A stretch of 64,000 nucleotides of DNA, taken from the NCBI RefSeq assembly GCF_003063375.1, contig NZ_NERY01000003.1, positions 62,001 through 126,000 on the forward strand, given 5' to 3'. A model generated the notes under the pieces. The model had not been told where the DNA came from. It searched no databases and saw only the letters and a list, made by a program, of their open reading frames with translations. Positions 1 to 64,000 of this stretch are shown piece by piece. This stretch comes from Limnohabitans sp. MMS-10A-178. Lineage in GTDB: Bacteria > Pseudomonadota > Gammaproteobacteria > Burkholderiales > Burkholderiaceae_C. The number at the start of each line of letters is the position of its first letter. Position 1 is the first letter of the stretch. A program made the position numbers and the translations under genes.

Positions 1-335
1 GCATGCCCGCCACCTTAGACAACGTGCGCAAAGTTTATGCGCTGCGTGCACAAACCATGTGCGATGCACTTCGCCAAAATTTGGGCAATGCCATTTCGTT
101 TGTGCAACCTCAAGGCGGCTTGTTTGTGTGGGCCAGCCTCACTGGCGCAGGTGGCAAAGTGAAAGACGGCAATGCCTTTGCCAAATTGGCCATCGACAAA
201 GGTGTGGCGTTTGTACCCGGTGCACCGTTCTATTGCCAAAACCCCGATCACAGCACTTTGCGTTTCAGTTTTGCCACGGTAGGTGAAGACAAAATTTTGG
301 AAGGTGTCGATCGACTCAAGCAGGCTTTGGTTTGA
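1..335 (+). CDS. PLP-dependent aminotransferase, C-terminal part (5' end outside window)
   Basis: Only the last 110 or so residues are present; the reading frame is open to the window edge and ends at a TGA at 333-335. The visible part resembles the small C-terminal domain of fold-type I aminotransferases of the LysN/MocR-like group: a PQGGLFVW motif followed by a stretch ending in LRFSFA, where the family carries the arginine that binds the substrate carboxylate. The active-site lysine would lie upstream, outside the window. By family it should transaminate an amino acid such as 2-aminoadipate or a branched-chain/aromatic residue, but the substrate cannot be set from this fragment. The following hydrolase starts 8 bases downstream, or overlaps its stop if a TTG start is used, so the two are probably cotranscribed. 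Confidence 0.75.
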   Translation, partial: MPATLDNVRKVYALRAQTMCDALRQNLGNAISFVQPQGGLFVWASLTGAGGKVKDGNAFAKLAIDKGVAFVPGAPFYCQNPDHSTLRFSFATVGEDKILEGVDRLKQALV

Positions 336-343
336 GCCGCTCC

Positions 344-1159
344 ATGAACATTCAGGGCGTTGACATTCTCATTGAAGGCGAGGGCCCTCAAACGCTGCTC
401 ATGTTGCATGGCTGGCCAGACACCCTTGCGCTATGGAACGATACCGTCAATTCACTGAAAGAAAGCCACCAATGCGTGCGCTTCACATTGCCGGCGTTTG
501 ACTCCAAAACGCCACTCCCGCCCAAATCCTTGAGCGACATGGTGGCCTTCATCCATGAGGTACTTGAACAAGTAAGCCCAGACAAACCAGTCACCTTGGT
601 GCTACACGATTGGGGCTGTGTATTTGGTTACGAATATGCGACCACGCATCCTGAGCGCGTGAGTAGCATGGTGGCTGTCGATGTGGGCGATCACAATTCC
701 AGAGCGCTCACGGCTTCTTTGAGTGGCAAAGCCAAATGGGCTGTGTTCAGCTATCAAATTTGGCTGGCCATAGCGTGGCAAGTGGCCAATGTTGGGGGTT
801 CTTGGGGCCGCCCTTTGGCCAACCGAATGACCCGCTACATGGCCAAAGCATTGCGCTGCCCCAGCCCCATTGAAGACATGCACGTTGGAATGAATGCACC
901 ATATGCCATGAAGTGGATGGGAGCCTTGGGTGGCATGGCTACTGCGTGCAATGCGCTGAAAATTTTGCCCATCGCACGGCCCATGCTTTACATCTATGGC
1001 AAACGGAAGCCCTTCATGTTTCACTCTGAAAAATGGCTTGAAAAAATCAATTCCTATCCAGGCTCTAGAGTTGAAGGGTTTGACACAGGTCACTGGGTCA
1101 TGAGTTCAAAGCCAGAACAGTTCAACGCCTTGCTCAAAACTTGGCTGGCTTCAAACTGA
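344..1159 (+). CDS. alpha/beta-hydrolase, epoxide hydrolase/haloalkane dehalogenase-like
   Basis: A 271-residue alpha/beta-hydrolase. An HGWPD oxyanion-hole motif lies near residue 23, the nucleophile elbow reads LHDWGC (an Asp, as in epoxide hydrolases and haloalkane dehalogenases, rather than the usual Ser), and a terminal GFDTGHWV supplies the histidine. These show a soluble hydrolase using an Asp nucleophile; the substrate is not determinable. I chose ATG 344; an in-frame TTG at 332 overlaps the preceding stop and would add four residues. The next gene (PhoD-like) begins two bases after this stop, so the aminotransferase, hydrolase and phosphatase look like one transcript. Confidence 0.8.
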   Translation: MNIQGVDILIEGEGPQTLLMLHGWPDTLALWNDTVNSLKESHQCVRFTLPAFDSKTPLPPKSLSDMVAFIHEVLEQVSPDKPVTLVLHDWGCVFGYEYATTHPERVSSMVAVDVGDHNSRALTASLSGKAKWAVFSYQIWLAIAWQVANVGGSWGRPLANRMTRYMAKALRCPSPIEDMHVGMNAPYAMKWMGALGGMATACNALKILPIARPMLYIYGKRKPFMFHSEKWLEKINSYPGSRVEGFDTGHWVMSSKPEQFNALLKTWLASN

Positions 1160-1161
1160 AC

Positions 1162-2775
1162 ATGTCAGACATGCATCCACTGCCAAACTCTGGCCTTGCT
1201 TCTAGGCGAGACATTTTGAAGTGGGTCACGGCAGCCGTGGCGCCCATCGGCTATTCCTTGTCTTCAGCCCAAACGCCTCTTAAACACAATCCTTTTTCTT
1301 TGGGTGTGGCCAGTGGCTCACCCAAGCACAACTCCGTGGTGCTTTGGACGCGTCTCATGTCTGACGCAAGCACTGGCAACCCTCAATTTGCCAATGCCGA
1401 TGTCACGGTCAAATGGGAAGTGGCAGACGATGAAGGCTTTAGAGTCAATCGGCGCGAAGGCCAAGTGGTGGCGCTGGCAGCTTTGGCACATTCGGTGCAC
1501 TTGGAGCTAGACGGCCTGCAAAGCGACCGGTGGTATTTCTACCGTTTTCAGTATGGCGATGCTCAAAGCGCAACAGGTCGCACGCGCACCTTGCCACACC
1601 CCGAAGCGGTGGTGCAAAAACTGCGCGTGGCCTATGCCTCGTGCCAGCGCTGGGAGCATGGTTACTTCAGTGCTTACCATCACATGTGCCAAGAAAACCT
1701 CGACCTGGTTTTGTTCTTAGGCGACTATATTTATGAGTACGTCGGTGCTGTCAATTCTGTGCGTTTGCCTACAGGTGGATGGGTGCGAAGCCTTGCCGAT
1801 TACCGCGAAAGGTATGCACTTTACAGAAGCGAGAAGAGCTTGCAAGCCATGCACGCGCAGTGCCCTTGGCTGATTACCTGGGACGATCACGAAGTGTCAA
1901 ACGACTACGCCGGATTAGAGCGTGGTCAAAGTGGCAATATCAGCTTCAACTTTGCAGCGCAGCGAGCCCAAGCCTATCAAGCCTTTTACGAGCACATGCC
2001 ACTGCGGGCCAGTGCACTAACCCAATCGATACAAGGCTTGGCACAAGGCGCTGAATTGCGAATTTACGGTCAAGTAGCGTTCGGCAAATTGGCCAACATT
2101 TATTTGCTAGACGACAGGCAATACCGAGACAGGCAAGTTTGCAACAGAGCTGATGGTTATGGCTCTGGTTTTGTCAATCCAGATCAGTGTGAAGACTGGT
2201 TCAACCCCAAACGAAGTTTGTTGGGTGCCCAGCAATCGGTGTGGCTAGACCAAGCCTTTGCCAAAGCCCAAACAGATGCGCGAACTTGGAACGTGGTGGC
2301 GCAGCAAACTATTTTTGGGCGTCGCGATTTTAGAGTTGGCGAGGGCCTCACTTTGTGGAACGACGGCTGGGATGGCTATTCGGCTGCGCGTCAGCAGATG
2401 ACGCAATCGATGCAAAGCAATGCCCTCAAAAACCCAGTTCTCATTGGGGGTGATGTGCACGAAAACTGGGTGGGTCATGTCTTGGCCGATGCCTACAAAG
2501 ACAACAGCGCCAAGGTGGGCGTTGAGTTTTGTGGTGCAGGCATTACAGCCCGATCGGCGGGCAACGCAAAATTGCCAGCGCGCTTGGCCGAAAATCCGCA
2601 CTTCATTTTCGCCGACAGTGAGCGCAAAGGTTATGGCGTGGTGGAATTTACAGCCAAGCAAATTCAAACCGAATTGCGCGTGGTAGATGACGTGCGTCAG
2701 CCAGACACAAAAATTGAAACGCTGGCCAAGTTTGAAGTGGAAGCAGGGGTGCCGCAAGTGCACCGCAAAGCTTAA
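1162..2775 (+). CDS. phoD: PhoD-family alkaline phosphatase/phosphodiesterase, Tat-exported
   Basis: 537 residues, the usual PhoD length. The N-terminus carries a twin-arginine motif (SRRDILK) and a hydrophobic stretch ending near SAQ, predicting Tat export to the periplasm of a folded, metal-loaded enzyme. Metallophosphatase motifs follow in order: SCQRWEHG, FLGDYIYEY, TWDDHEVSNDY and GGDVHENW, the Asp/His/Asn ligands of the Fe/Ca centre known for PhoD. The family releases phosphate from mono- and diesters and is normally induced under phosphate starvation; I see no clear Pho box here. A TTG 21 bases upstream is open, but ATG 1162 puts the Tat motif at the normal distance. The 3' end overlaps serB tail-to-tail by four bases. 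Confidence 0.85.
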   Translation: MSDMHPLPNSGLASRRDILKWVTAAVAPIGYSLSSAQTPLKHNPFSLGVASGSPKHNSVVLWTRLMSDASTGNPQFANADVTVKWEVADDEGFRVNRREGQVVALAALAHSVHLELDGLQSDRWYFYRFQYGDAQSATGRTRTLPHPEAVVQKLRVAYASCQRWEHGYFSAYHHMCQENLDLVLFLGDYIYEYVGAVNSVRLPTGGWVRSLADYRERYALYRSEKSLQAMHAQCPWLITWDDHEVSNDYAGLERGQSGNISFNFAAQRAQAYQAFYEHMPLRASALTQSIQGLAQGAELRIYGQVAFGKLANIYLLDDRQYRDRQVCNRADGYGSGFVNPDQCEDWFNPKRSLLGAQQSVWLDQAFAKAQTDARTWNVVAQQTIFGRRDFRVGEGLTLWNDGWDGYSAARQQMTQSMQSNALKNPVLIGGDVHENWVGHVLADAYKDNSAKVGVEFCGAGITARSAGNAKLPARLAENPHFIFADSERKGYGVVEFTAKQIQTELRVVDDVRQPDTKIETLAKFEVEAGVPQVHRKA

Positions 2776-3479
2776 AAAACTTCTAGCAAACGGTCTAGCC
2801 CGCCTTCTTCAATGGCCACCATGGCTTGTTCACGCACCTTGGGTTTGGCGTGATAGGCCACCGACAAACCGGCCACACCCATCATGGGCAAATCGTTGGC
2901 GCCATCGCCCATGGCAATGGCTTGAGATGCTTCAATGCCCATGAGGGCGCAGGTTTGCAAAAGCATTTTGCGTTTTTCTTCGCCATCGCAAATGTCGCCC
3001 CATTCTTGGTCTACCATGCGGCCGGTTAATTCGCCATTCACCACCTCCAGCACATTGGAGCGGGTCCAGTTGATGCCCAAGCGGTCGCGCACATGGTCGG
3101 TGAAAAAGGTAAAGCCCCCAGAAACCAACAACACCTTCATGCCAGCGGCTTGACAAGCTTTGACCAACTTTTCTGCACCAGGGTTGAGTTGCAGTCTTTG
3201 GTTCAAGACCTCTTCCATGTGTGCCACCGTGACGCCCTTGAGCAAGGCCACGCGCCTGCGCAAGCTGTCTTTGTAATCGGTAATTTCGCCGCGCATGGCC
3301 GCTTCTGTGATGGCGGCCACTTCGGCTTTGCGGCCAGCAGCATCGGCTATTTCGTCCACGCATTCAATGTTAATGAGGGTGGAGTCCATGTCAAAGGCTA
3401 TGAGCTTGAAGTGGCTCAAGCTTAGCGGCGGCGTGAAGCCCTTCACTGTCATGCCTTGAAATGATGTGGGATGGCTCAT
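2772..3479 (-). CDS. serB: Phosphoserine phosphatase
   Basis: 235 residues of the HAD superfamily. Motif I is FDMDSTL (nucleophile Asp and acid/base Asp), motif II is LLVSGGFT, and motif IV is AMGDGANDLPM; this GGFT...GDGAND pattern is diagnostic for SerB. It catalyses the last step of L-serine biosynthesis, dephosphorylating L-phosphoserine in the cytoplasm. It is shorter than the E. coli enzyme (about 320 residues) because the N-terminal ACT-like regulatory region is absent; this short form is common in betaproteobacteria. The start codon lies two bases after the mfd stop, so it is translated from an mfd-serB transcript. Confidence 0.92.
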   Translation of the reverse strand: MSHPTSFQGMTVKGFTPPLSLSHFKLIAFDMDSTLINIECVDEIADAAGRKAEVAAITEAAMRGEITDYKDSLRRRVALLKGVTVAHMEEVLNQRLQLNPGAEKLVKACQAAGMKVLLVSGGFTFFTDHVRDRLGINWTRSNVLEVVNGELTGRMVDQEWGDICDGEEKRKMLLQTCALMGIEASQAIAMGDGANDLPMMGVAGLSVAYHAKPKVREQAMVAIEEGGLDRLLEVF

Positions 3480-3481
3480 TC

Positions 3482-6400
3482 TTATCCTTCCACTTTCTCA
3501 ACTTTGGGTTGACCTAGTGAGCGCAAAATATCGCGCACCATTTGCGCACGTGCTTTGGGGTCGGGCAGCTCACGTTCAATGCGCAGCTTGTCGTTGCCGG
3601 CCAATTGAATGTGACGGTTCTTTTGAATCAACTCAATGATGCGCAGAGGCTCAATGGGCGGGTTGGGTTTGAAGCTGATCACAATGACACCCGGCGATGC
3701 ATCCACCTTCACCACGCCATAAGGTACGCTGAGAACGCGCAAACGGTGCACGTCCATCAAGGTTTGGGCTTGCGCAGGCAATTTGCCGAAGCGGTCGACA
3801 ATTTCTTCTAGCAGGCCATCTATTTGATCGGATGTTTTGGCAGTTGCCAGTTTTTTATAAAACGACAAACGCAAATGTACATCGCCACAATAGTCGTTGG
3901 GCAGCAGGGCCGGCGCGTGCAAATTGATGTCGGTGGCGGCAGACAATGGGCTGAGCAAGTCGGGCTCTTTTCCTAGTTTCAAGCAGCGCACCGCTTCGTT
4001 GAGCATCTCGTTGTAAAGCTGGAAACCAATTTCCAGCATGTTGCCGCTTTGGTTTTCGCCCAGCACTTCGCCAGCACCGCGAATTTCCAAATCGTGCATG
4101 GCCAAATAAAAGCCACTGCCTAATTCTTCCATTTGTTGAATGGCATCTAAGCGTTGTGATGCTTGTTTGGTCAGACCGTCAATTTCGGGCACCATCAAAT
4201 AAGCATAGGCTTGGTGATGGCTGCGGCCCACGCGCCCGCGCAATTGGTGCAACTGCGCCAAGCCAAATTTGTCGGCACGCGAAATCACAATGGTGTTGGC
4301 GGTGGGCACATCAATGCCGGTTTCAATGATGGTGGAGCACAGCAAAATGTTGTAGCGCTGCGCCACAAAGTCGCGCATCACTTTTTCCAAATCGCGCTCG
4401 GGCATTTGACCGTGGGCCACTGCAATACGCGCTTCGGGCAATATTTCTTCTAACTTTTGCCGGCGGTTCTCAATGGTCTCTACTTCGTTGTGCAAGAAGT
4501 AAACCTGTCCGCCGCGTTTCAACTCTCGCAAAACGGCTTCGCGAATCACGCCCACGCCTTCGTTGCGCACAAAAGTTTTGATGGCCAAGCGGCGCTGCGG
4601 TGCGGTGGCAATGACGCTCAAATCACGAATGCCTTCAAGCGCCATGCCCAGAGTTCGGGGAATGGGTGTGGCGGTGAGTGTGAGCACATCCACTTCTGCT
4701 CGCATGGCTTTCATGGCTTCTTTGTGGCGCACACCAAAGCGGTGCTCTTCGTCAATCACCAGCAAGCCAAGGTTTTTAAATTTGGTCGACTCGCTCAGCA
4801 GTTTGTGGGTGCCCACCACAATGTCTACAGTGCCGTCGGCCAAGCCTTTGAGGGCCTCATTCACTTCCTTGGTAGAGCGAAAGCGCGACACTTCGGCCAC
4901 CTTCACTGGCCACTTCGAAAAGCGATCTTTGAGGGTTTGAAAGTGTTGTTCTGCCAGCAGAGTGGTGGGGGCCAAGATGGCCACTTGTTTGCCACCTGTG
5001 ACAGCCACAAACGCCGCACGCAAAGCCACCTCGGTTTTGCCAAAGCCCACGTCGCCGCAAACCAATCGGTCCATGGGGCGGGGGCTGATCATGTCTTGAA
5101 TGACTGCATGAATGGCAGCGTTTTGATCGGCGGTTTCATCGAAGCCAAAGTCATTGGCAAAGACTTCGTAGTCCTGCGGGCTGTAGCGGAAGGGGTGACC
5201 TTCGCGTGCAGCGCGACGTGCATAAATGTTCAACAACTCGGCGGCTGAATCGCGCACTTGTTCGGCGGCTTTGCGTTTGGCTTTTTCCCACTGGCCGCTG
5301 CCCAAACGGTGCAAGGGCGCTTCGTCGGCGCTCACGCCGGTGTATCGGCCAATGAGTTGCAATTGACTTACAGGCACATACAGCGTGGCTTTGTCGGCAT
5401 ATTCCAGGTGCAAAAACTCTTGCAGGGCTGGCGTGCCATCGGGGTTCTTCTCGCCCAAATCCATGTTCACCAAACCGCGGTAGCGGCCAATGCCATGTGC
5501 GTTGTGAACCACTGGGTCGCCCACATTGAGCTCAGACAAATCTTTAATGAGAGCTTCTACATCACTGACTTGCTCTTGTTTTTTTCTACGTCGCGTACTA
5601 ACGCCCGCTGCAAACAACTCAGTCTCTGTGACCAAATCGATGCCAGCTTCAAACCAATGAAAGCCCGAATTCAAAGCCGCGGTGGCAATGCCTATTTTTT
5701 CATCGCTGTCTTGAAACTCTTTCAAGTCATCAAAGGCCGGTGGGTTGACGCCGCTGGCTCGCAAAAAGTCCAACAGACTTTCGCGTCGGCCTTTGCTTTC
5801 AGCCAATATCAAAACGCGATGGGCTGTGTTGCGCAGATGTGCTTGCAATTTGGCCAAAGGCTCTTCTGCGCCGCGCACCACGGTGAGGTCGGGCAGGGCT
5901 TGGGCCAGTGTGTTGTCTGAGTTGCTTTCTGTGCCTTCTGCTGCCACTTGCCTTAAAGCCAACTGCGCATGCTGGTTGGTGCCGGTGTAAAACTGTTCAG
6001 CCGACAAAAACAAGGCTTCTGGCGGCAAAGCGGGCCGCTCAGGGTCGCCTTGTACCAAGCGGTAACGGTCTTTGGTGTCTTGCCAAAAACGCTGAAAGGC
6101 CGGCTCTAAATCGCCATGCAGTACCAAGGTGGCGGGTGCATCGGTGCGAGCACCCAAGTAAACAAATACAGTGGCTGTTTCTTCAAAAAACAGGGGCAAA
6201 TAATATTCAATGCCAGCGGTGGCCACCCCATTGCCAATGTCTTTGTAAATTCGGCTTTTGGTGGGGTCGCCATCTAACAGTTCGCGCCATCGGCTGCGAA
6301 ACTTGCCTCTGGCCGCTTCGTCCATGGGAAATTCTCGGCCGGGTAACAAGCGAACCTCTGGCACAGGGTACAAGCTGCGCTGGGTGTCTGGGTCGAAAGT

Positions 6401-6988
6401 GCGAATGGAGTCAATTTCGTTGTCAAACAAATCGACGCGGTAGGGCACCAGAGAGCCCATGGGAAACAAATCAATCAGTCCGCCGCGCACCGCATATTCA
6501 CCAGGGCTAACCACTTGGCTCACATGGTTGTAGCCGGCCAAAGTGAGTTGGGCTTTGAGCTTGGCTTCGTCCAATTTTTGCTTGGTCTTGAACTGGAAGG
6601 TGTAGCCCGCCAAAAACGAGGGGGGTGCCAAGCGGTACAAAGCGGTGGTGGCCGGAATAAAAACCAAATCTGCGCCGTCGGATTTATCGCGTTGGTTAAT
6701 TCGCCAAAGGGTGGCCAAGCGCTCGCTTATTAGATCTTGGTGCGGCGAAAAGGTGTCGTAGGGCAGGGTTTCCCAGTCGGGAAAAATGGCGCATCGCAGG
6801 CCGGGGGCAAAAAAGGCCACCTCGTCCATCAGCCTTTGGGTGTCGGCGGCATCGGCAGTAACCACTGCAGTGAGCCGACCTTGGGCTTTTTCCCGCTCGG
6901 CCAATTGGGCCAATAGCACAGCGTCTGCCGATCCCATGGGACGGGGCAGGGTGAAGCGTTTTCCTAAGCTAAGCGCGGGTAATTGCAT
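3482..6988 (-). CDS. mfd: Transcription-repair coupling factor Mfd
   Basis: 1168 residues, the family length. N-terminal UvrB-like domains are followed at about residues 485-560 by the CarD-like RNA-polymerase interaction domain (VGDPVVHNAHGIGRYRG). Then comes a RecG-like SF2 translocase with Walker A GDVGFGKTE near residue 645 and Walker B IDEEHRFG near 743, and the TRCF C-terminal domain. The protein displaces stalled RNA polymerase from lesions and recruits UvrA for nucleotide excision repair. It is divergent from ispD with 48 bases between the starts; a TATACT on the minus strand (6999-7004) may be its -10 box. Followed immediately by serB. Confidence 0.96.
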   Translation of the reverse strand: MQLPALSLGKRFTLPRPMGSADAVLLAQLAEREKAQGRLTAVVTADAADTQRLMDEVAFFAPGLRCAIFPDWETLPYDTFSPHQDLISERLATLWRINQRDKSDGADLVFIPATTALYRLAPPSFLAGYTFQFKTKQKLDEAKLKAQLTLAGYNHVSQVVSPGEYAVRGGLIDLFPMGSLVPYRVDLFDNEIDSIRTFDPDTQRSLYPVPEVRLLPGREFPMDEAARGKFRSRWRELLDGDPTKSRIYKDIGNGVATAGIEYYLPLFFEETATVFVYLGARTDAPATLVLHGDLEPAFQRFWQDTKDRYRLVQGDPERPALPPEALFLSAEQFYTGTNQHAQLALRQVAAEGTESNSDNTLAQALPDLTVVRGAEEPLAKLQAHLRNTAHRVLILAESKGRRESLLDFLRASGVNPPAFDDLKEFQDSDEKIGIATAALNSGFHWFEAGIDLVTETELFAAGVSTRRRKKQEQVSDVEALIKDLSELNVGDPVVHNAHGIGRYRGLVNMDLGEKNPDGTPALQEFLHLEYADKATLYVPVSQLQLIGRYTGVSADEAPLHRLGSGQWEKAKRKAAEQVRDSAAELLNIYARRAAREGHPFRYSPQDYEVFANDFGFDETADQNAAIHAVIQDMISPRPMDRLVCGDVGFGKTEVALRAAFVAVTGGKQVAILAPTTLLAEQHFQTLKDRFSKWPVKVAEVSRFRSTKEVNEALKGLADGTVDIVVGTHKLLSESTKFKNLGLLVIDEEHRFGVRHKEAMKAMRAEVDVLTLTATPIPRTLGMALEGIRDLSVIATAPQRRLAIKTFVRNEGVGVIREAVLRELKRGGQVYFLHNEVETIENRRQKLEEILPEARIAVAHGQMPERDLEKVMRDFVAQRYNILLCSTIIETGIDVPTANTIVISRADKFGLAQLHQLRGRVGRSHHQAYAYLMVPEIDGLTKQASQRLDAIQQMEELGSGFYLAMHDLEIRGAGEVLGENQSGNMLEIGFQLYNEMLNEAVRCLKLGKEPDLLSPLSAATDINLHAPALLPNDYCGDVHLRLSFYKKLATAKTSDQIDGLLEEIVDRFGKLPAQAQTLMDVHRLRVLSVPYGVVKVDASPGVIVISFKPNPPIEPLRIIELIQKNRHIQLAGNDKLRIERELPDPKARAQMVRDILRSLGQPKVEKVEG

Positions 6989-7036
6989 GGACTCAGATAG
7001 TATAGTTGGCGTATTGGCAACGAACTTTGACGCACC

Positions 7037-7813
7037 GTGAATTCACCACCCAACGCAAGTCTACAAAACACCGCCAACACGGCCCCTGATGGTGCTGTGT
7101 CGCGCTGCTTTGCATTGGTGCCGTGTGCGGGTTCGGGAGCGCGTGCTGGCACTGCCCAGCCAAAACAATACGAACCCATCGCCGGAAAAAGCATGGTCAT
7201 GCACACCTTGTCAGCATTGGGTTCTGTTGAACGTTTAAGCCAAGTGGTGGTGGTGATCTCACCAAACGATTCACACGCATGGCCTCAAGCGCCAGAGTGG
7301 CCAGCCCATTTCCAACGCCTGGCTTGCGGGGGTGCCACGCGGGCTGAATCTGTTTTCAATGGCTTAACCCAGCTGCTTGAAGAGGGACGGCGCAATTTAC
7401 AAGGAGTGCAAGCCCACGATTGGATTTTGGTGCACGATGCCGCGCGCTGTCTCATTACCTCGGTGGAAATCAATCGCTTGATTGACGCATGCGTTGACGA
7501 TGAGGTGGGCGGCCTGTTGGCCTTACCTTTGCCCGACACCTTGAAAGCCGCAGTAGGCGGCCGCGTGAGCCAGACCTTGCCTAGGCAGGACAAATGGTTG
7601 GCGCAAACCCCACAAATGTTCAGAGCGGGGCAACTTCATGTTGCTTTGCAAGCCAAACACGCAGAGAATTTTGAGGGCATCACCGACGAAGCGAGCGCCA
7701 TGGAATTGGCTGGGTTTTCGCCCAAGCTGGTGGTGGGCAGCTCGCACAATTTCAAGGTGACATATCCCCCCGATTTTGCATTGGCCGAAGATTTGCTAAG
7801 GAGCAGAACATGA
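7037..7813 (+). CDS. ispD: 2-C-methyl-D-erythritol 4-phosphate cytidylyltransferase
   Basis: 258 residues, slightly longer than the usual 230 because of a variable N-terminal tail of about 24 residues before the catalytic core. The nucleotide-binding loop [13 protein letters not shown] and PKQYEPIAG near residue 45 match the glycosyltransferase-like IspD fold; VHDAARCLI is the conserved middle motif. It joins CTP and MEP in the third step of the MEP isoprenoid pathway. GTG 7037 is the first start in frame after the mfd divergence. Its last codons overlap the ispF start (ATGA at 7810-7813), so the two are translationally coupled. Confidence 0.94.
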
Positions 7814-8289
7814 ACATTCGAATAGGCGAAGGTTGGGACACGCATGCCTTGGTAGAGGGTCGACCCTTGATGTTAGGCGGTGTTCAAATTCCGTTTGAAA
7901 AAGGCTTGTTAGGCCACTCAGATGCCGATGTGCTTTTGCACGCTATTACCGATGCGCTCTTGGGCGCTGCAGGTTTGGGCGACATTGGGCAGCACTTTCC
8001 AGATACCGATGCCACTTACAAAGGCGCAGATTCTGTGCTGCTCTTGAAAAAAGCTTATCAACACGTGAAGCAACTGGGCTGGCACCTAGCCAATGTCGAT
8101 TGCACCATCATTGCGCAAGCGCCCAAACTGGCACCGCATCGCTCAGACATTCGATCTTCCATTGCCAAGGCTTTGGGTGTGCCCGAGTCGCAAGTGAATG
8201 TGAAAGCCAAAACGGCCGAAAAAATGGGCCCTGTGGGTGAGGGCCTGAGCATAGAAGCCAGGGCTGTGGTACTTATTCACAAGCCCTGA
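7810..8289 (+). CDS. ispF: 2-C-methyl-D-erythritol 2,4-cyclodiphosphate synthase
   Basis: 159 residues, exactly family length. Asp10 and His12 (GWDTHAL) and the following [19 protein letters not shown] motif are the divalent-metal and substrate ligands of IspF; the C-terminal [14 protein letters not shown] loop is also diagnostic. It cyclises CDP-ME 2-phosphate with loss of CMP, two steps after IspD. The ispD-ispF overlap of four bases is the common arrangement in proteobacteria; ispE is not next to them here. Converges on bdhA with a four-base gap. Confidence 0.96.
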
Positions 8290-8293
8290 AGGT

Positions 8294-9064
8294 TTACTGG
8301 GCGGCCCAACCGCCGTCCATGTTCCAAGCCACGCCGCGAATGTTGTTGCCTGTGGCGGAGCATAAAAACACCGCCAGGTCGCCCAATTCTTCGGGGGTGG
8401 TGAATTGCATCGAAGGTTCTTTTTCGCCCAACAGCAATTTGGTGGCTTCTTCATTCGACAAGCCCAATGCTGCCGCCTTGGCGTCCACTTGTTTTTGAAC
8501 CAAAGGTGTGAGCACCCAGCCTGGGCAAATGGCGTTGCAAGTGACGCCCGACTGCGCGTTTTCCAAGGCCGTCACTTTGGTCAAGCCCACAATGCCGTGC
8601 TTGGCAGCCACATAAGCCGACTTTTCTGCAGAGCCCACCAAGCCGTGCACCGAAGCCACATTGATAATGCGGCCCCAGTTGGCCTTTTGCATAGCTGGCA
8701 GCACTGCGCGTGAAGCGTGGAAGGCGCTGGACAAATTAATGGCGATGATGGCGTCCCAACGCTCAATAGGAAAGTTTTCAACCCGAGCTACATGCTGAAT
8801 GCCCGCGTTATTCACCAAAATGTCGACACGGCCAAACTTTTCTTCGGCAAACTTCACCATGGCTTCAATTTCGGCAGGCTTGCTCATGTCGGCACCGTGG
8901 TAGGCCACCTGCACGCCCAAAGCAGCCACCTCGGCCGTTGGGCCTGCGTGATCGCCAAAGCCATTTAAAACAATGTTGGCACCCTGTTTGGCCAAGGCCT
9001 TGGCAATGCCTAAGCCAATGCCACTGGTGGAGCCTGTAACGAGTGCTGTTTTGCCCTTGAGCAT
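8294..9064 (-). CDS. bdhA: D-3-hydroxybutyrate dehydrogenase (SDR family)
   Basis: 256-residue classical short-chain dehydrogenase: NAD-binding TGSTSGIGLGIA near residue 10, NNAG near 88, and a catalytic YVAAKHG with the upstream NVASVHGLVGS serine. The exact VASVHGLV-S and AICPGWVLTPLV patterns are typical of BdhA, which oxidises D-3-hydroxybutyrate to acetoacetate during polyhydroxybutyrate turnover. A GGAGAA ribosome site precedes the ATG. Together with phaR at 31.9 kb this indicates a PHB-storing organism. The assignment within the SDR family is by motif recognition; substrate is inferred. Confidence 0.85.
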   Translation of the reverse strand: MLKGKTALVTGSTSGIGLGIAKALAKQGANIVLNGFGDHAGPTAEVAALGVQVAYHGADMSKPAEIEAMVKFAEEKFGRVDILVNNAGIQHVARVENFPIERWDAIIAINLSSAFHASRAVLPAMQKANWGRIINVASVHGLVGSAEKSAYVAAKHGIVGLTKVTALENAQSGVTCNAICPGWVLTPLVQKQVDAKAAALGLSNEEATKLLLGEKEPSMQFTTPEELGDLAVFLCSATGNNIRGVAWNMDGGWAAQ

Positions 9065-9187
9065 GGTGGTTCTCCGAATGAATTACGATGTGGAAAAGTG
9101 AATTATGGCGCGTCAATGGCCCGAAGGGCTGATGATCCTGCGCAAAATTTTGAAACCACAACTGACAAGCTAACTTTTCAAAACCAT

Positions 9188-10099
9188 ATGTCCGATCCTG
9201 TTCTAGATTTTGTTTCTTGCCCCGACCAGCAAGGCAAGCACCGCATGGCCTATTGGTCGTGGGGTGAGCCGAGTGCACCCCACGTGGTGGTGTGTGTGCA
9301 CGGCCTGACCCGTCAGGGGCGCGATTTTGATTTGCTGGCCCAAGGCTTGGTGGCCTCAGCCAAAACGGCCAATTTGCCGGCCATCAGGGTGATATGCCCC
9401 GATGTGGCTGGGCGTGGCCAAAGCGAATGGTTGAAAGATCCCATGGCGTATCAATTTGCACAATATGCAGGCGACATGGCCGTGTTGCTGCAAACCCTCA
9501 ATGCACAGCAGCCCATCAAGCGCTTAGATTGGGTGGGCACCAGCATGGGCGGCGTGATTGGCATGTTGCTGGCAGCGCAACCATTGCCCACGCCTGTTCA
9601 TCGCTTGGTGCTCAACGACATTGGTCCTGTGGTGTCGTGGGCATCTATTTTGAACATGAAAACTTATGTGGGCAAAGTGGGCAAGTTTCAATCGGTGCAA
9701 GAAGCGGCCAACGCCATGCTGGAAATTTCCAAAGGCTTTGGGCCGCATACTCCTGAGGAATGGTTGGCTTTGTCAAAGCACATGGTTCGTTCAGTGGAAG
9801 AGGGTGCATTTAGTTTGCATTACGACCCTGCCATTGGTGTGCCTGTGGCCAAGATCACCCAAGAGCAAGCGCTAGCAGGTGAGGCTGCGTTGTGGCAGGT
9901 TTACGATTTGATTCAGTGCCCCACGTTGCTCATTCATGGCGCACAGTCTGAGCTCTTGAGTGTGAGTGCTGTGCAAGAAATGCAGCAGCGGGGCCCGCGT
10001 GTGCAAGTGGTCACCCTTGAAGGGGTGGGTCATGCGCCAACCTTGACTCATGAAAATCAGATTGACATTGTGCGGCGGTTTTTGGGATTGCATGCTTGA
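9188..10099 (+). CDS. alpha/beta-hydrolase (serine type)
   Basis: 303 residues. HGLTRQGRDFD near residue 38 is the oxyanion region, GTSMGGVIGM is the G-x-S-x-G nucleophile elbow, and VGHAPTL near the C-terminus supplies the histidine. It is a cytoplasmic esterase/lyase-type hydrolase of unknown substrate. I take ATG 9188; an in-frame extension to 9098 lacks family similarity and would run into the bdhA upstream region. It is divergent from bdhA and directly upstream of relA, with 20 bases between; the junction consists of a 14-bp imperfect tandem repeat. Confidence 0.8.
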   Translation: MSDPVLDFVSCPDQQGKHRMAYWSWGEPSAPHVVVCVHGLTRQGRDFDLLAQGLVASAKTANLPAIRVICPDVAGRGQSEWLKDPMAYQFAQYAGDMAVLLQTLNAQQPIKRLDWVGTSMGGVIGMLLAAQPLPTPVHRLVLNDIGPVVSWASILNMKTYVGKVGKFQSVQEAANAMLEISKGFGPHTPEEWLALSKHMVRSVEEGAFSLHYDPAIGVPVAKITQEQALAGEAALWQVYDLIQCPTLLIHGAQSELLSVSAVQEMQQRGPRVQVVTLEGVGHAPTLTHENQIDIVRRFLGLHA

Positions 10100-10132
10100 A
10101 AGTGAATGCGTGAAAGTCAATGAGTGAAAGTG
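10096..10132 (+). repeat. 14-bp imperfect tandem repeat spanning the hydrolase/relA junction
   Basis: Two full units and a partial one: TTGAAAGTGAATGC (10096-10109), GTGAAAGTCAATGA (10110-10123) and GTGAAAGTG (10124-10132). The hydrolase stop TGA lies in unit 1 and the relA ATG in unit 2, so the whole intergenic segment appears to have arisen by duplication. An ATG in unit 1 runs into a stop after five codons. Confidence 0.7.
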
Positions 10133-12279
10133 TGGACGATGTTCTAACAAGGGCCAGAGCGTTTGCTGAGCCCCTTTTGGCCGGTGAGTCTTTAGACACC
10201 GGCGAGAATGTTCTCGACCATGCCGATGCTGTTGTGGCCATCTTAGACACCCTGAACAGTGGCCACGATGTGAAAGCCGCTAGCTACTTGGTGTATGCCT
10301 GTTCGCACCTAAGCCGCCCACAAGATGTCATAGCTAAAAAATTTGGCAACGACTTTGCCTTGCTGGCTGTAGAAACCACCAAGCTGGTGGAAGTGCAGCG
10401 CATGTCGCGCGCGGCCGCAGCATCTGCACAGTTGCAAAACGACCCTCGTTCGCAAACAGAAAATGTGCGAAAAATGTTGCTGGCCTTCAGCAAAGATTTG
10501 CGCGTCATCACGCTGCGCTTGGCTTCGCGTTTGCAAACGCTGCGCTATTTTGCAAGTGTCAAAAAAGAAGTGCCTGCTGTGTTGGCCAAAGAGACTTTGC
10601 AAGTGTTTGCACCCTTGGCCAATCGCTTGGGCATTTGGGAAATTAAGTGGGAACTAGAAGACTTGTCGTTTCGCTATCTAGAGCCCGACACATACAAAAA
10701 AATTGCCCAATTGCTGCATGAAAAACGCGCCGAGCGTGAGTTGAACATGCTGCAATTGCGCGATCAAGTGCAAACTGAATTGGCCGCACAAAACATTGCT
10801 TCCACGGTTCAAGGCAGGCCTAAAAATATCTACAGCATTGTTAAAAAAATGCGTGGCAAGTCGCTCGATTTTTCTCAGGTGTTTGACATTCGCGCCATGC
10901 GCATCATTGTCTCCAATGTGGCCGACTGTTATGAAGCTCTCAGTTGGGTTCACGAGCGCTATGCACCCATTACCGCTGAGTTTGATGACTACATTGCCAA
11001 GCCCAAATCCAATGGCTATCAGTCTTTGCACACGGTGGTTCGTGACGACTTGGGCCGGCCCATCGAAATACAAATTCGCACGCAAGCCATGCACGACCAC
11101 GCAGAGCACGGTGTGGCTGCGCACTGGGCCTACAAAGAAGCGGGCGCCAAAGGCTATGTGGGCGTGAGTGCCAACAGCGAATACGACGCCAAAATTGCGG
11201 TGCTCAGGCAGCTCTTGGCATGGGAGCGCGAGATGTCTTCGGAGGCTTCCGACCAAGCTGTGCAAGACACTTCAGCTTTGTTTGAAGATCGCATCTATGT
11301 CTTAACACCCAACGCCGCTATTGTCGAATTGCCCAAGGGCGCCACGCCCGTCGACTTTGCCTACACCGTGCACACCAACTTAGGCCACAGGTGCCGGGGA
11401 GCCAAAGCCGATGGCGTGATGATTCCTTTGAACACACCTTTGCAAAATGGTCAAACCGTAGAGGTCAGCACCGTGAAGGAGGGCGGCCCATCGCGCGATT
11501 GGCTCAATGCCGATTTGGGTTATTTGGTAAGCCACCGAGCGCGTGCCAAAGTGCGCGCTTGGTTCAATGCGCAAATTACCCACGAGAGCATTGCCAAGGG
11601 GCGTGAGGCTGTTGAAAAAATTTTGCAACGCGAAGGCAAAACTGCCATCAAGTTGGAAGACTTGGCTTCCCATTTGGGATTCAAATCGGCCGAAGCTCTT
11701 TTTGAAATTGTGGGCAAAGACGAATACTCCTTGCGCAACATCGAGGTGTTTTTAAGACCCCCCGAGCCGGTCATGCAGCCCGACGATTTTGTGCTGCTCA
11801 AAAAATCGCGCGTGGTGCCAGCCAAATCTCAATCGGGCGTCTTGGTGGTGGGTGTCGATTCATTGCTCACGCAGCTGTCCAAATGCTGCCGGCCTGCGCC
11901 CCCCGATGCCATCAGTGGTTTTGTGACCCGAGGCAGAGGTGTGAGCATTCACCGGGACGACTGCCGCACCTTTCGGTCGCTGTTGGCCAAGCATGGCGAG
12001 CGGGTTATTGAGGTGCGCTGGGGTGTGCAAAAGCCGGGTCAACATTTGGTGTATCCGGTAGAAGTGTCGGTAGAGGCCTCAGACCGCCAGGGCTTGTTGC
12101 GAGATATATCGGAGGTCTTTGCCAAAGAAAAAATGAACGTGGTGGGCGTTCAAACCCAGTCGGTCAAGGGCATTGCCTGGATGACCTTTACTGTGGAGGT
12201 GGCCGATGCGTCGCTCTTGAAAAAGGTCATGCAAAGTGTGAAAGCGGTCTCGGGCGTGGGCTTGGTTAAGCGCAATTAA
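10120..12279 (+). CDS. relA: (p)ppGpp synthetase RelA (monofunctional type)
   Basis: 719 residues with RSH architecture: an N-terminal HD-like region (from about residue 34), the synthetase domain (about 200-340), TGS (about 388-450), and a C-terminal zinc-finger/ACT region (CCRPAPPDAI; ACT from about 645). Two features mark RelA rather than bifunctional SpoT. The hydrolase HDxxED motif is missing (YACSHLSRPQD is found in its place), and the synthetase loop has acidic EFDD at 287-290 instead of the basic RxKD form. It makes (p)ppGpp from ATP and GTP/GDP on stalled ribosomes. No strong ribosome-binding site precedes the ATG. Confidence 0.88.
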   Translation: MSESVDDVLTRARAFAEPLLAGESLDTGENVLDHADAVVAILDTLNSGHDVKAASYLVYACSHLSRPQDVIAKKFGNDFALLAVETTKLVEVQRMSRAAAASAQLQNDPRSQTENVRKMLLAFSKDLRVITLRLASRLQTLRYFASVKKEVPAVLAKETLQVFAPLANRLGIWEIKWELEDLSFRYLEPDTYKKIAQLLHEKRAERELNMLQLRDQVQTELAAQNIASTVQGRPKNIYSIVKKMRGKSLDFSQVFDIRAMRIIVSNVADCYEALSWVHERYAPITAEFDDYIAKPKSNGYQSLHTVVRDDLGRPIEIQIRTQAMHDHAEHGVAAHWAYKEAGAKGYVGVSANSEYDAKIAVLRQLLAWEREMSSEASDQAVQDTSALFEDRIYVLTPNAAIVELPKGATPVDFAYTVHTNLGHRCRGAKADGVMIPLNTPLQNGQTVEVSTVKEGGPSRDWLNADLGYLVSHRARAKVRAWFNAQITHESIAKGREAVEKILQREGKTAIKLEDLASHLGFKSAEALFEIVGKDEYSLRNIEVFLRPPEPVMQPDDFVLLKKSRVVPAKSQSGVLVVGVDSLLTQLSKCCRPAPPDAISGFVTRGRGVSIHRDDCRTFRSLLAKHGERVIEVRWGVQKPGQHLVYPVEVSVEASDRQGLLRDISEVFAKEKMNVVGVQTQSVKGIAWMTFTVEVADASLLKKVMQSVKAVSGVGLVKRN

Positions 12280-12313
12280 GCCTACTTTAGAGCTAATTTG
12301 CACTGTTTTTTGA

Positions 12314-12322
12314 TGCTACAAT
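12314..12322 (+). promoter_or_regulatory. Probable extended -10 promoter of tRNA-Val
   Basis: TGCTACAAT fits an extended -10 box (TGn followed by TACAAT at 12317-12322) 15 bases before the mature tRNA. No good -35 hexamer is seen at 16-18 bp, which fits the extended -10 type. Predicted by eye only. Confidence 0.45.
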
Positions 12323-12337
12323 TCGGGCTGAATTTGT

Positions 12338-12414
12338 AGGCGCGTAGCTCAGCTGGTTAGAGCACCACCTTGACATGGTGGGGGTCGTTGGTTCGAGTCC
12401 AATCGCGCCTACCA
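12338..12414 (+). tRNA. tRNA-Val (anticodon GAC)
   Basis: A 77-base cloverleaf with encoded CCA. The acceptor AGGCGCG pairs with CGCGCCT, the D-arm reads TAGCTCAGCTGGTTAGAGC, the anticodon loop in ACCACCTTGACATGGTGG presents GAC, and the T-arm contains GGTTCGAGTCC. GAC reads the GUC/GUU valine codons. It stands alone, 58 bases after relA, followed by a hairpin terminator. Confidence 0.97.
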
Positions 12415-12430
12415 ACATTCTTCTAAACGC

Positions 12431-12456
12431 AAAAGCACCTTGTTAGGTGCTTTTTT
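12431..12456 (+). terminator. Rho-independent terminator after tRNA-Val
   Basis: AAAAGCACCT pairs with AGGTGCTTTT across a four-base loop, followed by a T run (to 12456). It sits 16 bases after the tRNA CCA end. Confidence 0.88.
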
Positions 12457-12467
12457 GTTGCCTGAAA

Positions 12468-12580
12468 TAATTGGGGTCAAATAAATGGGGTCAGATCAAC
12501 ATTAATTTACTCAGCGCATAGATCGCTCTGAATCACAAAAAATTAATGTTGATCTGACCCCATTTATTTGACCCCAATTA
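12468..12580. repeat. Palindromic repeat, copy A (41-bp perfect arms, 31-base loop)
   Basis: Arms at 12468-12508 and 12540-12580 are perfect inverted repeats. The inner arm core is GGGGTCAGATCAACATTAAT, and each arm carries a second GGGGTC/GACCCC unit 14 bases further out. The 31-base loop (12509-12539) is asymmetric, which gives the element an orientation; AGCG...CGCT inside it can form a small inner stem. The element ends 18 bases from the stop of the VIT/vWA gene, which runs toward it. It belongs to the family at 15588, 21913, 22448, 25275 and 30040. No transposase is nearby. Confidence 0.93.
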
Positions 12581-12598
12581 AATTCTCTCCGGCGCGAA

Positions 12599-15142
12599 TT
12601 AGCTGTTGATCACCAGATTGCTCTCTATCAGCGTTTGTGCTTTTTCATGCATCACTTCTGTGGCCAGCTTTAGCTGACTTCTTAGCAAGCGCTTGGCGTG
12701 TTTGTCTAGCAAATCCGATTCTTCAATGTCGCCAAACAACCATTCAAACAACAGCGCCCAACTGGTGGCACTGTCTTTGGTCACCTTGGTCAGGTCAATG
12801 ATGACGGCTGCATAGTTGCTGGGCATATTGAGTTTGAGGGTTTGCTGCAAAGCGATGCGGAATGAAGAGGCTTGAAGCGCGGCCGTGTTGAGGGCCATGG
12901 CAATGTCGACCTTTGTGGCTTCGGATGGCGATGGTTTTTTGGGCCGTTCCGCATTGTTAAGCACGCTTGTTTGTGGCTTGGTGCTGGGTGAGATCAAATC
13001 CTTGATCTTGCTAGACAACTGACTGAGCAAGGACGGATCGGATGAGTTTGCGTTTTCTGCGGCATCTGAAAAAGTGCTTGAGCTTTGCGCTTGTTGATCA
13101 CTGGCGTCAGCTTGCTTTCGCAAGAAAGCTGGAATTTCTATGTCGTCCATTCCCGCAGAAGCCATGCCGTCTACTTTGGATGCGGCTTGTGTTCGGTTGG
13201 TGCGCCATACGCTAGGGGTGTTGAGGCGGCTGTAGTCGCCGCCTAAGCTAGGTGAGGACAAGCTGTCGGAGATCTCAAATGATTCTGAATGACTACTCAT
13301 TCTCATGACCAACATGGCGGGTGCTGCTCTGGTCACAGAGCCGTACCCACCAAATCCAGCCGCTTGCATTTGCGCTACTTGCTGCAACTTGGGCAATCCT
13401 TCTGCCTTGTTTTCTTCAGCACGTTCGTGCAGCAAGAAAAGGTTGGTGTGTTGGGTAACCAGTTGGTATTTCATGGCCAATGACTTGGCCAACTTGGTAT
13501 CTGCTTTGCCTTCTGTCAGCTCTGCAATTTGAGCTGCCGCACACAGCCTGGCCACAATGCCTTCTGTGTCCCATGTAATGCTTAAGGGCTTGGCGCTGCT
13601 TACTTCTTTTTCTACTTCTTTTTCTATTTCTTTAAACAAAGTTTTGCAAATGAGAACGGGCGGCTTTTCTGTTTTGGCTGGCAGCCTAGCGAAAAGGTGT
13701 ACGGTTTCGCCATCAATCAATTGTGGGGGCAGGGTGCTGGCCCATTCGTGATTTTTGTTTTTCTCTTCGGTGGCATTCCACTTGATGGCAAAGCGCACTT
13801 CTTGTGCCGAGCGCATTCTTGTGATCATTCGGTCTACGGCGCTGCGCATGTCTTCGCGCGGAGTGACAAACTCGCATGAGCCGCCGGTGTCTTTGGCCAG
13901 TTCTCTGAGCAAGCTTTCGGCGGGCGCGCTGCCCACGCCTATGGTGTAGACACGGTGGCCACTGATGCGAGCTGAGGCCAAAATGTTTTCAATGTTCCAA
14001 ACCTCGCCATCGGTAATGAGTAACACGTCGGAGGAATCGGTTATTTCTGGGTTCTTGCGCGATTTTTCTTGGGTGTTCATGTTGAACACGTCGGTCATGG
14101 CAATGGCCAGTTCAGTACCACCCAAGTCGGCTTCTGTTTTGTCGATGGTTCTGAGCAAGCTTTGTATGCGCTCGCTGGTAGCCATGGTCATGTGCTTCGT
14201 GACGCGATCGATACGGCTACCAAATCGAGTGTAAGCAAAACAGTCGTCTTCATTGAGTTGCTTGAAGAGGTGCTTGAGAGCCACGCGCGCTTGTTCCATG
14301 CTGTCGCCAGCCATAGAGCCTGAGCAATCTAACAGCACTTTGAGTCTGAGCTTGCTGGGCTTGGCCTTGGGCAATTTGGGGCAGAAGCTGGTAATGATGG
14401 CTGTGGTGTTGCTGCCTTCTGAGTCGGGTCCGGCAATGCAAAATGATTCGCCTTCTAGGTCTTCAATGAGGAGTACAAAGTCGCGGTCTAGGTAGGCTTG
14501 TTTGCCAAGTTGTACGTTGACACCGTCAAAACTTTTGGTGGTTTTGATGGGGTGTGTAGGACTGCTAATGATGCCCTTGGCTGCCGTGCCTTGAATATCC
14601 AAGGTCATGAAGAAGCCGTATTCCACCAAGCCATTGCTTGCGGTAGTTTGGTGGGCTTGCAGTCCACCTTGTTGGTGTTGGTCGCCATAGCGTGGGGCGA
14701 TGGTGGTGGGAATACTGAGCCTAATGCGATCGGCTTCAAAGTTTAAAAGTTGTGCGTATTCGATTTCAATCACAGCTGTTTCGCCGGAAAGTAGGTTGCC
14801 CAAGTTGGCTGTGTACAGACCGCGCCCAGAGCGCTCTACCATGATGGGTGTATCGCCGTTGTCGATGGCTTTTTCGTATTGTTTAACGGCTTGTTTCTTT
14901 TCTATCACTGTGCCATTTAGGCGCTTGCCGTTGAGCTCAACTGCCAAGCTGAGCAGCGTGGCGCCCCATGCCAGCGGAAATGTGTAGACGGTTTCTAGGG
15001 CCTGTTTTGTTTCGTTGGTATAGGTTTGTCTGACCTTCATTCTCAAAAGCAGGCCATCGAGTTTGCCGTGCACGTGCACAGATTTCATGGCTACTTCTTC
15101 GCCGTCGCAGGTGAGGGTGCAGGATTCTTGTTCTTCGTACAT
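12599..15142 (-). CDS. VIT and von Willebrand factor A domain protein, cytosolic
   Basis: 847 residues. Residues 1-130 form a vault/inter-alpha-trypsin (VIT) domain (VYTFPLAWGATL; KKQAVKQYEKA; GNLLSGETAVIEIEY). Residues about 265-430 form a vWA domain with an intact metal-ion site: DCSGS at 272-276, the GGTEL threonine at 343 and ITDGE with Asp378. A low-complexity Ser/Ala/Gln-rich linker (about 610-730) leads to a C-terminal helical region. No signal peptide or membrane segment is seen, so it should act in the cytoplasm, unlike the animal inter-alpha-trypsin chains. Substrate or partner is unknown; vWA domains usually mediate Mg-dependent protein-protein contacts. It starts two bases after the MerR-type regulator and clearly shares its transcript. 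Confidence 0.88.
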   Translation of the reverse strand: MYEEQESCTLTCDGEEVAMKSVHVHGKLDGLLLRMKVRQTYTNETKQALETVYTFPLAWGATLLSLAVELNGKRLNGTVIEKKQAVKQYEKAIDNGDTPIMVERSGRGLYTANLGNLLSGETAVIEIEYAQLLNFEADRIRLSIPTTIAPRYGDQHQQGGLQAHQTTASNGLVEYGFFMTLDIQGTAAKGIISSPTHPIKTTKSFDGVNVQLGKQAYLDRDFVLLIEDLEGESFCIAGPDSEGSNTTAIITSFCPKLPKAKPSKLRLKVLLDCSGSMAGDSMEQARVALKHLFKQLNEDDCFAYTRFGSRIDRVTKHMTMATSERIQSLLRTIDKTEADLGGTELAIAMTDVFNMNTQEKSRKNPEITDSSDVLLITDGEVWNIENILASARISGHRVYTIGVGSAPAESLLRELAKDTGGSCEFVTPREDMRSAVDRMITRMRSAQEVRFAIKWNATEEKNKNHEWASTLPPQLIDGETVHLFARLPAKTEKPPVLICKTLFKEIEKEVEKEVSSAKPLSITWDTEGIVARLCAAAQIAELTEGKADTKLAKSLAMKYQLVTQHTNLFLLHERAEENKAEGLPKLQQVAQMQAAGFGGYGSVTRAAPAMLVMRMSSHSESFEISDSLSSPSLGGDYSRLNTPSVWRTNRTQAASKVDGMASAGMDDIEIPAFLRKQADASDQQAQSSSTFSDAAENANSSDPSLLSQLSSKIKDLISPSTKPQTSVLNNAERPKKPSPSEATKVDIAMALNTAALQASSFRIALQQTLKLNMPSNYAAVIIDLTKVTKDSATSWALLFEWLFGDIEESDLLDKHAKRLLRSQLKLATEVMHEKAQTLIESNLVINS

Positions 15143-15144
15143 GG

Positions 15145-15540
15145 TTAGGCCTTGATCTCTTGAATGGTTTTCATCACTGCTTTAACAAGGGCTCTGATTT
15201 GCTCGGGGCTCATGTCGGCTTCTTCGGGACTAATTTGCAACTCAATGCCAGGGGCCACATAGATGTGGCTCTTAACTTGAATATCGCCAGGCTTTCTCGG
15301 TTTGGTAGGTATTTGCAGCTCTTCCCCGTTTTGGATGTCTGAAATCCGTTCTAAGGAAATGCCAGCGTCTGAAAGTTGTTTGACTTTTAAAAGCTGCTCT
15401 AGGTGAGCGGTAAGGTAATGCGCTGCCCTGGTCTCGCCAATGGGCCTGTCTACCAGGCCCATTTGCATGTAATACCTCACCGTGCGCTTGGGCAAGTCGG
15501 TGAGGGTGCAGAGTTCATCAAGACTGAATGTTTTGGACAT
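15145..15540 (-). CDS. MerR-family transcriptional regulator (partner of the VIT/vWA gene)
   Basis: 131 residues. The N-terminal MerR winged helix reads FSLDELCTLTDLPKRTVRYYMQMGLV, continuing into the wing and LLKVKQLSDAGISLERI helix. The C-terminal part is short, acidic and Ile/Lys-rich, with no cysteines, so it is not a metal or redox sensor of the MerR/SoxR/CueR types; the effector is unknown. It is the first gene of a two-gene operon with the VIT/vWA protein, and a dyad overlapping its own promoter suggests autoregulation. The start ATG is placed directly before the helix-turn-helix, leaving no room for a later start. Confidence 0.85.
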   Translation of the reverse strand: MSKTFSLDELCTLTDLPKRTVRYYMQMGLVDRPIGETRAAHYLTAHLEQLLKVKQLSDAGISLERISDIQNGEELQIPTKPRKPGDIQVKSHIYVAPGIELQISPEEADMSPEQIRALVKAVMKTIQEIKA

Positions 15541-15552
15541 GCCTTTATATTA

Positions 15553-15581
15553 ACACTAAAACTGTACAAATATAGTGTCAA
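15553..15581 (-). promoter_or_regulatory. Promoter and overlapping dyad operator of the MerR/VIT-vWA operon
   Basis: On the minus strand a consensus -35 TTGACA (15581-15576) is followed after 17 bases by TAGTGT (15558-15553) as -10. The same bases form a 26-bp dyad: ACACTA at 15553-15558 and TAGTGT at 15573-15578 on the + strand, 14 bases apart and centred on GTAC. A bound dimer would cover the whole promoter. The predicted transcript starts only a few bases before the ATG (15540), implying a very short or leaderless mRNA. Inference from sequence alone. Confidence 0.6.
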
Positions 15582-15587
15582 TAATTT

Positions 15588-15700
15588 AATTGGGGTCAGA
15601 TCAACATTAATTTTTTGTGATTCACAGCGATCTATCCGCTAAGTAAATTAATGTTGATCTGACCCCAATTATTTGACCCCAATTATTTTGACCCCATTTA
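15588..15700. repeat. Palindromic repeat, copy B with extra tandem units on one side
   Basis: Perfect 26-bp arms at 15588-15613 and 15645-15670 around a 31-base loop that is the reverse complement of the copy A loop type, so this copy lies in the opposite orientation. On the right side the GACCCC unit is repeated at 15661, 15675 and 15690, spaced 14 and 15 bases; the left side has one unit only. The tail runs up to the stop codon of the aldehyde dehydrogenase (15704). Confidence 0.93.
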
Positions 15701-15703
15701 TTT

Positions 15704-17158
15704 TTAAAACGGATACTGGCGCGGTGCAGTTTGAATGGTGATCCAGCGCAGTTCGGTGAACTCGTTGATGCCGGCCTTGCCGCCAAAGCGGCCATAGCCG
15801 CTGCCTTTTACGCCACCGAATGGCATTTGGGCTTCGTCGTGCACTGTGGGGCCATTGACGTGGCAAATGCCTGAGTCAATTTTGCGGGCCACGTTGTAGG
15901 CGCGCGCTATGTCGCGGCCAAACACAGACGATGACAAACCATATTCATTGTCATTGGCGCAAGCAATGGCTTCCTCCACACCCTTCACACGCACAATGGC
16001 TTTCACGGGGGCGAAGCTTTCTTCGCGGTAAATGCGCATGGCGGGTGTCACGTTGTCTAGCAAAGTGGCAGGCATGAGGGTGTCGGTTGACTTGCCGCCG
16101 CACAGCAGTTTGGCGCCTTTAGAAATGGCGTCATCAATCAAATCGTTGCAATGCGACACGGTATTCATGCCAATCACGCTGCCCAGCACCACTGGATCGG
16201 GTTTGCGGGGGTAGCCCAAGGGCAGGTTTTTGGCTTTATTGGCAAAGCGCTTCACAAACTCATCGGCAATTTTTTCGTCCACCACAATGCGCTCTGTGCT
16301 CATGCAAATTTGGCCACTGTTGGCAAAGCTGCCAAAGGTGGCGGCGTTCACTGCGTCGTCAATGTCGGCGTCATCCAAAATCACCATGGGCGCTTTGCCG
16401 CCCAATTCCAAAATCACGGGCTTCAAATATTTGGCGCAAGTGAGGGCCAGCAGTTTGCCCACTTTGGTCGAGCCCGTAAAGTTAATGCGCCTCACCGCGG
16501 GGTGAGCCACTATGGCCTCCACCACCGATGCAGCATCGGCCGGTGCGTTGGTAATGTAGTTCACCACACCTGGCGGAAAGCCAGCTTCTTGAAACGCTTC
16601 AACAATCAGCTGATGCGTTTTAGGGCAATTTTCAGAGCCCTTCAAAATAAAAGTGTTGCCGCAGGCCAATGGCGTGGCAATGGCTCGCACGCCCAAAATA
16701 ATGGGCGCATTCCAAGGTGCAATGCCCAAAATAACACCAGAGGGTTGGAGAATGCCCATGGCCAAACTGCCAGGTACATCGGAGGGAATAACCTCGCCCG
16801 ATACCTGTGTAGTGAGAGATGCTGCTTCGCGAATCATGCCGGCCGCCAAGAACACATTGAAGCCAGCCCACATGCCTGTGGCACCTGTTTCTTCAGGCAC
16901 GGCTTTCACAAACTCGGGTGTTTTGGCTTCCAGCTTGTCGGCTGCTTTCAACAGCAATGCGCGTCTTTCGTTGGGGCCCACATCGCACCAAGTTTTGAAC
17001 GCTTCAGCGGCCGCTTCAACCGCCAAAATAGCATCGGCAGGGGAGGCCGCAGGTGCGCGCGTGGCCACGGTGCCATCGAGGGGGTTGCGACGCTCAAAGG
17101 TGGCGTTGTTTTCGGCACTCACTTTGAGGCCGTTGATGAGCATAGACATATCTGACAT
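15704..17158 (-). CDS. NAD(P)-dependent aldehyde dehydrogenase, vanillin/salicylaldehyde dehydrogenase-like
   Basis: 484 residues, standard ALDH length. PWNAPIILG (about 152) is the cofactor-binding segment, ELGGKAPMVI (about 252) carries the general-base Glu, and the SGQICMSTERI segment (near 285) carries the catalytic Cys; GVKGSGYGRFGG is the C-terminal signature. The motif variants resemble the vanillin/salicylaldehyde subgroup, which oxidises aromatic aldehydes to acids. It is the last gene of a transcript with the Liv-type transporter, 27 bases after livF, suggesting that it processes the imported compound or its product. The substrate is inferred only. Confidence 0.8.
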   Translation of the reverse strand: MSDMSMLINGLKVSAENNATFERRNPLDGTVATRAPAASPADAILAVEAAAEAFKTWCDVGPNERRALLLKAADKLEAKTPEFVKAVPEETGATGMWAGFNVFLAAGMIREAASLTTQVSGEVIPSDVPGSLAMGILQPSGVILGIAPWNAPIILGVRAIATPLACGNTFILKGSENCPKTHQLIVEAFQEAGFPPGVVNYITNAPADAASVVEAIVAHPAVRRINFTGSTKVGKLLALTCAKYLKPVILELGGKAPMVILDDADIDDAVNAATFGSFANSGQICMSTERIVVDEKIADEFVKRFANKAKNLPLGYPRKPDPVVLGSVIGMNTVSHCNDLIDDAISKGAKLLCGGKSTDTLMPATLLDNVTPAMRIYREESFAPVKAIVRVKGVEEAIACANDNEYGLSSSVFGRDIARAYNVARKIDSGICHVNGPTVHDEAQMPFGGVKGSGYGRFGGKAGINEFTELRWITIQTAPRQYPF

Positions 17159-17185
17159 GGAGAGTCTCCTAGAGATCTTTAAAAA

Positions 17186-17986
17186 TTAAGTTGAACGCAC
17201 AGTTTTTTCTAGCGCTTGCGAAGCAGTGCGTGTGTCGCTGGCGGCAGCGCCCAAATAGGCTTCTTGAATGACAGATGAACGGGCCAGCAACTTGGATGAG
17301 CCATGCGCCACCAGCGCACCGCGCTCAATCACATAGCCGCGGTCGGCCACTGCCAAGGCTTTGCGTACGTTTTGCTCCACCATGAGCACGGTGGTGCCTT
17401 GGTCTGCAATGCGTCTGGTCATGGCCAGCAATTCATCCACCATGCGGGGCGCTAAACCCAGCGAAGGTTCGTCAAGCATGAGGAGGCGAGGGGCCGACAT
17501 CATGGCGCGTGCAATGGCCACCATTTGTTGTTCGCCACCGCTCATGGTGCCGGCCAATTGGGTGGCGCGTTCACGCAGTTTGGGAAAGTCTTGCAAAACC
17601 ATTTCCATGCGCTCTTGGCGGACGTTGGGTTTTTGCAGCCAACCACCCAGCTCGAGGTTTTCAAGCACGGTCATTTGCGGGAACAGCTGGCGACCCTCAG
17701 GCACCAAGGCCATGCCGGCTTTCACTATTTCGTGTGGTTTTTCGGGCAAGTCTTCGCCATCTAGCAGCACCTCGCCGCGCATGGGAATTTGGCCTGACAA
17801 GGCGCGCAGCAAAGTGGTTTTGCCTGCACCGTTGGGCCCCAAAATAACAGTAAGGCCAGGTAGCACATCGAAGTTGAGTTGGCGAATGACTTCAAACGGT
17901 CCATAGCCAGCGCTCAATCCGCGCACGCGCAATTGTGCTTTGCCAGAGCCACCCAACACAAACCCTTGAGGGCGATACCACATCAT
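17186..17986 (-). CDS. livF: Branched-chain amino acid-type ABC transporter ATPase
   Basis: 266 residues. Walker A GPNGAGKTT, the signature MSGGEQQMVAIARAMM and Walker B LLMLDEPSLGLAP are intact. ALVPEGRQLFPQMTVLENLELG is typical of LivF. There is an N-terminal extension of about 20 residues before the ABC core. It pairs with LivG to power uptake through LivH/LivM. It overlaps livG by four bases (17983-17986). Confidence 0.88.
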   Translation of the reverse strand: MMWYRPQGFVLGGSGKAQLRVRGLSAGYGPFEVIRQLNFDVLPGLTVILGPNGAGKTTLLRALSGQIPMRGEVLLDGEDLPEKPHEIVKAGMALVPEGRQLFPQMTVLENLELGGWLQKPNVRQERMEMVLQDFPKLRERATQLAGTMSGGEQQMVAIARAMMSAPRLLMLDEPSLGLAPRMVDELLAMTRRIADQGTTVLMVEQNVRKALAVADRGYVIERGALVAHGSSKLLARSSVIQEAYLGAAASDTRTASQALEKTVRST

Positions 17987-18777
17987 GTGAGACCCTCCGA
18001 ATCGTTCACCATTTCATCGCCCAAATAAGCTTCAATCACTTCTTTGTTGCGCACCACGTCCGATGGTTTGCCATCGGCAATCATCTTGCCTTGGTTGAGC
18101 ACTATCACGCGCTCAACATGCTTGAGCAACACTTTTACAGCGTGCTCAATCCAAATAACAGAGAGGTCTAACTCATCGCGCAAACGGCGAATGAGGCGCG
18201 CCATTTCTTCCACTTCAATTTCAGTCAGGCCGGCAGCCACTTCGTCTAAAAGCAAAATGCGAGGGCGTGTAGACAAGGCCATGCCAATTTCTAAAACGCG
18301 TTGCTGTGAAGGTGTAATGGCGCCCGCAGGCAAGTTTGCCAAATCTGACAAACCAATGACCGACAAAATGCTGGCGGTGTCGCGCAGTGCCCAAGGCACA
18401 TTTTTTTCTTCGCCCCAAAACACATACTTGCGTGGCCTGCGTCCGGCAAACATCAAGCCAAACCGAATGTTCTCGCTCACGGGCAAGTCGCTGAACACCC
18501 GCGGTGTTTGAAAAGTTCGGGCCAGGCCGCGCTTTGCAAACTGATGCGGCAATGCGCCTGTGAGAGATCGACCATCTACTTTGAGTTGACCCGAAGTGAG
18601 AGGAGTGACGCCTGAGATAGCGTTGAAAAAAGTGGTTTTGCCAGCGCCGTTGGGCCCCATGATGCCCACCAGTTCGCCAGCCGCAATGTTCATGCTGACA
18701 GCATCAACAGCAGTTAAGCCGCCAAAGCGCACCGTCACATCTTTCGCTTGAAGCAAATAGTTTTCAGAGGCCGACAA
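17983..18777 (-). CDS. livG: Branched-chain amino acid-type ABC transporter ATPase
   Basis: 264 residues. Walker A GPNGAGKTTFFNAISG is intact. The ABC signature is variant: ITPSQQRVLEIG where LSGGQ would stand, and Walker B reads LLLDEVAAGL with Val after the catalytic Glu. Such variants occur in Liv-like transporters for non-amino-acid substrates, so I do not read this as inactivation. The start is TTG at 18777, overlapping the livM end by 14 bases; no ATG is available nearby. Confidence 0.85.
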   Translation of the reverse strand: MSASENYLLQAKDVTVRFGGLTAVDAVSMNIAAGELVGIMGPNGAGKTTFFNAISGVTPLTSGQLKVDGRSLTGALPHQFAKRGLARTFQTPRVFSDLPVSENIRFGLMFAGRRPRKYVFWGEEKNVPWALRDTASILSVIGLSDLANLPAGAITPSQQRVLEIGMALSTRPRILLLDEVAAGLTEIEVEEMARLIRRLRDELDLSVIWIEHAVKVLLKHVERVIVLNQGKMIADGKPSDVVRNKEVIEAYLGDEMVNDSEGLT

Positions 18778-19786
18778 TTCGTCTCTCCTTGGCGCGTTGC
18801 TTGTCGCGTGCTTTGTCGCCGCTCCATTCGTAGCGTGTGTCCTTGTACCACTGACGCATGTCTTGGTACCAGTCTTTGAAGGTTTGCCAACGCATGGAGG
18901 CCAAGCCGCCCGGCAAATACAACACGCTCAAAATGAGCAAGAGACCCAAAGTCATCATGTAAATTTGCGGTGCTTGCAAACGCAGTGTTTCGGCCAAGAT
19001 ACTGAACACAATGGCTGCAATGAGAGGGCCCCACAAAGTCATGGCGCCGCCAATGAGTGCAATGAGCACTGTTTGAAAACCAATGAACGGATTGAACGCA
19101 GTGTGCGGGTCGATGTAGGTCCAGCGCACAGCCATGGCAGCGCCCACGCCACCCGCTACGGCGGCTGTAAATGCAAAGCCTGCCACCTTCACCCAGCGCG
19201 TGTTCACGCCCAAGGTTTGCGCGCGTTGCTCATCGCCGCCAATGCCCAACAAGGCCAAGCCAAAACGTGTGCGGCGCAAGCCAATAGAAAGTGCAACCGT
19301 AATAACTGCCAGCAGCAACACCGTATGATAAATGGTGCTCATCTCGGGCACTGTGGATAGCACACGGCCCACGGTGCCATGCACAGATTTTTCGTAGTAG
19401 CTAATGGCGTGTCTGATCAGTTCGGCCATGCCAAATGTGAGCACTGCAAAGTAGGTGCCGCGCAAATGCAAAACGGCCAATCCCATCACAACGGCTACGG
19501 CTGCAGCAATGCCAGAGCCCAATGCAATGGCACTGGCCCACGGCATGGTGTCTAAGTTCATGGCAGTGGTGTAAGCACCCAAGCCAAAAAATGCCGATGT
19601 GGCCAAAGACAAGTAGCGCGAGCTGCCGCAAAAAAAGCCCCAGCTGGTAGACAGCGCCACGTACATCAAGCACGTAAGCGCCATGGAGACCACAAACTCA
19701 TTGCCATAACTGGGCAAGGCCAGAGCCCAGCCGGTTAGGCCAAAGAGCACCAAAACATCTCGCCAAAGGTTTGCGTTGGAATTCAT
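18764..19786 (-). CDS. livM: Branched-chain amino acid-type ABC transporter permease
   Basis: 340 residues, strongly hydrophobic with about eight to ten membrane segments. The cytoplasmic loop LRRTRFGLALLGIGGDEQRAQTLGVNT is the LivM EAA-like coupling motif. The C-terminal tail is charged (about 30 residues of K/R/D/E). It forms the permease heterodimer with LivH. Overlaps livH by four bases and livG by 14. Confidence 0.88.
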   Translation of the reverse strand: MNSNANLWRDVLVLFGLTGWALALPSYGNEFVVSMALTCLMYVALSTSWGFFCGSSRYLSLATSAFFGLGAYTTAMNLDTMPWASAIALGSGIAAAVAVVMGLAVLHLRGTYFAVLTFGMAELIRHAISYYEKSVHGTVGRVLSTVPEMSTIYHTVLLLAVITVALSIGLRRTRFGLALLGIGGDEQRAQTLGVNTRWVKVAGFAFTAAVAGGVGAAMAVRWTYIDPHTAFNPFIGFQTVLIALIGGAMTLWGPLIAAIVFSILAETLRLQAPQIYMMTLGLLLILSVLYLPGGLASMRWQTFKDWYQDMRQWYKDTRYEWSGDKARDKQRAKERRIVGL

Positions 19787-20658
19787 TTTGTAAACAAGCC
19801 TTTAGGACGCAACAACAACACGCCAATGAACACCACATACGACAGCAGCGCTTTGAGTGAGGGATTGGTAAAGTGCATGCCAAAGGCCTCGATCACACCC
19901 AGCATCAAGCCGCCAGCCAATGCGCCGCCCATGCTGCCAAAGCCGCCAAGGGTAATCACAATCAAAGCCGTGACCGTGTAAGGCTCGCCCATGGCAGGCG
20001 AGATGGTGTAGGCCATGGACAACAAGCAACCGGCCAAACCCGAAAGCCCAAGGCCAATGCCAAACATGAGGGGGTGCAAGGTGCGCGTGTTAATGCCCAC
20101 CAATTGCGCACCCACTTGAGATTGCATGAGTGCACGCACACCTTTGCCCAGCAAAGTTTTGCGCAACAACACCATCAAGCCCAAACTGAAAATCAAGGCC
20201 ATGGCAAACACCAGCAATTTGTTGCCAGCAAATTGCGCACCGCCCATGACCACCGGCTCTGCCATGTAGTCATAGCCCCGAAGCTCGCCGCCCCAAATGG
20301 AGGAGACCAAGTTTTGGATGAGGAACATCAAGCCAAAAGCCACCATCAAGCCTCGCGCCTCGAAGATGTCGATGTTGGGTGAGGTTGCCGTGAGGCGCCT
20401 AAAGCACAGCCAATGAATGGCCAAGCCCAGACCCATGAGGACCACAAAAGAAACGGGAATCATCAGGAGCGGCGAAATTCCGAAGCTGGTTTGCACCATC
20501 CAGGTGAGGTAGGCACCCAGCATCAAGAATTCGCCATGCGCAATGTTCAGAATGCGCATCAGGCCGTATTGCAAATTCAGCCCTAGCGCAACCAACGCAT
20601 AAATGCCGCCTGTGATGAGCCCGCTGACGATCAGCTCAAGCCAAGCGGTAGCAGACAC
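19783..20658 (-). CDS. livH: Branched-chain amino acid-type ABC transporter permease
   Basis: 291 residues with about eight membrane segments. GGIYALVALGLNLQYGLMRILNIAHGEFLMLGAY at the N-terminus is the hallmark of LivH, and the coupling loop carries ALMQSQVGAQLVGIN. Begins three bases after the receptor gene stop and overlaps livM by four, so the order is receptor-livH-livM-livG-livF-aldehyde dehydrogenase in one operon. Confidence 0.9.
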   Translation of the reverse strand: MSATAWLELIVSGLITGGIYALVALGLNLQYGLMRILNIAHGEFLMLGAYLTWMVQTSFGISPLLMIPVSFVVLMGLGLAIHWLCFRRLTATSPNIDIFEARGLMVAFGLMFLIQNLVSSIWGGELRGYDYMAEPVVMGGAQFAGNKLLVFAMALIFSLGLMVLLRKTLLGKGVRALMQSQVGAQLVGINTRTLHPLMFGIGLGLSGLAGCLLSMAYTISPAMGEPYTVTALIVITLGGFGSMGGALAGGLMLGVIEAFGMHFTNPSLKALLSYVVFIGVLLLRPKGLFTK

Positions 20659-20661
20659 AAA

Positions 20662-21852
20662 TCATTTCCAAGCAGGTTTGTTGGGATTGATTTTGGCAGT
20701 GGCCAACTTGGTGGGCCAGACTACTTCAAACTCACCGTTTTGCCATTGGCTCACAGTGCCGGGTGTGGCAATGTTTTCGCTGCCAGAAAACTTCACATCG
20801 CCAATGATGGTTTTGTGGTTGGTGTTGGCAATGTAGTCGCGTAAAGCTTTGCGGTCTAAACCCACTTGCTTCACACCAGCAGTCAAGATTTCCAAGCCTG
20901 CCCATGTGTGGCCGCTGGCCCAGCGATCGGGTTCTTTGCCAGGAAACTTTTTCACGTGTGCATCAAAGTAAGCCTTGGCGCCAGGGCTGGTTTTGGCGTT
21001 CCATGAGCCCATGCCCATCACGCCTTCGGCGCCGGCGGGGGTCATGACGTTGCGGTACAGCTGGAAGGCGGTGCCTACAGAAGCGTAGAAGAACTTGGGA
21101 TTGAAGCCCACTTCTTTGGCCTGACGGCTGGCCAAAATGGTGTCGGGTGGGTAAGTGAAGCCCACAAATGCGTCTGGGTTTTTGTCCTTGATGGCACGCA
21201 ACACAGGCGACAAATCTTTCACGCCGCTGGGGTAGCTTTTCTCTTCAATCATCTGAATGCCACTGCCTTGGAGCGCAACTTTGAGGGCTGCGTAGTTTTC
21301 CAAACCAAACAAGTCGTCAACATAAATACAGGCGATGGTTTTAACGCCATTGGCCTTGAACATGTCAACCAAAGCATTGGTCATGGGCTGGGGTTGTTGC
21401 AACAGCAAGAAGAAGTAGGGCAGCTTCATCTCGATCAATTTTTTGCTGAGCGCCGTGGGGGCTAAAAATGGATAGCCAAAACGGTTGGCCAAGGGGGCCA
21501 CCGCAAAGTTGGCATTGCTGCCCCAAGGTGGCAAGACCAAGTCGACCTTGTCGGAGCCCATGAGTTTTTCGTAGGTGCGAACGCAGGTTTCCACGTCGCT
21601 GCGGTCGTCGGAGCTGATGAGCTCAATGGGGCGCTTCACGCCTTTGACATCCAAACCGCCTGCGGCATTGACTTGATCTGCCCACAAAAGGTAGTTTGGC
21701 TCTTGGCTCACTTGCGCGCCGCCAGTCCATGGGCCGGTGCGGGCCATGGCATAACCAATGCGCACGGGCTTGGGCTGAGCGTGAATGGCGGGGGCAAGGC
21801 TGGCAACGCCAAGCGCGGCAGCGCCTTGAAGTACTTGTCGACGTGAAGTCAT
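20662..21852 (-). CDS. Liv-type ABC transporter periplasmic substrate-binding protein
   Basis: 396 residues from ATG 21852, which has an AGGAG site nine bases upstream; a 14-residue longer in-frame extension lacks support. A twin-arginine-like leader (SRRQVLQGAAALG) ending at AIHAQ predicts export. The Peripla_BP_6 fold is recognisable from GYAMARTGPWTGGAQ and the DDRSDVETCVRTYEKL segment. The ligand is unknown; the linked aldehyde dehydrogenase and the receptor subtype suggest an aromatic or other organic acid rather than leucine. Confidence 0.85.
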   Translation of the reverse strand: MTSRRQVLQGAAALGVASLAPAIHAQPKPVRIGYAMARTGPWTGGAQVSQEPNYLLWADQVNAAGGLDVKGVKRPIELISSDDRSDVETCVRTYEKLMGSDKVDLVLPPWGSNANFAVAPLANRFGYPFLAPTALSKKLIEMKLPYFFLLLQQPQPMTNALVDMFKANGVKTIACIYVDDLFGLENYAALKVALQGSGIQMIEEKSYPSGVKDLSPVLRAIKDKNPDAFVGFTYPPDTILASRQAKEVGFNPKFFYASVGTAFQLYRNVMTPAGAEGVMGMGSWNAKTSPGAKAYFDAHVKKFPGKEPDRWASGHTWAGLEILTAGVKQVGLDRKALRDYIANTNHKTIIGDVKFSGSENIATPGTVSQWQNGEFEVVWPTKLATAKINPNKPAWK

Positions 21853-21912
21853 GGGGAGTCTCCTGAAGGTATTTTTAGCCCTGTATGCTACCAACTTTGA
21901 AAAACCCTTGCC

Positions 21913-21951
21913 AATAATTGGGGTCAGATCATTGATCTGACCCCAATTATT
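21913..21951. repeat. Palindromic repeat, copy C (collapsed: 19-bp arms, one-base loop)
   Basis: Arms 21913-21931 and 21933-21951 are a perfect inverted repeat containing GGGGTCAGATCA. The AACATTAATTT inner arm and the 31-base loop of the full element are missing. The right arm supplies the stop codon of the thermonuclease gene (TTA at 21947-21949 on the + strand). Confidence 0.9.
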
Positions 21952-22423
21952 TTGTTTGTTTCCTGAACTCCCAAGGCGGTGTGGAGTTTTGGTCTTTCCA
22001 GATGCCTAAGGCTTGGGCTTTTGCTGCAAGTTCTGCTTGCTGGTAATAAATACGGTCTTGTTTTGGCTGCTCAGACTCGAACTGCTTGTAGTGCCAAGCC
22101 ATGCCAAGCTTGATTTGCTCAAGGCAAATGTCAGTGCCATTGACAGTTACCTTGCCCACCGTTCTGCCATTTTTGTCTTTTTTCTGAAACTCGACGGTGG
22201 CTTGCTTGTTGTGAGCAAGTCGGTACAAAGACTGTTTTGACTTTTGGCCAAATGCTTGAGCCTTCTCTGGCGCGTCAATGCCTTGCAGGCGAATTTTGTG
22301 CTCGTCCAAAATAGTCAAACTGTCGCCATCGGCCACGCCCACCACTTTTCCTTGCAGCGTGCCTGCTTCGATGGCGCAACTGAACAGTAGAAAAAAAGTG
22401 GCAATTAACTTGTTGATGAGCAC
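21947..22423 (-). CDS. Small exported thermonuclease (SNase-like)
   Basis: 158 residues from GTG 22423; an open TTG at 22462 lies inside repeat copy D and is less likely. Residues 1-20 form a signal peptide (INKLIATFFLLFSCAIEAG). The SNase OB-fold follows: VADGDSLTI, RLQGIDAPE with catalytic Arg, and GRTVGKV with the second Arg, ending in IKLGMAWHYK and LGIWKD. It should be a secreted or periplasmic Ca-dependent nuclease of low specificity. Repeat copies flank it on both sides, and copy C provides its stop codon. Confidence 0.82.
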   Translation of the reverse strand: MLINKLIATFFLLFSCAIEAGTLQGKVVGVADGDSLTILDEHKIRLQGIDAPEKAQAFGQKSKQSLYRLAHNKQATVEFQKKDKNGRTVGKVTVNGTDICLEQIKLGMAWHYKQFESEQPKQDRIYYQQAELAAKAQALGIWKDQNSTPPWEFRKQTK

Positions 22424-22447
22424 TGCATTGACGTTGTTGTAAATGAG

Positions 22448-22590
22448 AATAATTGGGGTCAAATAATTGGGGTCAGATCAACATTAATTTTTTGTGATTC
22501 AAAGCGATCTGTGCGCCAAGTAAATTAATGTTGATCTGACCCCAATTATTTGACCCCAATTATTTTGACCCCATTTATTTGTCCCCAATT
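22448..22590. repeat. Palindromic repeat, copy D (43-bp perfect arms plus extra units)
   Basis: Arms 22448-22490 and 22522-22564 are perfect inverted repeats, the longest in this family here. The 31-base loop (22491-22521) is oriented as in copy B. The right side continues with GACCCC units at 22538, 22552 and 22567 and a GTCCCC variant at 22581, at 14-, 15- and 14-base steps. It ends five bases from the stop of the lipoprotein gene. Confidence 0.93.
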
Positions 22591-22595
22591 ATGAT

Positions 22596-22943
22596 TCAAC
22601 TGGGGATGTATGTCACAGGGACGCAAGTGATACTGAGATTGACCATGGCGCCAGTGCCATTGCCATTGAGAACTGTGCAAATTTGGCTTGTGGGCTGAGT
22701 GAGAACTGTGACTGAATAGCTTTCTTGATCTGAAACGGGCGTGGCGAAACTAAAGTTGCCATTGACCGACAAAAGGGTTGTGTTGGCGTCGTTGTTTTGC
22801 AAAACAAGTTCATTGCCAATGCTGAGGCCCATGACTGTGCCAGAAATGGGGCCTGCCTGACGGGGCTCCGAATTTGAGTTGTCGCCACAAGCTACCAAGA
22901 ATGTGAGCGATGCGATTGCAAGCGAAATTTTGATGGCGTTCAT
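22596..22943 (-). CDS. Small secreted lipoprotein of unknown function
   Basis: 115 residues from ATG 22943, which places a lipobox (FLVAC) at the end of a clear hydrophobic signal sequence; the +2 residue is Gly, favouring outer-membrane sorting. An upstream in-frame ATG (22997) would put 18 polar residues before the signal. The mature part has one module of the form GTVMGL...LVLQNN...LSVNGNFSF...Y-VTV...QP-SQICTV-NG-GTG, a pattern I have seen repeated in larger Burkholderiales surface proteins. Two cysteines remain besides the lipid-bearing one and may form a disulfide. No function can be assigned. Its stop is adjacent to repeat copy D. Confidence 0.72.
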   Translation of the reverse strand: MNAIKISLAIASLTFLVACGDNSNSEPRQAGPISGTVMGLSIGNELVLQNNDANTTLLSVNGNFSFATPVSDQESYSVTVLTQPTSQICTVLNGNGTGAMVNLSITCVPVTYIPS

Positions 22944-23093
22944 GTGTTCTTTCAAGGTGACTGACAAGTTGTTGATGTGAGATTCGATGCTATCCACGCA
23001 TGCTCAACAGGTGCTTGCTTTTGCTTTCAGACCACCCGATTTCAGAAACTACTAGAATGCTTGCCATTCCTCTAAGGGCCTTGAGCTTGGACA

Positions 23094-25268
23094 ATGAACC
23101 ATTCTTCTACTAACAATTCCACCAATCCTTGGAGTTTTCTCCCTTTTGCGCTCACCATCTTCACCAGCGCATTTTTGTTGTTTCAAGTTCAACCGCTCAT
23201 CAGCAAGCAAATCCTGCCTTGGTTTGGTGGCAGTCCTGCGGTTTGGACAACGGCCATGCTGTTTTTCCAATCCTTGTTGTGTTTGGGATATTTCTATGCG
23301 CACGCCTTGGCCAGTTTGTCGTCTCGCAAAACCCAGGCGCGCATTCACGTTGCGGTGTTGATCTTGGCGGCGCTGTTGGCCTCTAGGGTGCTGCCTGGGG
23401 TCGATATGCGGCCCGATTCTCCCGACTTACCGGTGCTTCAGGTCTTGCAAATTTTGGGGCTCAGTGTGGGTTTGCCTTACTTTTGTTTGGCAACCACAGG
23501 CCCCTTGGTGCAGCATTGGTTTACCAACACGGCGCACGCGCAATCTGTTTTCCGTTTGTACGCTTTGTCCAACGTGGGCTCGTTTTTGGCGCTGCTTTCA
23601 TTTCCCTATGTGCTCGAGCCTTGGCTAGAACAGCAGCAAATGGGCCAGTTGTGGACCATCGGCTTTTGGGTCTTTGCCTTGCTGTGTTTGCCAGTGGCTT
23701 TGGGCGCTTGGCAAAACAAACCAGAAACTGCCAATGCGGCCGTTCAACTTGGTCCCAAAACCAAGCTGCCCTTGGCGCAGCGTTTGTCATGGATTGCACT
23801 GCCTGCGTTGGCCTCTTTGGTGTTCATTGCAGCCACCGATCAAATTAGCCATGACGTTGCGCCCGAGCCCCGGCTTTGGATTTCAACGCTCGGTTTGTAC
23901 TTGGTAACCTTCATTCTCACCTTCGATCACCCGCGCTGGTATCGCCCCAGGCTGTTTGGCGCGCTCACTTTGGTGTTGCTCTTGGTCACTGCGGGTATGA
24001 GTGACATTCCGCGTTGGCTTGGCTTTGAGTGGGACTACGGTGTTAATGATGTGCGTTGGTCGCACTATGCTTTGTTGTTTGTGGTGTGCATGCTGTGCCA
24101 TGGCGAGTTGTATCGCCGCCGACCAACCGACACGCGCTGGCTCACAGAGTTTTATCTTTGCATGTCGATAGGCGGTGCATTTGGCGGCTTGTTTGTCACG
24201 CTGGTGGCCACCCAATATTTTGACGATTACCACGAGTGGTTAATGGCCTTGGTGCTGGTTGCTTTGTTGGCCAGCCATGTTTTGTTTCGCTCTTCTTTGC
24301 CACTTGCCGGTTTGGCTGGGCGTGCCATGCGCCTTGGCGGCGTGGCTACAGCCACAGGCATGGTGGTTTTGTTGGTGGCCATGCAGAACCCGTGGTCTTG
24401 GCGAGATATTGACAGCGAAGATCGCACTGAAATTTTGTTAGACCAAGAACGCAATTTCTATGGCACGGTGTCTGTCAAGGAGCGGCTTTTCAAGGCTGAG
24501 CCAGAATTGAACGACAGGGTGTTCTTCAGTGGCAACGTGACCCACGGCCAGCAGTTTTTGTCCGACAAACTTCGCCATGTGCCCACCACCTATTACGGCC
24601 GCGACAGCGGTATTGGCGACACGCTTTTGTGGGCCATGCAGCAAAAACCCAATTTGTCTGTTGCTCTCATTGGACTGGGTGCCGGCACCTTGGCCAACTA
24701 TGCGCGTGAGGCCGATGCCTATGATTTTTATGAAATCAATCCAGCAGCCGTGCGGTTTGCGCAAGAGTGGTTTGACAATTTGAAATCGTGCAAAGCCAAA
24801 GAACAAAATATCTTGTTGGGTGATGCACGTCTTCGCATGGCGCAGTTGCCCAAGGACAAGCAGTATGACGTCATTGTGCTGGATGCCTTCACGGGTGGCT
24901 CGGTGCCCATTCATTTGCTCACGCGCGAGGCATTTCAAATTTACGCCAATCACCTCAAGCCCGATGGCTACATTGCCATCAACATCACCAATGCGTATTT
25001 GAATTTGTATCCTATTGTGAAGGCGCAGTCGGAGGTGTTGGGCATGACGTACCGCCATAAATTTCAAATGGCTGATGACGTGCGAAACATTCGCCGCAAT
25101 TTGCACTTCGTGATGACAAACGACCAGGCTTACCTTAAAGCCCACCCCTCAATCAGCCGTGATGTTTTAGACGAAGCAGGTCGCAAGATTGGCACCGACC
25201 CCCAAGACCAAACCGGTTTGCGCCTCTGGACCGACCAGTTCAGCAGCATTGCGCCTATCGTGAAATAA
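23094..25268 (+). CDS. Membrane-fused spermidine synthase-like protein
   Basis: 724 residues. The first 430 or so are hydrophobic with about ten predicted membrane segments, starting FALTIFTSAFLLFQVQPLISKQILPWFGG, a signature of fused MFS/spermidine-synthase proteins. The C-terminal 230 residues are a SpeE-like Rossmann domain: VALIGLGAGTLANYA (SAM-type glycine loop), YDFYEINP (acidic ribose ligand), LGDARLRM and VLDAFTGGSVPIHLLT. The aminopropyltransferase aspartate of true SpeE is in the VLDAF region, but activity is not assured. The role of these fusions is not established. Its 3' end is followed directly by repeat copy E. Confidence 0.8.
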   Translation: MNHSSTNNSTNPWSFLPFALTIFTSAFLLFQVQPLISKQILPWFGGSPAVWTTAMLFFQSLLCLGYFYAHALASLSSRKTQARIHVAVLILAALLASRVLPGVDMRPDSPDLPVLQVLQILGLSVGLPYFCLATTGPLVQHWFTNTAHAQSVFRLYALSNVGSFLALLSFPYVLEPWLEQQQMGQLWTIGFWVFALLCLPVALGAWQNKPETANAAVQLGPKTKLPLAQRLSWIALPALASLVFIAATDQISHDVAPEPRLWISTLGLYLVTFILTFDHPRWYRPRLFGALTLVLLLVTAGMSDIPRWLGFEWDYGVNDVRWSHYALLFVVCMLCHGELYRRRPTDTRWLTEFYLCMSIGGAFGGLFVTLVATQYFDDYHEWLMALVLVALLASHVLFRSSLPLAGLAGRAMRLGGVATATGMVVLLVAMQNPWSWRDIDSEDRTEILLDQERNFYGTVSVKERLFKAEPELNDRVFFSGNVTHGQQFLSDKLRHVPTTYYGRDSGIGDTLLWAMQQKPNLSVALIGLGAGTLANYAREADAYDFYEINPAAVRFAQEWFDNLKSCKAKEQNILLGDARLRMAQLPKDKQYDVIVLDAFTGGSVPIHLLTREAFQIYANHLKPDGYIAINITNAYLNLYPIVKAQSEVLGMTYRHKFQMADDVRNIRRNLHFVMTNDQAYLKAHPSISRDVLDEAGRKIGTDPQDQTGLRLWTDQFSSIAPIVK

Positions 25269-25274
25269 ATAATT

Positions 25275-25385
25275 GGGGTCGATTAATTGGGGTCAAATAA
25301 ATGGGGTCAGATCAACATTAATTTACTAAGCGCATAGATCGCTGTGAATCACAAAAAATTAATGTTGATCTGACCCCATTTATTT
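25275..25385. repeat. Palindromic repeat, copy E with extra units on the left
   Basis: Perfect 30-bp arms at 25295-25324 and 25356-25385 flank a 31-base loop in the copy A orientation. GGGGTC units occur at 25275, 25289 and 25303 on the left, 14 bases apart; the right has a single GACCCC. It begins just after the stop of the spermidine-synthase-like gene, and its right edge abuts truncated coding sequence. Confidence 0.93.
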
Positions 25386-25770
25386 CCGAGCAGGAAAGCA
25401 ACCAGCTCCTCCGGCTCACCCGCAATGAATTGATCAGCGAGACGAGGCTTCGCATTTTCCAAGTCCTTTTGCACCAAGCTTTGTTTGAGGCAGGCGCAGA
25501 AGACGTGCAGCTGCTAGAGCAAGTGCGCGAGCGAGTGCGAGTGAGGGTGGCTAGCGGCGAAGCTGCACGCTACGAGATCATCAAAGCCGATGCTGAAATC
25601 ATCACAGCACGTGAACGCTTGCAAACCGCTCAACTGATGGTGGAGCAAAACAAAATTCAGCTCAACCAATTGGCTGCAGGGCAGCTGCCGGCCAAATTGG
25701 CGATGGGCTGGTTTGGGTGGTTAACATTGAGAGCATGCACCGCATTCGAGATCAGCAAGTCATTCAATGA
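25385..25770 (+). pseudogene. CzcC/TolC-family outer-membrane efflux protein remnant
   Basis: The frame from 25385 to about 25700 encodes an internal part of a CzcC-like outer-membrane channel: an alpha-helical stretch with RVRVRVASGEAARYEIIKAD and AQLMVEQNKIQLNQLAAGQLP, typical of the region preceding the second coiled-coil repeat. There is no N-terminal signal or barrel, because the sequence begins exactly at the right edge of repeat copy E. After about 25700 the homology ends; another frame (DGLVWVVNIESMHRI) runs to a TGA at 25768-25770, suggesting a second junction or frameshift. A TTG start at 25430 makes a 117-codon ORF, but I regard the region as a decayed fragment. Confidence 0.7.
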
Positions 25771-25772
25771 GG

Positions 25773-26369
25773 TTATTCACTGAATTGGGTCACAGCCTCT
25801 AAACGTTTCAAGGGATCGAGCTCGCCCAACAGTTGCAGTTTGATGGCCGGGCTGAGGGGCATGGCTTCGGCGTAGCGGTTGGCCACCCAGCCGCACTGAT
25901 CCAATTGGTAGGGCGGGAAGATGGGCAGTCTGTCGATCACGCCTTGTTGCTGCGCTTTTGCAATCACTTTGCCAAGCCGGTCGGCAAAGCTTTGCAGGGC
26001 TGAAGGTACTTCCACTTCTTCATCTTGCGCCAAGTAGCTCACACTGCCTTGCCACACGCCAAAGGGGCCTGCTTGCACATCGTGCAATTCAAACCTCAAA
26101 CCACCTTGGCACACGATGCGAAAAAAATTGGGCTGAACTTGCTCCATCTCTCTGATGTGCGCCAAGCAACCCAATGAGTGCAGCGCTGGCACTTCGCCAG
26201 GCACTTGCACTTCACTGCCTTGTTTTATCCAAGCGATGCCAAAAGGCAATTGCTGTTGATGGCACCGCTTGATCAGGTCGAGGTAGCGCACTTCAAAAAT
26301 TTGAAGCGGCAACATCCCATCGGGAAATACGCCCTGAGAAAGGGGGAAGAGGGGGATGGTATGTTGCAC
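25773..26369 (-). CDS. Stand-alone Lon substrate-binding (LAN) domain protein
   Basis: 198 residues, consisting only of the PUA-like N-terminal domain of Lon: IPLFPLSQGVFPDGMLPLQIFEVRY at the start, then FGIAWIKQGSEV and LGCLAHIREMEQ. No ATPase or protease domain follows. Such stand-alone proteins are common in proteobacteria; the role is not established, perhaps substrate handling. It overlaps nothing and starts two bases after the downstream end of the TTT receptor gene, with which it probably shares a transcript. Confidence 0.82.
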   Translation of the reverse strand: MQHTIPLFPLSQGVFPDGMLPLQIFEVRYLDLIKRCHQQQLPFGIAWIKQGSEVQVPGEVPALHSLGCLAHIREMEQVQPNFFRIVCQGGLRFELHDVQAGPFGVWQGSVSYLAQDEEVEVPSALQSFADRLGKVIAKAQQQGVIDRLPIFPPYQLDQCGWVANRYAEAMPLSPAIKLQLLGELDPLKRLEAVTQFSE

Positions 26370-26371
26370 CG

Positions 26372-27334
26372 TTAATTCATTTTGATGTTGGCTTGCTTGA
26401 TGAGCCTGCCAAAGCGCTCAAATTCTTGGCGGTTGAATCGGCTGAACTCTTCGGGGCTGATGTTGCCGGGCTCACCGCCTAGGCCTTTGAGCCTGGCTTG
26501 CACATCGGGCAGTTTGATGATGCGTGCCAGCTCGGTTTGCAACCTGGCCACCACATCGGGGGGTGTGCCAGCGGTTACAAAAACGCCATACCAGGTGCTC
26601 ATTTCAAATCCTGAAACGCCGGCTTCGGCCAGGGTAGGCACGTTGGGCAACTCGGCTGAACGCTGCGGTGTGGTAACCGCCAATGGCTTGAACTTGCCAG
26701 CTTTAATTTGACCCATGGCAGAGGAGGTGGTGTCAAACATGATTTGTACATTGCCAGCAATGATGTCTAGGTGAGCTTGGGCGCTGCCTTTGTAGGGCAC
26801 GTGCACGCTTTTGACGCCTGCGGCAATGTCAAAGCCTTCACCTGCAATGTGCTGCGTGCTGCCCACACCAGAAGACGCGTATTTGAAATCTTCTGGCTTG
26901 GCTTTCATGAGCGCAACCAACTCCTTGACGTTGTTGGCGGGCACGTTGCTACCCACCACCAGCACATTGGGCACAGTGACCACCAAGCCAATGGGCGTTA
27001 AGTCTTTGATGGGATCGAAAGCCAATTTGATCAGGTGCGGTGCAATGGCTTGACCCGTGTTGGTGGCCACCAGCAGGGTGTGGCCATCGGGGGCGGCTTT
27101 GGCGGTCAGGTCGGCTGCAATGGTGTTGGATGCGCCTGGCTTGTTTTCAACAATGAAGTTGCCCTTGAGTGACTCGGTCATTTTTTCGGCCAACATGCGC
27201 GCAATGATGTCGGTGCCGCCGCCAGCCCCCGCGCCCACCATGAGTTTGACGGGTTTGGTGGGATAGGCAGTTTGGGCTTGGGCACTGACAGCCAACAAAA
27301 TGGCAGACGTTAAGACGGCTAGAACTTTTTTCAT
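26372..27334 (-). CDS. Bug/TctC-family tripartite tricarboxylate transporter receptor
   Basis: 320 residues. A signal peptide (MKKVLAVLTSAILLAVSAQAQ) precedes the Bug fold: YPTKPVKLMVGAGAGGGTDIIARMLAEKM, KPGASNTIAA and VPYKGSAQAHLDIIAGNVQIMFD. These periplasmic receptors bind small carboxylates, and many genomes contain far more of them than TctAB permeases; no permease is adjacent here. The ATG has a good GGAG site. Located 34 bases downstream of the PdxA-family gene on the same strand, so they probably act on the same compound. Confidence 0.87.
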   Translation of the reverse strand: MKKVLAVLTSAILLAVSAQAQTAYPTKPVKLMVGAGAGGGTDIIARMLAEKMTESLKGNFIVENKPGASNTIAADLTAKAAPDGHTLLVATNTGQAIAPHLIKLAFDPIKDLTPIGLVVTVPNVLVVGSNVPANNVKELVALMKAKPEDFKYASSGVGSTQHIAGEGFDIAAGVKSVHVPYKGSAQAHLDIIAGNVQIMFDTTSSAMGQIKAGKFKPLAVTTPQRSAELPNVPTLAEAGVSGFEMSTWYGVFVTAGTPPDVVARLQTELARIIKLPDVQARLKGLGGEPGNISPEEFSRFNRQEFERFGRLIKQANIKMN

Positions 27335-27368
27335 GGGGTCTCCTCCTTAGTATCAATGTTGAGTATGT

Positions 27369-28316
27369 TTAAGCGATTTGTTGTTGGTGGTGTTGTCCCA
27401 TTCGGCAGGCCAAATCGAAGGCGTTTAGCATGGCTTGCGGGTTGGCCACGTTTTGGCCTGCAATGTCGTAGGCGGTGCCATGTGCGGGCGTGGTGATTGG
27501 CATGGGCAAGCCGCCATGCACCGTGACACCTTTTTCAAAGCCCATGAGCTTCATGGCAATTTGGCCTTGGTCGTGGTACATGGTGACCACGCCGTCGTAG
27601 CCGCCTTCTTTGCGAATGGCGCGCACAAAGGCTGTGTCGGCAGGGAAGGGGCCGTCGGCGGGGATGCCTGCCTTTTGCGCCATCTGTACACCTGGCGCAA
27701 TGATTTTGATTTCTTCATCGCCATAGTTGCCGTTGTCGCCGTTGTGGGGGTTCAGGCCACAAACAGCCAGACGAGGCTGAGACTTGCCAGAGGCCTTCAG
27801 GGCCTTGGCAATCATTTCAATGGAGTCAAACACTTTTTGGCTGCTGAGCAACTGGCTCACTTCTTTCAGTGCCACATGGGACGTGACGCGGGAAGTCCAG
27901 AGGTCTTGCAGCACATTGAGTTCGCCGCACACGCCCTTGTAATTTAAAAATTCTGCAAACCAGCGCAGCTCGTCTTCTTGGTGCATGCCGCCCAAGCGCA
28001 AAGCGCTTTTGTTGAGCGGTGCAAAACAAAAGGCGTGGGCTTTGCCATCGCGAACCAGAGAAACGCCTTCGGCCAATGCGGCAATCATGTAGGCGCCGTT
28101 GTTGGCGTCATAGGTGGCTCTGGGAAAGGCAGGGGCATTGAAGCCAGACCATTGGTGCCAGCTTACGTTGGGAGCAGCTTGCACACTGTCTTTTTGGCCA
28201 ATCAAAATGATCTTGGCAGCTTGTTGGGCAGTGCTGTGATTTAGGAGCTTTTGAACCAGCTCGGGGCCGATGCCGGCAGGGTCGCCTGTAAAAAGCGCGA
28301 TGGTGGGTTGGGTCAT
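27369..28316 (-). CDS. PdxA-family 4-phospho-hydroxy-acid dehydrogenase (PdxA2-like)
   Basis: 315 residues. Motifs of the metal- and NAD-dependent family are intact: TGDPAGIGPEL, TSHVALKEV, GLNPHNGDNGNYGDEE, GPFPADTAF, MYHDQGQIAMK and PITTPAHGTAYDIAG. The biosynthetic PdxA makes the pyridoxal phosphate precursor; paralogues (PdxA2) act in threonate/erythronate or related catabolism. Lack of the usual surA/ksgA neighbours and linkage to a TTT receptor favour the catabolic paralogue, but this is inference from context. Divergent from the DMT transporter; a perfect palindrome lies in between. Confidence 0.78.
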   Translation of the reverse strand: MTQPTIALFTGDPAGIGPELVQKLLNHSTAQQAAKIILIGQKDSVQAAPNVSWHQWSGFNAPAFPRATYDANNGAYMIAALAEGVSLVRDGKAHAFCFAPLNKSALRLGGMHQEDELRWFAEFLNYKGVCGELNVLQDLWTSRVTSHVALKEVSQLLSSQKVFDSIEMIAKALKASGKSQPRLAVCGLNPHNGDNGNYGDEEIKIIAPGVQMAQKAGIPADGPFPADTAFVRAIRKEGGYDGVVTMYHDQGQIAMKLMGFEKGVTVHGGLPMPITTPAHGTAYDIAGQNVANPQAMLNAFDLACRMGQHHQQQIA

Positions 28317-28352
28317 TTGAGTCTTTGAAATGGGTACGTCATCCGTAACGAC

Positions 28353-28372
28353 AGATTCAGTATAGTGAATCT
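28353..28372. promoter_or_regulatory. Palindromic operator-like site between pdxA-like gene and DMT exporter
   Basis: AGATTCA and TGAATCT form a perfect 7-bp inverted repeat with a six-base spacer (GTATAG). It lies 36 bases upstream of the pdxA-like ATG and 92 upstream of the divergent transporter. Size and symmetry fit a dimeric repressor or activator site; no regulator gene is adjacent. Confidence 0.5.
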
Positions 28373-28463
28373 CGTAGAATCAATCACATTGGTTCTTACC
28401 CTCAGTGACACACAAAACCCAATGAAAACTCCCTCTTTTGGGTTGTGAAATAAGTTTCTCTTC

Positions 28464-29339
28464 ATGTCACAACTTTTAAGCGACACCGCACGCAACCGTC
28501 AGATAGGCATTGCCCTTGTGACGGCAATGACCCTGATGTTTGCGGTGCTAGATACCAGTGCCAAGTGGCTGGTCCAAACCGTCCCAGTATTGCAGGTGGT
28601 TTGGTTGCGTTTTTTGTTTCACACCATTTTGACCACTGCTATTTTCATGCCCTCGATGGGGCCTGAATTGTTCAAAATTAAAAATCCACGATTGCAATTG
28701 CTTCGCGGTGTCATGCTCGCGCTCATGACGGGGCTTAACTTTTTTGCCTTGCAATTTCTACAGTTAGCAGAAACAGCTGCAGTTCAGTTCTCCGTGCCAA
28801 TCCTCATTGCACTCATTTCTGCATGGCTATTGGGTGAAAAACTCGATGCCAAACGCTGGGTTGCCATTTGTGTTGGTTTTGCGGGTGTGCTCATCATCAT
28901 TCGACCTGGGAGTCAGAGTTTTCATCCCGCAATTTTTCTCAGCATTGGCAATGCGTTTTTGTATGCTGCTTTTAATTTAATGACGCGCAAATTGGCTAGC
29001 AGCGATCATCCTATTTCGACGCAGTTGGCGTCAGCAGCGGTCCCTACTGTTTTGCTAATGCCATTTGCCTTGTGGCAATGGCAAGCCCCCGACGGTTGGG
29101 TGGTTTGGGCCGTCATTGTTTTAACAGGATTGACCGGTGGCCTGGGGCATGCAGCTTCGGCCCTTGCACATCGATATGCCACCGCTGCGGTGTTGGGTCC
29201 TTTTTTGTACCAGCAAATTATTTACATGAGCGTAGGGGGTTGGCTCATATTTGGTCAAATTCCCGACTTTGCCGTGGTGGTAGGTGCCAGCGTGGTGGTT
29301 CTCAGCGGCTTGTACTTGCTTTGGAGCGAGCTGACTTAA
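28464..29339 (+). CDS. DMT-superfamily (EamA) transporter
   Basis: 291 residues, about ten membrane segments in two EamA repeats: the first begins ALVTAMTLMFAVLDTSAKW and the second FLSIGNAFLYAAFNLMTRKL. LLRGVMLALMTGLNFFALQFL and WLLGEKLDAKRWVAICVGFAGVLIIIRPG are the family markers. It is probably an exporter of a small metabolite in the inner membrane; the substrate is unknown. The 3' end overlaps the SOUL gene tail-to-tail by four bases. Confidence 0.88.
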   Translation: MSQLLSDTARNRQIGIALVTAMTLMFAVLDTSAKWLVQTVPVLQVVWLRFLFHTILTTAIFMPSMGPELFKIKNPRLQLLRGVMLALMTGLNFFALQFLQLAETAAVQFSVPILIALISAWLLGEKLDAKRWVAICVGFAGVLIIIRPGSQSFHPAIFLSIGNAFLYAAFNLMTRKLASSDHPISTQLASAAVPTVLLMPFALWQWQAPDGWVVWAVIVLTGLTGGLGHAASALAHRYATAAVLGPFLYQQIIYMSVGGWLIFGQIPDFAVVVGASVVVLSGLYLLWSELT

Positions 29340-30016
29340 TTGAATGATTTGACCTCTTCAATTTCAATCATGATTTCGTTACGGCGAAACATGGGCAAGG
29401 TCCAAGGCGGGTCGTAGCGTGAAAGCTGAGGGCTGCTCAATGCCTTCAAATTCTTTTCGCGAACCCATGCTACAAGCTCATCTGTTTTGGCTTGCACTTG
29501 CGTCTTTGTATTAAATCCGGTGTAGTTGTAAAGCGCAAAATACTTGCCCGGAATTTCTCTCAATTTGACATCGGCATTTTTGGGTTGTGGAATGTTGGCC
29601 ATGGTGTACTTAGAGGGCATGACAAAATGGATTCGCCATTTGTTGCTGCCCGCCATGTTGCTGTCTGTAGTGTTGTTGGCAGCGCCCATGGTGACGGGTG
29701 CCGTCATTGCAATCTTTTCTGACTTTTCTAATTGTGGCTCTTGCGTCACGGGCGCAGTCATGGCTATTTTGGCGGAGCCACCTGTTTGAGCAGACTGGTT
29801 GTTGCCAAAAATAAAGTCGGCAATTTTTCGAAAGCCTCGGGTAGAGGCCTCATCCATGTCGCCGTCCACCACGGTTTCGGCCACCAGCATGGGGGCGTAC
29901 TGGCGAACTTCAAATGAGCCCGACTTGAAGATTGACGTAAATCGGGGTTCTTCAATGGCCATGGCGGATTGACTCCAGAAAATGAAGAACAAAGCTAATA
30001 GAAAACGTGTTTTCAT
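29336..30016 (-). CDS. Exported SOUL-family heme-binding protein
   Basis: 226 residues. A signal peptide (FLLALFFIFWSQSAMA) is followed by the SOUL fold: EEPRFTSIFKSGSFEVRQYAPMLVAET, GFRKIADFIFGNN, two copies of KIAMTAPVT separated by about 20 residues, and FVMPSKYTMANIPQP. The family binds heme or hydrophobic ligands; the bacterial role is unknown. The duplicated KIAMTAPVT strand is normal for the family. Upstream lies half a palindromic repeat (copy F). Confidence 0.85.
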   Translation of the reverse strand: MKTRFLLALFFIFWSQSAMAIEEPRFTSIFKSGSFEVRQYAPMLVAETVVDGDMDEASTRGFRKIADFIFGNNQSAQTGGSAKIAMTAPVTQEPQLEKSEKIAMTAPVTMGAANNTTDSNMAGSNKWRIHFVMPSKYTMANIPQPKNADVKLREIPGKYFALYNYTGFNTKTQVQAKTDELVAWVREKNLKALSSPQLSRYDPPWTLPMFRRNEIMIEIEEVKSFN

Positions 30017-30039
30017 AAGTAAACCTTAACAGCGCTGGA

Positions 30040-30066
30040 AAATTAATGTTGATCTGACCCCAATTA
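30040..30066. repeat. Palindromic repeat, copy F (single right arm only)
   Basis: A 27-base segment matching one arm (AATTAATGTTGATCTGACCC and flanks) without its partner or loop: a solo half-element. It lies 28 bases from the stop of the aminoacylase gene and 23 bases upstream of the SOUL start. Confidence 0.85.
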
Positions 30067-30094
30067 AGAGGACAAGTGTGCGTGGAGTTTGATC

Positions 30095-31780
30095 TCAGTT
30101 AAATTCTGTGATGAGTTGGCCGGCCAGGGAGGTGTTTTCTCGCATGCCGTTTTGATCGGCGGTGAGGTGGCCGTTGACCCAGACACCATGCACGCCAATG
30201 GAATCGGTGTGCAGGCGGGGGGCGCCCAAGGGCAAATCGAAGACGCGTTTTTTGGGGCCACGTCCCACGGTTTGGGGGTCGAACAAGAGCAGGTCGGCGG
30301 CGTAGCCTTGGCGCAAAAGGCCTCTGTTTTTCAAACCCAAAATTTCGGCAGGTTGCGCAGTGAGTTGGTGCACGGCCTGGGCCATGCTCATGGCGCCCAT
30401 TTCTCTGGACCAGTAGCCGAGCAGATGCAAACCAAAACCTGCGTCATTGAAAAATGTGAGGTGGGCGCCTGCGTCACTCAGGGACACCAAGCTGTGTGGG
30501 TGATTTAGCAACTTGGCTACTGCTTCGGTTTCGCTGTTGAGCAGCATGGCTGTGAACACGGTGCGCAAATCTTCATCTAAGGCCAAGTCGAGCGCAAAGT
30601 CGAGGGGATCTATGCCTTTTTGCAAGGCCAAGCTGGCCACGCTTTGTTGTTCAAAGTGCTGGTTTTCGGGTTTGAAGGTTTCCACCACATGGACCTTTTC
30701 CCATTCGTTGTTGAACAAGCGAAAGGACGCAGTTTGCAACAGCTCGTTTTTGACTTTGGCTCTAAATTCAGTGCTGGCCAAACAAGCTTTCAGGGCGTCG
30801 TGTGGCAAACCCAATGCAGGCTTCCAGTTGACAAGGCCCTCTACTGGATAAGCCGATGCAAATGTAAAGTCCATGCTCAAGGGGCAGCACGACACTTGGC
30901 CTTTGAGCTTGCGGCCGCGTTCGTTGGCTTCGCTAATGGCTTTCAAATCATTGAACACCCCTTGCGGGTTGGTTGAATTGTGAAGCAGGGCAGCCACCAT
31001 CACAGGTCGATTGCTGGCCGCCGCCAAGGACTCTAAAAATGCAACAGGCATTTGGCCACCTTTGGTCACCATGTAAACGCCGCCTCCTTGGCTGCTCATG
31101 GCCATAGTGAGTTGCATCATTTCTTCGTCTGAGGCCAAGCGCGAGGGCATGGGAAAACCGCCTTCACCGTTGTGAGCAGGGCTGGTGCTGGTGGCAAAGC
31201 CAATGGCACCTGCCGCCATGGCATCGCGCACCAAGGCGGCCATTTCTTCAATTTCAGCGGCAGTGGCCTCGCGTTTGTTGGCATCGTCGCCCATGACCCA
31301 GGTGCGCACCGACGAGTGCCCAATGTAGGCCGCCACATTGATGGCGCATTGCTTGCGTTTGAGCATGGACAAATATTCGGGGAAGGTTTCAAAATCCCAG
31401 TCTATGCCGTGTTGCAAAACTTGCAGCGACATACCCTCCACCTGCGTCAAGTTGCGCATGGTGAGTTCGCGATCTTTGGGGCGGCAAGGCGCAATGGTGA
31501 AGCCGCAGTTGCCAATGACGGCAGTGGTCACACCCAAGGCTGGGGAGGGCCTAACGTGCGAGTCCCAAGTAATTTGAGCATCAAAGTGCGTGTGAGAATC
31601 GATGATGCCAGGCATGAGTGCAAGCCCCGTTGCATCGACCACATGCTGGGCGGTGTATGCCAAGCTTTTGCCAATGGCCAAAATGCTGCCTTGGTGAATC
31701 GCAAGGTCTAGCTGCTCGGGCGCCGCGCCTGAGCCATCAAACACCAGGGCATTCTGAATGAGCGTATCAATTTGAGTCAT
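30095..31780 (-). CDS. N-acyl-D-amino-acid deacylase-family amidohydrolase
   Basis: 561 residues of the D-aminoacylase branch of the amidohydrolases. H63 and H65 in DSHTHFD are the first metal ligands, Cys92 in GNCGFT is the bridging-type ligand characteristic of D-aminoacylase, and SLSDAGAHLTFF near residue 455 carries the catalytic Asp. The enzyme removes acyl groups from N-acyl-D-amino acids, or a related amide; the exact substrate is unknown. No signal peptide. Its 3' end faces repeat copy F, its 5' end is divergent from phaR. Confidence 0.82.
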   Translation of the reverse strand: MTQIDTLIQNALVFDGSGAAPEQLDLAIHQGSILAIGKSLAYTAQHVVDATGLALMPGIIDSHTHFDAQITWDSHVRPSPALGVTTAVIGNCGFTIAPCRPKDRELTMRNLTQVEGMSLQVLQHGIDWDFETFPEYLSMLKRKQCAINVAAYIGHSSVRTWVMGDDANKREATAAEIEEMAALVRDAMAAGAIGFATSTSPAHNGEGGFPMPSRLASDEEMMQLTMAMSSQGGGVYMVTKGGQMPVAFLESLAAASNRPVMVAALLHNSTNPQGVFNDLKAISEANERGRKLKGQVSCCPLSMDFTFASAYPVEGLVNWKPALGLPHDALKACLASTEFRAKVKNELLQTASFRLFNNEWEKVHVVETFKPENQHFEQQSVASLALQKGIDPLDFALDLALDEDLRTVFTAMLLNSETEAVAKLLNHPHSLVSLSDAGAHLTFFNDAGFGLHLLGYWSREMGAMSMAQAVHQLTAQPAEILGLKNRGLLRQGYAADLLLFDPQTVGRGPKKRVFDLPLGAPRLHTDSIGVHGVWVNGHLTADQNGMRENTSLAGQLITEFN

Positions 31781-31906
31781 GGTTGAGGGTAACTCCCCGT
31801 AGTACAGCGTGAATTGAAAACTTTAGAATCTGTTGCGGTGCAGCATGCTGTGGTCTGTTGCTGCATTGAAGTGAGATCCTTGTTCATCTTTTGAAGAGTC
31901 TAAATC

Positions 31907-32371
31907 ATGGCCAGAAAACCTGCCGCTCCATCGGCTGATGCCGAATCTACTGCTGCTAAGCCGGAGCGGGTGATCAAAAAATACCCTAACCGCAGGCTTT
32001 ACGACACGGCCACCTCCAGTTATGTCACTTTGAGTGAAATCAAGCAATTGGTCATGCAAGGTGAAACCTTTGTGGTGCGCGACGCCAAATCGGGTGAAGA
32101 CCTCACGCGCAGCTTGCTCCTTCAAATCATTTTGGAGGAGGAGTCGTCTGGAGCGCCCATGTTTACCGAGGCGGTTTTGGCCAACATCATTCGGTTTTAT
32201 GGTCATGCCATGCAGGGCCACATGGGGGCTTATTTGGAGAGCAACCTGCAGTCGCTCATGCTCATGCAGTCCAAAATGGGGCACCAGTCGCAAAACATCA
32301 TGAGCCAAATGCAAGAGCAAATGCAGAAGCAAACGGCCCAATTTCTCAGCGCATTTGGCATCAAGCCCTAA
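31907..32371 (+). CDS. phaR: Polyhydroxyalkanoate synthesis repressor PhaR
   Basis: 154 residues. The PHB/PHA accumulation DNA-binding domain is unmistakable: KKYPNRRLYDTATSSYVTLSEIKQLV, followed by RDAKSGEDLTRSLLLQIILEEE. A Gln/Met-rich C-terminal helix (QSQNIMSQMQEQMQKQTAQ) should mediate tetramer or granule contact. PhaR represses phasin genes and is titrated by PHB granules. It is somewhat shorter than Ralstonia PhaR (about 180) in the C-terminal tail. The stop lies inside a 19-bp imperfect direct duplication. Confidence 0.9.
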   Translation: MARKPAAPSADAESTAAKPERVIKKYPNRRLYDTATSSYVTLSEIKQLVMQGETFVVRDAKSGEDLTRSLLLQIILEEESSGAPMFTEAVLANIIRFYGHAMQGHMGAYLESNLQSLMLMQSKMGHQSQNIMSQMQEQMQKQTAQFLSAFGIKP

Positions 32372-32398
32372 ATTTTGCCTCAAGCCCTGAATTTGACC
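32361..32398 (+). repeat. 19-bp tandem duplication over the phaR stop codon
   Basis: 32361-32379 and 32380-32398 match at 16 of 19 positions (shared start TCAAGCCCT). The first copy holds the TAA stop of phaR, so the second is a non-coding relic of the C-terminal codons. Confidence 0.7.
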
Positions 32399-32459
32399 TC
32401 GGACGCGGCCAGTCCAAGAGCACCCGTCAGGCTGACCAAAATACTGGGACAATAGGGGC

Positions 32460-33866
32460 ATGAACGAAATAGCCAGCGCCTCTGAAACCGCCCCATTGGC
32501 AGCCCCCAAAGTGGGATTTGTGAGCTTGGGCTGTCCCAAGGCTCTCACAGACTCCGAGCTCATCCTCACACAGCTCAGTGCGGAGGGCTATCAAACCTCC
32601 AAAACTTTTGAAGGTGCCGATCTGGTCATCGTCAACACCTGCGGCTTCATTGACGATGCCGTGAAGGAAAGTTTGGACACCATCTCTGAAGCCTTGAATG
32701 TCAATGGCAGGGTGATTGTGACCGGCTGTTTGGGTGCCAAAGAATCCGACAGCGGCGGCAACATGGTGCGCGAAATGCACCCCAGTGTGTTGGCCGTCAC
32801 AGGCCCGCATGCCACGCAAGAGGTGATGGACGCGGTGCATGCGCATTTGCCCAAACCGCACGACCCATTTTTAGATTTGGTGCCCAATTCCTTTGGTGAG
32901 GCGGGCCTCAAACTCACCCCCCGCCACTATGCCTATTTGAAAATCAGTGAAGGCTGCAACCACCGCTGTACTTTCTGCATCATCCCCTCCATGCGCGGCG
33001 ATTTGGTGTCACGCCCCATTGGCGATGTGCTCAAAGAAGCGCAGGCTTTGTTTGAAGGCGGCGTGAAAGAGTTGTTGGTTATTAGCCAAGACACTTCGGC
33101 TTATGGCGTGGATATGAAGTACCGCACCGGATTTTGGGAAGGCCGCCCCGTCAAAACGCGCATGCTTGAATTGGTTCAAGCTTTGGGCGAAATGGCGCAA
33201 AAACACGGTGCTTGGGTGCGCCTGCACTATGTTTACCCGTACCCCAGTGTTGACGACATTGTGCCCCTCATGGCCACAGGCTTGGTCTTGCCTTATTTGG
33301 ATGTGCCTTTGCAGCACAGCCACCCCGATGTGCTCAAGCGCATGAAGCGGCCCGCCAGTGGCGAGAAGAATTTAGAGCGCATTCAAAAGTGGCGCGAAAT
33401 GTGTCCTCAGTTGGTTATTCGCAGCACCTTCATTGCAGGCTTTCCTGGCGAAACCGAAGAAGAGTTTGAACACCTGCTCAACTTTGTGCGCGAAGCTCAA
33501 ATTGATCGAGCAGGTTGTTTTGCATACAGCCCTGTCAAAGGTGCTACCGCCAACGAATTGCCCGGCATGCTGCCAGAGGCTTTGAGGGAAGAGCGCCGTT
33601 CGCGCTTTATGGCTGTGGCCGAAGAAGTGTCTATTCAGCGCTTGCAACAACGCATTGGAGCCAGCATGCAGGTCTTGGTGGACTCTGCCATTGCCATGGG
33701 TAAAAAAGGTGGCGTGGGCCGAACGTATGCCGATGCCCCCGAAATTGATGGCGTGGTGAGATTATTGCCGCCAGAGAAAGTTAGCAAGACTTACAAAGCG
33801 GGTGACTTGATTCGGGCGCGCATTGTAGGCGTTGAAGGTCACGACCTCATTGCAGTTCCGGTGTAA
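32460..33866 (+). CDS. rimO: Ribosomal protein S12 methylthiotransferase RimO
   Basis: 468 residues. The N-terminal UPF0004 domain begins [16 protein letters not shown] with cluster-II cysteines. The radical-SAM core has Cys166, Cys170 and Cys173 (CxxxCxxC in [10 protein letters not shown]), and a TRAM domain closes the protein. SLGCPKA and [13 protein letters not shown] distinguish RimO from MiaB. It adds a methylthio group to Asp88/89 of ribosomal protein S12. Monocistronic by appearance; a hairpin follows about 20 bases after the stop. Confidence 0.95.
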
Positions 33867-33885
33867 GTTGAAAAAAATATTGACG

Positions 33886-33913
33886 AAAAAAAAGCTGCCA
33901 TGTGTGCAGCTTT
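33886..33913 (-). terminator. Terminator shared by rimO and tRNA-Leu
   Basis: AAAGCTGC (33891-33898) pairs with GCAGCTTT (33906-33913). An A-run at 33886-33893 gives a U-tract when read on the minus strand, so it fits best as the tRNA-Leu terminator, while also placing a hairpin after rimO. Confidence 0.75.
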
Positions 33914-33922
33914 GATTAAACT

Positions 33923-34007
<85 letters not shown>

Positions 34008-34028
34008 TCTCAGGACAAGAACAAAGGA

Positions 34029-36317
34029 TTGTATATCAAAAAAATTAGCCAACCCTCCGGCGCTCTCGATGAAATCGAGGGCAGCGTGCAAGGCCATCGC
34101 GATGGTCATGGCTTCCTCATTCGTGACGATGGCGATGGTGATATTTTTTTGCCGCCCAACGAAATGCGCGCGGTGTTGCACAAAGATCGTGTCAAGGTTC
34201 GCATTGTTCGGCAAGATCGCAAAGGCAGGCCCGAAGGCCGCGTGGTTGAAATCATTGAGCGACCTGCTCACCCCATCATTGGTCGTTTGCTCAACGAAGG
34301 TGGCATCTGGATTGTGGCCCCAGAAGACAAGCGCTACGGCCAAGACATTCTCATTCCCAAAGTGGGCATTGGCGCAGGCAAGCCAGGTCAAGTGGTGGTG
34401 GTTGAACTCACCGAACCGCCTGCATTGTTTGGCCAACCTGTGGGCCGCGTTAAAGAAGTGTTGGGCGAAATTGACGACCCCGGAATGGAAATTGACATTG
34501 CGGTTCGCAAGTACAGTGTGCCGCACGAATTTTCTGCTGCATGTTTGGAATTGGCGCGCGAGTTGCCCGACAAAGTGCGCCCACAAGATAGCAAAGACAG
34601 AATTGATTTAACCGACATACCCTTGGTCACCATCGACGGCGAAGACGCCCGCGATTTTGACGATGCGGTGTATTGCGAGCCAGCCAAAATTGGCAAGGCC
34701 AAGGGCTGGCGCTTGTTGGTGGCCATTGCCGATGTGAGCAACTATGTTCAAACCGGCAGCGCCATTGATATCGATGCCTACGACCGCGCTACCAGCGTGT
34801 ACTTTCCGCGCCGTGTCATTCCCATGCTGCCCGAAAAACTCTCCAATGGATTGTGCTCGCTCAATCCTGAAGTAGAGCGCTTGTGCATGGTGTGCGACAT
34901 GCTCATCACTGCCAAAGGCGACATTCACGCCTATCAGTTTTATCCGGCAGTGATGTACAGCCATGCACGCTTTACCTACACCGAAGTGGCCGCTATTTTG
35001 GCCAACACGCGCGGCCCTGAAGCCATCAAGCGCAAAGCGCGTGTGAATGATTTGCTCAACTTGCACGATGTGTACCGAGCGTTGTTGGCATCGCGCGCAG
35101 TGCGCGGTGCAGTCGATTTTGAAACCACCGAAACCCAAATCATTTGCGATGACAACGGCCGCATTGAGAAAATTGTGCCGCGCACGCGCACTGAAGCACA
35201 CCGCCTCATTGAAGAAGCCATGTTGGCTGCCAACGTGTGCAGCGCCGACTTTATTCAAAGCAGCAAGCACCCCGGTTTGTTCCGCGTTCACGAAGGGCCC
35301 ACCCCCGAGAAAAAAGATTTGCTGCGCAATTACCTCAAGGCATTGGGCTTGCCCTACACCGTGAGTGATGAGCCCAAGCCCAGCGAGTTTCAACACATAG
35401 CACAGGCCACCAAAGAGCGGCCCGATGCACAGCAAATTCACACCATGTTGCTGCGCTCGATGCAGCAAGCCATTTACACGCCCATCAACAGCGGGCACTT
35501 TGGCTTAGCGTATGAGGCTTACACGCACTTCACCAGCCCCATTCGCCGTTACCCCGACTTGCTGGTGCACCGCGTTATCAAAGCCATCTTGGCGCACAAA
35601 AAATACCAGCTGCCGGCATTGCCATTGCCTGGCGAAGCGCATGCCAAATTGGCCAAGCGCTTGCAGAAAAACAAAGCGGGCGCGCAGATGGACGATGCAC
35701 CGCGCATCAAAATGTCACCCGCCGAGCAGCAAGCTTGGGAAGCTGCCGGTTTGCATTGCAGTGCCAATGAGCGTCGCGCCGATGAAGCCAGCCGCGATGT
35801 AGAAGCATGGCTTAAATGCAAATACATGCGTGAGCATTTAGGCGAAGAGTTTTCGGGCTTGGTGACGTCAGCCACCAGCTTCGGAATTTTTGTCACCCTA
35901 GATACTTTGTATGTCGAAGGCTTGGTGCATATCACCGAGTTGGGGGGCGAATATTTCCGCTTCGATGAAGCGCGCCAAGAATTGCGCGGCGAGAGAACGG
36001 GTATTCGCTATGCCATTGGCACGCGCGTGCAAATTCAAGTTAGCCGTGTCGACTTAGATGGCCGCAAAATTGATTTCCGCTTGGTCAATCCTGCCGAAGA
36101 GTTTAGTGCGCGTCAATTGCGAGACAAAGGCGTGGCTAAGTCTGGTGCTGAGAGCACCAATGGCTCTAAAGGCAAACCCAAGTCTCGCCCCTTCAATGCC
36201 AGAAAAATGGACGGCATGGGTTTACCCAGCCGAAATGGCAAATCTGGCCCTGCAGGCGCACCGCCTAAATCTGCCGGTAAGAAAAAATCGAGCCAAGCTC
36301 GCAAATCTCGCCGTTAA
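34029..36317 (+). CDS. rnr: Ribonuclease R (form without N-terminal helix-turn-helix)
   Basis: 762 residues. Cold-shock-like domains ([24 protein letters not shown]) are followed by the RNB catalytic domain with [17 protein letters not shown], whose aspartates bind Mg, then [13 protein letters not shown] and an S1 domain ([16 protein letters not shown]). A basic Lys/Ser/Arg-rich tail of about 65 residues ends the protein. RNase R degrades structured RNA 3' to 5'. The winged-helix domain preceding the first cold-shock domain in E. coli is absent: upstream in-frame codons offer no standard start before a stop inside the tRNA. TTG 34029 is the earliest possible start. Confidence 0.92.
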
Positions 36318-36351
36318 TTCGGCTGACTTTTTTACTAAGGAGACAACTCGC

Positions 36352-37116
36352 ATGACACAAAGTTCCAAAATTGCCATCGTCACAGGCGCTGGTTCAGGCA
36401 TTGGCAAAGCCACCGCATTGGCCTTGTTGAACGCTGGCTGGTCTGTTGTTTTGGCAGGCCGACGTGTGGCCAATTTGGAAGAAGTTGTGGCTGAGGCCAA
36501 AGCCATCAACCCCAATTTCAATGTGCTGGCGGTGCCCACCGATGTCACCCAAGAAGACTCTGTGGCAAACTTGTTTGCACAGTGCGTCAAAACGTTTGGC
36601 CGCGTCGATTTGCTGTTCAACAATGCAGGCGTGAGCACGCCCGCCATTCCCTTGCCCGAACTCAGCTTGGACATGTGGAAGGGTGTGGTCGATACCAACC
36701 TGACAGGTATGTTCTTGTGCATTCGCGAAGCCTTCCGTGTGATGAAAGACCAGAAGCCCATGGGCGGCCGCATCATCAACAACGGCTCAATTTCGGCCAC
36801 CACACCGCGTCCGTTTTCAATTGCCTACACCTCCACCAAACATGCAGTGTCGGGCTTAACCAAAACGGCGTCTTTAGATGGCCGTCAGTACGATATTGCA
36901 GTGGGTCAAATTGATGTGGGCAATGCCGCCACCCCCATGGCCATGAAGATGGCCAAAGGCGTGCCTCAAGCCAACCTTGAAATCAAAGCAGAGCCTTTGA
37001 TGGATGTGGCCTTGGTGGGTACTTCTGTGGTTTACATGGCCAGCTTGCCGCTAGAAGCCAACGTGATGTTCCATACCGTGATGGCTACCAAGATGCCGTT
37101 TGCGGGCCGCGGATAA
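36352..37116 (+). CDS. Short-chain dehydrogenase/reductase
   Basis: 254 residues from ATG 36352, preceded by AAGGAG; the open frame further upstream only shadows rnr. [12 protein letters not shown] binds the nucleotide, NNAGVSTP follows, and the active site is [20 protein letters not shown] (Ser, Tyr, Lys). The final region [26 protein letters not shown] is conserved in a subgroup of SDRs of unknown substrate. Its last 32 bases overlap the converging nnr gene, an unusually long tail-to-tail overlap. Confidence 0.85.
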
Positions 37117-38647
37117 GTTCTGCCAGCTTGCCTGCTGTCAAGGTGGGCAAGCGCGAAAAGCGCCAATCATCGGCCACTTGGCCGTGTTCAAAAACGGCAG
37201 CGCAGGCCGCTTCAAAATCTGACAGTCCTTGTGCCATGCGTGCGCCCAACAAGCCTGCCAGTACATCGCCTGTGCCGCCAGTTGCCAAGCCCGCATTGCC
37301 TGTGGGGTTGATGATGCTTGTTTGACCTGTTTTGGCAATCACTGTGCCAGAACCCTTTAGAACCACTGTGCACTTCAAATCTTCAGCCAAAGTTTGGGCT
37401 GCAAAGAGTCTGTCGTTTTGAACTTCTGTGCTGCTGGTGTTGAGCAGTCTTGCAGCTTCTAGAGGGTGGGGTGTGATTACTGTGGACAATTTTTTGGTGG
37501 CACGCAAGCGCAGCAAATCACGCAGCCATGGATCTTTGGAAATGGCATTGAGTGCATCTGCATCCAGTATCAAGTGCACACTTTCTTGAAGCACTTTGGG
37601 CAAAACTTGGCGCACTGCCTCGCCGCCGCCACATCCGCAAACGATGGTGCCTGCCTTTAAATTCAGCGCCGCAAAATTGCGTTGCATCACCTCTGCCAAG
37701 ACAGGCGTGTGCAAAGCAGAATTTGAATCGGATGGTAAGTAACAAGCCATCACACGACCTGCACCAGCATGCAGTGCGGCTGAAGCCGCTAAATCGACAG
37801 CGCCGCTCATGCCCATGCCTCGCAAGGCTACAGATTCGCCGCCCACAATGGCCACATCACCAAAGCTTCCTTTGTGGCTGGCGTGCAGGGGCTTTGAAAC
37901 CTTGCGCGCGGGTGCGTTCAATTGGGCAGCTGGCGTAACACTTTTTTGCAGGTCTTCGCACCCCAAAGTTTCTAACCATTGTGTGCCGCACGCGTCTCTG
38001 CCATGCGCGGTAAAGCAGCCGGGTTTTGCCGTTAGCAACTGCAGCGTGTGCTTGGCTTGAATGTGCAAGCCATTCGACATATTTTGAAACTGCCCGGTGT
38101 TGGCATTCAGGCCCGAGGGCACGTCCACGGCCAACACGTCTGCGCCTAACTGGTAAAGGCCATCAATCCAAGTTTGCATCAGGGTTTCGAAGGGCGAGGG
38201 CGATGCAGACTCAGTTGTGGTTGCCGTTGCCGTCGACCGCAGCCCAATGCCCAACATGGCATCAATGCACAAGTCATTTAAATCAAGCTCATCTGGCAAG
38301 GTGGCTTGCACCGCAATGCCTAAAGCATTCACACATGCCAATGCCTTGGCCGCATCAGCGGGCCTTTTCAATTCAGGCTGCCAAAGCACCACGCGCACTT
38401 CACGCCCCCATTCATGCAAATGCTTGGCTGCTTCCAGACCATCGCCACCGTTGTGGCCTGGTCCGCAGAAAACCCAATAACAGGGGGCAAAAGGTTTGAT
38501 GGCCAGTGCCAATTTGGCCACTGCCAAACCAGCTTGCGCCATCAAGCTGGGGCCAGAGTTGACTCGTGCCAAACCCAGGCTTTCAAGCTGGCGTGTCTGC
38601 GCTACATCGAACAATGCAAGCGGTTCTTGCCAGTTGATTTTTTTCAA
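37085..38647 (-). CDS. nnr: Bifunctional NAD(P)HX epimerase/ADP-dependent dehydratase
   Basis: 520 residues with two domains. Residues 1-230 are the epimerase (NnrE/YjeF-N): [17 protein letters not shown] and [12 protein letters not shown]. Residues 260-520 are the ribokinase-like dehydratase (NnrD): [40 protein letters not shown], and [19 protein letters not shown]. Together they repair hydrated NADH and NADPH. The start overlaps the amidase stop by four bases, so the amidase and nnr are cotranscribed. Confidence 0.93.
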
Positions 38648-39999
38648 GCGGGCCTCAATGCCGATTCAATGGCCAAAGAAATGTTCAGGATCTGGTCGTC
38701 CTTCATGGGGCCTTGCCAAATCATGAGGCTGGTAGGCAATTCACCCGCATGGTGCATTGGCAAAGACAAAGCGCAACCGTCCAACATGTTGACCACGCTG
38801 GTGTTTCGGAGAAGCAAGCCATTGGCTTTGAAAAATACCTCGTCTCTTTCAGCGCCCGGCGCAACACTTTCAAGGGTGGGGCCTTCGATGGGTACTGTGG
38901 GTGACAGTGCGGCATCGTACTGGTTCAACTGGGCTTGCATTTTGGCAATCCAAGCGGTTCTGCCAACTTGTAAATCCAAATATTCATGCGCCATGATGCT
39001 GGCACCTCGCAAGATACGCGCTGCCACACGGGGGTCGTATTGCGCTTGGCTTTGGGCCAATAAGTGTCGATGCCAGGTGTAGCTTTCTGCTGCACTGAAG
39101 TTGGCCGTCGCCAAGAGCCCAGCCAGTTCGTTGATCTCTTGGAGGGGTATTTCTATCAGTTGTGCGCCGGCCTTCGAAAGCCTTGACAGGCTTCGCTCCC
39201 AGGCGCTTTGAACCCCAGCTGTCATGCCATCAAGCATCAATTGTGTTGGAACGGCCAAACGGTAGCTTGAAAGAGTTCGAGACGACCGCGAGACCTTCCT
39301 GCTGGCCAAAATCTCATGGGTCAAAATGGCGTCGCGCACACTGCGGGTCATGGCGCAAACGGTGTCCATGGTGGTCGACAAAGGCAACGCGCCTTGGGTT
39401 GGTACTAGGCGGGCTGTGTTTTTAAATCCGACAATGCCATTCAAGGCTGCAGGGATGCGAATGGAGCCGCCCGTGTCGGAGCCTAGGCCAATAAAGGCTG
39501 CACCGGTGGACACCGAAACAGCCGCGCCGGAAGAGGAGCCACCAGGCACATGGCCTTGCCCGTTGCTCAAAACCGCTTTGTCTGCAACGGCGTCCCAGGC
39601 CGCCGGTGTGCCGTAATGCGGGTTGTTTCCCATACCCGAAAAAGCAAACTCCACCATATTGGTTCGGCCCAAAAAGGCACCTCCGCCCAGCTTCAAGCGG
39701 GCCACGGCGGAGCAGTCGGCCTTGGCAGCAGCCGCGCCTTGGAGAACCGTCGAGCCAGCCAAGGTGGGGCTGCCCGCCACGTCAAACAAGTCTTTGACCG
39801 AAAAAGCAAGGCCTTTGAGGGGGGCGTTGAGCAAGCTTGGCTCTTTCAAATACGCAGGCGGCTCTGTTGGCTCTAGGGCCATGAATACCTTGTCGCAGGC
39901 TGAGGATCTGGCCAATTCTTGGCTTTGTTGCCATTCGGCCAATGGGCTGGTCTTTTGTTGAGCGAGTGCTTCCAGGGTGGCAATCAGGTCTTGGCGCAT
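38644..39999 (-). CDS. Amidase-signature-family amidohydrolase
   Basis: 451 residues with the Ser-Ser-Lys triad of amidase signature enzymes: catalytic Lys in AFSVKDLFDVAG, the glycine/serine loop GGSSSGAAVSV and GLGSDTGGSIRIPAAL with the nucleophile Ser. GFKNTARLVPTQGALPLSTTMDTV follows. It hydrolyses an amide; it is not GatA, since there is no gatC/gatB neighbour and the sequence is shorter. The substrate is unknown. Lies upstream of nnr on the same strand and divergent from rpsB. Confidence 0.85.
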   Translation of the reverse strand: MRQDLIATLEALAQQKTSPLAEWQQSQELARSSACDKVFMALEPTEPPAYLKEPSLLNAPLKGLAFSVKDLFDVAGSPTLAGSTVLQGAAAAKADCSAVARLKLGGGAFLGRTNMVEFAFSGMGNNPHYGTPAAWDAVADKAVLSNGQGHVPGGSSSGAAVSVSTGAAFIGLGSDTGGSIRIPAALNGIVGFKNTARLVPTQGALPLSTTMDTVCAMTRSVRDAILTHEILASRKVSRSSRTLSSYRLAVPTQLMLDGMTAGVQSAWERSLSRLSKAGAQLIEIPLQEINELAGLLATANFSAAESYTWHRHLLAQSQAQYDPRVAARILRGASIMAHEYLDLQVGRTAWIAKMQAQLNQYDAALSPTVPIEGPTLESVAPGAERDEVFFKANGLLLRNTSVVNMLDGCALSLPMHHAGELPTSLMIWQGPMKDDQILNISLAIESALRPA

Positions 40000-40030
40000 G
40001 GTTGGTAGGGGGGGGATGGGTGATTAAAGA

Positions 40031-40050
40031 GTGTAGAAGAGTGTAGAAGA
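40031..40050 (+). repeat. Two 10-bp tandem copies of GTGTAGAAGA
   Basis: A perfect dimer directly upstream of the rpsB promoter region, between the amidase start and the rpsB leader. Too short and isolated to be a CRISPR or other array. Confidence 0.8.
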
Positions 40051-40083
40051 AGGGGGCTGGGCAGGGAAAAGCGCAATTTGGGA

Positions 40084-40092
40084 TGCTATACT
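40084..40092 (+). promoter_or_regulatory. Probable rpsB-tsf promoter (extended -10)
   Basis: TGCTATACT is an extended -10 (TGn plus TATACT at 40087-40092). The -35 position (around 40064-40069, GGGAAA) is weak, which the extended -10 can offset. The resulting leader is about 147 bases. Confidence 0.5.
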
Positions 40093-40103
40093 CGACAGGC
40101 TTA

Positions 40104-40216
40104 GCAGGAATTTCCCTGCAAGTAAATCGCAAACCGGCTCCTTCAAGGTGTTGGTTGTTTGAGAACAGCCCTGATGCATTCCAAGGCCCATCCCAAACAT
40201 CCGATGTGTGAGCCGG
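40104..40216 (+). promoter_or_regulatory. rpsB: Structured rpsB leader (putative S2 autoregulatory site)
   Basis: The leader can form GCAGG/CCTGC (40104-40108 with 40115-40119) and a long-range pairing CCGGCTC (40134-40140) with GAGCCGG (40210-40216) just before the Shine-Dalgarno. In other proteobacteria S2 represses its own mRNA through the rpsB 5' region; this structure could do the same. The fold is by eye, not calculated. Confidence 0.45.
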
Positions 40217-40245
40217 ATTTTAGACCCAACCTTTGGAGAAACAAT

Positions 40246-40998
40246 ATGTCCGTTACTATGCGCGAAATGCTGGAAGCCGGTGTGCACTTTGGCCACCAAA
40301 CCCGCTTCTGGAACCCCAAGATGTCCCCCTTCATCTTCGGTCACCGCAACAAAATTCACATCATCAACTTGGAAAAATCTTTGCCGATGTTCCAAGACGC
40401 ATTGAAGTTCGTCAAACAACTCTCTGCAAACCGCGGCAACATCCTCATGGTTGGCACCAAGCGCCAAGCCCGTGAAACCGTAGCCGCTGAAGCTCAGCGC
40501 GCAGGCGTGCCTTACGTTGACCAACGCTGGTTGGGCGGCATGCTCACCAACTTCAAAACTGTCAAGACTTCCATCAAGCGCTTGAATGACATGAAGGCTC
40601 AGCAAGAAGTCGGCCTCGACTCTTTGAGCAAAAAAGAACAACTCATGTTCAAACGTGAAATCGAGAAGCTTGAAAAAGACATCGGTGGCATTCAAGACAT
40701 GGCCACATTGCCCGACGCCATCTTCGTGATCGACGTGGGTTACCACAAGATTGCCATTTTGGAAGCCAAGAAATTGGGCATCCCACTCATCGGCGTGGTT
40801 GACTCCAACCACTCACCGGAAGGCATCGACTACATCATTCCAGGTAACGACGACTCTTCCAAAGCCGTTACCTTGTACGCTCGCGGCATTGCCGACGCCA
40901 TCATTGAAGGCCGTGCTAACGCCGTTCAAGACGTGGTCAATGCTGTGGCCGCCGAAGGCGCAGACGAATTCGTTGAAGTGCAAGAAGCTTCTGCTTAA
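40246..40998 (+). CDS. rpsB: 30S ribosomal protein S2
   Basis: 250 residues. [22 protein letters not shown] is the diagnostic S2 start; [18 protein letters not shown] and [22 protein letters not shown] complete the match. ATG 40246 has GGAGAA upstream; the longer open frame from 40159 is leader sequence. S2 binds late to the 30S head. It is followed by a strong terminator, through which tsf may be partly transcribed as in other bacteria. Confidence 0.97.
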
Positions 40999-41015
40999 TG
41001 CCCTCTCATCCTGAG

Positions 41016-41042
41016 AAAAGGGGCTTCTTGCCCCTTTTTTTT
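41016..41042 (+). terminator. Terminator/attenuator between rpsB and tsf
   Basis: AAAAGGGGC pairs with GCCCCTTTT across TTCTT, followed by more T residues to 41042. A complete rho-independent terminator, so tsf probably also has its own promoter. Confidence 0.9.
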
Positions 41043-41050
41043 AACCTGAG

Positions 41051-41099
41051 TTGCACTGAGTTTTTATCAATTTTTAATTAGTTCGAACCTTAATTCGAA
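41051..41099 (+). promoter_or_regulatory. Candidate tsf promoter and TTCGAA pair
   Basis: TTGCAC (41051-41056) and TTAATT/TAATTA (41074-41080) are spaced 17-18 bases. Two copies of the self-complementary TTCGAA follow at 41082-41087 and 41094-41099, overlapping the predicted start of the transcript. Weak evidence. Confidence 0.35.
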
Positions 41100-41118
41100 G
41101 ACGAAACGGAGAAATCAA

Positions 41119-42009
41119 ATGGCTATTACCGCAAGCATGGTCGCTGAACTGCGCGCTAAAACCGATGCCCCCATGATGGAATGCAAAAAAGCTCTCACTG
41201 AAGCCGATGGCGACATGGCCAAAGCAGAAGAGTTGCTGCGCGTTAAGTTGGGTACAAAAGCTGGCAAAGCCGCTTCCCGCGTTACCGCAGAAGGCGTGAT
41301 CGTTGCTTACACAGAAGGCAACACTGGCGCCATGCTCGAAGTCAACTGCGAAACAGACTTTGTGACCAAAAACGACAGCTTCTTGGCCTTGGCCAATGCC
41401 GCTGCCAAGTTGGCTGCCTTGAACAACCCAGCCGACGTGGCTGCTTTGGGCGAACTGCCTTACAGCCAAGACGGCTTCGGTCCTACATTGGAAGAAGTTC
41501 GCAAGGGCCTGATTGGCAAAATTGGCGAAAACATGAGCTTCCGCCGCTTCAAGCGCGTGGCCGGTGGCGCCCAAATTGCCACTTACTTGCACGGCACCCG
41601 CATTGGAGTGTTGGTTGAATACGAAGGCAAAGACACAGCTGCCAAAGACGTTGCCATGCACGTGGCCGCCATGAAGCCCGTGGCCTTGACCAGCAACGAC
41701 GTGCCTGCCGACCTCATCGAAAAAGAGCGTTCAGTGGCCACCGCCAAGGCTGCCGAGTCTGGCAAGCCTGCCGACATCGCCGCCAAGATGATCGAAGGTT
41801 CTGTTCAGAAATACCTCAAAGAAGTGTCTTTGAACAACCAAACTTTTGTGAAAAACGACAAGCAAACCGTTGAGCAAATGCTCAAAGCCGAAGCCACCCA
41901 AGTCAAAGCTTTCACTTTGTACGTGGTGGGTGAGGGCATTGAGAAGAAGGTTGACGACTTTGCGGCCGAAGTGGCTGCGCAAGTGGCTGCCGCTCAAAAC
42001 GCCGGCTAA
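41119..42009 (+). CDS. tsf: Translation elongation factor Ts
   Basis: 296 residues. The UBA-like N-domain [30 protein letters not shown] is followed by the core with [10 protein letters not shown], the part contacting EF-Tu. It catalyses GDP release from EF-Tu. Preceded by GGAG; followed by an intergenic hairpin and pyrH 74 bases later. Confidence 0.97.
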
Positions 42010-42026
42010 AACCCGGGTAAACAGGG

Positions 42027-42042
42027 TCGCCCGAAAGGGCGA
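42027..42042 (+). terminator. Hairpin between tsf and pyrH without a T-run
   Basis: TCGCCC and GGGCGA flank a GAAA tetraloop. No U-tract follows, so it may act as an mRNA processing or stability element rather than a terminator. Confidence 0.5.
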
Positions 42043-42083
42043 TTCAACGCTAAACTTCAATCTGTCTTTATGAGGAGCCCTGA

Positions 42084-42806
42084 ATGACCATTGCCAAACC
42101 AGCCCACAAGCGTATTTTGCTCAAGCTGTCAGGTGAGGCTCTGATGGGTGACGATCAATTCGGTATCAACCGCGCCACCATTGTTCGCATGGTGGAAGAA
42201 ATTGCAGAAGTTACCCGTCTGGGTGTGCAAGTGGCCGTGGTCATTGGCGGCGGCAACATTTTCAGGGGCGTGGCTGGCGGCGCTGTCGGTATGGACCGCG
42301 CCACCGCCGACTACATGGGCATGTTGGCCACCGTCATGAATTCTTTGGCCCTGGCCGACTCCATGGACAAAGCGGGTCTGACTGCCCGCGTCATGTCGGC
42401 CATTGCCATTGAACAAGTGGTAGAGCCCTATGTTCGCCCCAAGGCCCTTCAGTACCTTGAAGAAGGCAAAGTGGTTATTTTTGCAGCCGGCACCGGCAAT
42501 CCCTTCTTCACCACCGACACGGCCGCTGCTTTGCGGGGTGCCGAAATTGGTGCCGAGTTGGTGCTCAAAGCCACCAAAGTAGACGGTGTTTATTCCGCCG
42601 ATCCCAAAAAGGATCCCAATGCCACGCGTTACAGCAAGATCTCTTTTGATCAAGCCATCTCAGAAAACTTAGGCATCATGGACGCCACGGCTTTTGCGCT
42701 GTGCCGCGACCAAAAACTGCCCGTCAAAGTGTTCTCTATTTTCAAGCATGGCGCATTCAAGCGTGTGGTCATGGGCGAAGACGAGGGCACTTTGGTCTAT
42801 GTTTAA
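42084..42806 (+). CDS. pyrH: Uridylate kinase
   Basis: 240 residues. [25 protein letters not shown] and [16 protein letters not shown] are the amino-acid-kinase motifs specific to bacterial hexameric UMP kinase; [14 protein letters not shown] follows. It phosphorylates UMP to UDP and is feedback-controlled by UTP and GTP. A GAGGAG site precedes ATG 42084. Part of the tsf-pyrH-frr run. Confidence 0.97.
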
Positions 42807-42866
42807 TTCTTGACCCCGCCACTGAACCTGAATCTGATCCTAAATCGTTAGGCCCCGGAGAATCTC

Positions 42867-43427
42867 ATGAGCTTAGAAGACATCAAGAAAACCACGCAAA
42901 ACAAAATGGACCAGTCCATTGCAGCGTTTAAAAACAACCTCACCAAAATTCGCACTGGCCGTGCCAACCCCGCCATTTTGGACACCATTCAAGTCGACTA
43001 TTACGGCTCGACTGTGCCTTTGTCGCAAGTGGCCAATGTGTCGCTCATTGACTCGCGCACCATCAGTGTCCAGCCATGGGAGAAAAACATGGCGGCCAAA
43101 ATTGAAAAAGCCATTCGCGAAAGCGATTTGGGTTTGAATCCTGCTTCTATGGGCGATCTCATTCGCGTGCCCATGCCCCCCATGAGCGAAGAGCGCCGCC
43201 GCGAAATGACCAAGCTGGTTCGCACCGAAGGCGAGAACGCCAAAATTGCAGTGCGCAATTTGCGCCGCGATGCCAACGAATCGGTCAAAAAATTGGTCAA
43301 AGAAAAACTGGCTTCTGAAGACGAACAAAAACGTTCAGAGGCTGAAGTGCAAAAAGTCACTGACAAACACATTGCCGAAATCGATCAGTTGATTGCTGGC
43401 AAAGAACAAGAAATCATGGCCGTTTGA
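42867..43427 (+). CDS. frr: Ribosome recycling factor
   Basis: 186 residues. The two-domain RRF is recognised by KTRTGRANP-like sequence ([13 protein letters not shown]), [17 protein letters not shown], and [39 protein letters not shown]-type helices. It splits post-termination ribosomes with EF-G. Normally followed by uppS; here cdsA begins only 34 bases after the stop. Confidence 0.97.
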
Positions 43428-43461
43428 TGGCCGACCCGCATACCGGTCACGGGTTGATTTG

Positions 43462-44316
43462 ATGCTCAAGCAACGGATCATCACCGCACTTGCCTTGTTG
43501 GCTGTTTTATTGCCAGCCCTTTTTGCAGACACTCCCCAAGCCTTTTTAGTTTTGTCCATCCTGCTTATCGCTGCAGGGGCTTGGGAGTGGGCCAATATGA
43601 ACGGCTTGAGCCGCCTTCAAGCTGTCTTTTCTGGTTTGGCTTGCGCGGCCTTGTGTTGCTTGGCTTGGTGGTCAGGTTGGACCACTCAAACAAGCACATG
43701 GCTATGGTCTTTGGCAGGATCTGCTTGGGTGGGCATCACCGCTTGGATGCTGATGCGCGGCGTGCAGGGGTGGTCAGTGTGGCCACGCCAGTGGCGATGG
43801 GTTTTGGGTGTACTTCTCCTAAGTTTGGCTTGGCTTGCCATGGCGCAGGCCCGCACCGCCAGTGTGCAGCTCTTGTTGTCTATTTTTTGCGTGGTTTGGG
43901 CTGCCGATGTTTTTGCCTATTTCTTTGGCAGAGCCTTGGGCGGCAAAATCATTCACCGAAAACTGGCTCCCACCGTCAGTCCTGGCAAAAGTTGGGAAGG
44001 GGCCATCGGTGGATTGTTGGGCGTGTTTGCGTTAGCTTTTGCTTGGATGCAACTTGAGCAACATTACGAGTGGCCCGGAACAAGTTTTTTCTCGCACATG
44101 ATGTCGCACGGTTATTTTTTAGGTGCATTGAGTTTGATTTTTTTAACCGCCATGAGTGTGGTGGGCGATTTGGTGGAGTCTTTGGTCAAGCGCAGTGCCG
44201 GCGTCAAAGACAGCTCCAATCTGTTGCCAGGTCATGGCGGCGTGCTAGATCGACTCGATGCGCTGCTGCCAGCCTTGCCCATTGCCATGATGCTGATGCA
44301 TTGGCCAAAAGTTTAA
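43462..44316 (+). CDS. cdsA: Phosphatidate cytidylyltransferase
   Basis: 284 residues from ATG 43462; an upstream GTG frame overlaps frr and has no family support. About seven to eight membrane segments, ending with the family signature SVVGDLVESLVKRSAGVKDSSNLLPGHGGVLDRLD. It makes CDP-diacylglycerol, the phospholipid precursor, in the inner membrane. APTVSPGKSWEGAIGG is the second conserved block. Followed 16 bases later by dxr. Confidence 0.95.
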   Translation: MLKQRIITALALLAVLLPALFADTPQAFLVLSILLIAAGAWEWANMNGLSRLQAVFSGLACAALCCLAWWSGWTTQTSTWLWSLAGSAWVGITAWMLMRGVQGWSVWPRQWRWVLGVLLLSLAWLAMAQARTASVQLLLSIFCVVWAADVFAYFFGRALGGKIIHRKLAPTVSPGKSWEGAIGGLLGVFALAFAWMQLEQHYEWPGTSFFSHMMSHGYFLGALSLIFLTAMSVVGDLVESLVKRSAGVKDSSNLLPGHGGVLDRLDALLPALPIAMMLMHWPKV

Positions 44317-44332
44317 TCAGGTCATTTACCTT

Positions 44333-45523
44333 ATGAAACAAAACATCACCATTCTGGGTTCTACAGGTTCAATTGGCACCAACACTTTGGATGTGTTGTC
44401 CAATCACTTAGACCGCTTCCAGGTGTTTGCGCTCACAGCGTCCAAGCAGGTCGACTTAATTTTGGCCCAGTGCGCCAAGTTCAAACCCAAATTTGCGGTC
44501 ATGGCGCAGGAAGATGCAGGGCGCTTGCTGGCGCAGCGCATCAAGGCCGAAGGCTTGCCAGTAGAGGTGCTGTGGGGGCCTGAAGCGCTTGACCAAGTGT
44601 CTGCTCATGAAGAAGTGCATGCCGTCATGGCGGCCATTGTGGGTGCGGCAGGTTTGTCGCCTTGTTTGGCTGCGGCCCATGCGGGCAAGCGTTTGTTGCT
44701 GGCCAACAAAGAGGCCTTGGTGGTGGGAGGTGAGGTTTTTTTAAATGCGGTCAAAAAAGGCGGCGCTGTGCTTTTGCCCATCGACAGCGAGCATTCGGCC
44801 GTGTTTCAATCTTTGCCCGAAAACCCAGCCACATGGGCCGATCGAATTGATCAAATTATTTTGACGGCTTCGGGCGGTCCTTTTAGAACGCGCGATGTGA
44901 GTACCCTCAAAAACGTCACGCCCGAAGAAGCTTGTGCGCACCCCAATTGGGTCATGGGCCGCAAAATTTCAGTCGATTCCGCCACCATGATGAACAAGGC
45001 CTTGGAAGTCATTGAGGCGCGCTATTTGTTTGGTGTGTCACCAGCCCAATTGTCTGTGGTCATTCACCCGCAAAGCGTGATTCACTCTATGGTGAAGTAC
45101 AAAGACACCTCCATCGTGGCACAGTTGGGTACGCCCGACATGCGAGTGCCCATTGCCTATGGATTGAGTTGGCCAGAGCGCATTACCTCGGGTGCCCAAA
45201 CTCTCGATTTTCACAATCTCAAGCCCATGACCTTTGAGGCCATTGACGACCACGGGCACCCCGACAGGTTTCCCGGCCTCAAATTGGCTTGGCAATCTTT
45301 GAGTGCTGCCTCGGGCACCTGTGCAGTGCTCAATGCCGCCAACGAAATTGCTGTGGAAGCATTTTTGAACAAGCAAATCAGGTTTGATCAAATTCACCAA
45401 GTGAACACAGAAACATTGAGCAAAGTGCAGCCGCCTGCACCTCAAAGTTTGTCTGACTTGCTTGCGCTGGATGCGCAAAGTCGCGCCATTGCATCGGCAG
45501 CAGCACGTGCTTGCCGCATTTGA
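44333..45523 (+). CDS. dxr: 1-deoxy-D-xylulose 5-phosphate reductoisomerase
   Basis: 396 residues. ILGSTGSIGTNTLDVL binds NADPH; LLLANKEALVVGG, PIDSEHSAVFQ and TASGGPFR carry the metal and substrate ligands; SVDSATMMNKALEVIEA follows. It produces MEP, the committed precursor for the IspD/IspF steps encoded at 7-8 kb. Located between cdsA and rseP. Confidence 0.96.
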   Translation: MKQNITILGSTGSIGTNTLDVLSNHLDRFQVFALTASKQVDLILAQCAKFKPKFAVMAQEDAGRLLAQRIKAEGLPVEVLWGPEALDQVSAHEEVHAVMAAIVGAAGLSPCLAAAHAGKRLLLANKEALVVGGEVFLNAVKKGGAVLLPIDSEHSAVFQSLPENPATWADRIDQIILTASGGPFRTRDVSTLKNVTPEEACAHPNWVMGRKISVDSATMMNKALEVIEARYLFGVSPAQLSVVIHPQSVIHSMVKYKDTSIVAQLGTPDMRVPIAYGLSWPERITSGAQTLDFHNLKPMTFEAIDDHGHPDRFPGLKLAWQSLSAASGTCAVLNAANEIAVEAFLNKQIRFDQIHQVNTETLSKVQPPAPQSLSDLLALDAQSRAIASAAARACRI

Positions 45524-45526
45524 CAT

Positions 45527-46666
45527 TTGACCGTGCTAACGCTTCTTTCTTTCTTATTTGCCCTCACCGTTTTAATTGCGGTGCATGAGTATGGCCACTA
45601 CCGAATGGCTGTTGCTTTCAAGGTGCCGGTATTGGTTTTTTCAATTGGCTTTGGCAAAGCCATTTACCGCTGGCGCGCCAAGCACCCAAGGGAAGGGCAA
45701 AACACCGAGTTTGTCATTGGTGCATTGCCTTTGGGTGGTTTTGTCCAAATGCTCGACAGCCGAGAAGCGTCGGTGCCTGCCGACCAATTGGCCTTGGCTT
45801 TCGACCAGCGCAGTTTGAAGGTCCGTGCTGCCATCGTGGCCGCAGGTCCGCTGGCCAACTTGTTGTTGGCCGTGGTGTTGTTCAGTGCGGTGGCTTGGTG
45901 GGGCCACCCCAAGGTTTTGCCAGTCATTGGCAAAGTGGAGGCGGGTGCTGCAGCCGATATGGCGGGCCTCCAGACTGGCGATTTGGTCTTGAAAGTGGGC
46001 GATCAGGAGGTAAGAGACGCTCAGCACTTAAGGGCCCTCATTCGGGGCGAGAAGCCATCAGATGCAGATGCGGCTGAAGCTGCTGAAGCTGCTGCAGGGT
46101 CTAAAAGGTCAGAAAGCTCGGCCGTTTGGGAAATTGATCGGCAAGGCCAGCGCCTGTCTCTGGCAGTCAAGCCCTTGCTTACCGTGCAGCCTGGCCAGCC
46201 AGAGTCTAGTGCGGTTAGGCGAATTGGCGCCGTGGTGGGTGTGACTTCCGAATCAGAGTGGGTAAGCGCAGGCCTGTGGGAGGGCTTGGCCAAAGGCTAT
46301 GGTCAAGTGACTCAAATTACGTTGCTTACGGGTCAGCTCATTGGGCAAATGCTCACCGGAGAGGCCTCCTCCAAGCACCTCAGCGGCCCTTTGACCATTG
46401 CAGAGCAGGCGGGACAATCGGCACAAAGAGGCTTGCCTTCTTACCTCACTTTTTTGGCTTTGATCAGTGTCAGCTTGGGGCTGCTCAATCTCCTGCCATT
46501 GCCCATGTTGGATGGCGGGCACCTGATGTATTATCTTTGGGAGTCTTTGACTGGCAAACCGGTGTCCGTTGCTTGGCAGCGAGGTTTGCAAAAAGTCGGT
46601 TTGGTCTTGTTGGTTTTCATCATGGCCTTGGCGTTTTTCAACGACTTGACAAGACTCTTTACTTAA
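45527..46666 (+). CDS. rseP: Site-2 protease RseP, shortened form
   Basis: 379 residues compared with about 450 in the family. The zinc motif HEYGH is at 20-24 in the first membrane segment; LLPLPMLDGGHLMYY near residue 325 holds the third ligand Asp. Between them only one PDZ domain is recognisable (VEAGAAADMAGLQTGDLVL), followed by an Ala/Glu/Asp-rich segment (DADAAEAAEAAAG) where tandem PDZ domains usually connect. The enzyme cleaves anti-sigma factor RseA and signal-peptide remnants in the inner membrane. Start is TTG 45527, or GTG 45533. Begins three bases after dxr. Confidence 0.88.
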   Translation: MTVLTLLSFLFALTVLIAVHEYGHYRMAVAFKVPVLVFSIGFGKAIYRWRAKHPREGQNTEFVIGALPLGGFVQMLDSREASVPADQLALAFDQRSLKVRAAIVAAGPLANLLLAVVLFSAVAWWGHPKVLPVIGKVEAGAAADMAGLQTGDLVLKVGDQEVRDAQHLRALIRGEKPSDADAAEAAEAAAGSKRSESSAVWEIDRQGQRLSLAVKPLLTVQPGQPESSAVRRIGAVVGVTSESEWVSAGLWEGLAKGYGQVTQITLLTGQLIGQMLTGEASSKHLSGPLTIAEQAGQSAQRGLPSYLTFLALISVSLGLLNLLPLPMLDGGHLMYYLWESLTGKPVSVAWQRGLQKVGLVLLVFIMALAFFNDLTRLFT

Positions 46667-46675
46667 ATCAAACGC

Positions 46676-48976
46676 ATGAACTTTCTTTCCAATCGATTTC
46701 GCTTGCAACACTTGTTTGTGTTTGTTGCAACTGCCATGGTCAGCCTGTCTGCATGGGCTGTTGAACCTTTTAAATTGAAAGACATTCGGGTCGAGGGTCT
46801 CCAACGTGTAGAGTCTGGTACCGTTTTTGCATCGTTGCCATTTCGCATTGGCGATTTCTACAACGACGAGTCCGGCGCGGCTGCCATTCGCGCATTGTTT
46901 GCATTGGGCTTGTTCAAGGACGTGAGGCTGGACACCCAAGGCGATGTGTTGGTGGTCATTGTTGAAGAGCGTCCTTCAATTTCACAAATTCAGTGGGTGG
47001 GCTTAAAGGAGTTTGACAAAGACGTCTTAAACAAGTCCTTGAAAGAGGTGGGCCTTTCCGAGGGGCGACCATTTGACAAGGCCTTGGCAGACAAAGCCGA
47101 GCAAGAGTTAAAGCGCCAATACATCACCCGCAGCTTGTATGGTGCAGAGGTGCAGACCACCGTCACACCCGTTGATCGAAATCGAGTCAACTTGACTTTC
47201 ACAGTGACCGAAGGCGGGCCTTCCAAAATCAAAGAAATTCGCATCAATGGCAACCAAAGCTTTTCCGAAAGAACGCTCAAAGACCAGTTGAATTTGGACA
47301 TCGGTGGATGGCTAAGTTGGTATACCAAATCTGATCGGTATTCTCGAAGCAAACTCAATGCTGACTTGGAAATCCTGCGCTCGTTTTACCTTGCCCGTGG
47401 CTTTCTTGAGTTCCGAGTCGATTCCACCCAAGTGGCCATCTCCCCCGACAAGCAAGACATTTCTATCGTTATCAACGTCACGGAGGGTGATCGATTTGTG
47501 GTGTCCAATGTCAAGCTTGAAGGCAACTACCTGGGCAAAGAAGATGAGTTCAAGGCCATCGTCAAAATAGGCATCGGTCAGCCGTTCAACGCAGAGACAG
47601 TGGCCGAAACCACCAAGGCCTTCTCAGACTACTTTGGTAAATTTGGTTATGCTTTCGCGCGCATTGATGCTCGTCCTGAAATTGACAGGCTCAACAACCG
47701 TGTAAGCCTCGTGTTGGTGGCAGAGCCTTCGCGGCGCGCGTATGTCAGGCGCATCAATGTGACTGGCAACAACCGCACGCGCGACGAAGTGATTCGCCGA
47801 GAATTCAGGCAGCTTGAATCGGCCTGGTATGACGGTGACAAAATCAAGCTATCGCGTGACCGCGTAGATCGCTTGGGTTTCTTCACAGAAGTCAATATTG
47901 AGACCCAAGAAGTGCCCGCCACCAATGATCAGGTAGACCTGATCATCAGTGTGGTCGAGAAACCCACCGGCAGCGTGTCTGCGGGTGCCGGATTTTCTTC
48001 CACAGAAAAAGTGGCTTTTAACTTTGGTATTCGCCAAGAAAATGCCTTTGGATCGGGCAATTATTTGGCCACTGAAATCAACACCAGCCGTTTCAATCGA
48101 ACCATTGTGATCAGTACAACCGATCCCTATTTCACGGAGGACGGTGTTTCGCGAACCATAGATCTTTTTCACCGCACCTCACGACCCTATTTGGGCGATT
48201 TGAATGCCTACAGTTTGGTCAGTTCTGGCGCAGGTATGCGTTTCGGTGTGCCATTCAGTGAAGTAGACAGGGTGTTCTTTGGTGCCAATTTGGAGCAAAC
48301 CTCCATTCGGCCTGGCACCAACTTGCCCAACGCTTATGTGGAGTACATGCAGCAGTTTGGCTATACCAGCACATCTTTGCCCCTCACCATCGGCTGGGCC
48401 AGAGACGGTCGCGACAGTGCATTGGTGCCATCCAAAGGGATATTGCAACGCTTTAACTCAGACTTGAGTCTTGCGGGTGATTCTCGTTATATCCGAACCA
48501 ATTATCAAATTCAGCACTATACGCCTTTAACTAAAAAGTTTACATTGGCATTGAATGCCGATATCGGTTACGGCCAGGGCTTGTCCAACCGCCCCTATCC
48601 CCTGTTTAAAAACTACTTTGTGGGTGGCTTGGGAAGCGTTCGAGGTTTCCAGCAATCATCTCTGGGCCCATCCAACAGCGCCAATACGCTGTTTTTGGGG
48701 GGGGCTAGGAAAGTTGTTTTTAACGCAGAAGTTCTTGCCCCCTTCCCAGGTGCTGGGAATGACCGAACTTTGCGACTTTTCGCCTTTGCCGACGCAGGTC
48801 GGGCTTTTGCAGAGAGCCAGAAAATCAGTTTGACCGATCTTCGGTCTTCAGTGGGCATTGGCCTGAGCTGGCTTTCGCCAATGGGCCCCTTGCGCTTTTC
48901 TTATGCTTTCCCTGTGAAGACCCAAGATACAGATAAAATCCAAAGATTGCAATTCCAAATCGGTACATCCTTCTAA
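46676..48976 (+). CDS. bamA: Outer membrane protein assembly factor BamA
   Basis: 766 residues. A signal peptide ends near AWA; five POTRA domains follow (from FKLKDIRVEGLQRVESGTVFASLP) and then a 16-strand Omp85 barrel, with GGLGSVRGFQ near the C-terminus as the conserved loop 6 (VRGF) motif and a terminal aromatic (Phe). It folds beta-barrel proteins into the outer membrane. The stop overlaps the skp start by one base. Confidence 0.96.
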   Translation: MNFLSNRFRLQHLFVFVATAMVSLSAWAVEPFKLKDIRVEGLQRVESGTVFASLPFRIGDFYNDESGAAAIRALFALGLFKDVRLDTQGDVLVVIVEERPSISQIQWVGLKEFDKDVLNKSLKEVGLSEGRPFDKALADKAEQELKRQYITRSLYGAEVQTTVTPVDRNRVNLTFTVTEGGPSKIKEIRINGNQSFSERTLKDQLNLDIGGWLSWYTKSDRYSRSKLNADLEILRSFYLARGFLEFRVDSTQVAISPDKQDISIVINVTEGDRFVVSNVKLEGNYLGKEDEFKAIVKIGIGQPFNAETVAETTKAFSDYFGKFGYAFARIDARPEIDRLNNRVSLVLVAEPSRRAYVRRINVTGNNRTRDEVIRREFRQLESAWYDGDKIKLSRDRVDRLGFFTEVNIETQEVPATNDQVDLIISVVEKPTGSVSAGAGFSSTEKVAFNFGIRQENAFGSGNYLATEINTSRFNRTIVISTTDPYFTEDGVSRTIDLFHRTSRPYLGDLNAYSLVSSGAGMRFGVPFSEVDRVFFGANLEQTSIRPGTNLPNAYVEYMQQFGYTSTSLPLTIGWARDGRDSALVPSKGILQRFNSDLSLAGDSRYIRTNYQIQHYTPLTKKFTLALNADIGYGQGLSNRPYPLFKNYFVGGLGSVRGFQQSSLGPSNSANTLFLGGARKVVFNAEVLAPFPGAGNDRTLRLFAFADAGRAFAESQKISLTDLRSSVGIGLSWLSPMGPLRFSYAFPVKTQDTDKIQRLQFQIGTSF

Positions 48977-49494
48977 TGAAAACACTTCTGCATTTCTCTC
49001 AAGTTTGTTTGTTGGCTTTCGGGGCTCTCACTGCCACGATGGCCAGTGCCCAGGAATTGAAAATCGGTATTGTCAACACCGATCGCATTTTCCGCGAGGC
49101 CAACACGGCCAAGGCTGCACAAGCCAAATTGGAGCAAGAGTTCTCCAAACGTGAAAAAGAACTGGTTGACTTGGGTAACAACCTTAAAACCGCTTCTGAA
49201 AGATTTGAGCGAGAAGCGCCCACGCTGTCTGAATCACAGCGCAACTTGCGTCAAAGGCAGTTGACTGACCAAGACCGTGATTTTCAGCGCAAGCGCCGCG
49301 AATTCCAAGAAGACCTCAACACCCGAAAAAATGAAGAGCAGCAAATAGTGATCGAGCGTGCCAACCGTGCGGTCAGACAAGTGGCCGAAGCCGAAAAATT
49401 CGATGTGATTTTTCAAGAGGCTGTTTACTTCAATCCCAAGCACGACATCACAGACAAGGTCATCAGGGCTCTCAATTCTTCTGCCGGCAAATAA
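48976..49494 (+). CDS. skp: Periplasmic chaperone Skp/OmpH
   Basis: 172 residues: a signal peptide ending at ASAQ, then a long coiled-coil of charged residues (about 45-130) and the Skp core ELKIGIVNTDRIFREAN with IVERANRAVRQVAEAEKFDVIFQEAVYFNPKHDIT. A trimeric jawfish-like chaperone delivering barrel proteins to BamA. Translationally coupled to bamA. Confidence 0.93.
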   Translation: MKTLLHFSQVCLLAFGALTATMASAQELKIGIVNTDRIFREANTAKAAQAKLEQEFSKREKELVDLGNNLKTASERFEREAPTLSESQRNLRQRQLTDQDRDFQRKRREFQEDLNTRKNEEQQIVIERANRAVRQVAEAEKFDVIFQEAVYFNPKHDITDKVIRALNSSAGK

Positions 49495-49524
49495 TCGCTG
49501 GCATACAGACAACGGACTCGTGTT

Positions 49525-50520
49525 GTGCTGCTGCTTGGCGACATCGTTAAGGCTTTAGGCGGCAGCCTTCATGGCAGTCCACAAACTTCCATTCAAAAAC
49601 TGTCCCCGTTAGAAACAGCGGGCGCAGGCGACTTGAGTTTTCTCAGTCACCCCAAGTACCAGTCCCATTTGTTGCAGTCACACGCTGCTTGTGTGGTTGT
49701 CACGCCGCAATTTAAAGAATTGGCGCTCACACGGGGTGCTTGTATCGTCACGGAAGACCCGTATCACTACTTCGCCAAGCTCACCCAATTTTGGAAAAAA
49801 CAAACCGCCGCGGCAACGGGTCCCCGAATTCACCCAAGCGCCGTCATTGACCCTCAGGCCGAAATTGCCGATACCGCCATCATTGGCCCTTTGTGTGTGG
49901 TGGAGCGATTTGCCAAGGTGGGGGCTCATACCCATCTCAAATCCAGAGTCACCTTGGGTGAGTCTTGTGAAATTGGCCAGCGCTGCATCGTGCACTCGGG
50001 CGTTGTGATCGGGGCAGATGGTTTTGGTTTTGCCCTGCACCAAGGTGAGTGGGAAAAGATTGAGCAGTTGGGTGCTGTCAAAATTGGCAACGATGTTGAA
50101 ATTGGCGCCAACACCTGCATTGACAGGGGTGCCTTGCAAGACACCATCATTGAAGATGGCGTCAAACTCGACAACCTCATTCAAATTGGCCACAACGTGC
50201 ACATTGGCAAGCACACCGCCATGGCGGGTTGTGTGGGCGTAGCGGGCAGCGCGCGCATTGGTGCGCATTGCACCGTGGGCGGTGGCGCCATTGTGTTGGG
50301 TCACCTTGCTTTGGCCGATGGCGTTCACATTTCTGCTGCCACTGTGGTCACACGTTCTATTTCTCAGCCGGGTCATTACACCGGGCTTTTTCCCATCGAT
50401 GACAATGCGACATGGGAAAAAAACGCAGCCAGCTTGAAGCAATTGCACAAGTTGCGTGATCGACTCAAAGCACTGGAGACGCAGCACCTCCAGCCCCCCT
50501 TTCTGGAACCTAAATCATGA
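49525..50520 (+). CDS. lpxD: UDP-3-O-acylglucosamine N-acyltransferase
   Basis: 331 residues with left-handed beta-helix hexapeptide repeats from about residue 105 to 265 ([60 protein letters not shown]). The His in [10 protein letters not shown] is the catalytic base. It adds the N-linked 3-hydroxyacyl chain in the third step of lipid A synthesis. GTG 49525 is the start; the end overlaps fabZ by four bases. Confidence 0.96.
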
Positions 50521-50957
50521 TGGACATTTACCAAATTCTCAAACAGCTGCCTCACCGCTACCCCATTTTGTTGGTAGACCGCGTCTTAGAAATTGAAAAA
50601 GGCGTGCGCATCAAGGCGTTGAAAAATGTCTCTGTCAATGAGCCTTACTTCACAGGCCATTTTCCATCCCGACCCGTCATGCCTGGTGTGCTCATGTTAG
50701 AAGCCTTGGCCCAAGCCGCCGCCTTGTTGGCATTTGACACATTGGGCGAGACGCCAGATGAGAAAACGGTGTATTACTTTGCAGGCATTGATGGCGCGCG
50801 CTTTAAGCGGCCTGTTGAGCCCGGCGATCAGCTCATTTTGGAAGTTGAATTGGACCGAATGAAGTCGGGTATTTTCAAATTCAAGGCACGCGCCAAAGTG
50901 GGCGATGAGATTGCGGTTGAAGCCGAACTCATGTGCACCATGCGCAAGGTTGCCTAG
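50517..50957 (+). CDS. fabZ: 3-hydroxyacyl-[ACP] dehydratase FabZ
   Basis: 146 residues. [42 protein letters not shown] contains the catalytic His and Glu of the hot-dog fold. It dehydrates 3-hydroxyacyl-ACP, and competes with LpxA/LpxD for the same acyl pool, which explains the operon. Confidence 0.97.
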
Positions 50958-50977
50958 TCTTTCAACGCTAGAAGTTT

Positions 50978-51772
50978 ATGACCCGCATTCATTCAACTGC
51001 CATTGTCGACCCGGCTGCCCAGCTAGATAGCAGCGTCACGGTAGGACCTTACACGGTCATTGGCCCGCATGTTCGCATCGATGCTGGCACCACTGTGGCC
51101 AGCCATTGCGTCATTGAGGGACACACCACCATTGGCAAAGACAACAAAATTTTTCAATTCAATTCATTGGGCGCAGTGCCCCAAGACAAGAAATACGCCG
51201 GTGAGCCTTGCCAATTGGTCATTGGCGATCGCAACACCATTCGAGAGTTTTGCACCTTCAATATTGGCTCGCCTGGCGATCAAGGTGTGACGCAGGTGGG
51301 CAATGACAATTGGATCATGGCCTATGTTCATCTGGCACACGATTGCCAAGTTGGCAACCACACCATTTTTGCCAACAGTACCCAGTTGGCCGGACATGTG
51401 CATGTGGGCGATTGGGTGATCTTGGGCGGCTTCACAGTGGTTCACCAATTTTGCCGTTTGGGTGCACACAGTTTCACGGCCATGAACTCTTTGCTGTTTG
51501 CCGATTTGCCGCCATTTGTGATGGCGCAAGGTCAACCTGCACAAGCTCGGTCCATGAACTTTGAAGGTTTGCGCCGCCGCGGTTTTTCAGCAGAAAGAAT
51601 ATCTGCGGTGAAGGCCATGCACAAAAGCTTGTATCGCCAGCAGCTTACCTTGGCACAAGCACAATCTGAAATTGAGTTGCTCACGCACAAGTACCCTGAA
51701 GCCAAAGCCGATGTCGACATGATGCTCGGCTTCTTGCAAGGTGCTTCGCCCGAGCGCGGCATTGTGAGATAA
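50978..51772 (+). CDS. lpxA: UDP-N-acetylglucosamine acyltransferase
   Basis: 264 residues of hexapeptide repeats ([26 protein letters not shown]) with the catalytic His in [19 protein letters not shown] and the helical C-terminus starting [20 protein letters not shown]. Catalyses the first acylation of lipid A. The stop is directly followed by the lpxB start. Confidence 0.97.
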
Positions 51773-52951
51773 GTGGTGCAAACTGCTGCTGCCTCTGCGC
51801 TTCCAAAAGCCCCTGCTGGGGCTTTTTCCATGGCCATGGTGGCCGGGGAAACTTCAGGCGATTTGCTGGCAGGCTTGATGATGCAGGGCATTCGGGGGCA
51901 ATGGCCAAACGCCAATTTGTATGGCATTGGCGGCCCGCGCATGCAAGCACAAGGATTCAACGCCTTGTGGCCCTCCGACAAATTGGCCGTGCGTGGTTAT
52001 GTGGAAGTGTTGCGCCACTACCGAGAAATTGTGGGCATTCGCAAACAGCTTAAAGAGAAATTGTTGGCTCACCCTCCGCAAGTATTTGTGGGTGTCGATG
52101 CGCCCGATTTCAATCTCGACTTAGAGCGCGATTTAAAACAAGCAGGCATTCCCACCGTACATTTTGTGTGCCCTTCAATTTGGGCATGGCGTGCTGAGCG
52201 CATTGAAAAAATCAAGCAAAGCGTCGACCATGTGCTTTGTATTTTTCCGTTTGAAACCGATTTGCTTCATGCCCACGGCATTCCTGCCACGTATGTGGGG
52301 CATCCTTTGGCGCAAGCCATTCCCATGCATGTAGACACCCTCAAAGCCCGTCACGACTTGAGGCTAGACCCAGACCGGCCCGTGGTGGCTTTGCTGCCAG
52401 GGAGCCGTGAGTCTGAAATTACGTATTTGGCCGAACGGTTTTTTCAAGCGGCCCTTTTGCTCAGTCAACAACAAGCCAATTTACAGTTTGTGCTGCCCGC
52501 CATGCCCTCCATGATGGCCCGAATTGAGAGCATTCGAGACCAAGTTGGTGCAAGCCAAGTGCAAGTGCTGAAGGGCCAATCACATGCTGCTTTGGCAGCG
52601 TGTGACGTCACTCTCATTGCCAGTGGCACAGCCACACTCGAAGCGGCGTTGTTTAAAAAACCCATGGTCATTGCTTACAACATGAACTGGCTCAGTTGGC
52701 AAATGATGAAGCGCAAAAAATTGCAGCCTTGGGTGGGTTTGCCCAATATCTTGGCGCAAGAATTTTGTGTGCCAGAACTTTTGCAAGACCAAGCCACGCC
52801 GTCTAACATGTCTTCAGCCGTTCTAAACTGGCTTCGTTCTCCCAAAAAGGCCAAAGCCTTGGTGGGTCGTTTTGAAACCATGCACGCGTCTTTGTTGCGC
52901 GACACTCCCAGTCTTTGCGCCCATGCGATCGAAACGCTTGTCAAAGCCTGA
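51773..52951 (+). CDS. lpxB: Lipid-A-disaccharide synthase
   Basis: 392 residues. [38 protein letters not shown] and [19 protein letters not shown] are LpxB signatures; [17 protein letters not shown] and [21 protein letters not shown] follow. It joins UDP-diacylglucosamine and lipid X. GTG 51773 begins straight after the lpxA stop; the first 13 residues precede the conserved core. Confidence 0.96.
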
Positions 52952-53555
52952 GCAAGTGAGCTTGGCCTGGAATGCGCCCGGTTTGTTGGCCGGCGTGGAC
53001 GAAGCTGGGCGTGGCCCTTTGGCTGGCCCTGTGGTTGCGGCCGCTGTCATATTGGATGATCTCAAACCCATCAAAGGTTTGGCTGACTCCAAAAAATTGA
53101 CCGCCAAAACACGCGACCGTTTGTTTGACGAAATACGTGCAAAAGCTTTGTGTTTTGCAATTGCCGAGGCTAGTGTTGAAGAGATCGACTCACTGAATAT
53201 TTTGCAAGCAACGATGCTGGCCATGCAAAGGGCTGTGGAGTCATTGCGATTGAAGCCTACCTTGGTGTACGTGGACGGCAATCGATTGCCCATCTTGGAT
53301 GTGCGCGCGGAAGCCATCGTGAAGGGCGACGAAAAAGTGCAGGAAATTTCGGCAGCCTCTATCTTGGCCAAGGTGCACCGCGACCGCATGTGCGAAGAAA
53401 TGCACCGCCAGTATCCAGACTATGGATTTGATTCACACAAAGGCTACGGTACGGCGGTTCACCTGAAGGCGTTGCAATCCTTGGGGCCAACTCCCTTGCA
53501 TCGCAAAACCTTTGCGCCAGTCACGCAGGCTATTCTGGCTTTGCAAAAATCATGA
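52923..53555 (+). CDS. rnhB: Ribonuclease HII
   Basis: 210 residues from ATG 52923, overlapping lpxB by 29 bases; GTG 52956 would avoid the overlap and give 199 residues. [39 protein letters not shown] and SILAKVHRD carry the Asp/Glu metal ligands. It removes ribonucleotides from DNA. The stop overlaps the next start by four bases. Confidence 0.94.
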
Positions 53556-54325
53556 AGCTCATTACCTCCAAAGACAACCCTCGGCTTAAATCCATTCGCC
53601 GTTTGGCGCAAGACTCACAGGCTTATCGCAAATTGGGCTTGGTTTGGCTAGAGGGAGATCACCTTTGCCGGGCTGCACTTGCGCATGGAGTGAAGCCCGA
53701 ACTGGCTATCTTTTCAGAATCCATTTGGCAAGCTTCTGAATTTGAGTGGTCGCAATGCGCCTCCGAAGTGTGGACAGTACCCGATGATTTGTTTGCAGGT
53801 TTGAGTGGGCTTGAGTCGCCAGCCAAAATGGGCTTCTTGTTGACGCTCCCTCTGGCGCCCAATTTAGACCCTCAAGCGGCTACCGTCGTTTTAGACCGGC
53901 TGCAAGATGCCGGCAATGTGGGCGCCATTTTGCGCAGTGCCTCCGCCTTTGGTTTCAAGCAAGTGCTGGCCATCAAAGGCACTGCGGGTTTGTGGTCGCC
54001 CAAGGTTTTGCGCGCTGGAATGGGCGCGCATTTTGGTCTAAGCCTGATCGAGGCAGCCAGATTGCAAGATTTGCAATCACTTCAGGTGCCTTTGCTTGGA
54101 ACCGACGTCCATGAAGGCCCTTTCTTGCACGAATTGGTTCAGCAGGGCCTGTTGCCACAAAAGTGCGCTTGGGTCTTGGGCCACGAAGGGCAGGGCGTTT
54201 CACCAGATTTGATGGCCATCGTGCAGCAAAAGGTTCGCATCGCTCAGCCGGGTGGTGAGGAATCTTTGAATGTAGCCACTGCTGCTGCCATCTGCCTACA
54301 CGCCAGCGCCACAGCCAAGCTTTGA
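53552..54325 (+). CDS. TrmH/SpoU-family RNA 2'-O-methyltransferase
   Basis: 257 residues. The SPOUT knot motifs are [20 protein letters not shown] (motif 1), [11 protein letters not shown] (motif 2) and [20 protein letters not shown] (motif 3), with an N-terminal substrate-binding domain similar to RlmB/TsnR. It methylates a ribose in rRNA or tRNA; which site is uncertain, so no symbol is given. Coupled to rnhB by overlap. Confidence 0.88.
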
Positions 54326-54398
54326 GCCTCAGAACAGCTCGGTCTTTAGTACTGAAAAAATCGGCGGCTTCAAGCTCGGGTTAGGGAATACTCGCGGC

Positions 54399-54404
54399 TA
54401 TAAT
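54399..54404 (+). promoter_or_regulatory. Candidate carAB promoter -10 box
   Basis: A consensus TATAAT. The -35 is poor (TCGGGT at 54376-54381 with 17 bp). It gives a leader of about 130 bases before the carA GTG at 54540, long enough for pyrimidine- or arginine-linked control, though I see no clear attenuator. Confidence 0.45.
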
Positions 54405-54539
54405 GAGAGGCTTTCCCGCATCAACCTGTACGCACCCGCTCACAACAAGCCATTTCCCTTCAAAAGCAGCCAAAAAGCCAACCTTTCAAGGTAGAGCTTG
54501 AGCGTGCTGGGGCGTACCCGAACCATACCGGAGAACCCA

Positions 54540-55703
54540 GTGCTTTTGTCTCTTCAGGGAACCTTCCCCTTAGCCATTTTGGCGCTTGCAGACGGCACAG
54601 TCTTTGTCGGCAATTCCATTGGAGCCCCAGGCTCCACAGTGGGCGAGGTGGTTTTCAACACCTCTCTCACTGGCTATCAAGAAATCCTCACAGACCCCAG
54701 CTACTGCCAGCAGATCGTCACCCTCACGTATCCGCACATTGGCAACTACGGCGTCAACCCCGAGGATGTCGAATCCGACAAAGTCCACGCCGCTGGCTTG
54801 ATCATCAAAGATCTGCCCATGGTTGCAAGCAATTTCCGCTCAACCGAAACGCTGTCGGCTTATTTGTCACGCAGTGGCACCGTAGCCATTGCCAACATCG
54901 ATACTCGCAAGCTCACACGCCTTTTGCGCACCCATGGCGCCCAAAACGGCGCCATTGTGGCCCTGGCTGCTGGTCAAGCTGTCACGCCCGAACTTACCGC
55001 CCAAGCGGTGCAAGCTGCCAAAGCCGCGCCAGCCATGACGGGTTTGGATTTGGCTCAAAAAGTCACTGTCTCTGCCGCATACCCTTGGACCGAATCCGAA
55101 TGGAAGCTGGGCAGCGGCTACGGCCAACAAACTGCCCCTCGTTTCCACGTGGTGGCTTACGACTTTGGCGTGAAGAAAAACATTTTGCGCATGCTGGCCG
55201 AGCGCGGCTGCAAAGTCACAGTGGTTCCGGCCAAAACGCCAGCCGCCGAAGTGCTCAAGCACAAGCCCGATGGCATCTTCTTGTCCAACGGCCCTGGCGA
55301 CCCGCAGCCTTGCGACTACGCCATTGCAGCCGCCCAAGAATTGATCGAAACCGGCATTCCAACATTTGGTATTTGCTTGGGTCACCAAATCATGGCCTTG
55401 GCCAGCGGTGCTAAAACTTTCAAAATGAAGTTTGGTCACCATGGTGCCAACCACCCAGTCAAAGACCTCGACTCGGGTCGTGTGTCCATCACCAGTCAAA
55501 ACCACGGTTTTGCGGTGGACGAAAAATCTTTGCCTGCCAACTTGCGCGCTACGCACGTGTCTTTGTTCGACGGCACCTTGCAAGGCTTGGCCCGCACCGA
55601 CAAGCCAGCGTTCTGTTTCCAGGGTCACCCTGAGGCCTCACCGGGCCCTCACGACATTGCCTATCTCTACGATCGCTTCATCAACCTGATGGAGACCAAA
55701 TAA
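54540..55703 (+). CDS. carA: Carbamoyl-phosphate synthase small subunit
   Basis: 387 residues from GTG 54540, eight bases after GGAG; the TTG 42 bases upstream lacks family similarity. The N-terminal domain begins [21 protein letters not shown]; the class I glutaminase has Cys279 in GICLGHQ, and His363 and Glu365 in GHPEASPGP. It supplies ammonia from glutamine to CarB for arginine and pyrimidine synthesis. One base separates it from carB. Confidence 0.96.
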
Positions 55704-55704
55704 C

Positions 55705-58700
55705 ATGCCAAAGCGCTCCGACCTAAAAAGCATTCTCATCATTGGCGCTGGCCCCATCATCATTGGCCAGGCCTGTGAGTTCGACTACTCCGGCGTGCAA
55801 GCTTGTAAAGCTTTGCGCGAAGAGGGCTACAAAGTCATCTTGATCAACAGCAACCCTGCCACGATCATGACCGACCCCGCCACAGCGGATGTCACCTACA
55901 TCGAGCCCATCACATGGCAAACGGTTGAAAAGATCATTGCCAAAGAACGCCCCGATGCCATCCTGCCCACCATGGGTGGCCAAACAGCGCTCAACTGTGC
56001 GCTCGATTTGTGGCACCACGGCGTGCTCGACAAGTACAAAGTGGAGCTCATTGGGGCCACACCCGAAGCCATTGACAAAGCCGAAGACCGCTTGAAGTTC
56101 AAAGACGCCATGACCAAAATTGGTCTGGGCTCAGCTCGCTCAGGCATTGCGCACAGCATGGACGAAGCGTGGGCAGTTCAACGCACAGTGGGTTTCCCCA
56201 CAGTCATTCGTCCCAGCTTTACATTGGGCGGCACAGGCGGCGGTATTGCCTACAACCCTGAAGAATTCGAGACCATTTGCAAGCGCGGCTTGGAAGCGTC
56301 TCCCACCAACGAACTCCTCATTGAAGAGTCACTGCTTGGTTGGAAAGAATACGAGATGGAAGTGGTTCGCGACAAAGCAGACAACTGCATCATTGTTTGC
56401 TCTATCGAAAACTTAGATCCGATGGGCGTGCACACCGGCGATTCCATCACGGTGGCGCCAGCACAAACCCTCACCGACAAAGAATACCAAATCATGCGCA
56501 ATGCCAGCTTGGCTGTGTTGCGTGAAATTGGTGTTGATACGGGTGGCTCTAACGTTCAGTTCTCCATCAATCCTCAAGACGGCCGCATGGTGGTCATTGA
56601 GATGAACCCGCGTGTTTCGCGTTCTTCTGCGTTGGCGTCTAAAGCCACTGGTTTTCCCATTGCCAAAGTGGCAGCCAAATTGGCTGTGGGTTACACGCTC
56701 GATGAGTTGCGCAACGAAATCACGGGCGGTGCTACACCGGCCAGTTTCGAGCCCAGCATCGACTATGTGGTTACCAAAATTCCACGCTTTGCCTTCGAAA
56801 AATTCCCCACCGCCGATAGCCGTCTCACTACTCAGATGAAGTCGGTGGGTGAGGTCATGGCCATGGGCCGCACCTTCCAAGAATCCTTCCAGAAAGCCTT
56901 GCGCGGTTTGGAAGTGGGCGTAGATGGCTTGAACGAAAAAACACAAGACCGCGAAGTTCTCGAAAAAGAACTGGGCGAGCCAGGTCCCGACCGCATTTGG
57001 TATGTGGGCGATGCGTTTGCCATGGGACTGAGTGTGGATGAAGTGTTTGAACTCACCAAAATTGACCGCTGGTTCTTGGTGCAAATTGAAGACATCGTCA
57101 AGATTGAACTTGAACTCGAAACCACCAACCTCAAAGCCATCACAGCCGACGAGTTGCGCGCTTTGAAGAAAAAAGGTTTCTCAGACCGTCGTTTGGCCAA
57201 GTTGCTCAAAACAACAGAGCACGAAGTGCGCGCTCAGCGCCACGCCATGAATGTCCGCCCCGTTTACAAACGGGTGGACACTTGTGCGGCCGAGTTTTCT
57301 ACCGACACCGCCTACATGTATTCCACTTATGAAGATGAGTGCGAAGCAGAACCCACCACCAACAAAAAGATCATGGTCTTGGGTGGCGGCCCGAACCGAA
57401 TTGGTCAGGGCATTGAGTTTGACTACTGCTGTGTGCATGCGGCTTTGGCCATGCGCGAAGACGGTTACGAAACCATCATGGTCAACTGCAACCCCGAAAC
57501 GGTTTCAACCGACTACGACACCTCCGATCGTTTGTATTTCGAGCCCCTTACCTTAGAAGACGTGCTCGAAATTGTCGACAAAGAAAAGCCAACCGGCGTG
57601 ATCGTTCAATACGGTGGCCAAACACCTTTGAAATTGGCCCTCGGTTTGGAAGCCGCTGGTGTGCCCATCATCGGTACCAGCCCCGACATGATTGACGCCG
57701 CTGAAGACCGCGAGCGTTTTCAAAAGTTGTTGCACGAGTTGGGCTTGCGTCAGCCGCCCAACGCCACAGCCCGCACAGAGCCCGAAGCTTTGGAAAAAGC
57801 CGCTGCCTTGGGTTACCCCTTGGTGGTTCGCCCCAGTTACGTGCTGGGTGGTCGGGCCATGGAAATTGTTCACGAGCAACGCGACCTCGAGCGCTACATG
57901 CGCGAAGCGGTCAAGGTCAGCAACGATTCACCCGTGCTGCTCGATCGTTTCTTGAACGATGCCATTGAGTGCGATGTCGATTGTTTGCGCGATCCCGAAG
58001 GCAAAACCTTCATCGGTGGTGTGATGGAGCACATCGAACAAGCGGGCGTGCACAGTGGCGACTCAGCTTGCTCCTTGCCCCCTTACAGCTTGAGTGCTGC
58101 CACCGTAGACGAACTCAAGCGTCAATCAGCGGCCATGGCTGGTGCTCTCAATGTGGTCGGTTTGATGAACGTGCAGTTTGCCATTCAACACGTCGACGGC
58201 AAGGACGTTATTTACGTGCTCGAAGTAAACCCCCGCGCTTCGCGCACGGTGCCTTACGTATCCAAAGCCACTGGCATTCAATTGGCCAAAGTGGCGGCCC
58301 GTTGCATGGCCGGACAAACCCTGGCATCGCAAGGCATTACCAAAGAAGTGACACCCCCATATTTCAGCGTGAAAGAAGCGGTGTTCCCATTTGTCAAATT
58401 CCCTGGCGTTGACACCATCTTGGGCCCAGAAATGAAGTCCACCGGTGAAGTGATGGGCGTAGGAAAAACCTTTGGCGAAGCCTTTGTGAAGAGTCAAATG
58501 GGTGCTGGCACCAAGTTACCCCGTGAAGGCAATGTCTTCTTGACCGTTAAAAATAGCGACAAGCCACGCGCTGTGAAAGTGGCGCGCGATTTGGTGGCCA
58601 TGGGTTTCAAAGTGTTTGCCACCAAGGGCACCGCAGCTGCCATTGCCGCAGAGGGCGTGGCCGTTCAAGCCATCAACAAAGTCACTGAGGGTCGCCCCCA

Positions 58701-58929
58701 CATTGTGGACATGATCAAGAACAATGAAATTGCCTTGGTCATCAATACAGTGGAGGAGCGACGCAATGCCATTGCCGACTCGCGCGCTATCAGAACCTCG
58801 GCGCTCTTGGCGCGAGTGACCACCTTCACTACAATTGCTGGCGCTGAAGCGGCGGTTGAAGGTATGAAATATTTGGACAAACTGGATGTCATTTCTGTTC
58901 AAGAAATGCATGCCATGTTGACCGCCTAA
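55705..58929 (+). CDS. carB: Carbamoyl-phosphate synthase large subunit
   Basis: 1074 residues. Two homologous ATP-grasp halves (start [19 protein letters not shown] and [18 protein letters not shown] at about 557), an oligomerisation domain in between, and a C-terminal MGS-like regulatory domain (from about 935) where UMP, IMP or ornithine bind in other species. It makes carbamoyl phosphate from bicarbonate, ammonia and two ATP. Followed 21 bases later by greA. Confidence 0.97.
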
Positions 58930-58950
58930 AAGAAACTCGGAGACACCCAC

Positions 58951-59427
58951 GTGGCAACCATTCCCATTACCCTTCGCGGTGCTGAAAAGCTGAAGGCCGA
59001 ACTTCACCAATTGAAAACGGTGGAGCGACCCTCAGTGATCAATGCCATCGCTGAAGCTCGCGCCCAAGGCGATTTGAGCGAGAACGCAGAATACGATGCG
59101 GCCAAAGACCGTCAGGGGTTTGTAGAAGGTCGTATTCAAGAAATTGAAGGCAAACTTTCTGCCGCTCAAGTTATCGATCCCGCTTCAGTAGATGCGGGTG
59201 GCAAAGTGGTGTTTGGCACCACCGTTGAGTTGGAAGAGGAAAGCACCGGTGAGCAGGTCAAGTACCAAATCGTAGGCGAAGACGAAGCCGATCTCAAGTT
59301 GGGTTTGATCAATATCAGCAGCCCCATTGCGCGCGCACTCATTGGCAAGGAAGAGGGCGATGTGGCAGTGGTGCAAGCACCGGGTGGTGAGAAGCGCTAC
59401 GAAATTGTGGCGGTCTCTTACATCTAA
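58951..59427 (+). CDS. greA: Transcription elongation factor GreA
   Basis: 158 residues, exact family length. The coiled-coil N-domain [22 protein letters not shown] and tip acidic motif [13 protein letters not shown] are followed by the FKBP-like C-domain. GreA stimulates RNA polymerase to cleave backtracked transcripts. GTG start with GGAG upstream. Part of the carAB-greA transcript, as in many betaproteobacteria. Confidence 0.97.
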
Positions 59428-59435
59428 CGCCTTTT

Positions 59436-60176
59436 TTATTCTTTCCAGTGCTCTGCCACCCAGAGTGCTGGTTTGATGAATCTGAATTTTCGATTTCGCT
59501 TGCCAGCCAAAGCGTCGGGTGGATTGCACTCGCCGTGAAAAATCACAATGCGTGCATCTTGTGGAATTTGTGGCGCATTCCAATAGTTGGTGGGCCATGC
59601 GGGAATGCTGTGGTACTTGAAACTGGGGCACCACGCCGCTGGCCAATATGCCAGCTTGCCTTGGCGGTGTAAAAAGTCAGAAAGGTAAGCCTGTTCGTTT
59701 CTGAACTGCTTGCGAATGGTATCGAAGTTATTGCGAAAATATTCCAACACTTCGGGGTGCGCGCCCAATTGATATCGATAAACCGAAGAGTTGCCGGTGA
59801 TGCGCCATGGCCTTTTGTAATCGTGAATGATCATGAAGTCGCCAGGGGCTTCAAAGAAGCCATCCATGTTGCCCACAATGACCACGTCCACATCCAAGAA
59901 CAAAGCGGTGCCACGCAGGCCATGCAGGTCTTGCGCAAATGAGGCCAACTTGGTCCAGCCTCGCTCAGGAATGCCTTGTGGCAAGTCCAAGGGCGGAATA
60001 GGCAAGCACTGAACTTCGCTCCTAATGCCATCGCTGTTGTCGGTAAGGCAAACCATGTTGAACTCACCCGTGAGGTGTCTGCGAACCATGGCATACAAGC
60101 GATTGACATACTCGGGGCCATATTTGGTACCCCACTTCATGCAAATGATGTGACGTTGGCTTGACTGCATGCTCAC
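59436..60176 (-). CDS. Glycosyltransferase-like protein of unknown substrate
   Basis: 246 residues. IICMKWGTKYGPEYVNRLYAMVRRHLTGEF at the start and FLDVDVVIVGNMDGFF with D95 and D97 form a plausible GT-A DxD metal site; CLTDN and YWNAPQIP, IVIFHGECNPP complete a pattern seen in small sugar transferases. No signal or membrane segment. It sits alone between greA and yhbY, genes often adjacent in relatives, so it may be a later insertion. The third codon is also ATG. Substrate and pathway unknown. Confidence 0.65.
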   Translation of the reverse strand: MSMQSSQRHIICMKWGTKYGPEYVNRLYAMVRRHLTGEFNMVCLTDNSDGIRSEVQCLPIPPLDLPQGIPERGWTKLASFAQDLHGLRGTALFLDVDVVIVGNMDGFFEAPGDFMIIHDYKRPWRITGNSSVYRYQLGAHPEVLEYFRNNFDTIRKQFRNEQAYLSDFLHRQGKLAYWPAAWCPSFKYHSIPAWPTNYWNAPQIPQDARIVIFHGECNPPDALAGKRNRKFRFIKPALWVAEHWKE

Positions 60177-60185
60177 GGTAACCCG

Positions 60186-60659
60186 TTAGGCTTGATTGCG
60201 TTTCTTAATGGACTTTTGCTTCACTTTGGCGCGCTTGACTTGACCGCCCGATGTGAGGCGCTGGTTGCCCAAAACACGCAAAGTTTTCACTTCGGGACGC
60301 TGGCCGCCACGGCTGCTGTATTTCAAGACCTTAAAATCGCGGGGTCCGGCCATGCGATCTTCGGAAACGGTTTTTTCCTTTTCAGGCACAGGGCGCCAAA
60401 GCACCAGCAATTTGCCGATGTGCTGAATGGGGGCGGCGCTCAGGTCGTCGGCCAATTGGTTGAACATGGCTTCGCGGGCAACGCGGTCGTCCCCCAGAAC
60501 ACGAATTTTGATCAAACCGTGCGCCTTGAGGGCCGCGTCGGTTTCTTTGACAACGGCAGGCGTGAGGCCATCGTTGCCAACCATGACAACGGGATCGAGG
60601 TGGTGCGCTTCGGCTCTGTGAACCTTGCGTTGGGCGGGAGTCAATTGAATTTGAGGCAT
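60186..60659 (-). CDS. yhbY: CRM-domain (YhbY-type) RNA-binding protein
   Basis: 157 residues from ATG 60659; an upstream open frame overlaps rlmE and is not expected. The YhbY/CRM fold is clear: [49 protein letters not shown] and [10 protein letters not shown] strongly basic C-terminal tail of about 55 residues is added to the usual 97-residue E. coli protein. It associates with pre-50S particles. Divergent from rlmE with 31 bases between starts. Confidence 0.9.
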
Positions 60660-60690
60660 GGCGCTATTATCCCTGCTTGAACGGAAGAGC

Positions 60691-61362
60691 ATGAAAGTAA
60701 AAACCAAAAGTAAAAAAGTCAACAAGTCGTGGTTGAACGACCACGTCAATGACCCCTACGTCAAATTGGCCAAAAAAGAGGGCTACAGGGCGAGGGCTGC
60801 CTACAAATTGAAGGAGATTGACGAAACCTTTGGTCTCATCAAGCCGGGCAATTTGGTGGTCGACTTGGGCTCAGCGCCGGGGGCGTGGAGCCAATATGTG
60901 CGGCGCAGGTTATCGCCTCAGGGAGCAGCAGCCGGCGATTTGAACGGCACCATTCTGGCTGTTGATCTGCTGCCCATGGAGCCCGTGGAGGGCGTTCACT
61001 TCATTCAAGGCGACTTCACGGAAGCAGATGTGTTGGCCCAACTTCAAGCCATTGTGGGCGATCGCCCTGTGGACGTGGTGGTGTCAGACATGGCGCCCAA
61101 CCTGTCGGGCATTGATTCTGTGGATGCCGCTCGTATTTCGCATCTGATTGAATTGGCGGTTGAATTTGCCCAGATGCACCTCAAACCCCAGGGGGCCTTG
61201 GTGGTCAAGGTGTTCCATGGCAGCGGCTACAGCCAGTTGGTGAAGCTCTTCAAGGAGTCTTTCAAGGTGGTCAAGCCCATCAAGCCCAAAGCTTCGCGCG
61301 ACAAATCTTCAGAGCAGTTTTTGGTTGGAATTGAACCCAAAAACAGGCCTGCCTTGCTTTGA
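60691..61362 (+). CDS. rlmE: 23S rRNA 2'-O-ribose U2552 methyltransferase
   Basis: 223 residues from ATG 60691. [19 protein letters not shown] holds the catalytic Lys, [14 protein letters not shown] is the SAM loop, [10 protein letters not shown] the catalytic Asp, and [11 protein letters not shown] the second Lys. RlmE (FtsJ/RrmJ) modifies the A-loop in late 50S assembly. The usual yhbY-rlmE-ftsH order is kept. Confidence 0.95.
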
Positions 61363-61491
61363 CTGTTGCGATAAAGGCTCTTGAGACCAAATTTCCCTGC
61401 AGATTTAAGGCCAAGTCAAGAAATTTTTAGCCCGATGGGCTTTCAAAAGCCTAGAATGAATACCAATTAGACGTTTAGATGGGAGCTCTTC

Positions 61492-63408
61492 TTGAACAAC
61501 CCCTGGTTTTCCAAGATTGCCGTATGGCTTGTGATTGGCATGGTGCTTTTCACTGTATTCAAACAATTTGACAACCGCTCAAGTGTGGGGTCTGGCTTTA
61601 TGGGTTACTCCGACTTCCTAGAAGAAGTCCGAAGCAACCGCATCAAAACCGCCACCATTCAAGAAGGTCAGGGCGGTACAGAAATTGTGGCTGTCACCAC
61701 AGACGACCGCCGCATCAGAACCACGGCCACTTACCTCGATCGTGGTTTGGTGGGCGACCTCATTGCCAATGGCGTGAAGTTCGACGTCAAGCCTCGCGAA
61801 GAAGGCTCGCTCCTCATGAGCCTGCTGGTCAGCTGGGGCCCCATGCTCTTGCTCATAGGTGTCTGGATTTATTTCATGCGCCAAATGCAGGGCGGTGGCA
61901 AAGGCGGTGCCTTTAGCTTCGGAAAAAGCAAAGCCCGCATGCTTGACGAAAACGCCAATCAAGTTACCTTTGCCGATGTGGCAGGTTGCGACGAAGCCAA
62001 AGAAGAAGTGAAAGAGGTGGTCGACTTCTTGAAAGACCCCCAGCGTTTCCAAAAACTTGGCGGCAGAATTCCCAGAGGCTTGTTGTTGGTAGGCCCACCT
62101 GGTACCGGTAAAACATTGCTGGCCAAGAGCATTGCTGGCGAGGCCAAGGTGCCTTTCTTCAGTATTTCTGGTTCTGATTTCGTAGAAATGTTTGTGGGTG
62201 TGGGTGCTGCCCGTGTTCGCGACATGTTCGAGAACGCCAAGAAAAATGCGCCTTGCATTATTTTCATCGACGAAATCGACGCCGTAGGCCGCCAGCGCGG
62301 TGCTGGCTTGGGCGGCGGCAACGACGAACGCGAGCAAACTCTCAACCAGATGCTGGTCGAGATGGACGGCTTCGAAACCAATTTGGGCGTGATTGTGGTG
62401 GCTGCCACCAACCGTCCCGACATTTTGGATGCCGCTTTGTTGCGCCCAGGTCGTTTCGATCGCCAGGTTTATGTCACATTGCCCGACATTCGCGGCCGCG
62501 AACAAATCTTGGCTGTGCACATGCGCAAAATTCCAATTGGCCAAGACATGAACCCCGGCGTCATTGCCCGCGGTACACCTGGCATGAGCGGTGCCGACTT
62601 GGCCAACTTGTGCAACGAAGCTGCCCTCATGGCAGCTCGCCGCAACGCCCGCGTTGTGGAAATGCAAGACTTCGAAAAAGCCAAAGACAAAATTCTGATG
62701 GGCCCAGAGCGCAAGAGCATGGTCATGCCCGAAGAAGAGCGTCGCAACACGGCTTATCACGAGTCGGGCCACGCCCTCATTGGCAAACTTTTGCCCAAGT
62801 GCGACCCTGTTCACAAGGTCACCATCATTCCTCGCGGCCGTGCCTTGGGTGTCACCATGAGCCTGCCCGAAAAAGACCGCTACAGCTACGACAGCGAATA
62901 CATGTTGAACCAAATCAGCATGTTGTTTGGTGGCCGTATTGCCGAAGAAGTGTTCATGAAGCAAATGACCACGGGTGCCAGCAACGACTTTGAGCGTGCC
63001 ACCCAAATTGCCCGCGACATGGTCATGCGTTATGGCATGACCACGGCCTTGGGCCCCATGGTCTACGCTGAAAACGAAGGCGAAGTGTTCTTGGGTCGTT
63101 CTGTTACCAAGACCACCAACATGTCTGAGTCCACCATGCAAAAGGTTGATTCTGAAGTGCGCCGCATCATCGATGAGCAGTACAACTTGGCGCGTCGTTT
63201 GATTGAAGAAAACAGCGACAAGATGCACGCCATGGCCAAGGCCTTGCTAGAGTGGGAAACCATTGATGTCACGCAGTTGGACGACATCATGGCCGGCCGC
63301 GAACCCAAAGCACCCAAAGATTGGACCCCCCGCATTCCACCTTCCGGCAGCGACGATGCGGGTGCTCCACCTGCCGTCAAAGTAGATCCTGAGCCCAACG
63401 CGGCTTGA
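61492..63408 (+). CDS. ftsH: ATP-dependent zinc metalloprotease FtsH
   Basis: 638 residues. Two membrane segments (about 5-22 and 105-122) flank a periplasmic domain; AAA+ Walker A GPPGTGKT at 201-208, Walker B IIFIDEID, the second region of homology, and zinc site HESGH at 423-427. It degrades membrane and short-lived cytosolic proteins (LpxC and sigma-32 in E. coli). TTG 61492 is preceded by GGGAG and starts exactly at the conserved [15 protein letters not shown]. Confidence 0.97.
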
Positions 63409-63420
63409 TACTAAACACAC

Positions 63421-63448
63421 ACGGGGCTTCGGCCCCGTTGTTCATTTT
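63421..63448 (+). terminator. Terminator after ftsH
   Basis: ACGGGGC pairs with GCCCCGT around a TTCG tetraloop, followed by a T-rich stretch. The very stable UUCG loop supports a real terminator; folP follows eight bases later. Confidence 0.85.
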
Positions 63449-63455
63449 CAAAGCC

Positions 63456-64000
63456 ATGTCCCAGCCCATTTGGCAAACTTCCCGTTTCAAGATTGACTTG
63501 TCTCAACCCAAGGTCATGGCCATCGTCAATCTCACGCCCGACTCATTTTCCGATGGGGGTCGCCACAGTGCGCTGTCCTTGGCGCTTGAAAATGCACAAG
63601 CCCTGTTGGCGCAGGGTGCTGATATTTTGGACATTGGCGGCGAATCTTCACGTCCAGGAGCGGCACCAGTGAGTTTGGAGGAGGAGTTGAGCCGTGTCTT
63701 GCCCTTTTTGCGGGAGGCCGTCACTTGGCATGTTCCCATCTCGATCGACACCTACAAAAGCGAGGTGATGCAAGCCGCATTGGACTTGGGGGTCGACATC
63801 GTCAACGACATTTGGGCATTGCGGCAAGCTGGGTCTAGGCAAGTGGTAGCCCAACATGGCCAATGTGGAGTTTGCTTGATGCACATGCACCGAGACCCCC
63901 AAACCATGCTTGAGCAACCCATGGCGGGCGATGTGCTTGAACCCATTAAAAACTTCTTGTCGCAGCAAGTTTCTGCCTTGATGGATTGTGGTGTGCAAAC
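63456..64000 (+). CDS. folP: Dihydropteroate synthase (3' end outside window)
   Basis: The first 181 residues. VMAIVNLTPDSFSDGG, ADILDIGGESSRPGA, VPISIDTYKSEVMQAAL and IVNDIWALRQ match FolP substrate-binding loops. It joins p-aminobenzoate and 6-hydroxymethyl-dihydropterin diphosphate, and is the sulfonamide target. The start is in a position known from the ftsH-folP-glmM order of betaproteobacteria. The frame remains open at the window edge. Confidence 0.94.
   Translation, partial: MSQPIWQTSRFKIDLSQPKVMAIVNLTPDSFSDGGRHSALSLALENAQALLAQGADILDIGGESSRPGAAPVSLEEELSRVLPFLREAVTWHVPISIDTYKSEVMQAALDLGVDIVNDIWALRQAGSRQVVAQHGQCGVCLMHMHRDPQTMLEQPMAGDVLEPIKNFLSQQVSALMDCGVQ

Follow-up and report, generated by a model that had tools for sequence, protein, structure and literature searches.

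What propagates a family of long palindromes that recurs near gene stops in a freshwater bacterium? We addressed this in Limnohabitans sp. MMS-10A-178, starting from a 64,000-nt window (the whole stretch analysed: contig NZ_NERY01000003.1 of GCF_003063375.1, positions 62,001 to 126,000; coordinates below are those of the window) and extending to the genome and its relatives. On the sequence comparisons described here, the repeats are probably non-autonomous, MITE- or REPIN-like elements of a TIRYT family, most likely copied by a transposase because the hairpins share their ends with the transposase gene.

Palindromes of the window and the genome

The 20-nt inner arm GGGGTCAGATCAACATTAAT has nine exact matches in the window (12487+, 12542−, 15592+, 15647−, 22469+, 22524−, 25303+, 25358− and 30042−) and none in 100 shuffles, confirming a real repeat family. 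A preliminary description had assigned this arm to six copies; five carry it exactly, and the copy at 21913, which lacks it even at up to three mismatches, is a remnant retaining only GGGGTCAGATCA and its complement. The same description reported perfect arms around a conserved 31-base loop. Perfect arms of 43 nt (at 22448), 41 nt (12468), 30 nt (25295) and 27 nt (15587) each enclose exactly 31 nt, but the four loops resemble one another without being identical, and two of them (15592 and 22469) are inverted relative to the others. The outer arms contain repeated units made up of GGGGTCA and 7 or 8 nt more, and some copies have additional units on one side.

Four copies, assigned to neither strand, are full elements with a type A loop. 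S1 (12465..12584) has 41-nt perfect arms with two GGGGTCA units per side around its 31-nt loop, and sits 51 nt past a tRNA-Val gene (12338–12414), with the stop of a VIT/vWA gene (12599–15142, minus strand) about 15 nt away. S2 (15586..15704), with 27-nt arms, two extra right-hand units and the opposite loop orientation, touches the stop of an aldehyde dehydrogenase gene (15704–17158, minus strand). S4 (22448..22595), its loop likewise in the opposite orientation, has 43-nt arms and further right-hand units, the last degenerate, and is adjoined by the end of an open reading frame at 22596–22997 (minus strand). S5 (25264..25385), with 30-nt arms and left-hand units, overlaps the stop of a 724-aa gene (23094–25268, plus strand). 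The other two had been described as a collapsed copy and a solo arm, which they are: S3 (21913..21953, no strand assigned) is an 18-pair hairpin with a 3-nt loop overlapping the stop of an SNase-like gene (21947–22462, minus strand), and S6 (30039..30067, minus strand) is a single arm 28 nt from the stop of an amidohydrolase gene (30095–31780, minus strand). In genome G086 the site of S3 is occupied by a full element whose interior is of the other type; at that of S6, G025 has a full two-arm element adjoining the amidohydrolase gene and is missing a 226-aa gene.

More generally, each full copy is built from a pair of roughly 29-nt terminal repeats (WWYAAWT-GGGGTCAGATCAACATTAATTT), inverted around a short interior, the outer 7 nt being inverted copies of each other. 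The interiors are of two unrelated kinds, A and B, one of which holds a second hairpin family. When folded as DNA, five of the six window elements gave z-scores of −8.4 to −15.7. An Rfam search of four loci returned 30 matches, all below gathering scores and all to eukaryotic microRNA models, which we read as artefacts of long hairpins.

The preliminary description placed the copies of the window at 12.4–30.1 kb and named a lack of further copies genome-wide as a refutation. The confinement applies to the window only, and the refuting condition does not hold: the genome has 54 inner-arm matches in 30 clusters, many of them as inverted pairs.

The transposase gene and its matching arms

The preliminary description had proposed looking for a RAYT-type gene between the same arms. 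One Y1/HUH transposase gene was found in the genome, bordered by these arms as terminal inverted repeats, its flanks forming a 29-nt perfect inverted repeat that contains GGGGTCAG. The predicted protein of 230 aa scores 43.7 bits against PF01797 (cut-off 23), matches the profile of PDB entry 4er8 ('TnpArep') at E 0.0002 and reaches 78.4 against the NCBIfam REP transposase model, below its cut-off of 80. Its catalytic residues are H60-F-H62 and Y120, and it has NHFH, WE and Y..LNP motifs and an extra C-terminal domain. In an AlphaFold2 model (mean pLDDT 90.3), residues 142–213 hold helices only; no helix-turn-helix Pfam match to the C terminus was found among 34 members.

The gene stays put beside gltB, and the repeats are scattered. 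gltB is the next gene after the transposase in 51/54 loci of one set and 28/30 of a second, overlapping set, the misses being four contig ends and one outgroup of 34% identity. A median dN/dS of 0.06 in clade I, to which the arms above belong, indicates purifying selection. Catalytic residues have been lost in 16 of 61 copies, and none of those 16 has the repeats. These 61, of 84 transposase loci in the two sets, include L033 as representative of L102; omitted were the contig-cut L064 and L065, the outgroup L101 and L103–L122 (genus copies, most of them like L048–L066 by identity).

Repeat sequence differs by transposase clade and goes with the transposase. Among genomes of the genus, a transposase at least 88% identical is present in 21 of the 25 that bear the arm, compared with 0 of 65 others. 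Three of the four exceptions (G053, G079 and G089, with assemblies 88, 81 and 58% complete) have no transposase match, and the fourth, G068, combines a single arm with an enzyme of 62% identity. Clade II transposases have different arms, read from eight flanks (L124–L131), and a search with this second arm gave 1–16 matches per genome in 64/65 of those lacking the clade I arm. Three or more copies, hence one or more in addition to the gene-flanking pair, are present in 53/65; just one or two matches occur in 11/64, and G001 has the gene-flanking ones alone.

We suggest that the transposase would act in trans: it would cut single-stranded hairpins and rejoin them close to their GGGGTCA ends, using the HUH/tyrosine chemistry of IS200/IS605 and TnpA-REP, and copies would reinsert between genes. 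The sequences compared showed neither excision nor circles nor new insertions.

Element turnover, symmetry and alternative readings

At orthologous sites, interiors are swappable. Each site of locus L044 was read where both flanks were present. At site a, with 13 readable relatives, seven genomes have type B hairpins (G039, G044, G010, G048, G038, G007 and G088), two a type B core without arms (G026 and G052) and four neither hairpin nor core (G075, G054, G046 and G087); G000 has type A. The comparison of occupied and empty sites suggested in the preliminary description finds both states at one orthologous junction, but the empty sites are too diverged for the insertion point to be located.

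These comparisons bear on the reading that gene cassettes recombine at the palindromes, with the blocks between copies exchanged at the repeats, which would place palindromes at block borders in the window. Blocks between S1 and S5 are indeed relocated or reordered in G025, G026, G033, G044 and G088: block B is found on G026:C66 rather than at the tRNA site, and precedes block A in G025, G033 and G088, and the tRNA side adjoins block E in G044 and G026. Site d of L044 holds a solo arm in G000, whereas in 10/10 readable relatives the same pair of genes is separated by 1.6–2.4 kb of different sequence, and a related double-hairpin repeat bounds cassettes downstream of serS. At sites a, b and c, however, the flanking genes stay adjacent in readable relatives while elements come and go; several block ends merely coincide with gene ends that carry no arm (w15703 in G026, G060 and G088), and homologous recombination between dispersed repeats would give the same picture. 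We keep cassette exchange as a rival, though an unlikely one, for explaining the family. The serS double hairpins were also considered as integron attC sites and set aside, their ends (GTT...AAC, by eye) being the opposite way round to the attC motif.

Arm symmetry was counted in 114 distinct elements from fetched pieces of genomes. The 20-mer arms are identical in 92 of them (re-paired mean 62, maximum 74), and two-sided arm changes number 20 (shuffled mean 3.3, maximum 10). One-sided changes number 30, and symmetry is thus incomplete. Outward, it runs at 91–100% over 7 nt, is near background at nt 10 and rises slightly at nt 13–15. Templating of one arm by the other, through a hairpin intermediate or template switching at a fork, may keep the palindromes symmetrical; it would also explain why some loops are inverted and outer units nested, and why collapsed copies and solo arms occur.

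In the type B hairpins, stem changes are mostly two-sided, both sides changing together. Among the 26 of 64 core-bearing interiors used (99 nt, one loop polarity), both sides changed in 24/56 pairs and 99.2% of cells are paired; of 1,456 cells, 157 changed on both sides, 7 are one-sided changes of G-U type and 12 are unpaired. So few G-U intermediates would be unlike stepwise RNA compensation, and argue against the hairpins being RNA elements (bidirectional terminators or stabilizers of 3′ ends) under selection for RNA folding, two of which the transposase merely captured. The association of arm sequence with transposase clade argues the same way. A regional terminator scan gave the same count as shuffles (28 versus 28.1), although its loops of only 3–8 nt mean that full elements could not be flagged; S3 was. 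Favouring RNA elements are the very stable folds, a T-rich tract after S3 and the position of 13/30 genomic clusters between convergent genes, compared with 8/56 window junctions (Fisher p 0.004). The placement at gene ends noted earlier holds by position near stops in the window and for convergent junctions genome-wide, but contact with one or more gene 3′ ends shows no enrichment (27/30 clusters versus 49/56 window junctions, p 1.0), so the answer on random placement relative to gene ends is mixed. We regard the RNA-element reading as improbable. Long inverted repeats around short non-coding interiors would also suit MITEs of another transposase, for example a DDE enzyme, but the gene bordered by the arms is of the Y1/HUH kind and the arms follow its clade, making this very improbable.

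Recent amplification within genomes was considered as the main sign of activity and set aside. Type A interiors have a same-genome nearest neighbour in 9.8/21 cases (shuffled 5.3; 6/500 shuffles as high), a weak signal; for 99-nt type B interiors the value is 3.5/28 (shuffled 3.0; 193/500 shuffles as high), and amplification is unsupported.

Relation to known systems and a possible host role

The class that appears to fit best is TIRYT/TIRtron, a described relative of RAYT/REP, in preference to canonical REP/RAYT because the arms are GGGGTCAG terminal inverted repeats without a GTAG foot. The earlier REP-type/RAYT reading is partly supported, being close but not exact: the Y1/HUH gene with the same arms supports it, and the form of the repeats points to the related class. 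In TIRYTs, a Y1/HUH tyrosine transposase lies between terminal inverted repeats with the motif GGGGWSAS, and the repeat families are dispersed and moderately abundant, many as dimers or clusters (PMC3733652). The present system likewise has a Y1 enzyme with HUH and tyrosine, flanking GGGGWSAS-type repeats and dispersed pairs of them. Beyond the accessible account in PMC3733652, whose text does not contain the words Comamon or Acidovorax, it has two swappable interiors (one with a second hairpin family), arms matched to the transposase clade, a fixed gltB locus and lineages with substituted catalytic residues.

The enzyme resembles TnpA-Y1 subclass 2.1 (Bertels group 1) in its three motifs, extra C-terminal domain and size (subclass median 238 aa; PMC6006769). 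According to the parts of that study available, subclass 2.1 ranks second in size among the Y1 subclasses (14.9% of strains), GGGG-type inverted repeats go with it (20/26 TIRYT examples), REP-like sequences did not turn up next to its genes in the searches made there, and the link to terminal inverted repeats was left to further analyses. Here, by contrast, the flanking repeats are dispersed as hairpins.

REPIN/RAYT systems, as far as the accessible text of PMC3116915 and PMC8049555 describes them, share inverted conserved ends, a spacer, a hairpin fold, compensatory changes, singlet remnants and a single-copy, vertically inherited transposase. As with canonical REPs and REPINs, an inverted doublet folds as a hairpin and the same repeat stands beside a RAYT-like gene; as with MITEs, the terminal repeats are common to dispersed repeats and a transposase-bearing element. 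Unlike REPINs, the ends are GGGGTCAG repeats rather than GTAG REPs and the interiors are of two unrelated kinds; none of the arms read directly has the canonical GT[AG]G at the palindrome foot, the feet being WWYAAWTGGGGTCAG. Copies are also fewer, with 30 clusters here compared with 69–235 REPINs per Escherichia coli genome (PMC8049555).

The class is thus already known; what this lineage appears to add, judged from sequence, is that the ends follow the transposase and that the gene persists where catalytic residues are lost. In the literature covered, which includes few subscription papers, we found nothing on point for the arm sequence, palindromes of Limnohabitans or a gltB link, and the accessible text of PMC6006769 does not mention gltB or glutamate synthase. 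Tentatively, and with the balance somewhat against it, the gltB-linked TIRYT may be a host gene with a job other than transposition, hairpin populations arising only where an intact enzyme and repeats coexist. If so, the TIRYT would bind hairpin DNA or serve the cell in another way. Purifying selection would maintain it next to gltB in Comamonadaceae and in some further Burkholderiales, and several lineages (Comamonas, Acidovorax-like and others) would have a catalytically dead form that has lost its terminal repeats. Hairpin interiors would be exchanged like cassettes, their symmetry kept by self-templating. In this lineage each enzyme clade can be paired with its own repeat sequence, natural relatives of the enzyme with substituted catalytic residues occupy the same locus, and orthologous sites occur full, swapped, collapsed and empty; together, these features make the role of a domesticated Y1 transposase directly testable.

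Repeat copies and a single transposase gene

Direct reading of the window bears out the six repeat copies of the preliminary description (S1 at 12465–12584 through to S6 at 30039–30067): four full palindromic elements, in which perfect arms of 27–43 nt flank 31 nt, one collapsed copy and one solo arm, with nine exact matches to the 20-nt inner arm compared with none in shuffled sequence. The family is not limited to the window, as a genome search (2.89 Mb, five contigs; ≤2 mismatches) gave 54 arm matches in 30 clusters, two of which are the transposase gene's own ends; dense areas lie at C1:28–36 kb, C1:1.68–1.78 Mb, C3:74–92 kb and C4:30–57 kb. Placement at gene ends, as described earlier, holds in one respect. 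Using one crude ORF caller throughout, and control junctions from the window only, 13/30 clusters are between convergent genes compared with 8/56 window junctions, but there is no enrichment of the 30 clusters beside any 3′ end relative to those junctions. A further 14 clusters are between tandem genes and one (L046) is inside a called ORF.

The one Y1_Tnp gene found in the genome (C1:696.0–696.7 kb) sits between the same arms, as anticipated for a RAYT-type system, with TTAATTGGGGTCAGATCAACATTAATTT on one side and its exact complement on the other. Its 230-residue product retains H-F-H and Tyr120, scores slightly below the NCBIfam cut-off and is modelled by AlphaFold2 as a core with a helical C-terminal part (mean pLDDT 90.3); a profile built from 34 relatives finds four matching sequences in the PDB, of which one is 4er8 (TnpArep) and the other three bear the name transposase. 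The earlier RAYT/REP-type reading is partly supported: the enzyme and its flanking arms agree with it, but canonical REP fails on GT[AG]G. The repeats fit the related TIRYT/TIRtron class, in which a Y1/HUH transposase is flanked by terminal inverted repeats, on all three features tested, with enzyme action on the repeats being only predicted.

A second motif, mostly CTGTCCCC, is located 48 or 49 bp before CTGACCCC, 3′ of the transposase gene (for example, locus L033, 2288–2341), in most loci having the repeats and in some without the upstream repeat, and is possibly a second binding site.

Arm sequence and enzyme clade across the genus

Enzyme and arm go together across the genus genomes. The arm of clade I, to which the source genome's transposase belongs, is present (≤1 mismatch) in 25/90 genomes, and a transposase of at least 88% identity in 21 of these 25 compared with 0 of the 65 others (Fisher, 7e-17, a computation that ignores shared ancestry); four arm-bearing genomes in which the clade I enzyme was not found in the data count against the link. 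Elsewhere in the genus, most genomes encode a transposase of about 60% identity. The arm of clade II, the other clade of the genus, is GGGGTCAGATCCC followed mostly by AATTAA, as read in eight loci (L124–L131). Its dispersal, expected beforehand, was searched for and matches were obtained in 79/90 genomes; of the other 11, all but G083 bear the clade I arm. Where the clade I arm is lacking (65 genomes), 64 genomes show 1–16 clade II arm matches and 53 show at least three; the one or two matches in 11 of the 64 may all be gene-flanking copies. In clade I genomes, among the matches listed, this search matched only at one mismatch (GATCACAATTAA). Paired clade II repeats with outer ends together were read in four copies among the 12 loci shown (L216, L218, L222 and L223), with polarity opposite to clade I. 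Further, different inner arms follow GGGGTCAGA in two Polaromonas-like loci and one Simplicispira locus.

The gltB locus and loss of catalytic residues

The gene for the glutamate synthase large subunit, gltB, is next after the transposase gene in 51/54 loci of one set and 28/30 of a second, overlapping set, the exceptions being four loci at contig ends and a single locus from a distant outgroup; at L077, gltB is 1.6 kb away. RAYTs are already known as single-copy and vertically inherited (PMC8049555). When 61 transposase copies are sorted by terminal repeats and by HUH/Tyr residues, 30 are intact with repeats, 15 are intact without repeats, 16 are broken without repeats and none is broken with repeats (Fisher, 2e-6, not corrected for ancestry). 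The broken copies represent perhaps four or five events; in Comamonas the Tyr is changed to Ser, and in the others a His is replaced by Q, or the Tyr by A, L or F. Median dN/dS is 0.06–0.09 in three intact groups and 0.11–0.13 in three broken groups (n = 3 pairs in each of the last two), so that the broken genes (L077 and L086–L100), gltB-linked and with substituted HUH or Tyr, still look constrained. In the available portions of the TIRYT/TIRtron and related literature searched, we found neither such gltB-linked genes with substituted catalytic residues, nor clade-by-clade repeat–enzyme matching, nor swappable interiors.

Hairpin interiors and variable sites

The fetched loci yielded 114 distinct elements. 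The interior between the 20-mers measures 34–36 nt in 24 of them (type A) and 95–101 nt in 70 (type B), the remainder being collapsed, nested or longer; at two places, C1:35.3 kb and C1:1259 kb, type A is nested within stems resembling those of type B. A core, GATTTSTGGTACYCCASNATGAGGAAGC (≤3 mismatches), occurs in 64/70 type B interiors, in orientations of 38 versus 26. Both arms are identical in 92/114 elements, though arms vary between elements, with 20 two-sided and 30 one-sided changes. Across 26 type B hairpins (1,456 cells), 157 cells are changed on both sides, 7 are one-sided G-U type and 12 are unpaired, the last mostly within terminal arms. From sequence, these paired changes would suggest templated correction at the DNA level; compensatory changes are also present in REPINs, as described in PMC3116915.

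Interior type varies between genomes at orthologous junctions. At one junction (L044 site a), the source genome has type A; of 13 readable relatives, seven have type B, two (G026 and G052) have a core hairpin without GGGGTCA arms and four have neither. Occupied and empty sites were compared, as proposed earlier, at S1 beside the tRNA-Val gene in eight genomes: the element is of type A in the source genome, whereas G007 and G038 have type B, G048 has a collapsed copy, G044 and G026 retain remnants of arms, and G010 and G075 have none. Same-genome nearest neighbours are in weak excess for type A and show no excess for 99-nt type B, and the copies are thus mostly old. L044 site d, where the source genome is missing 1.6–2.4 kb present in 10/10 readable relatives, would suit the less likely alternative that the palindromes serve as exchange points of gene cassettes; the TIRYT/TIRtron class is preferred for the repeats themselves.

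Next to the tRNA-Val gene the region is variable. In relatives, the gene blocks enclosed by S1 and S6 (12585–30038) are reordered or placed elsewhere, and order is mostly kept on the tRNA side of S1 and beyond about 31.8 kb.

The type B core GATTTCTGGTACYCCAGNATGAGGAAS constitutes a second hairpin family, occurring both with and without GGGGTCA arms, in 26/90 genus genomes and in 9/299 evenly drawn family genomes (3/141 genera); genus g81 has up to 15 copies, some paired about 200 bp apart. Opposed hairpin pairs of about 250 bp with this core as loop lie between blocks of genes that follow serS and a tRNA-Ser gene in the source genome (L198, C1:826000–836000, at 2836–8783), the blocks comprising a metal-dependent hydrolase region, a TacA-like antitoxin with a GNAT gene, and a photolyase-like gene. 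BLAST comparison shows a single hairpin pair at the serS site, and none of these blocks, in G010 and G075; G031 is without the TacA/GNAT block, and in G007, G039 and G044 the blocks are ordered or placed differently.
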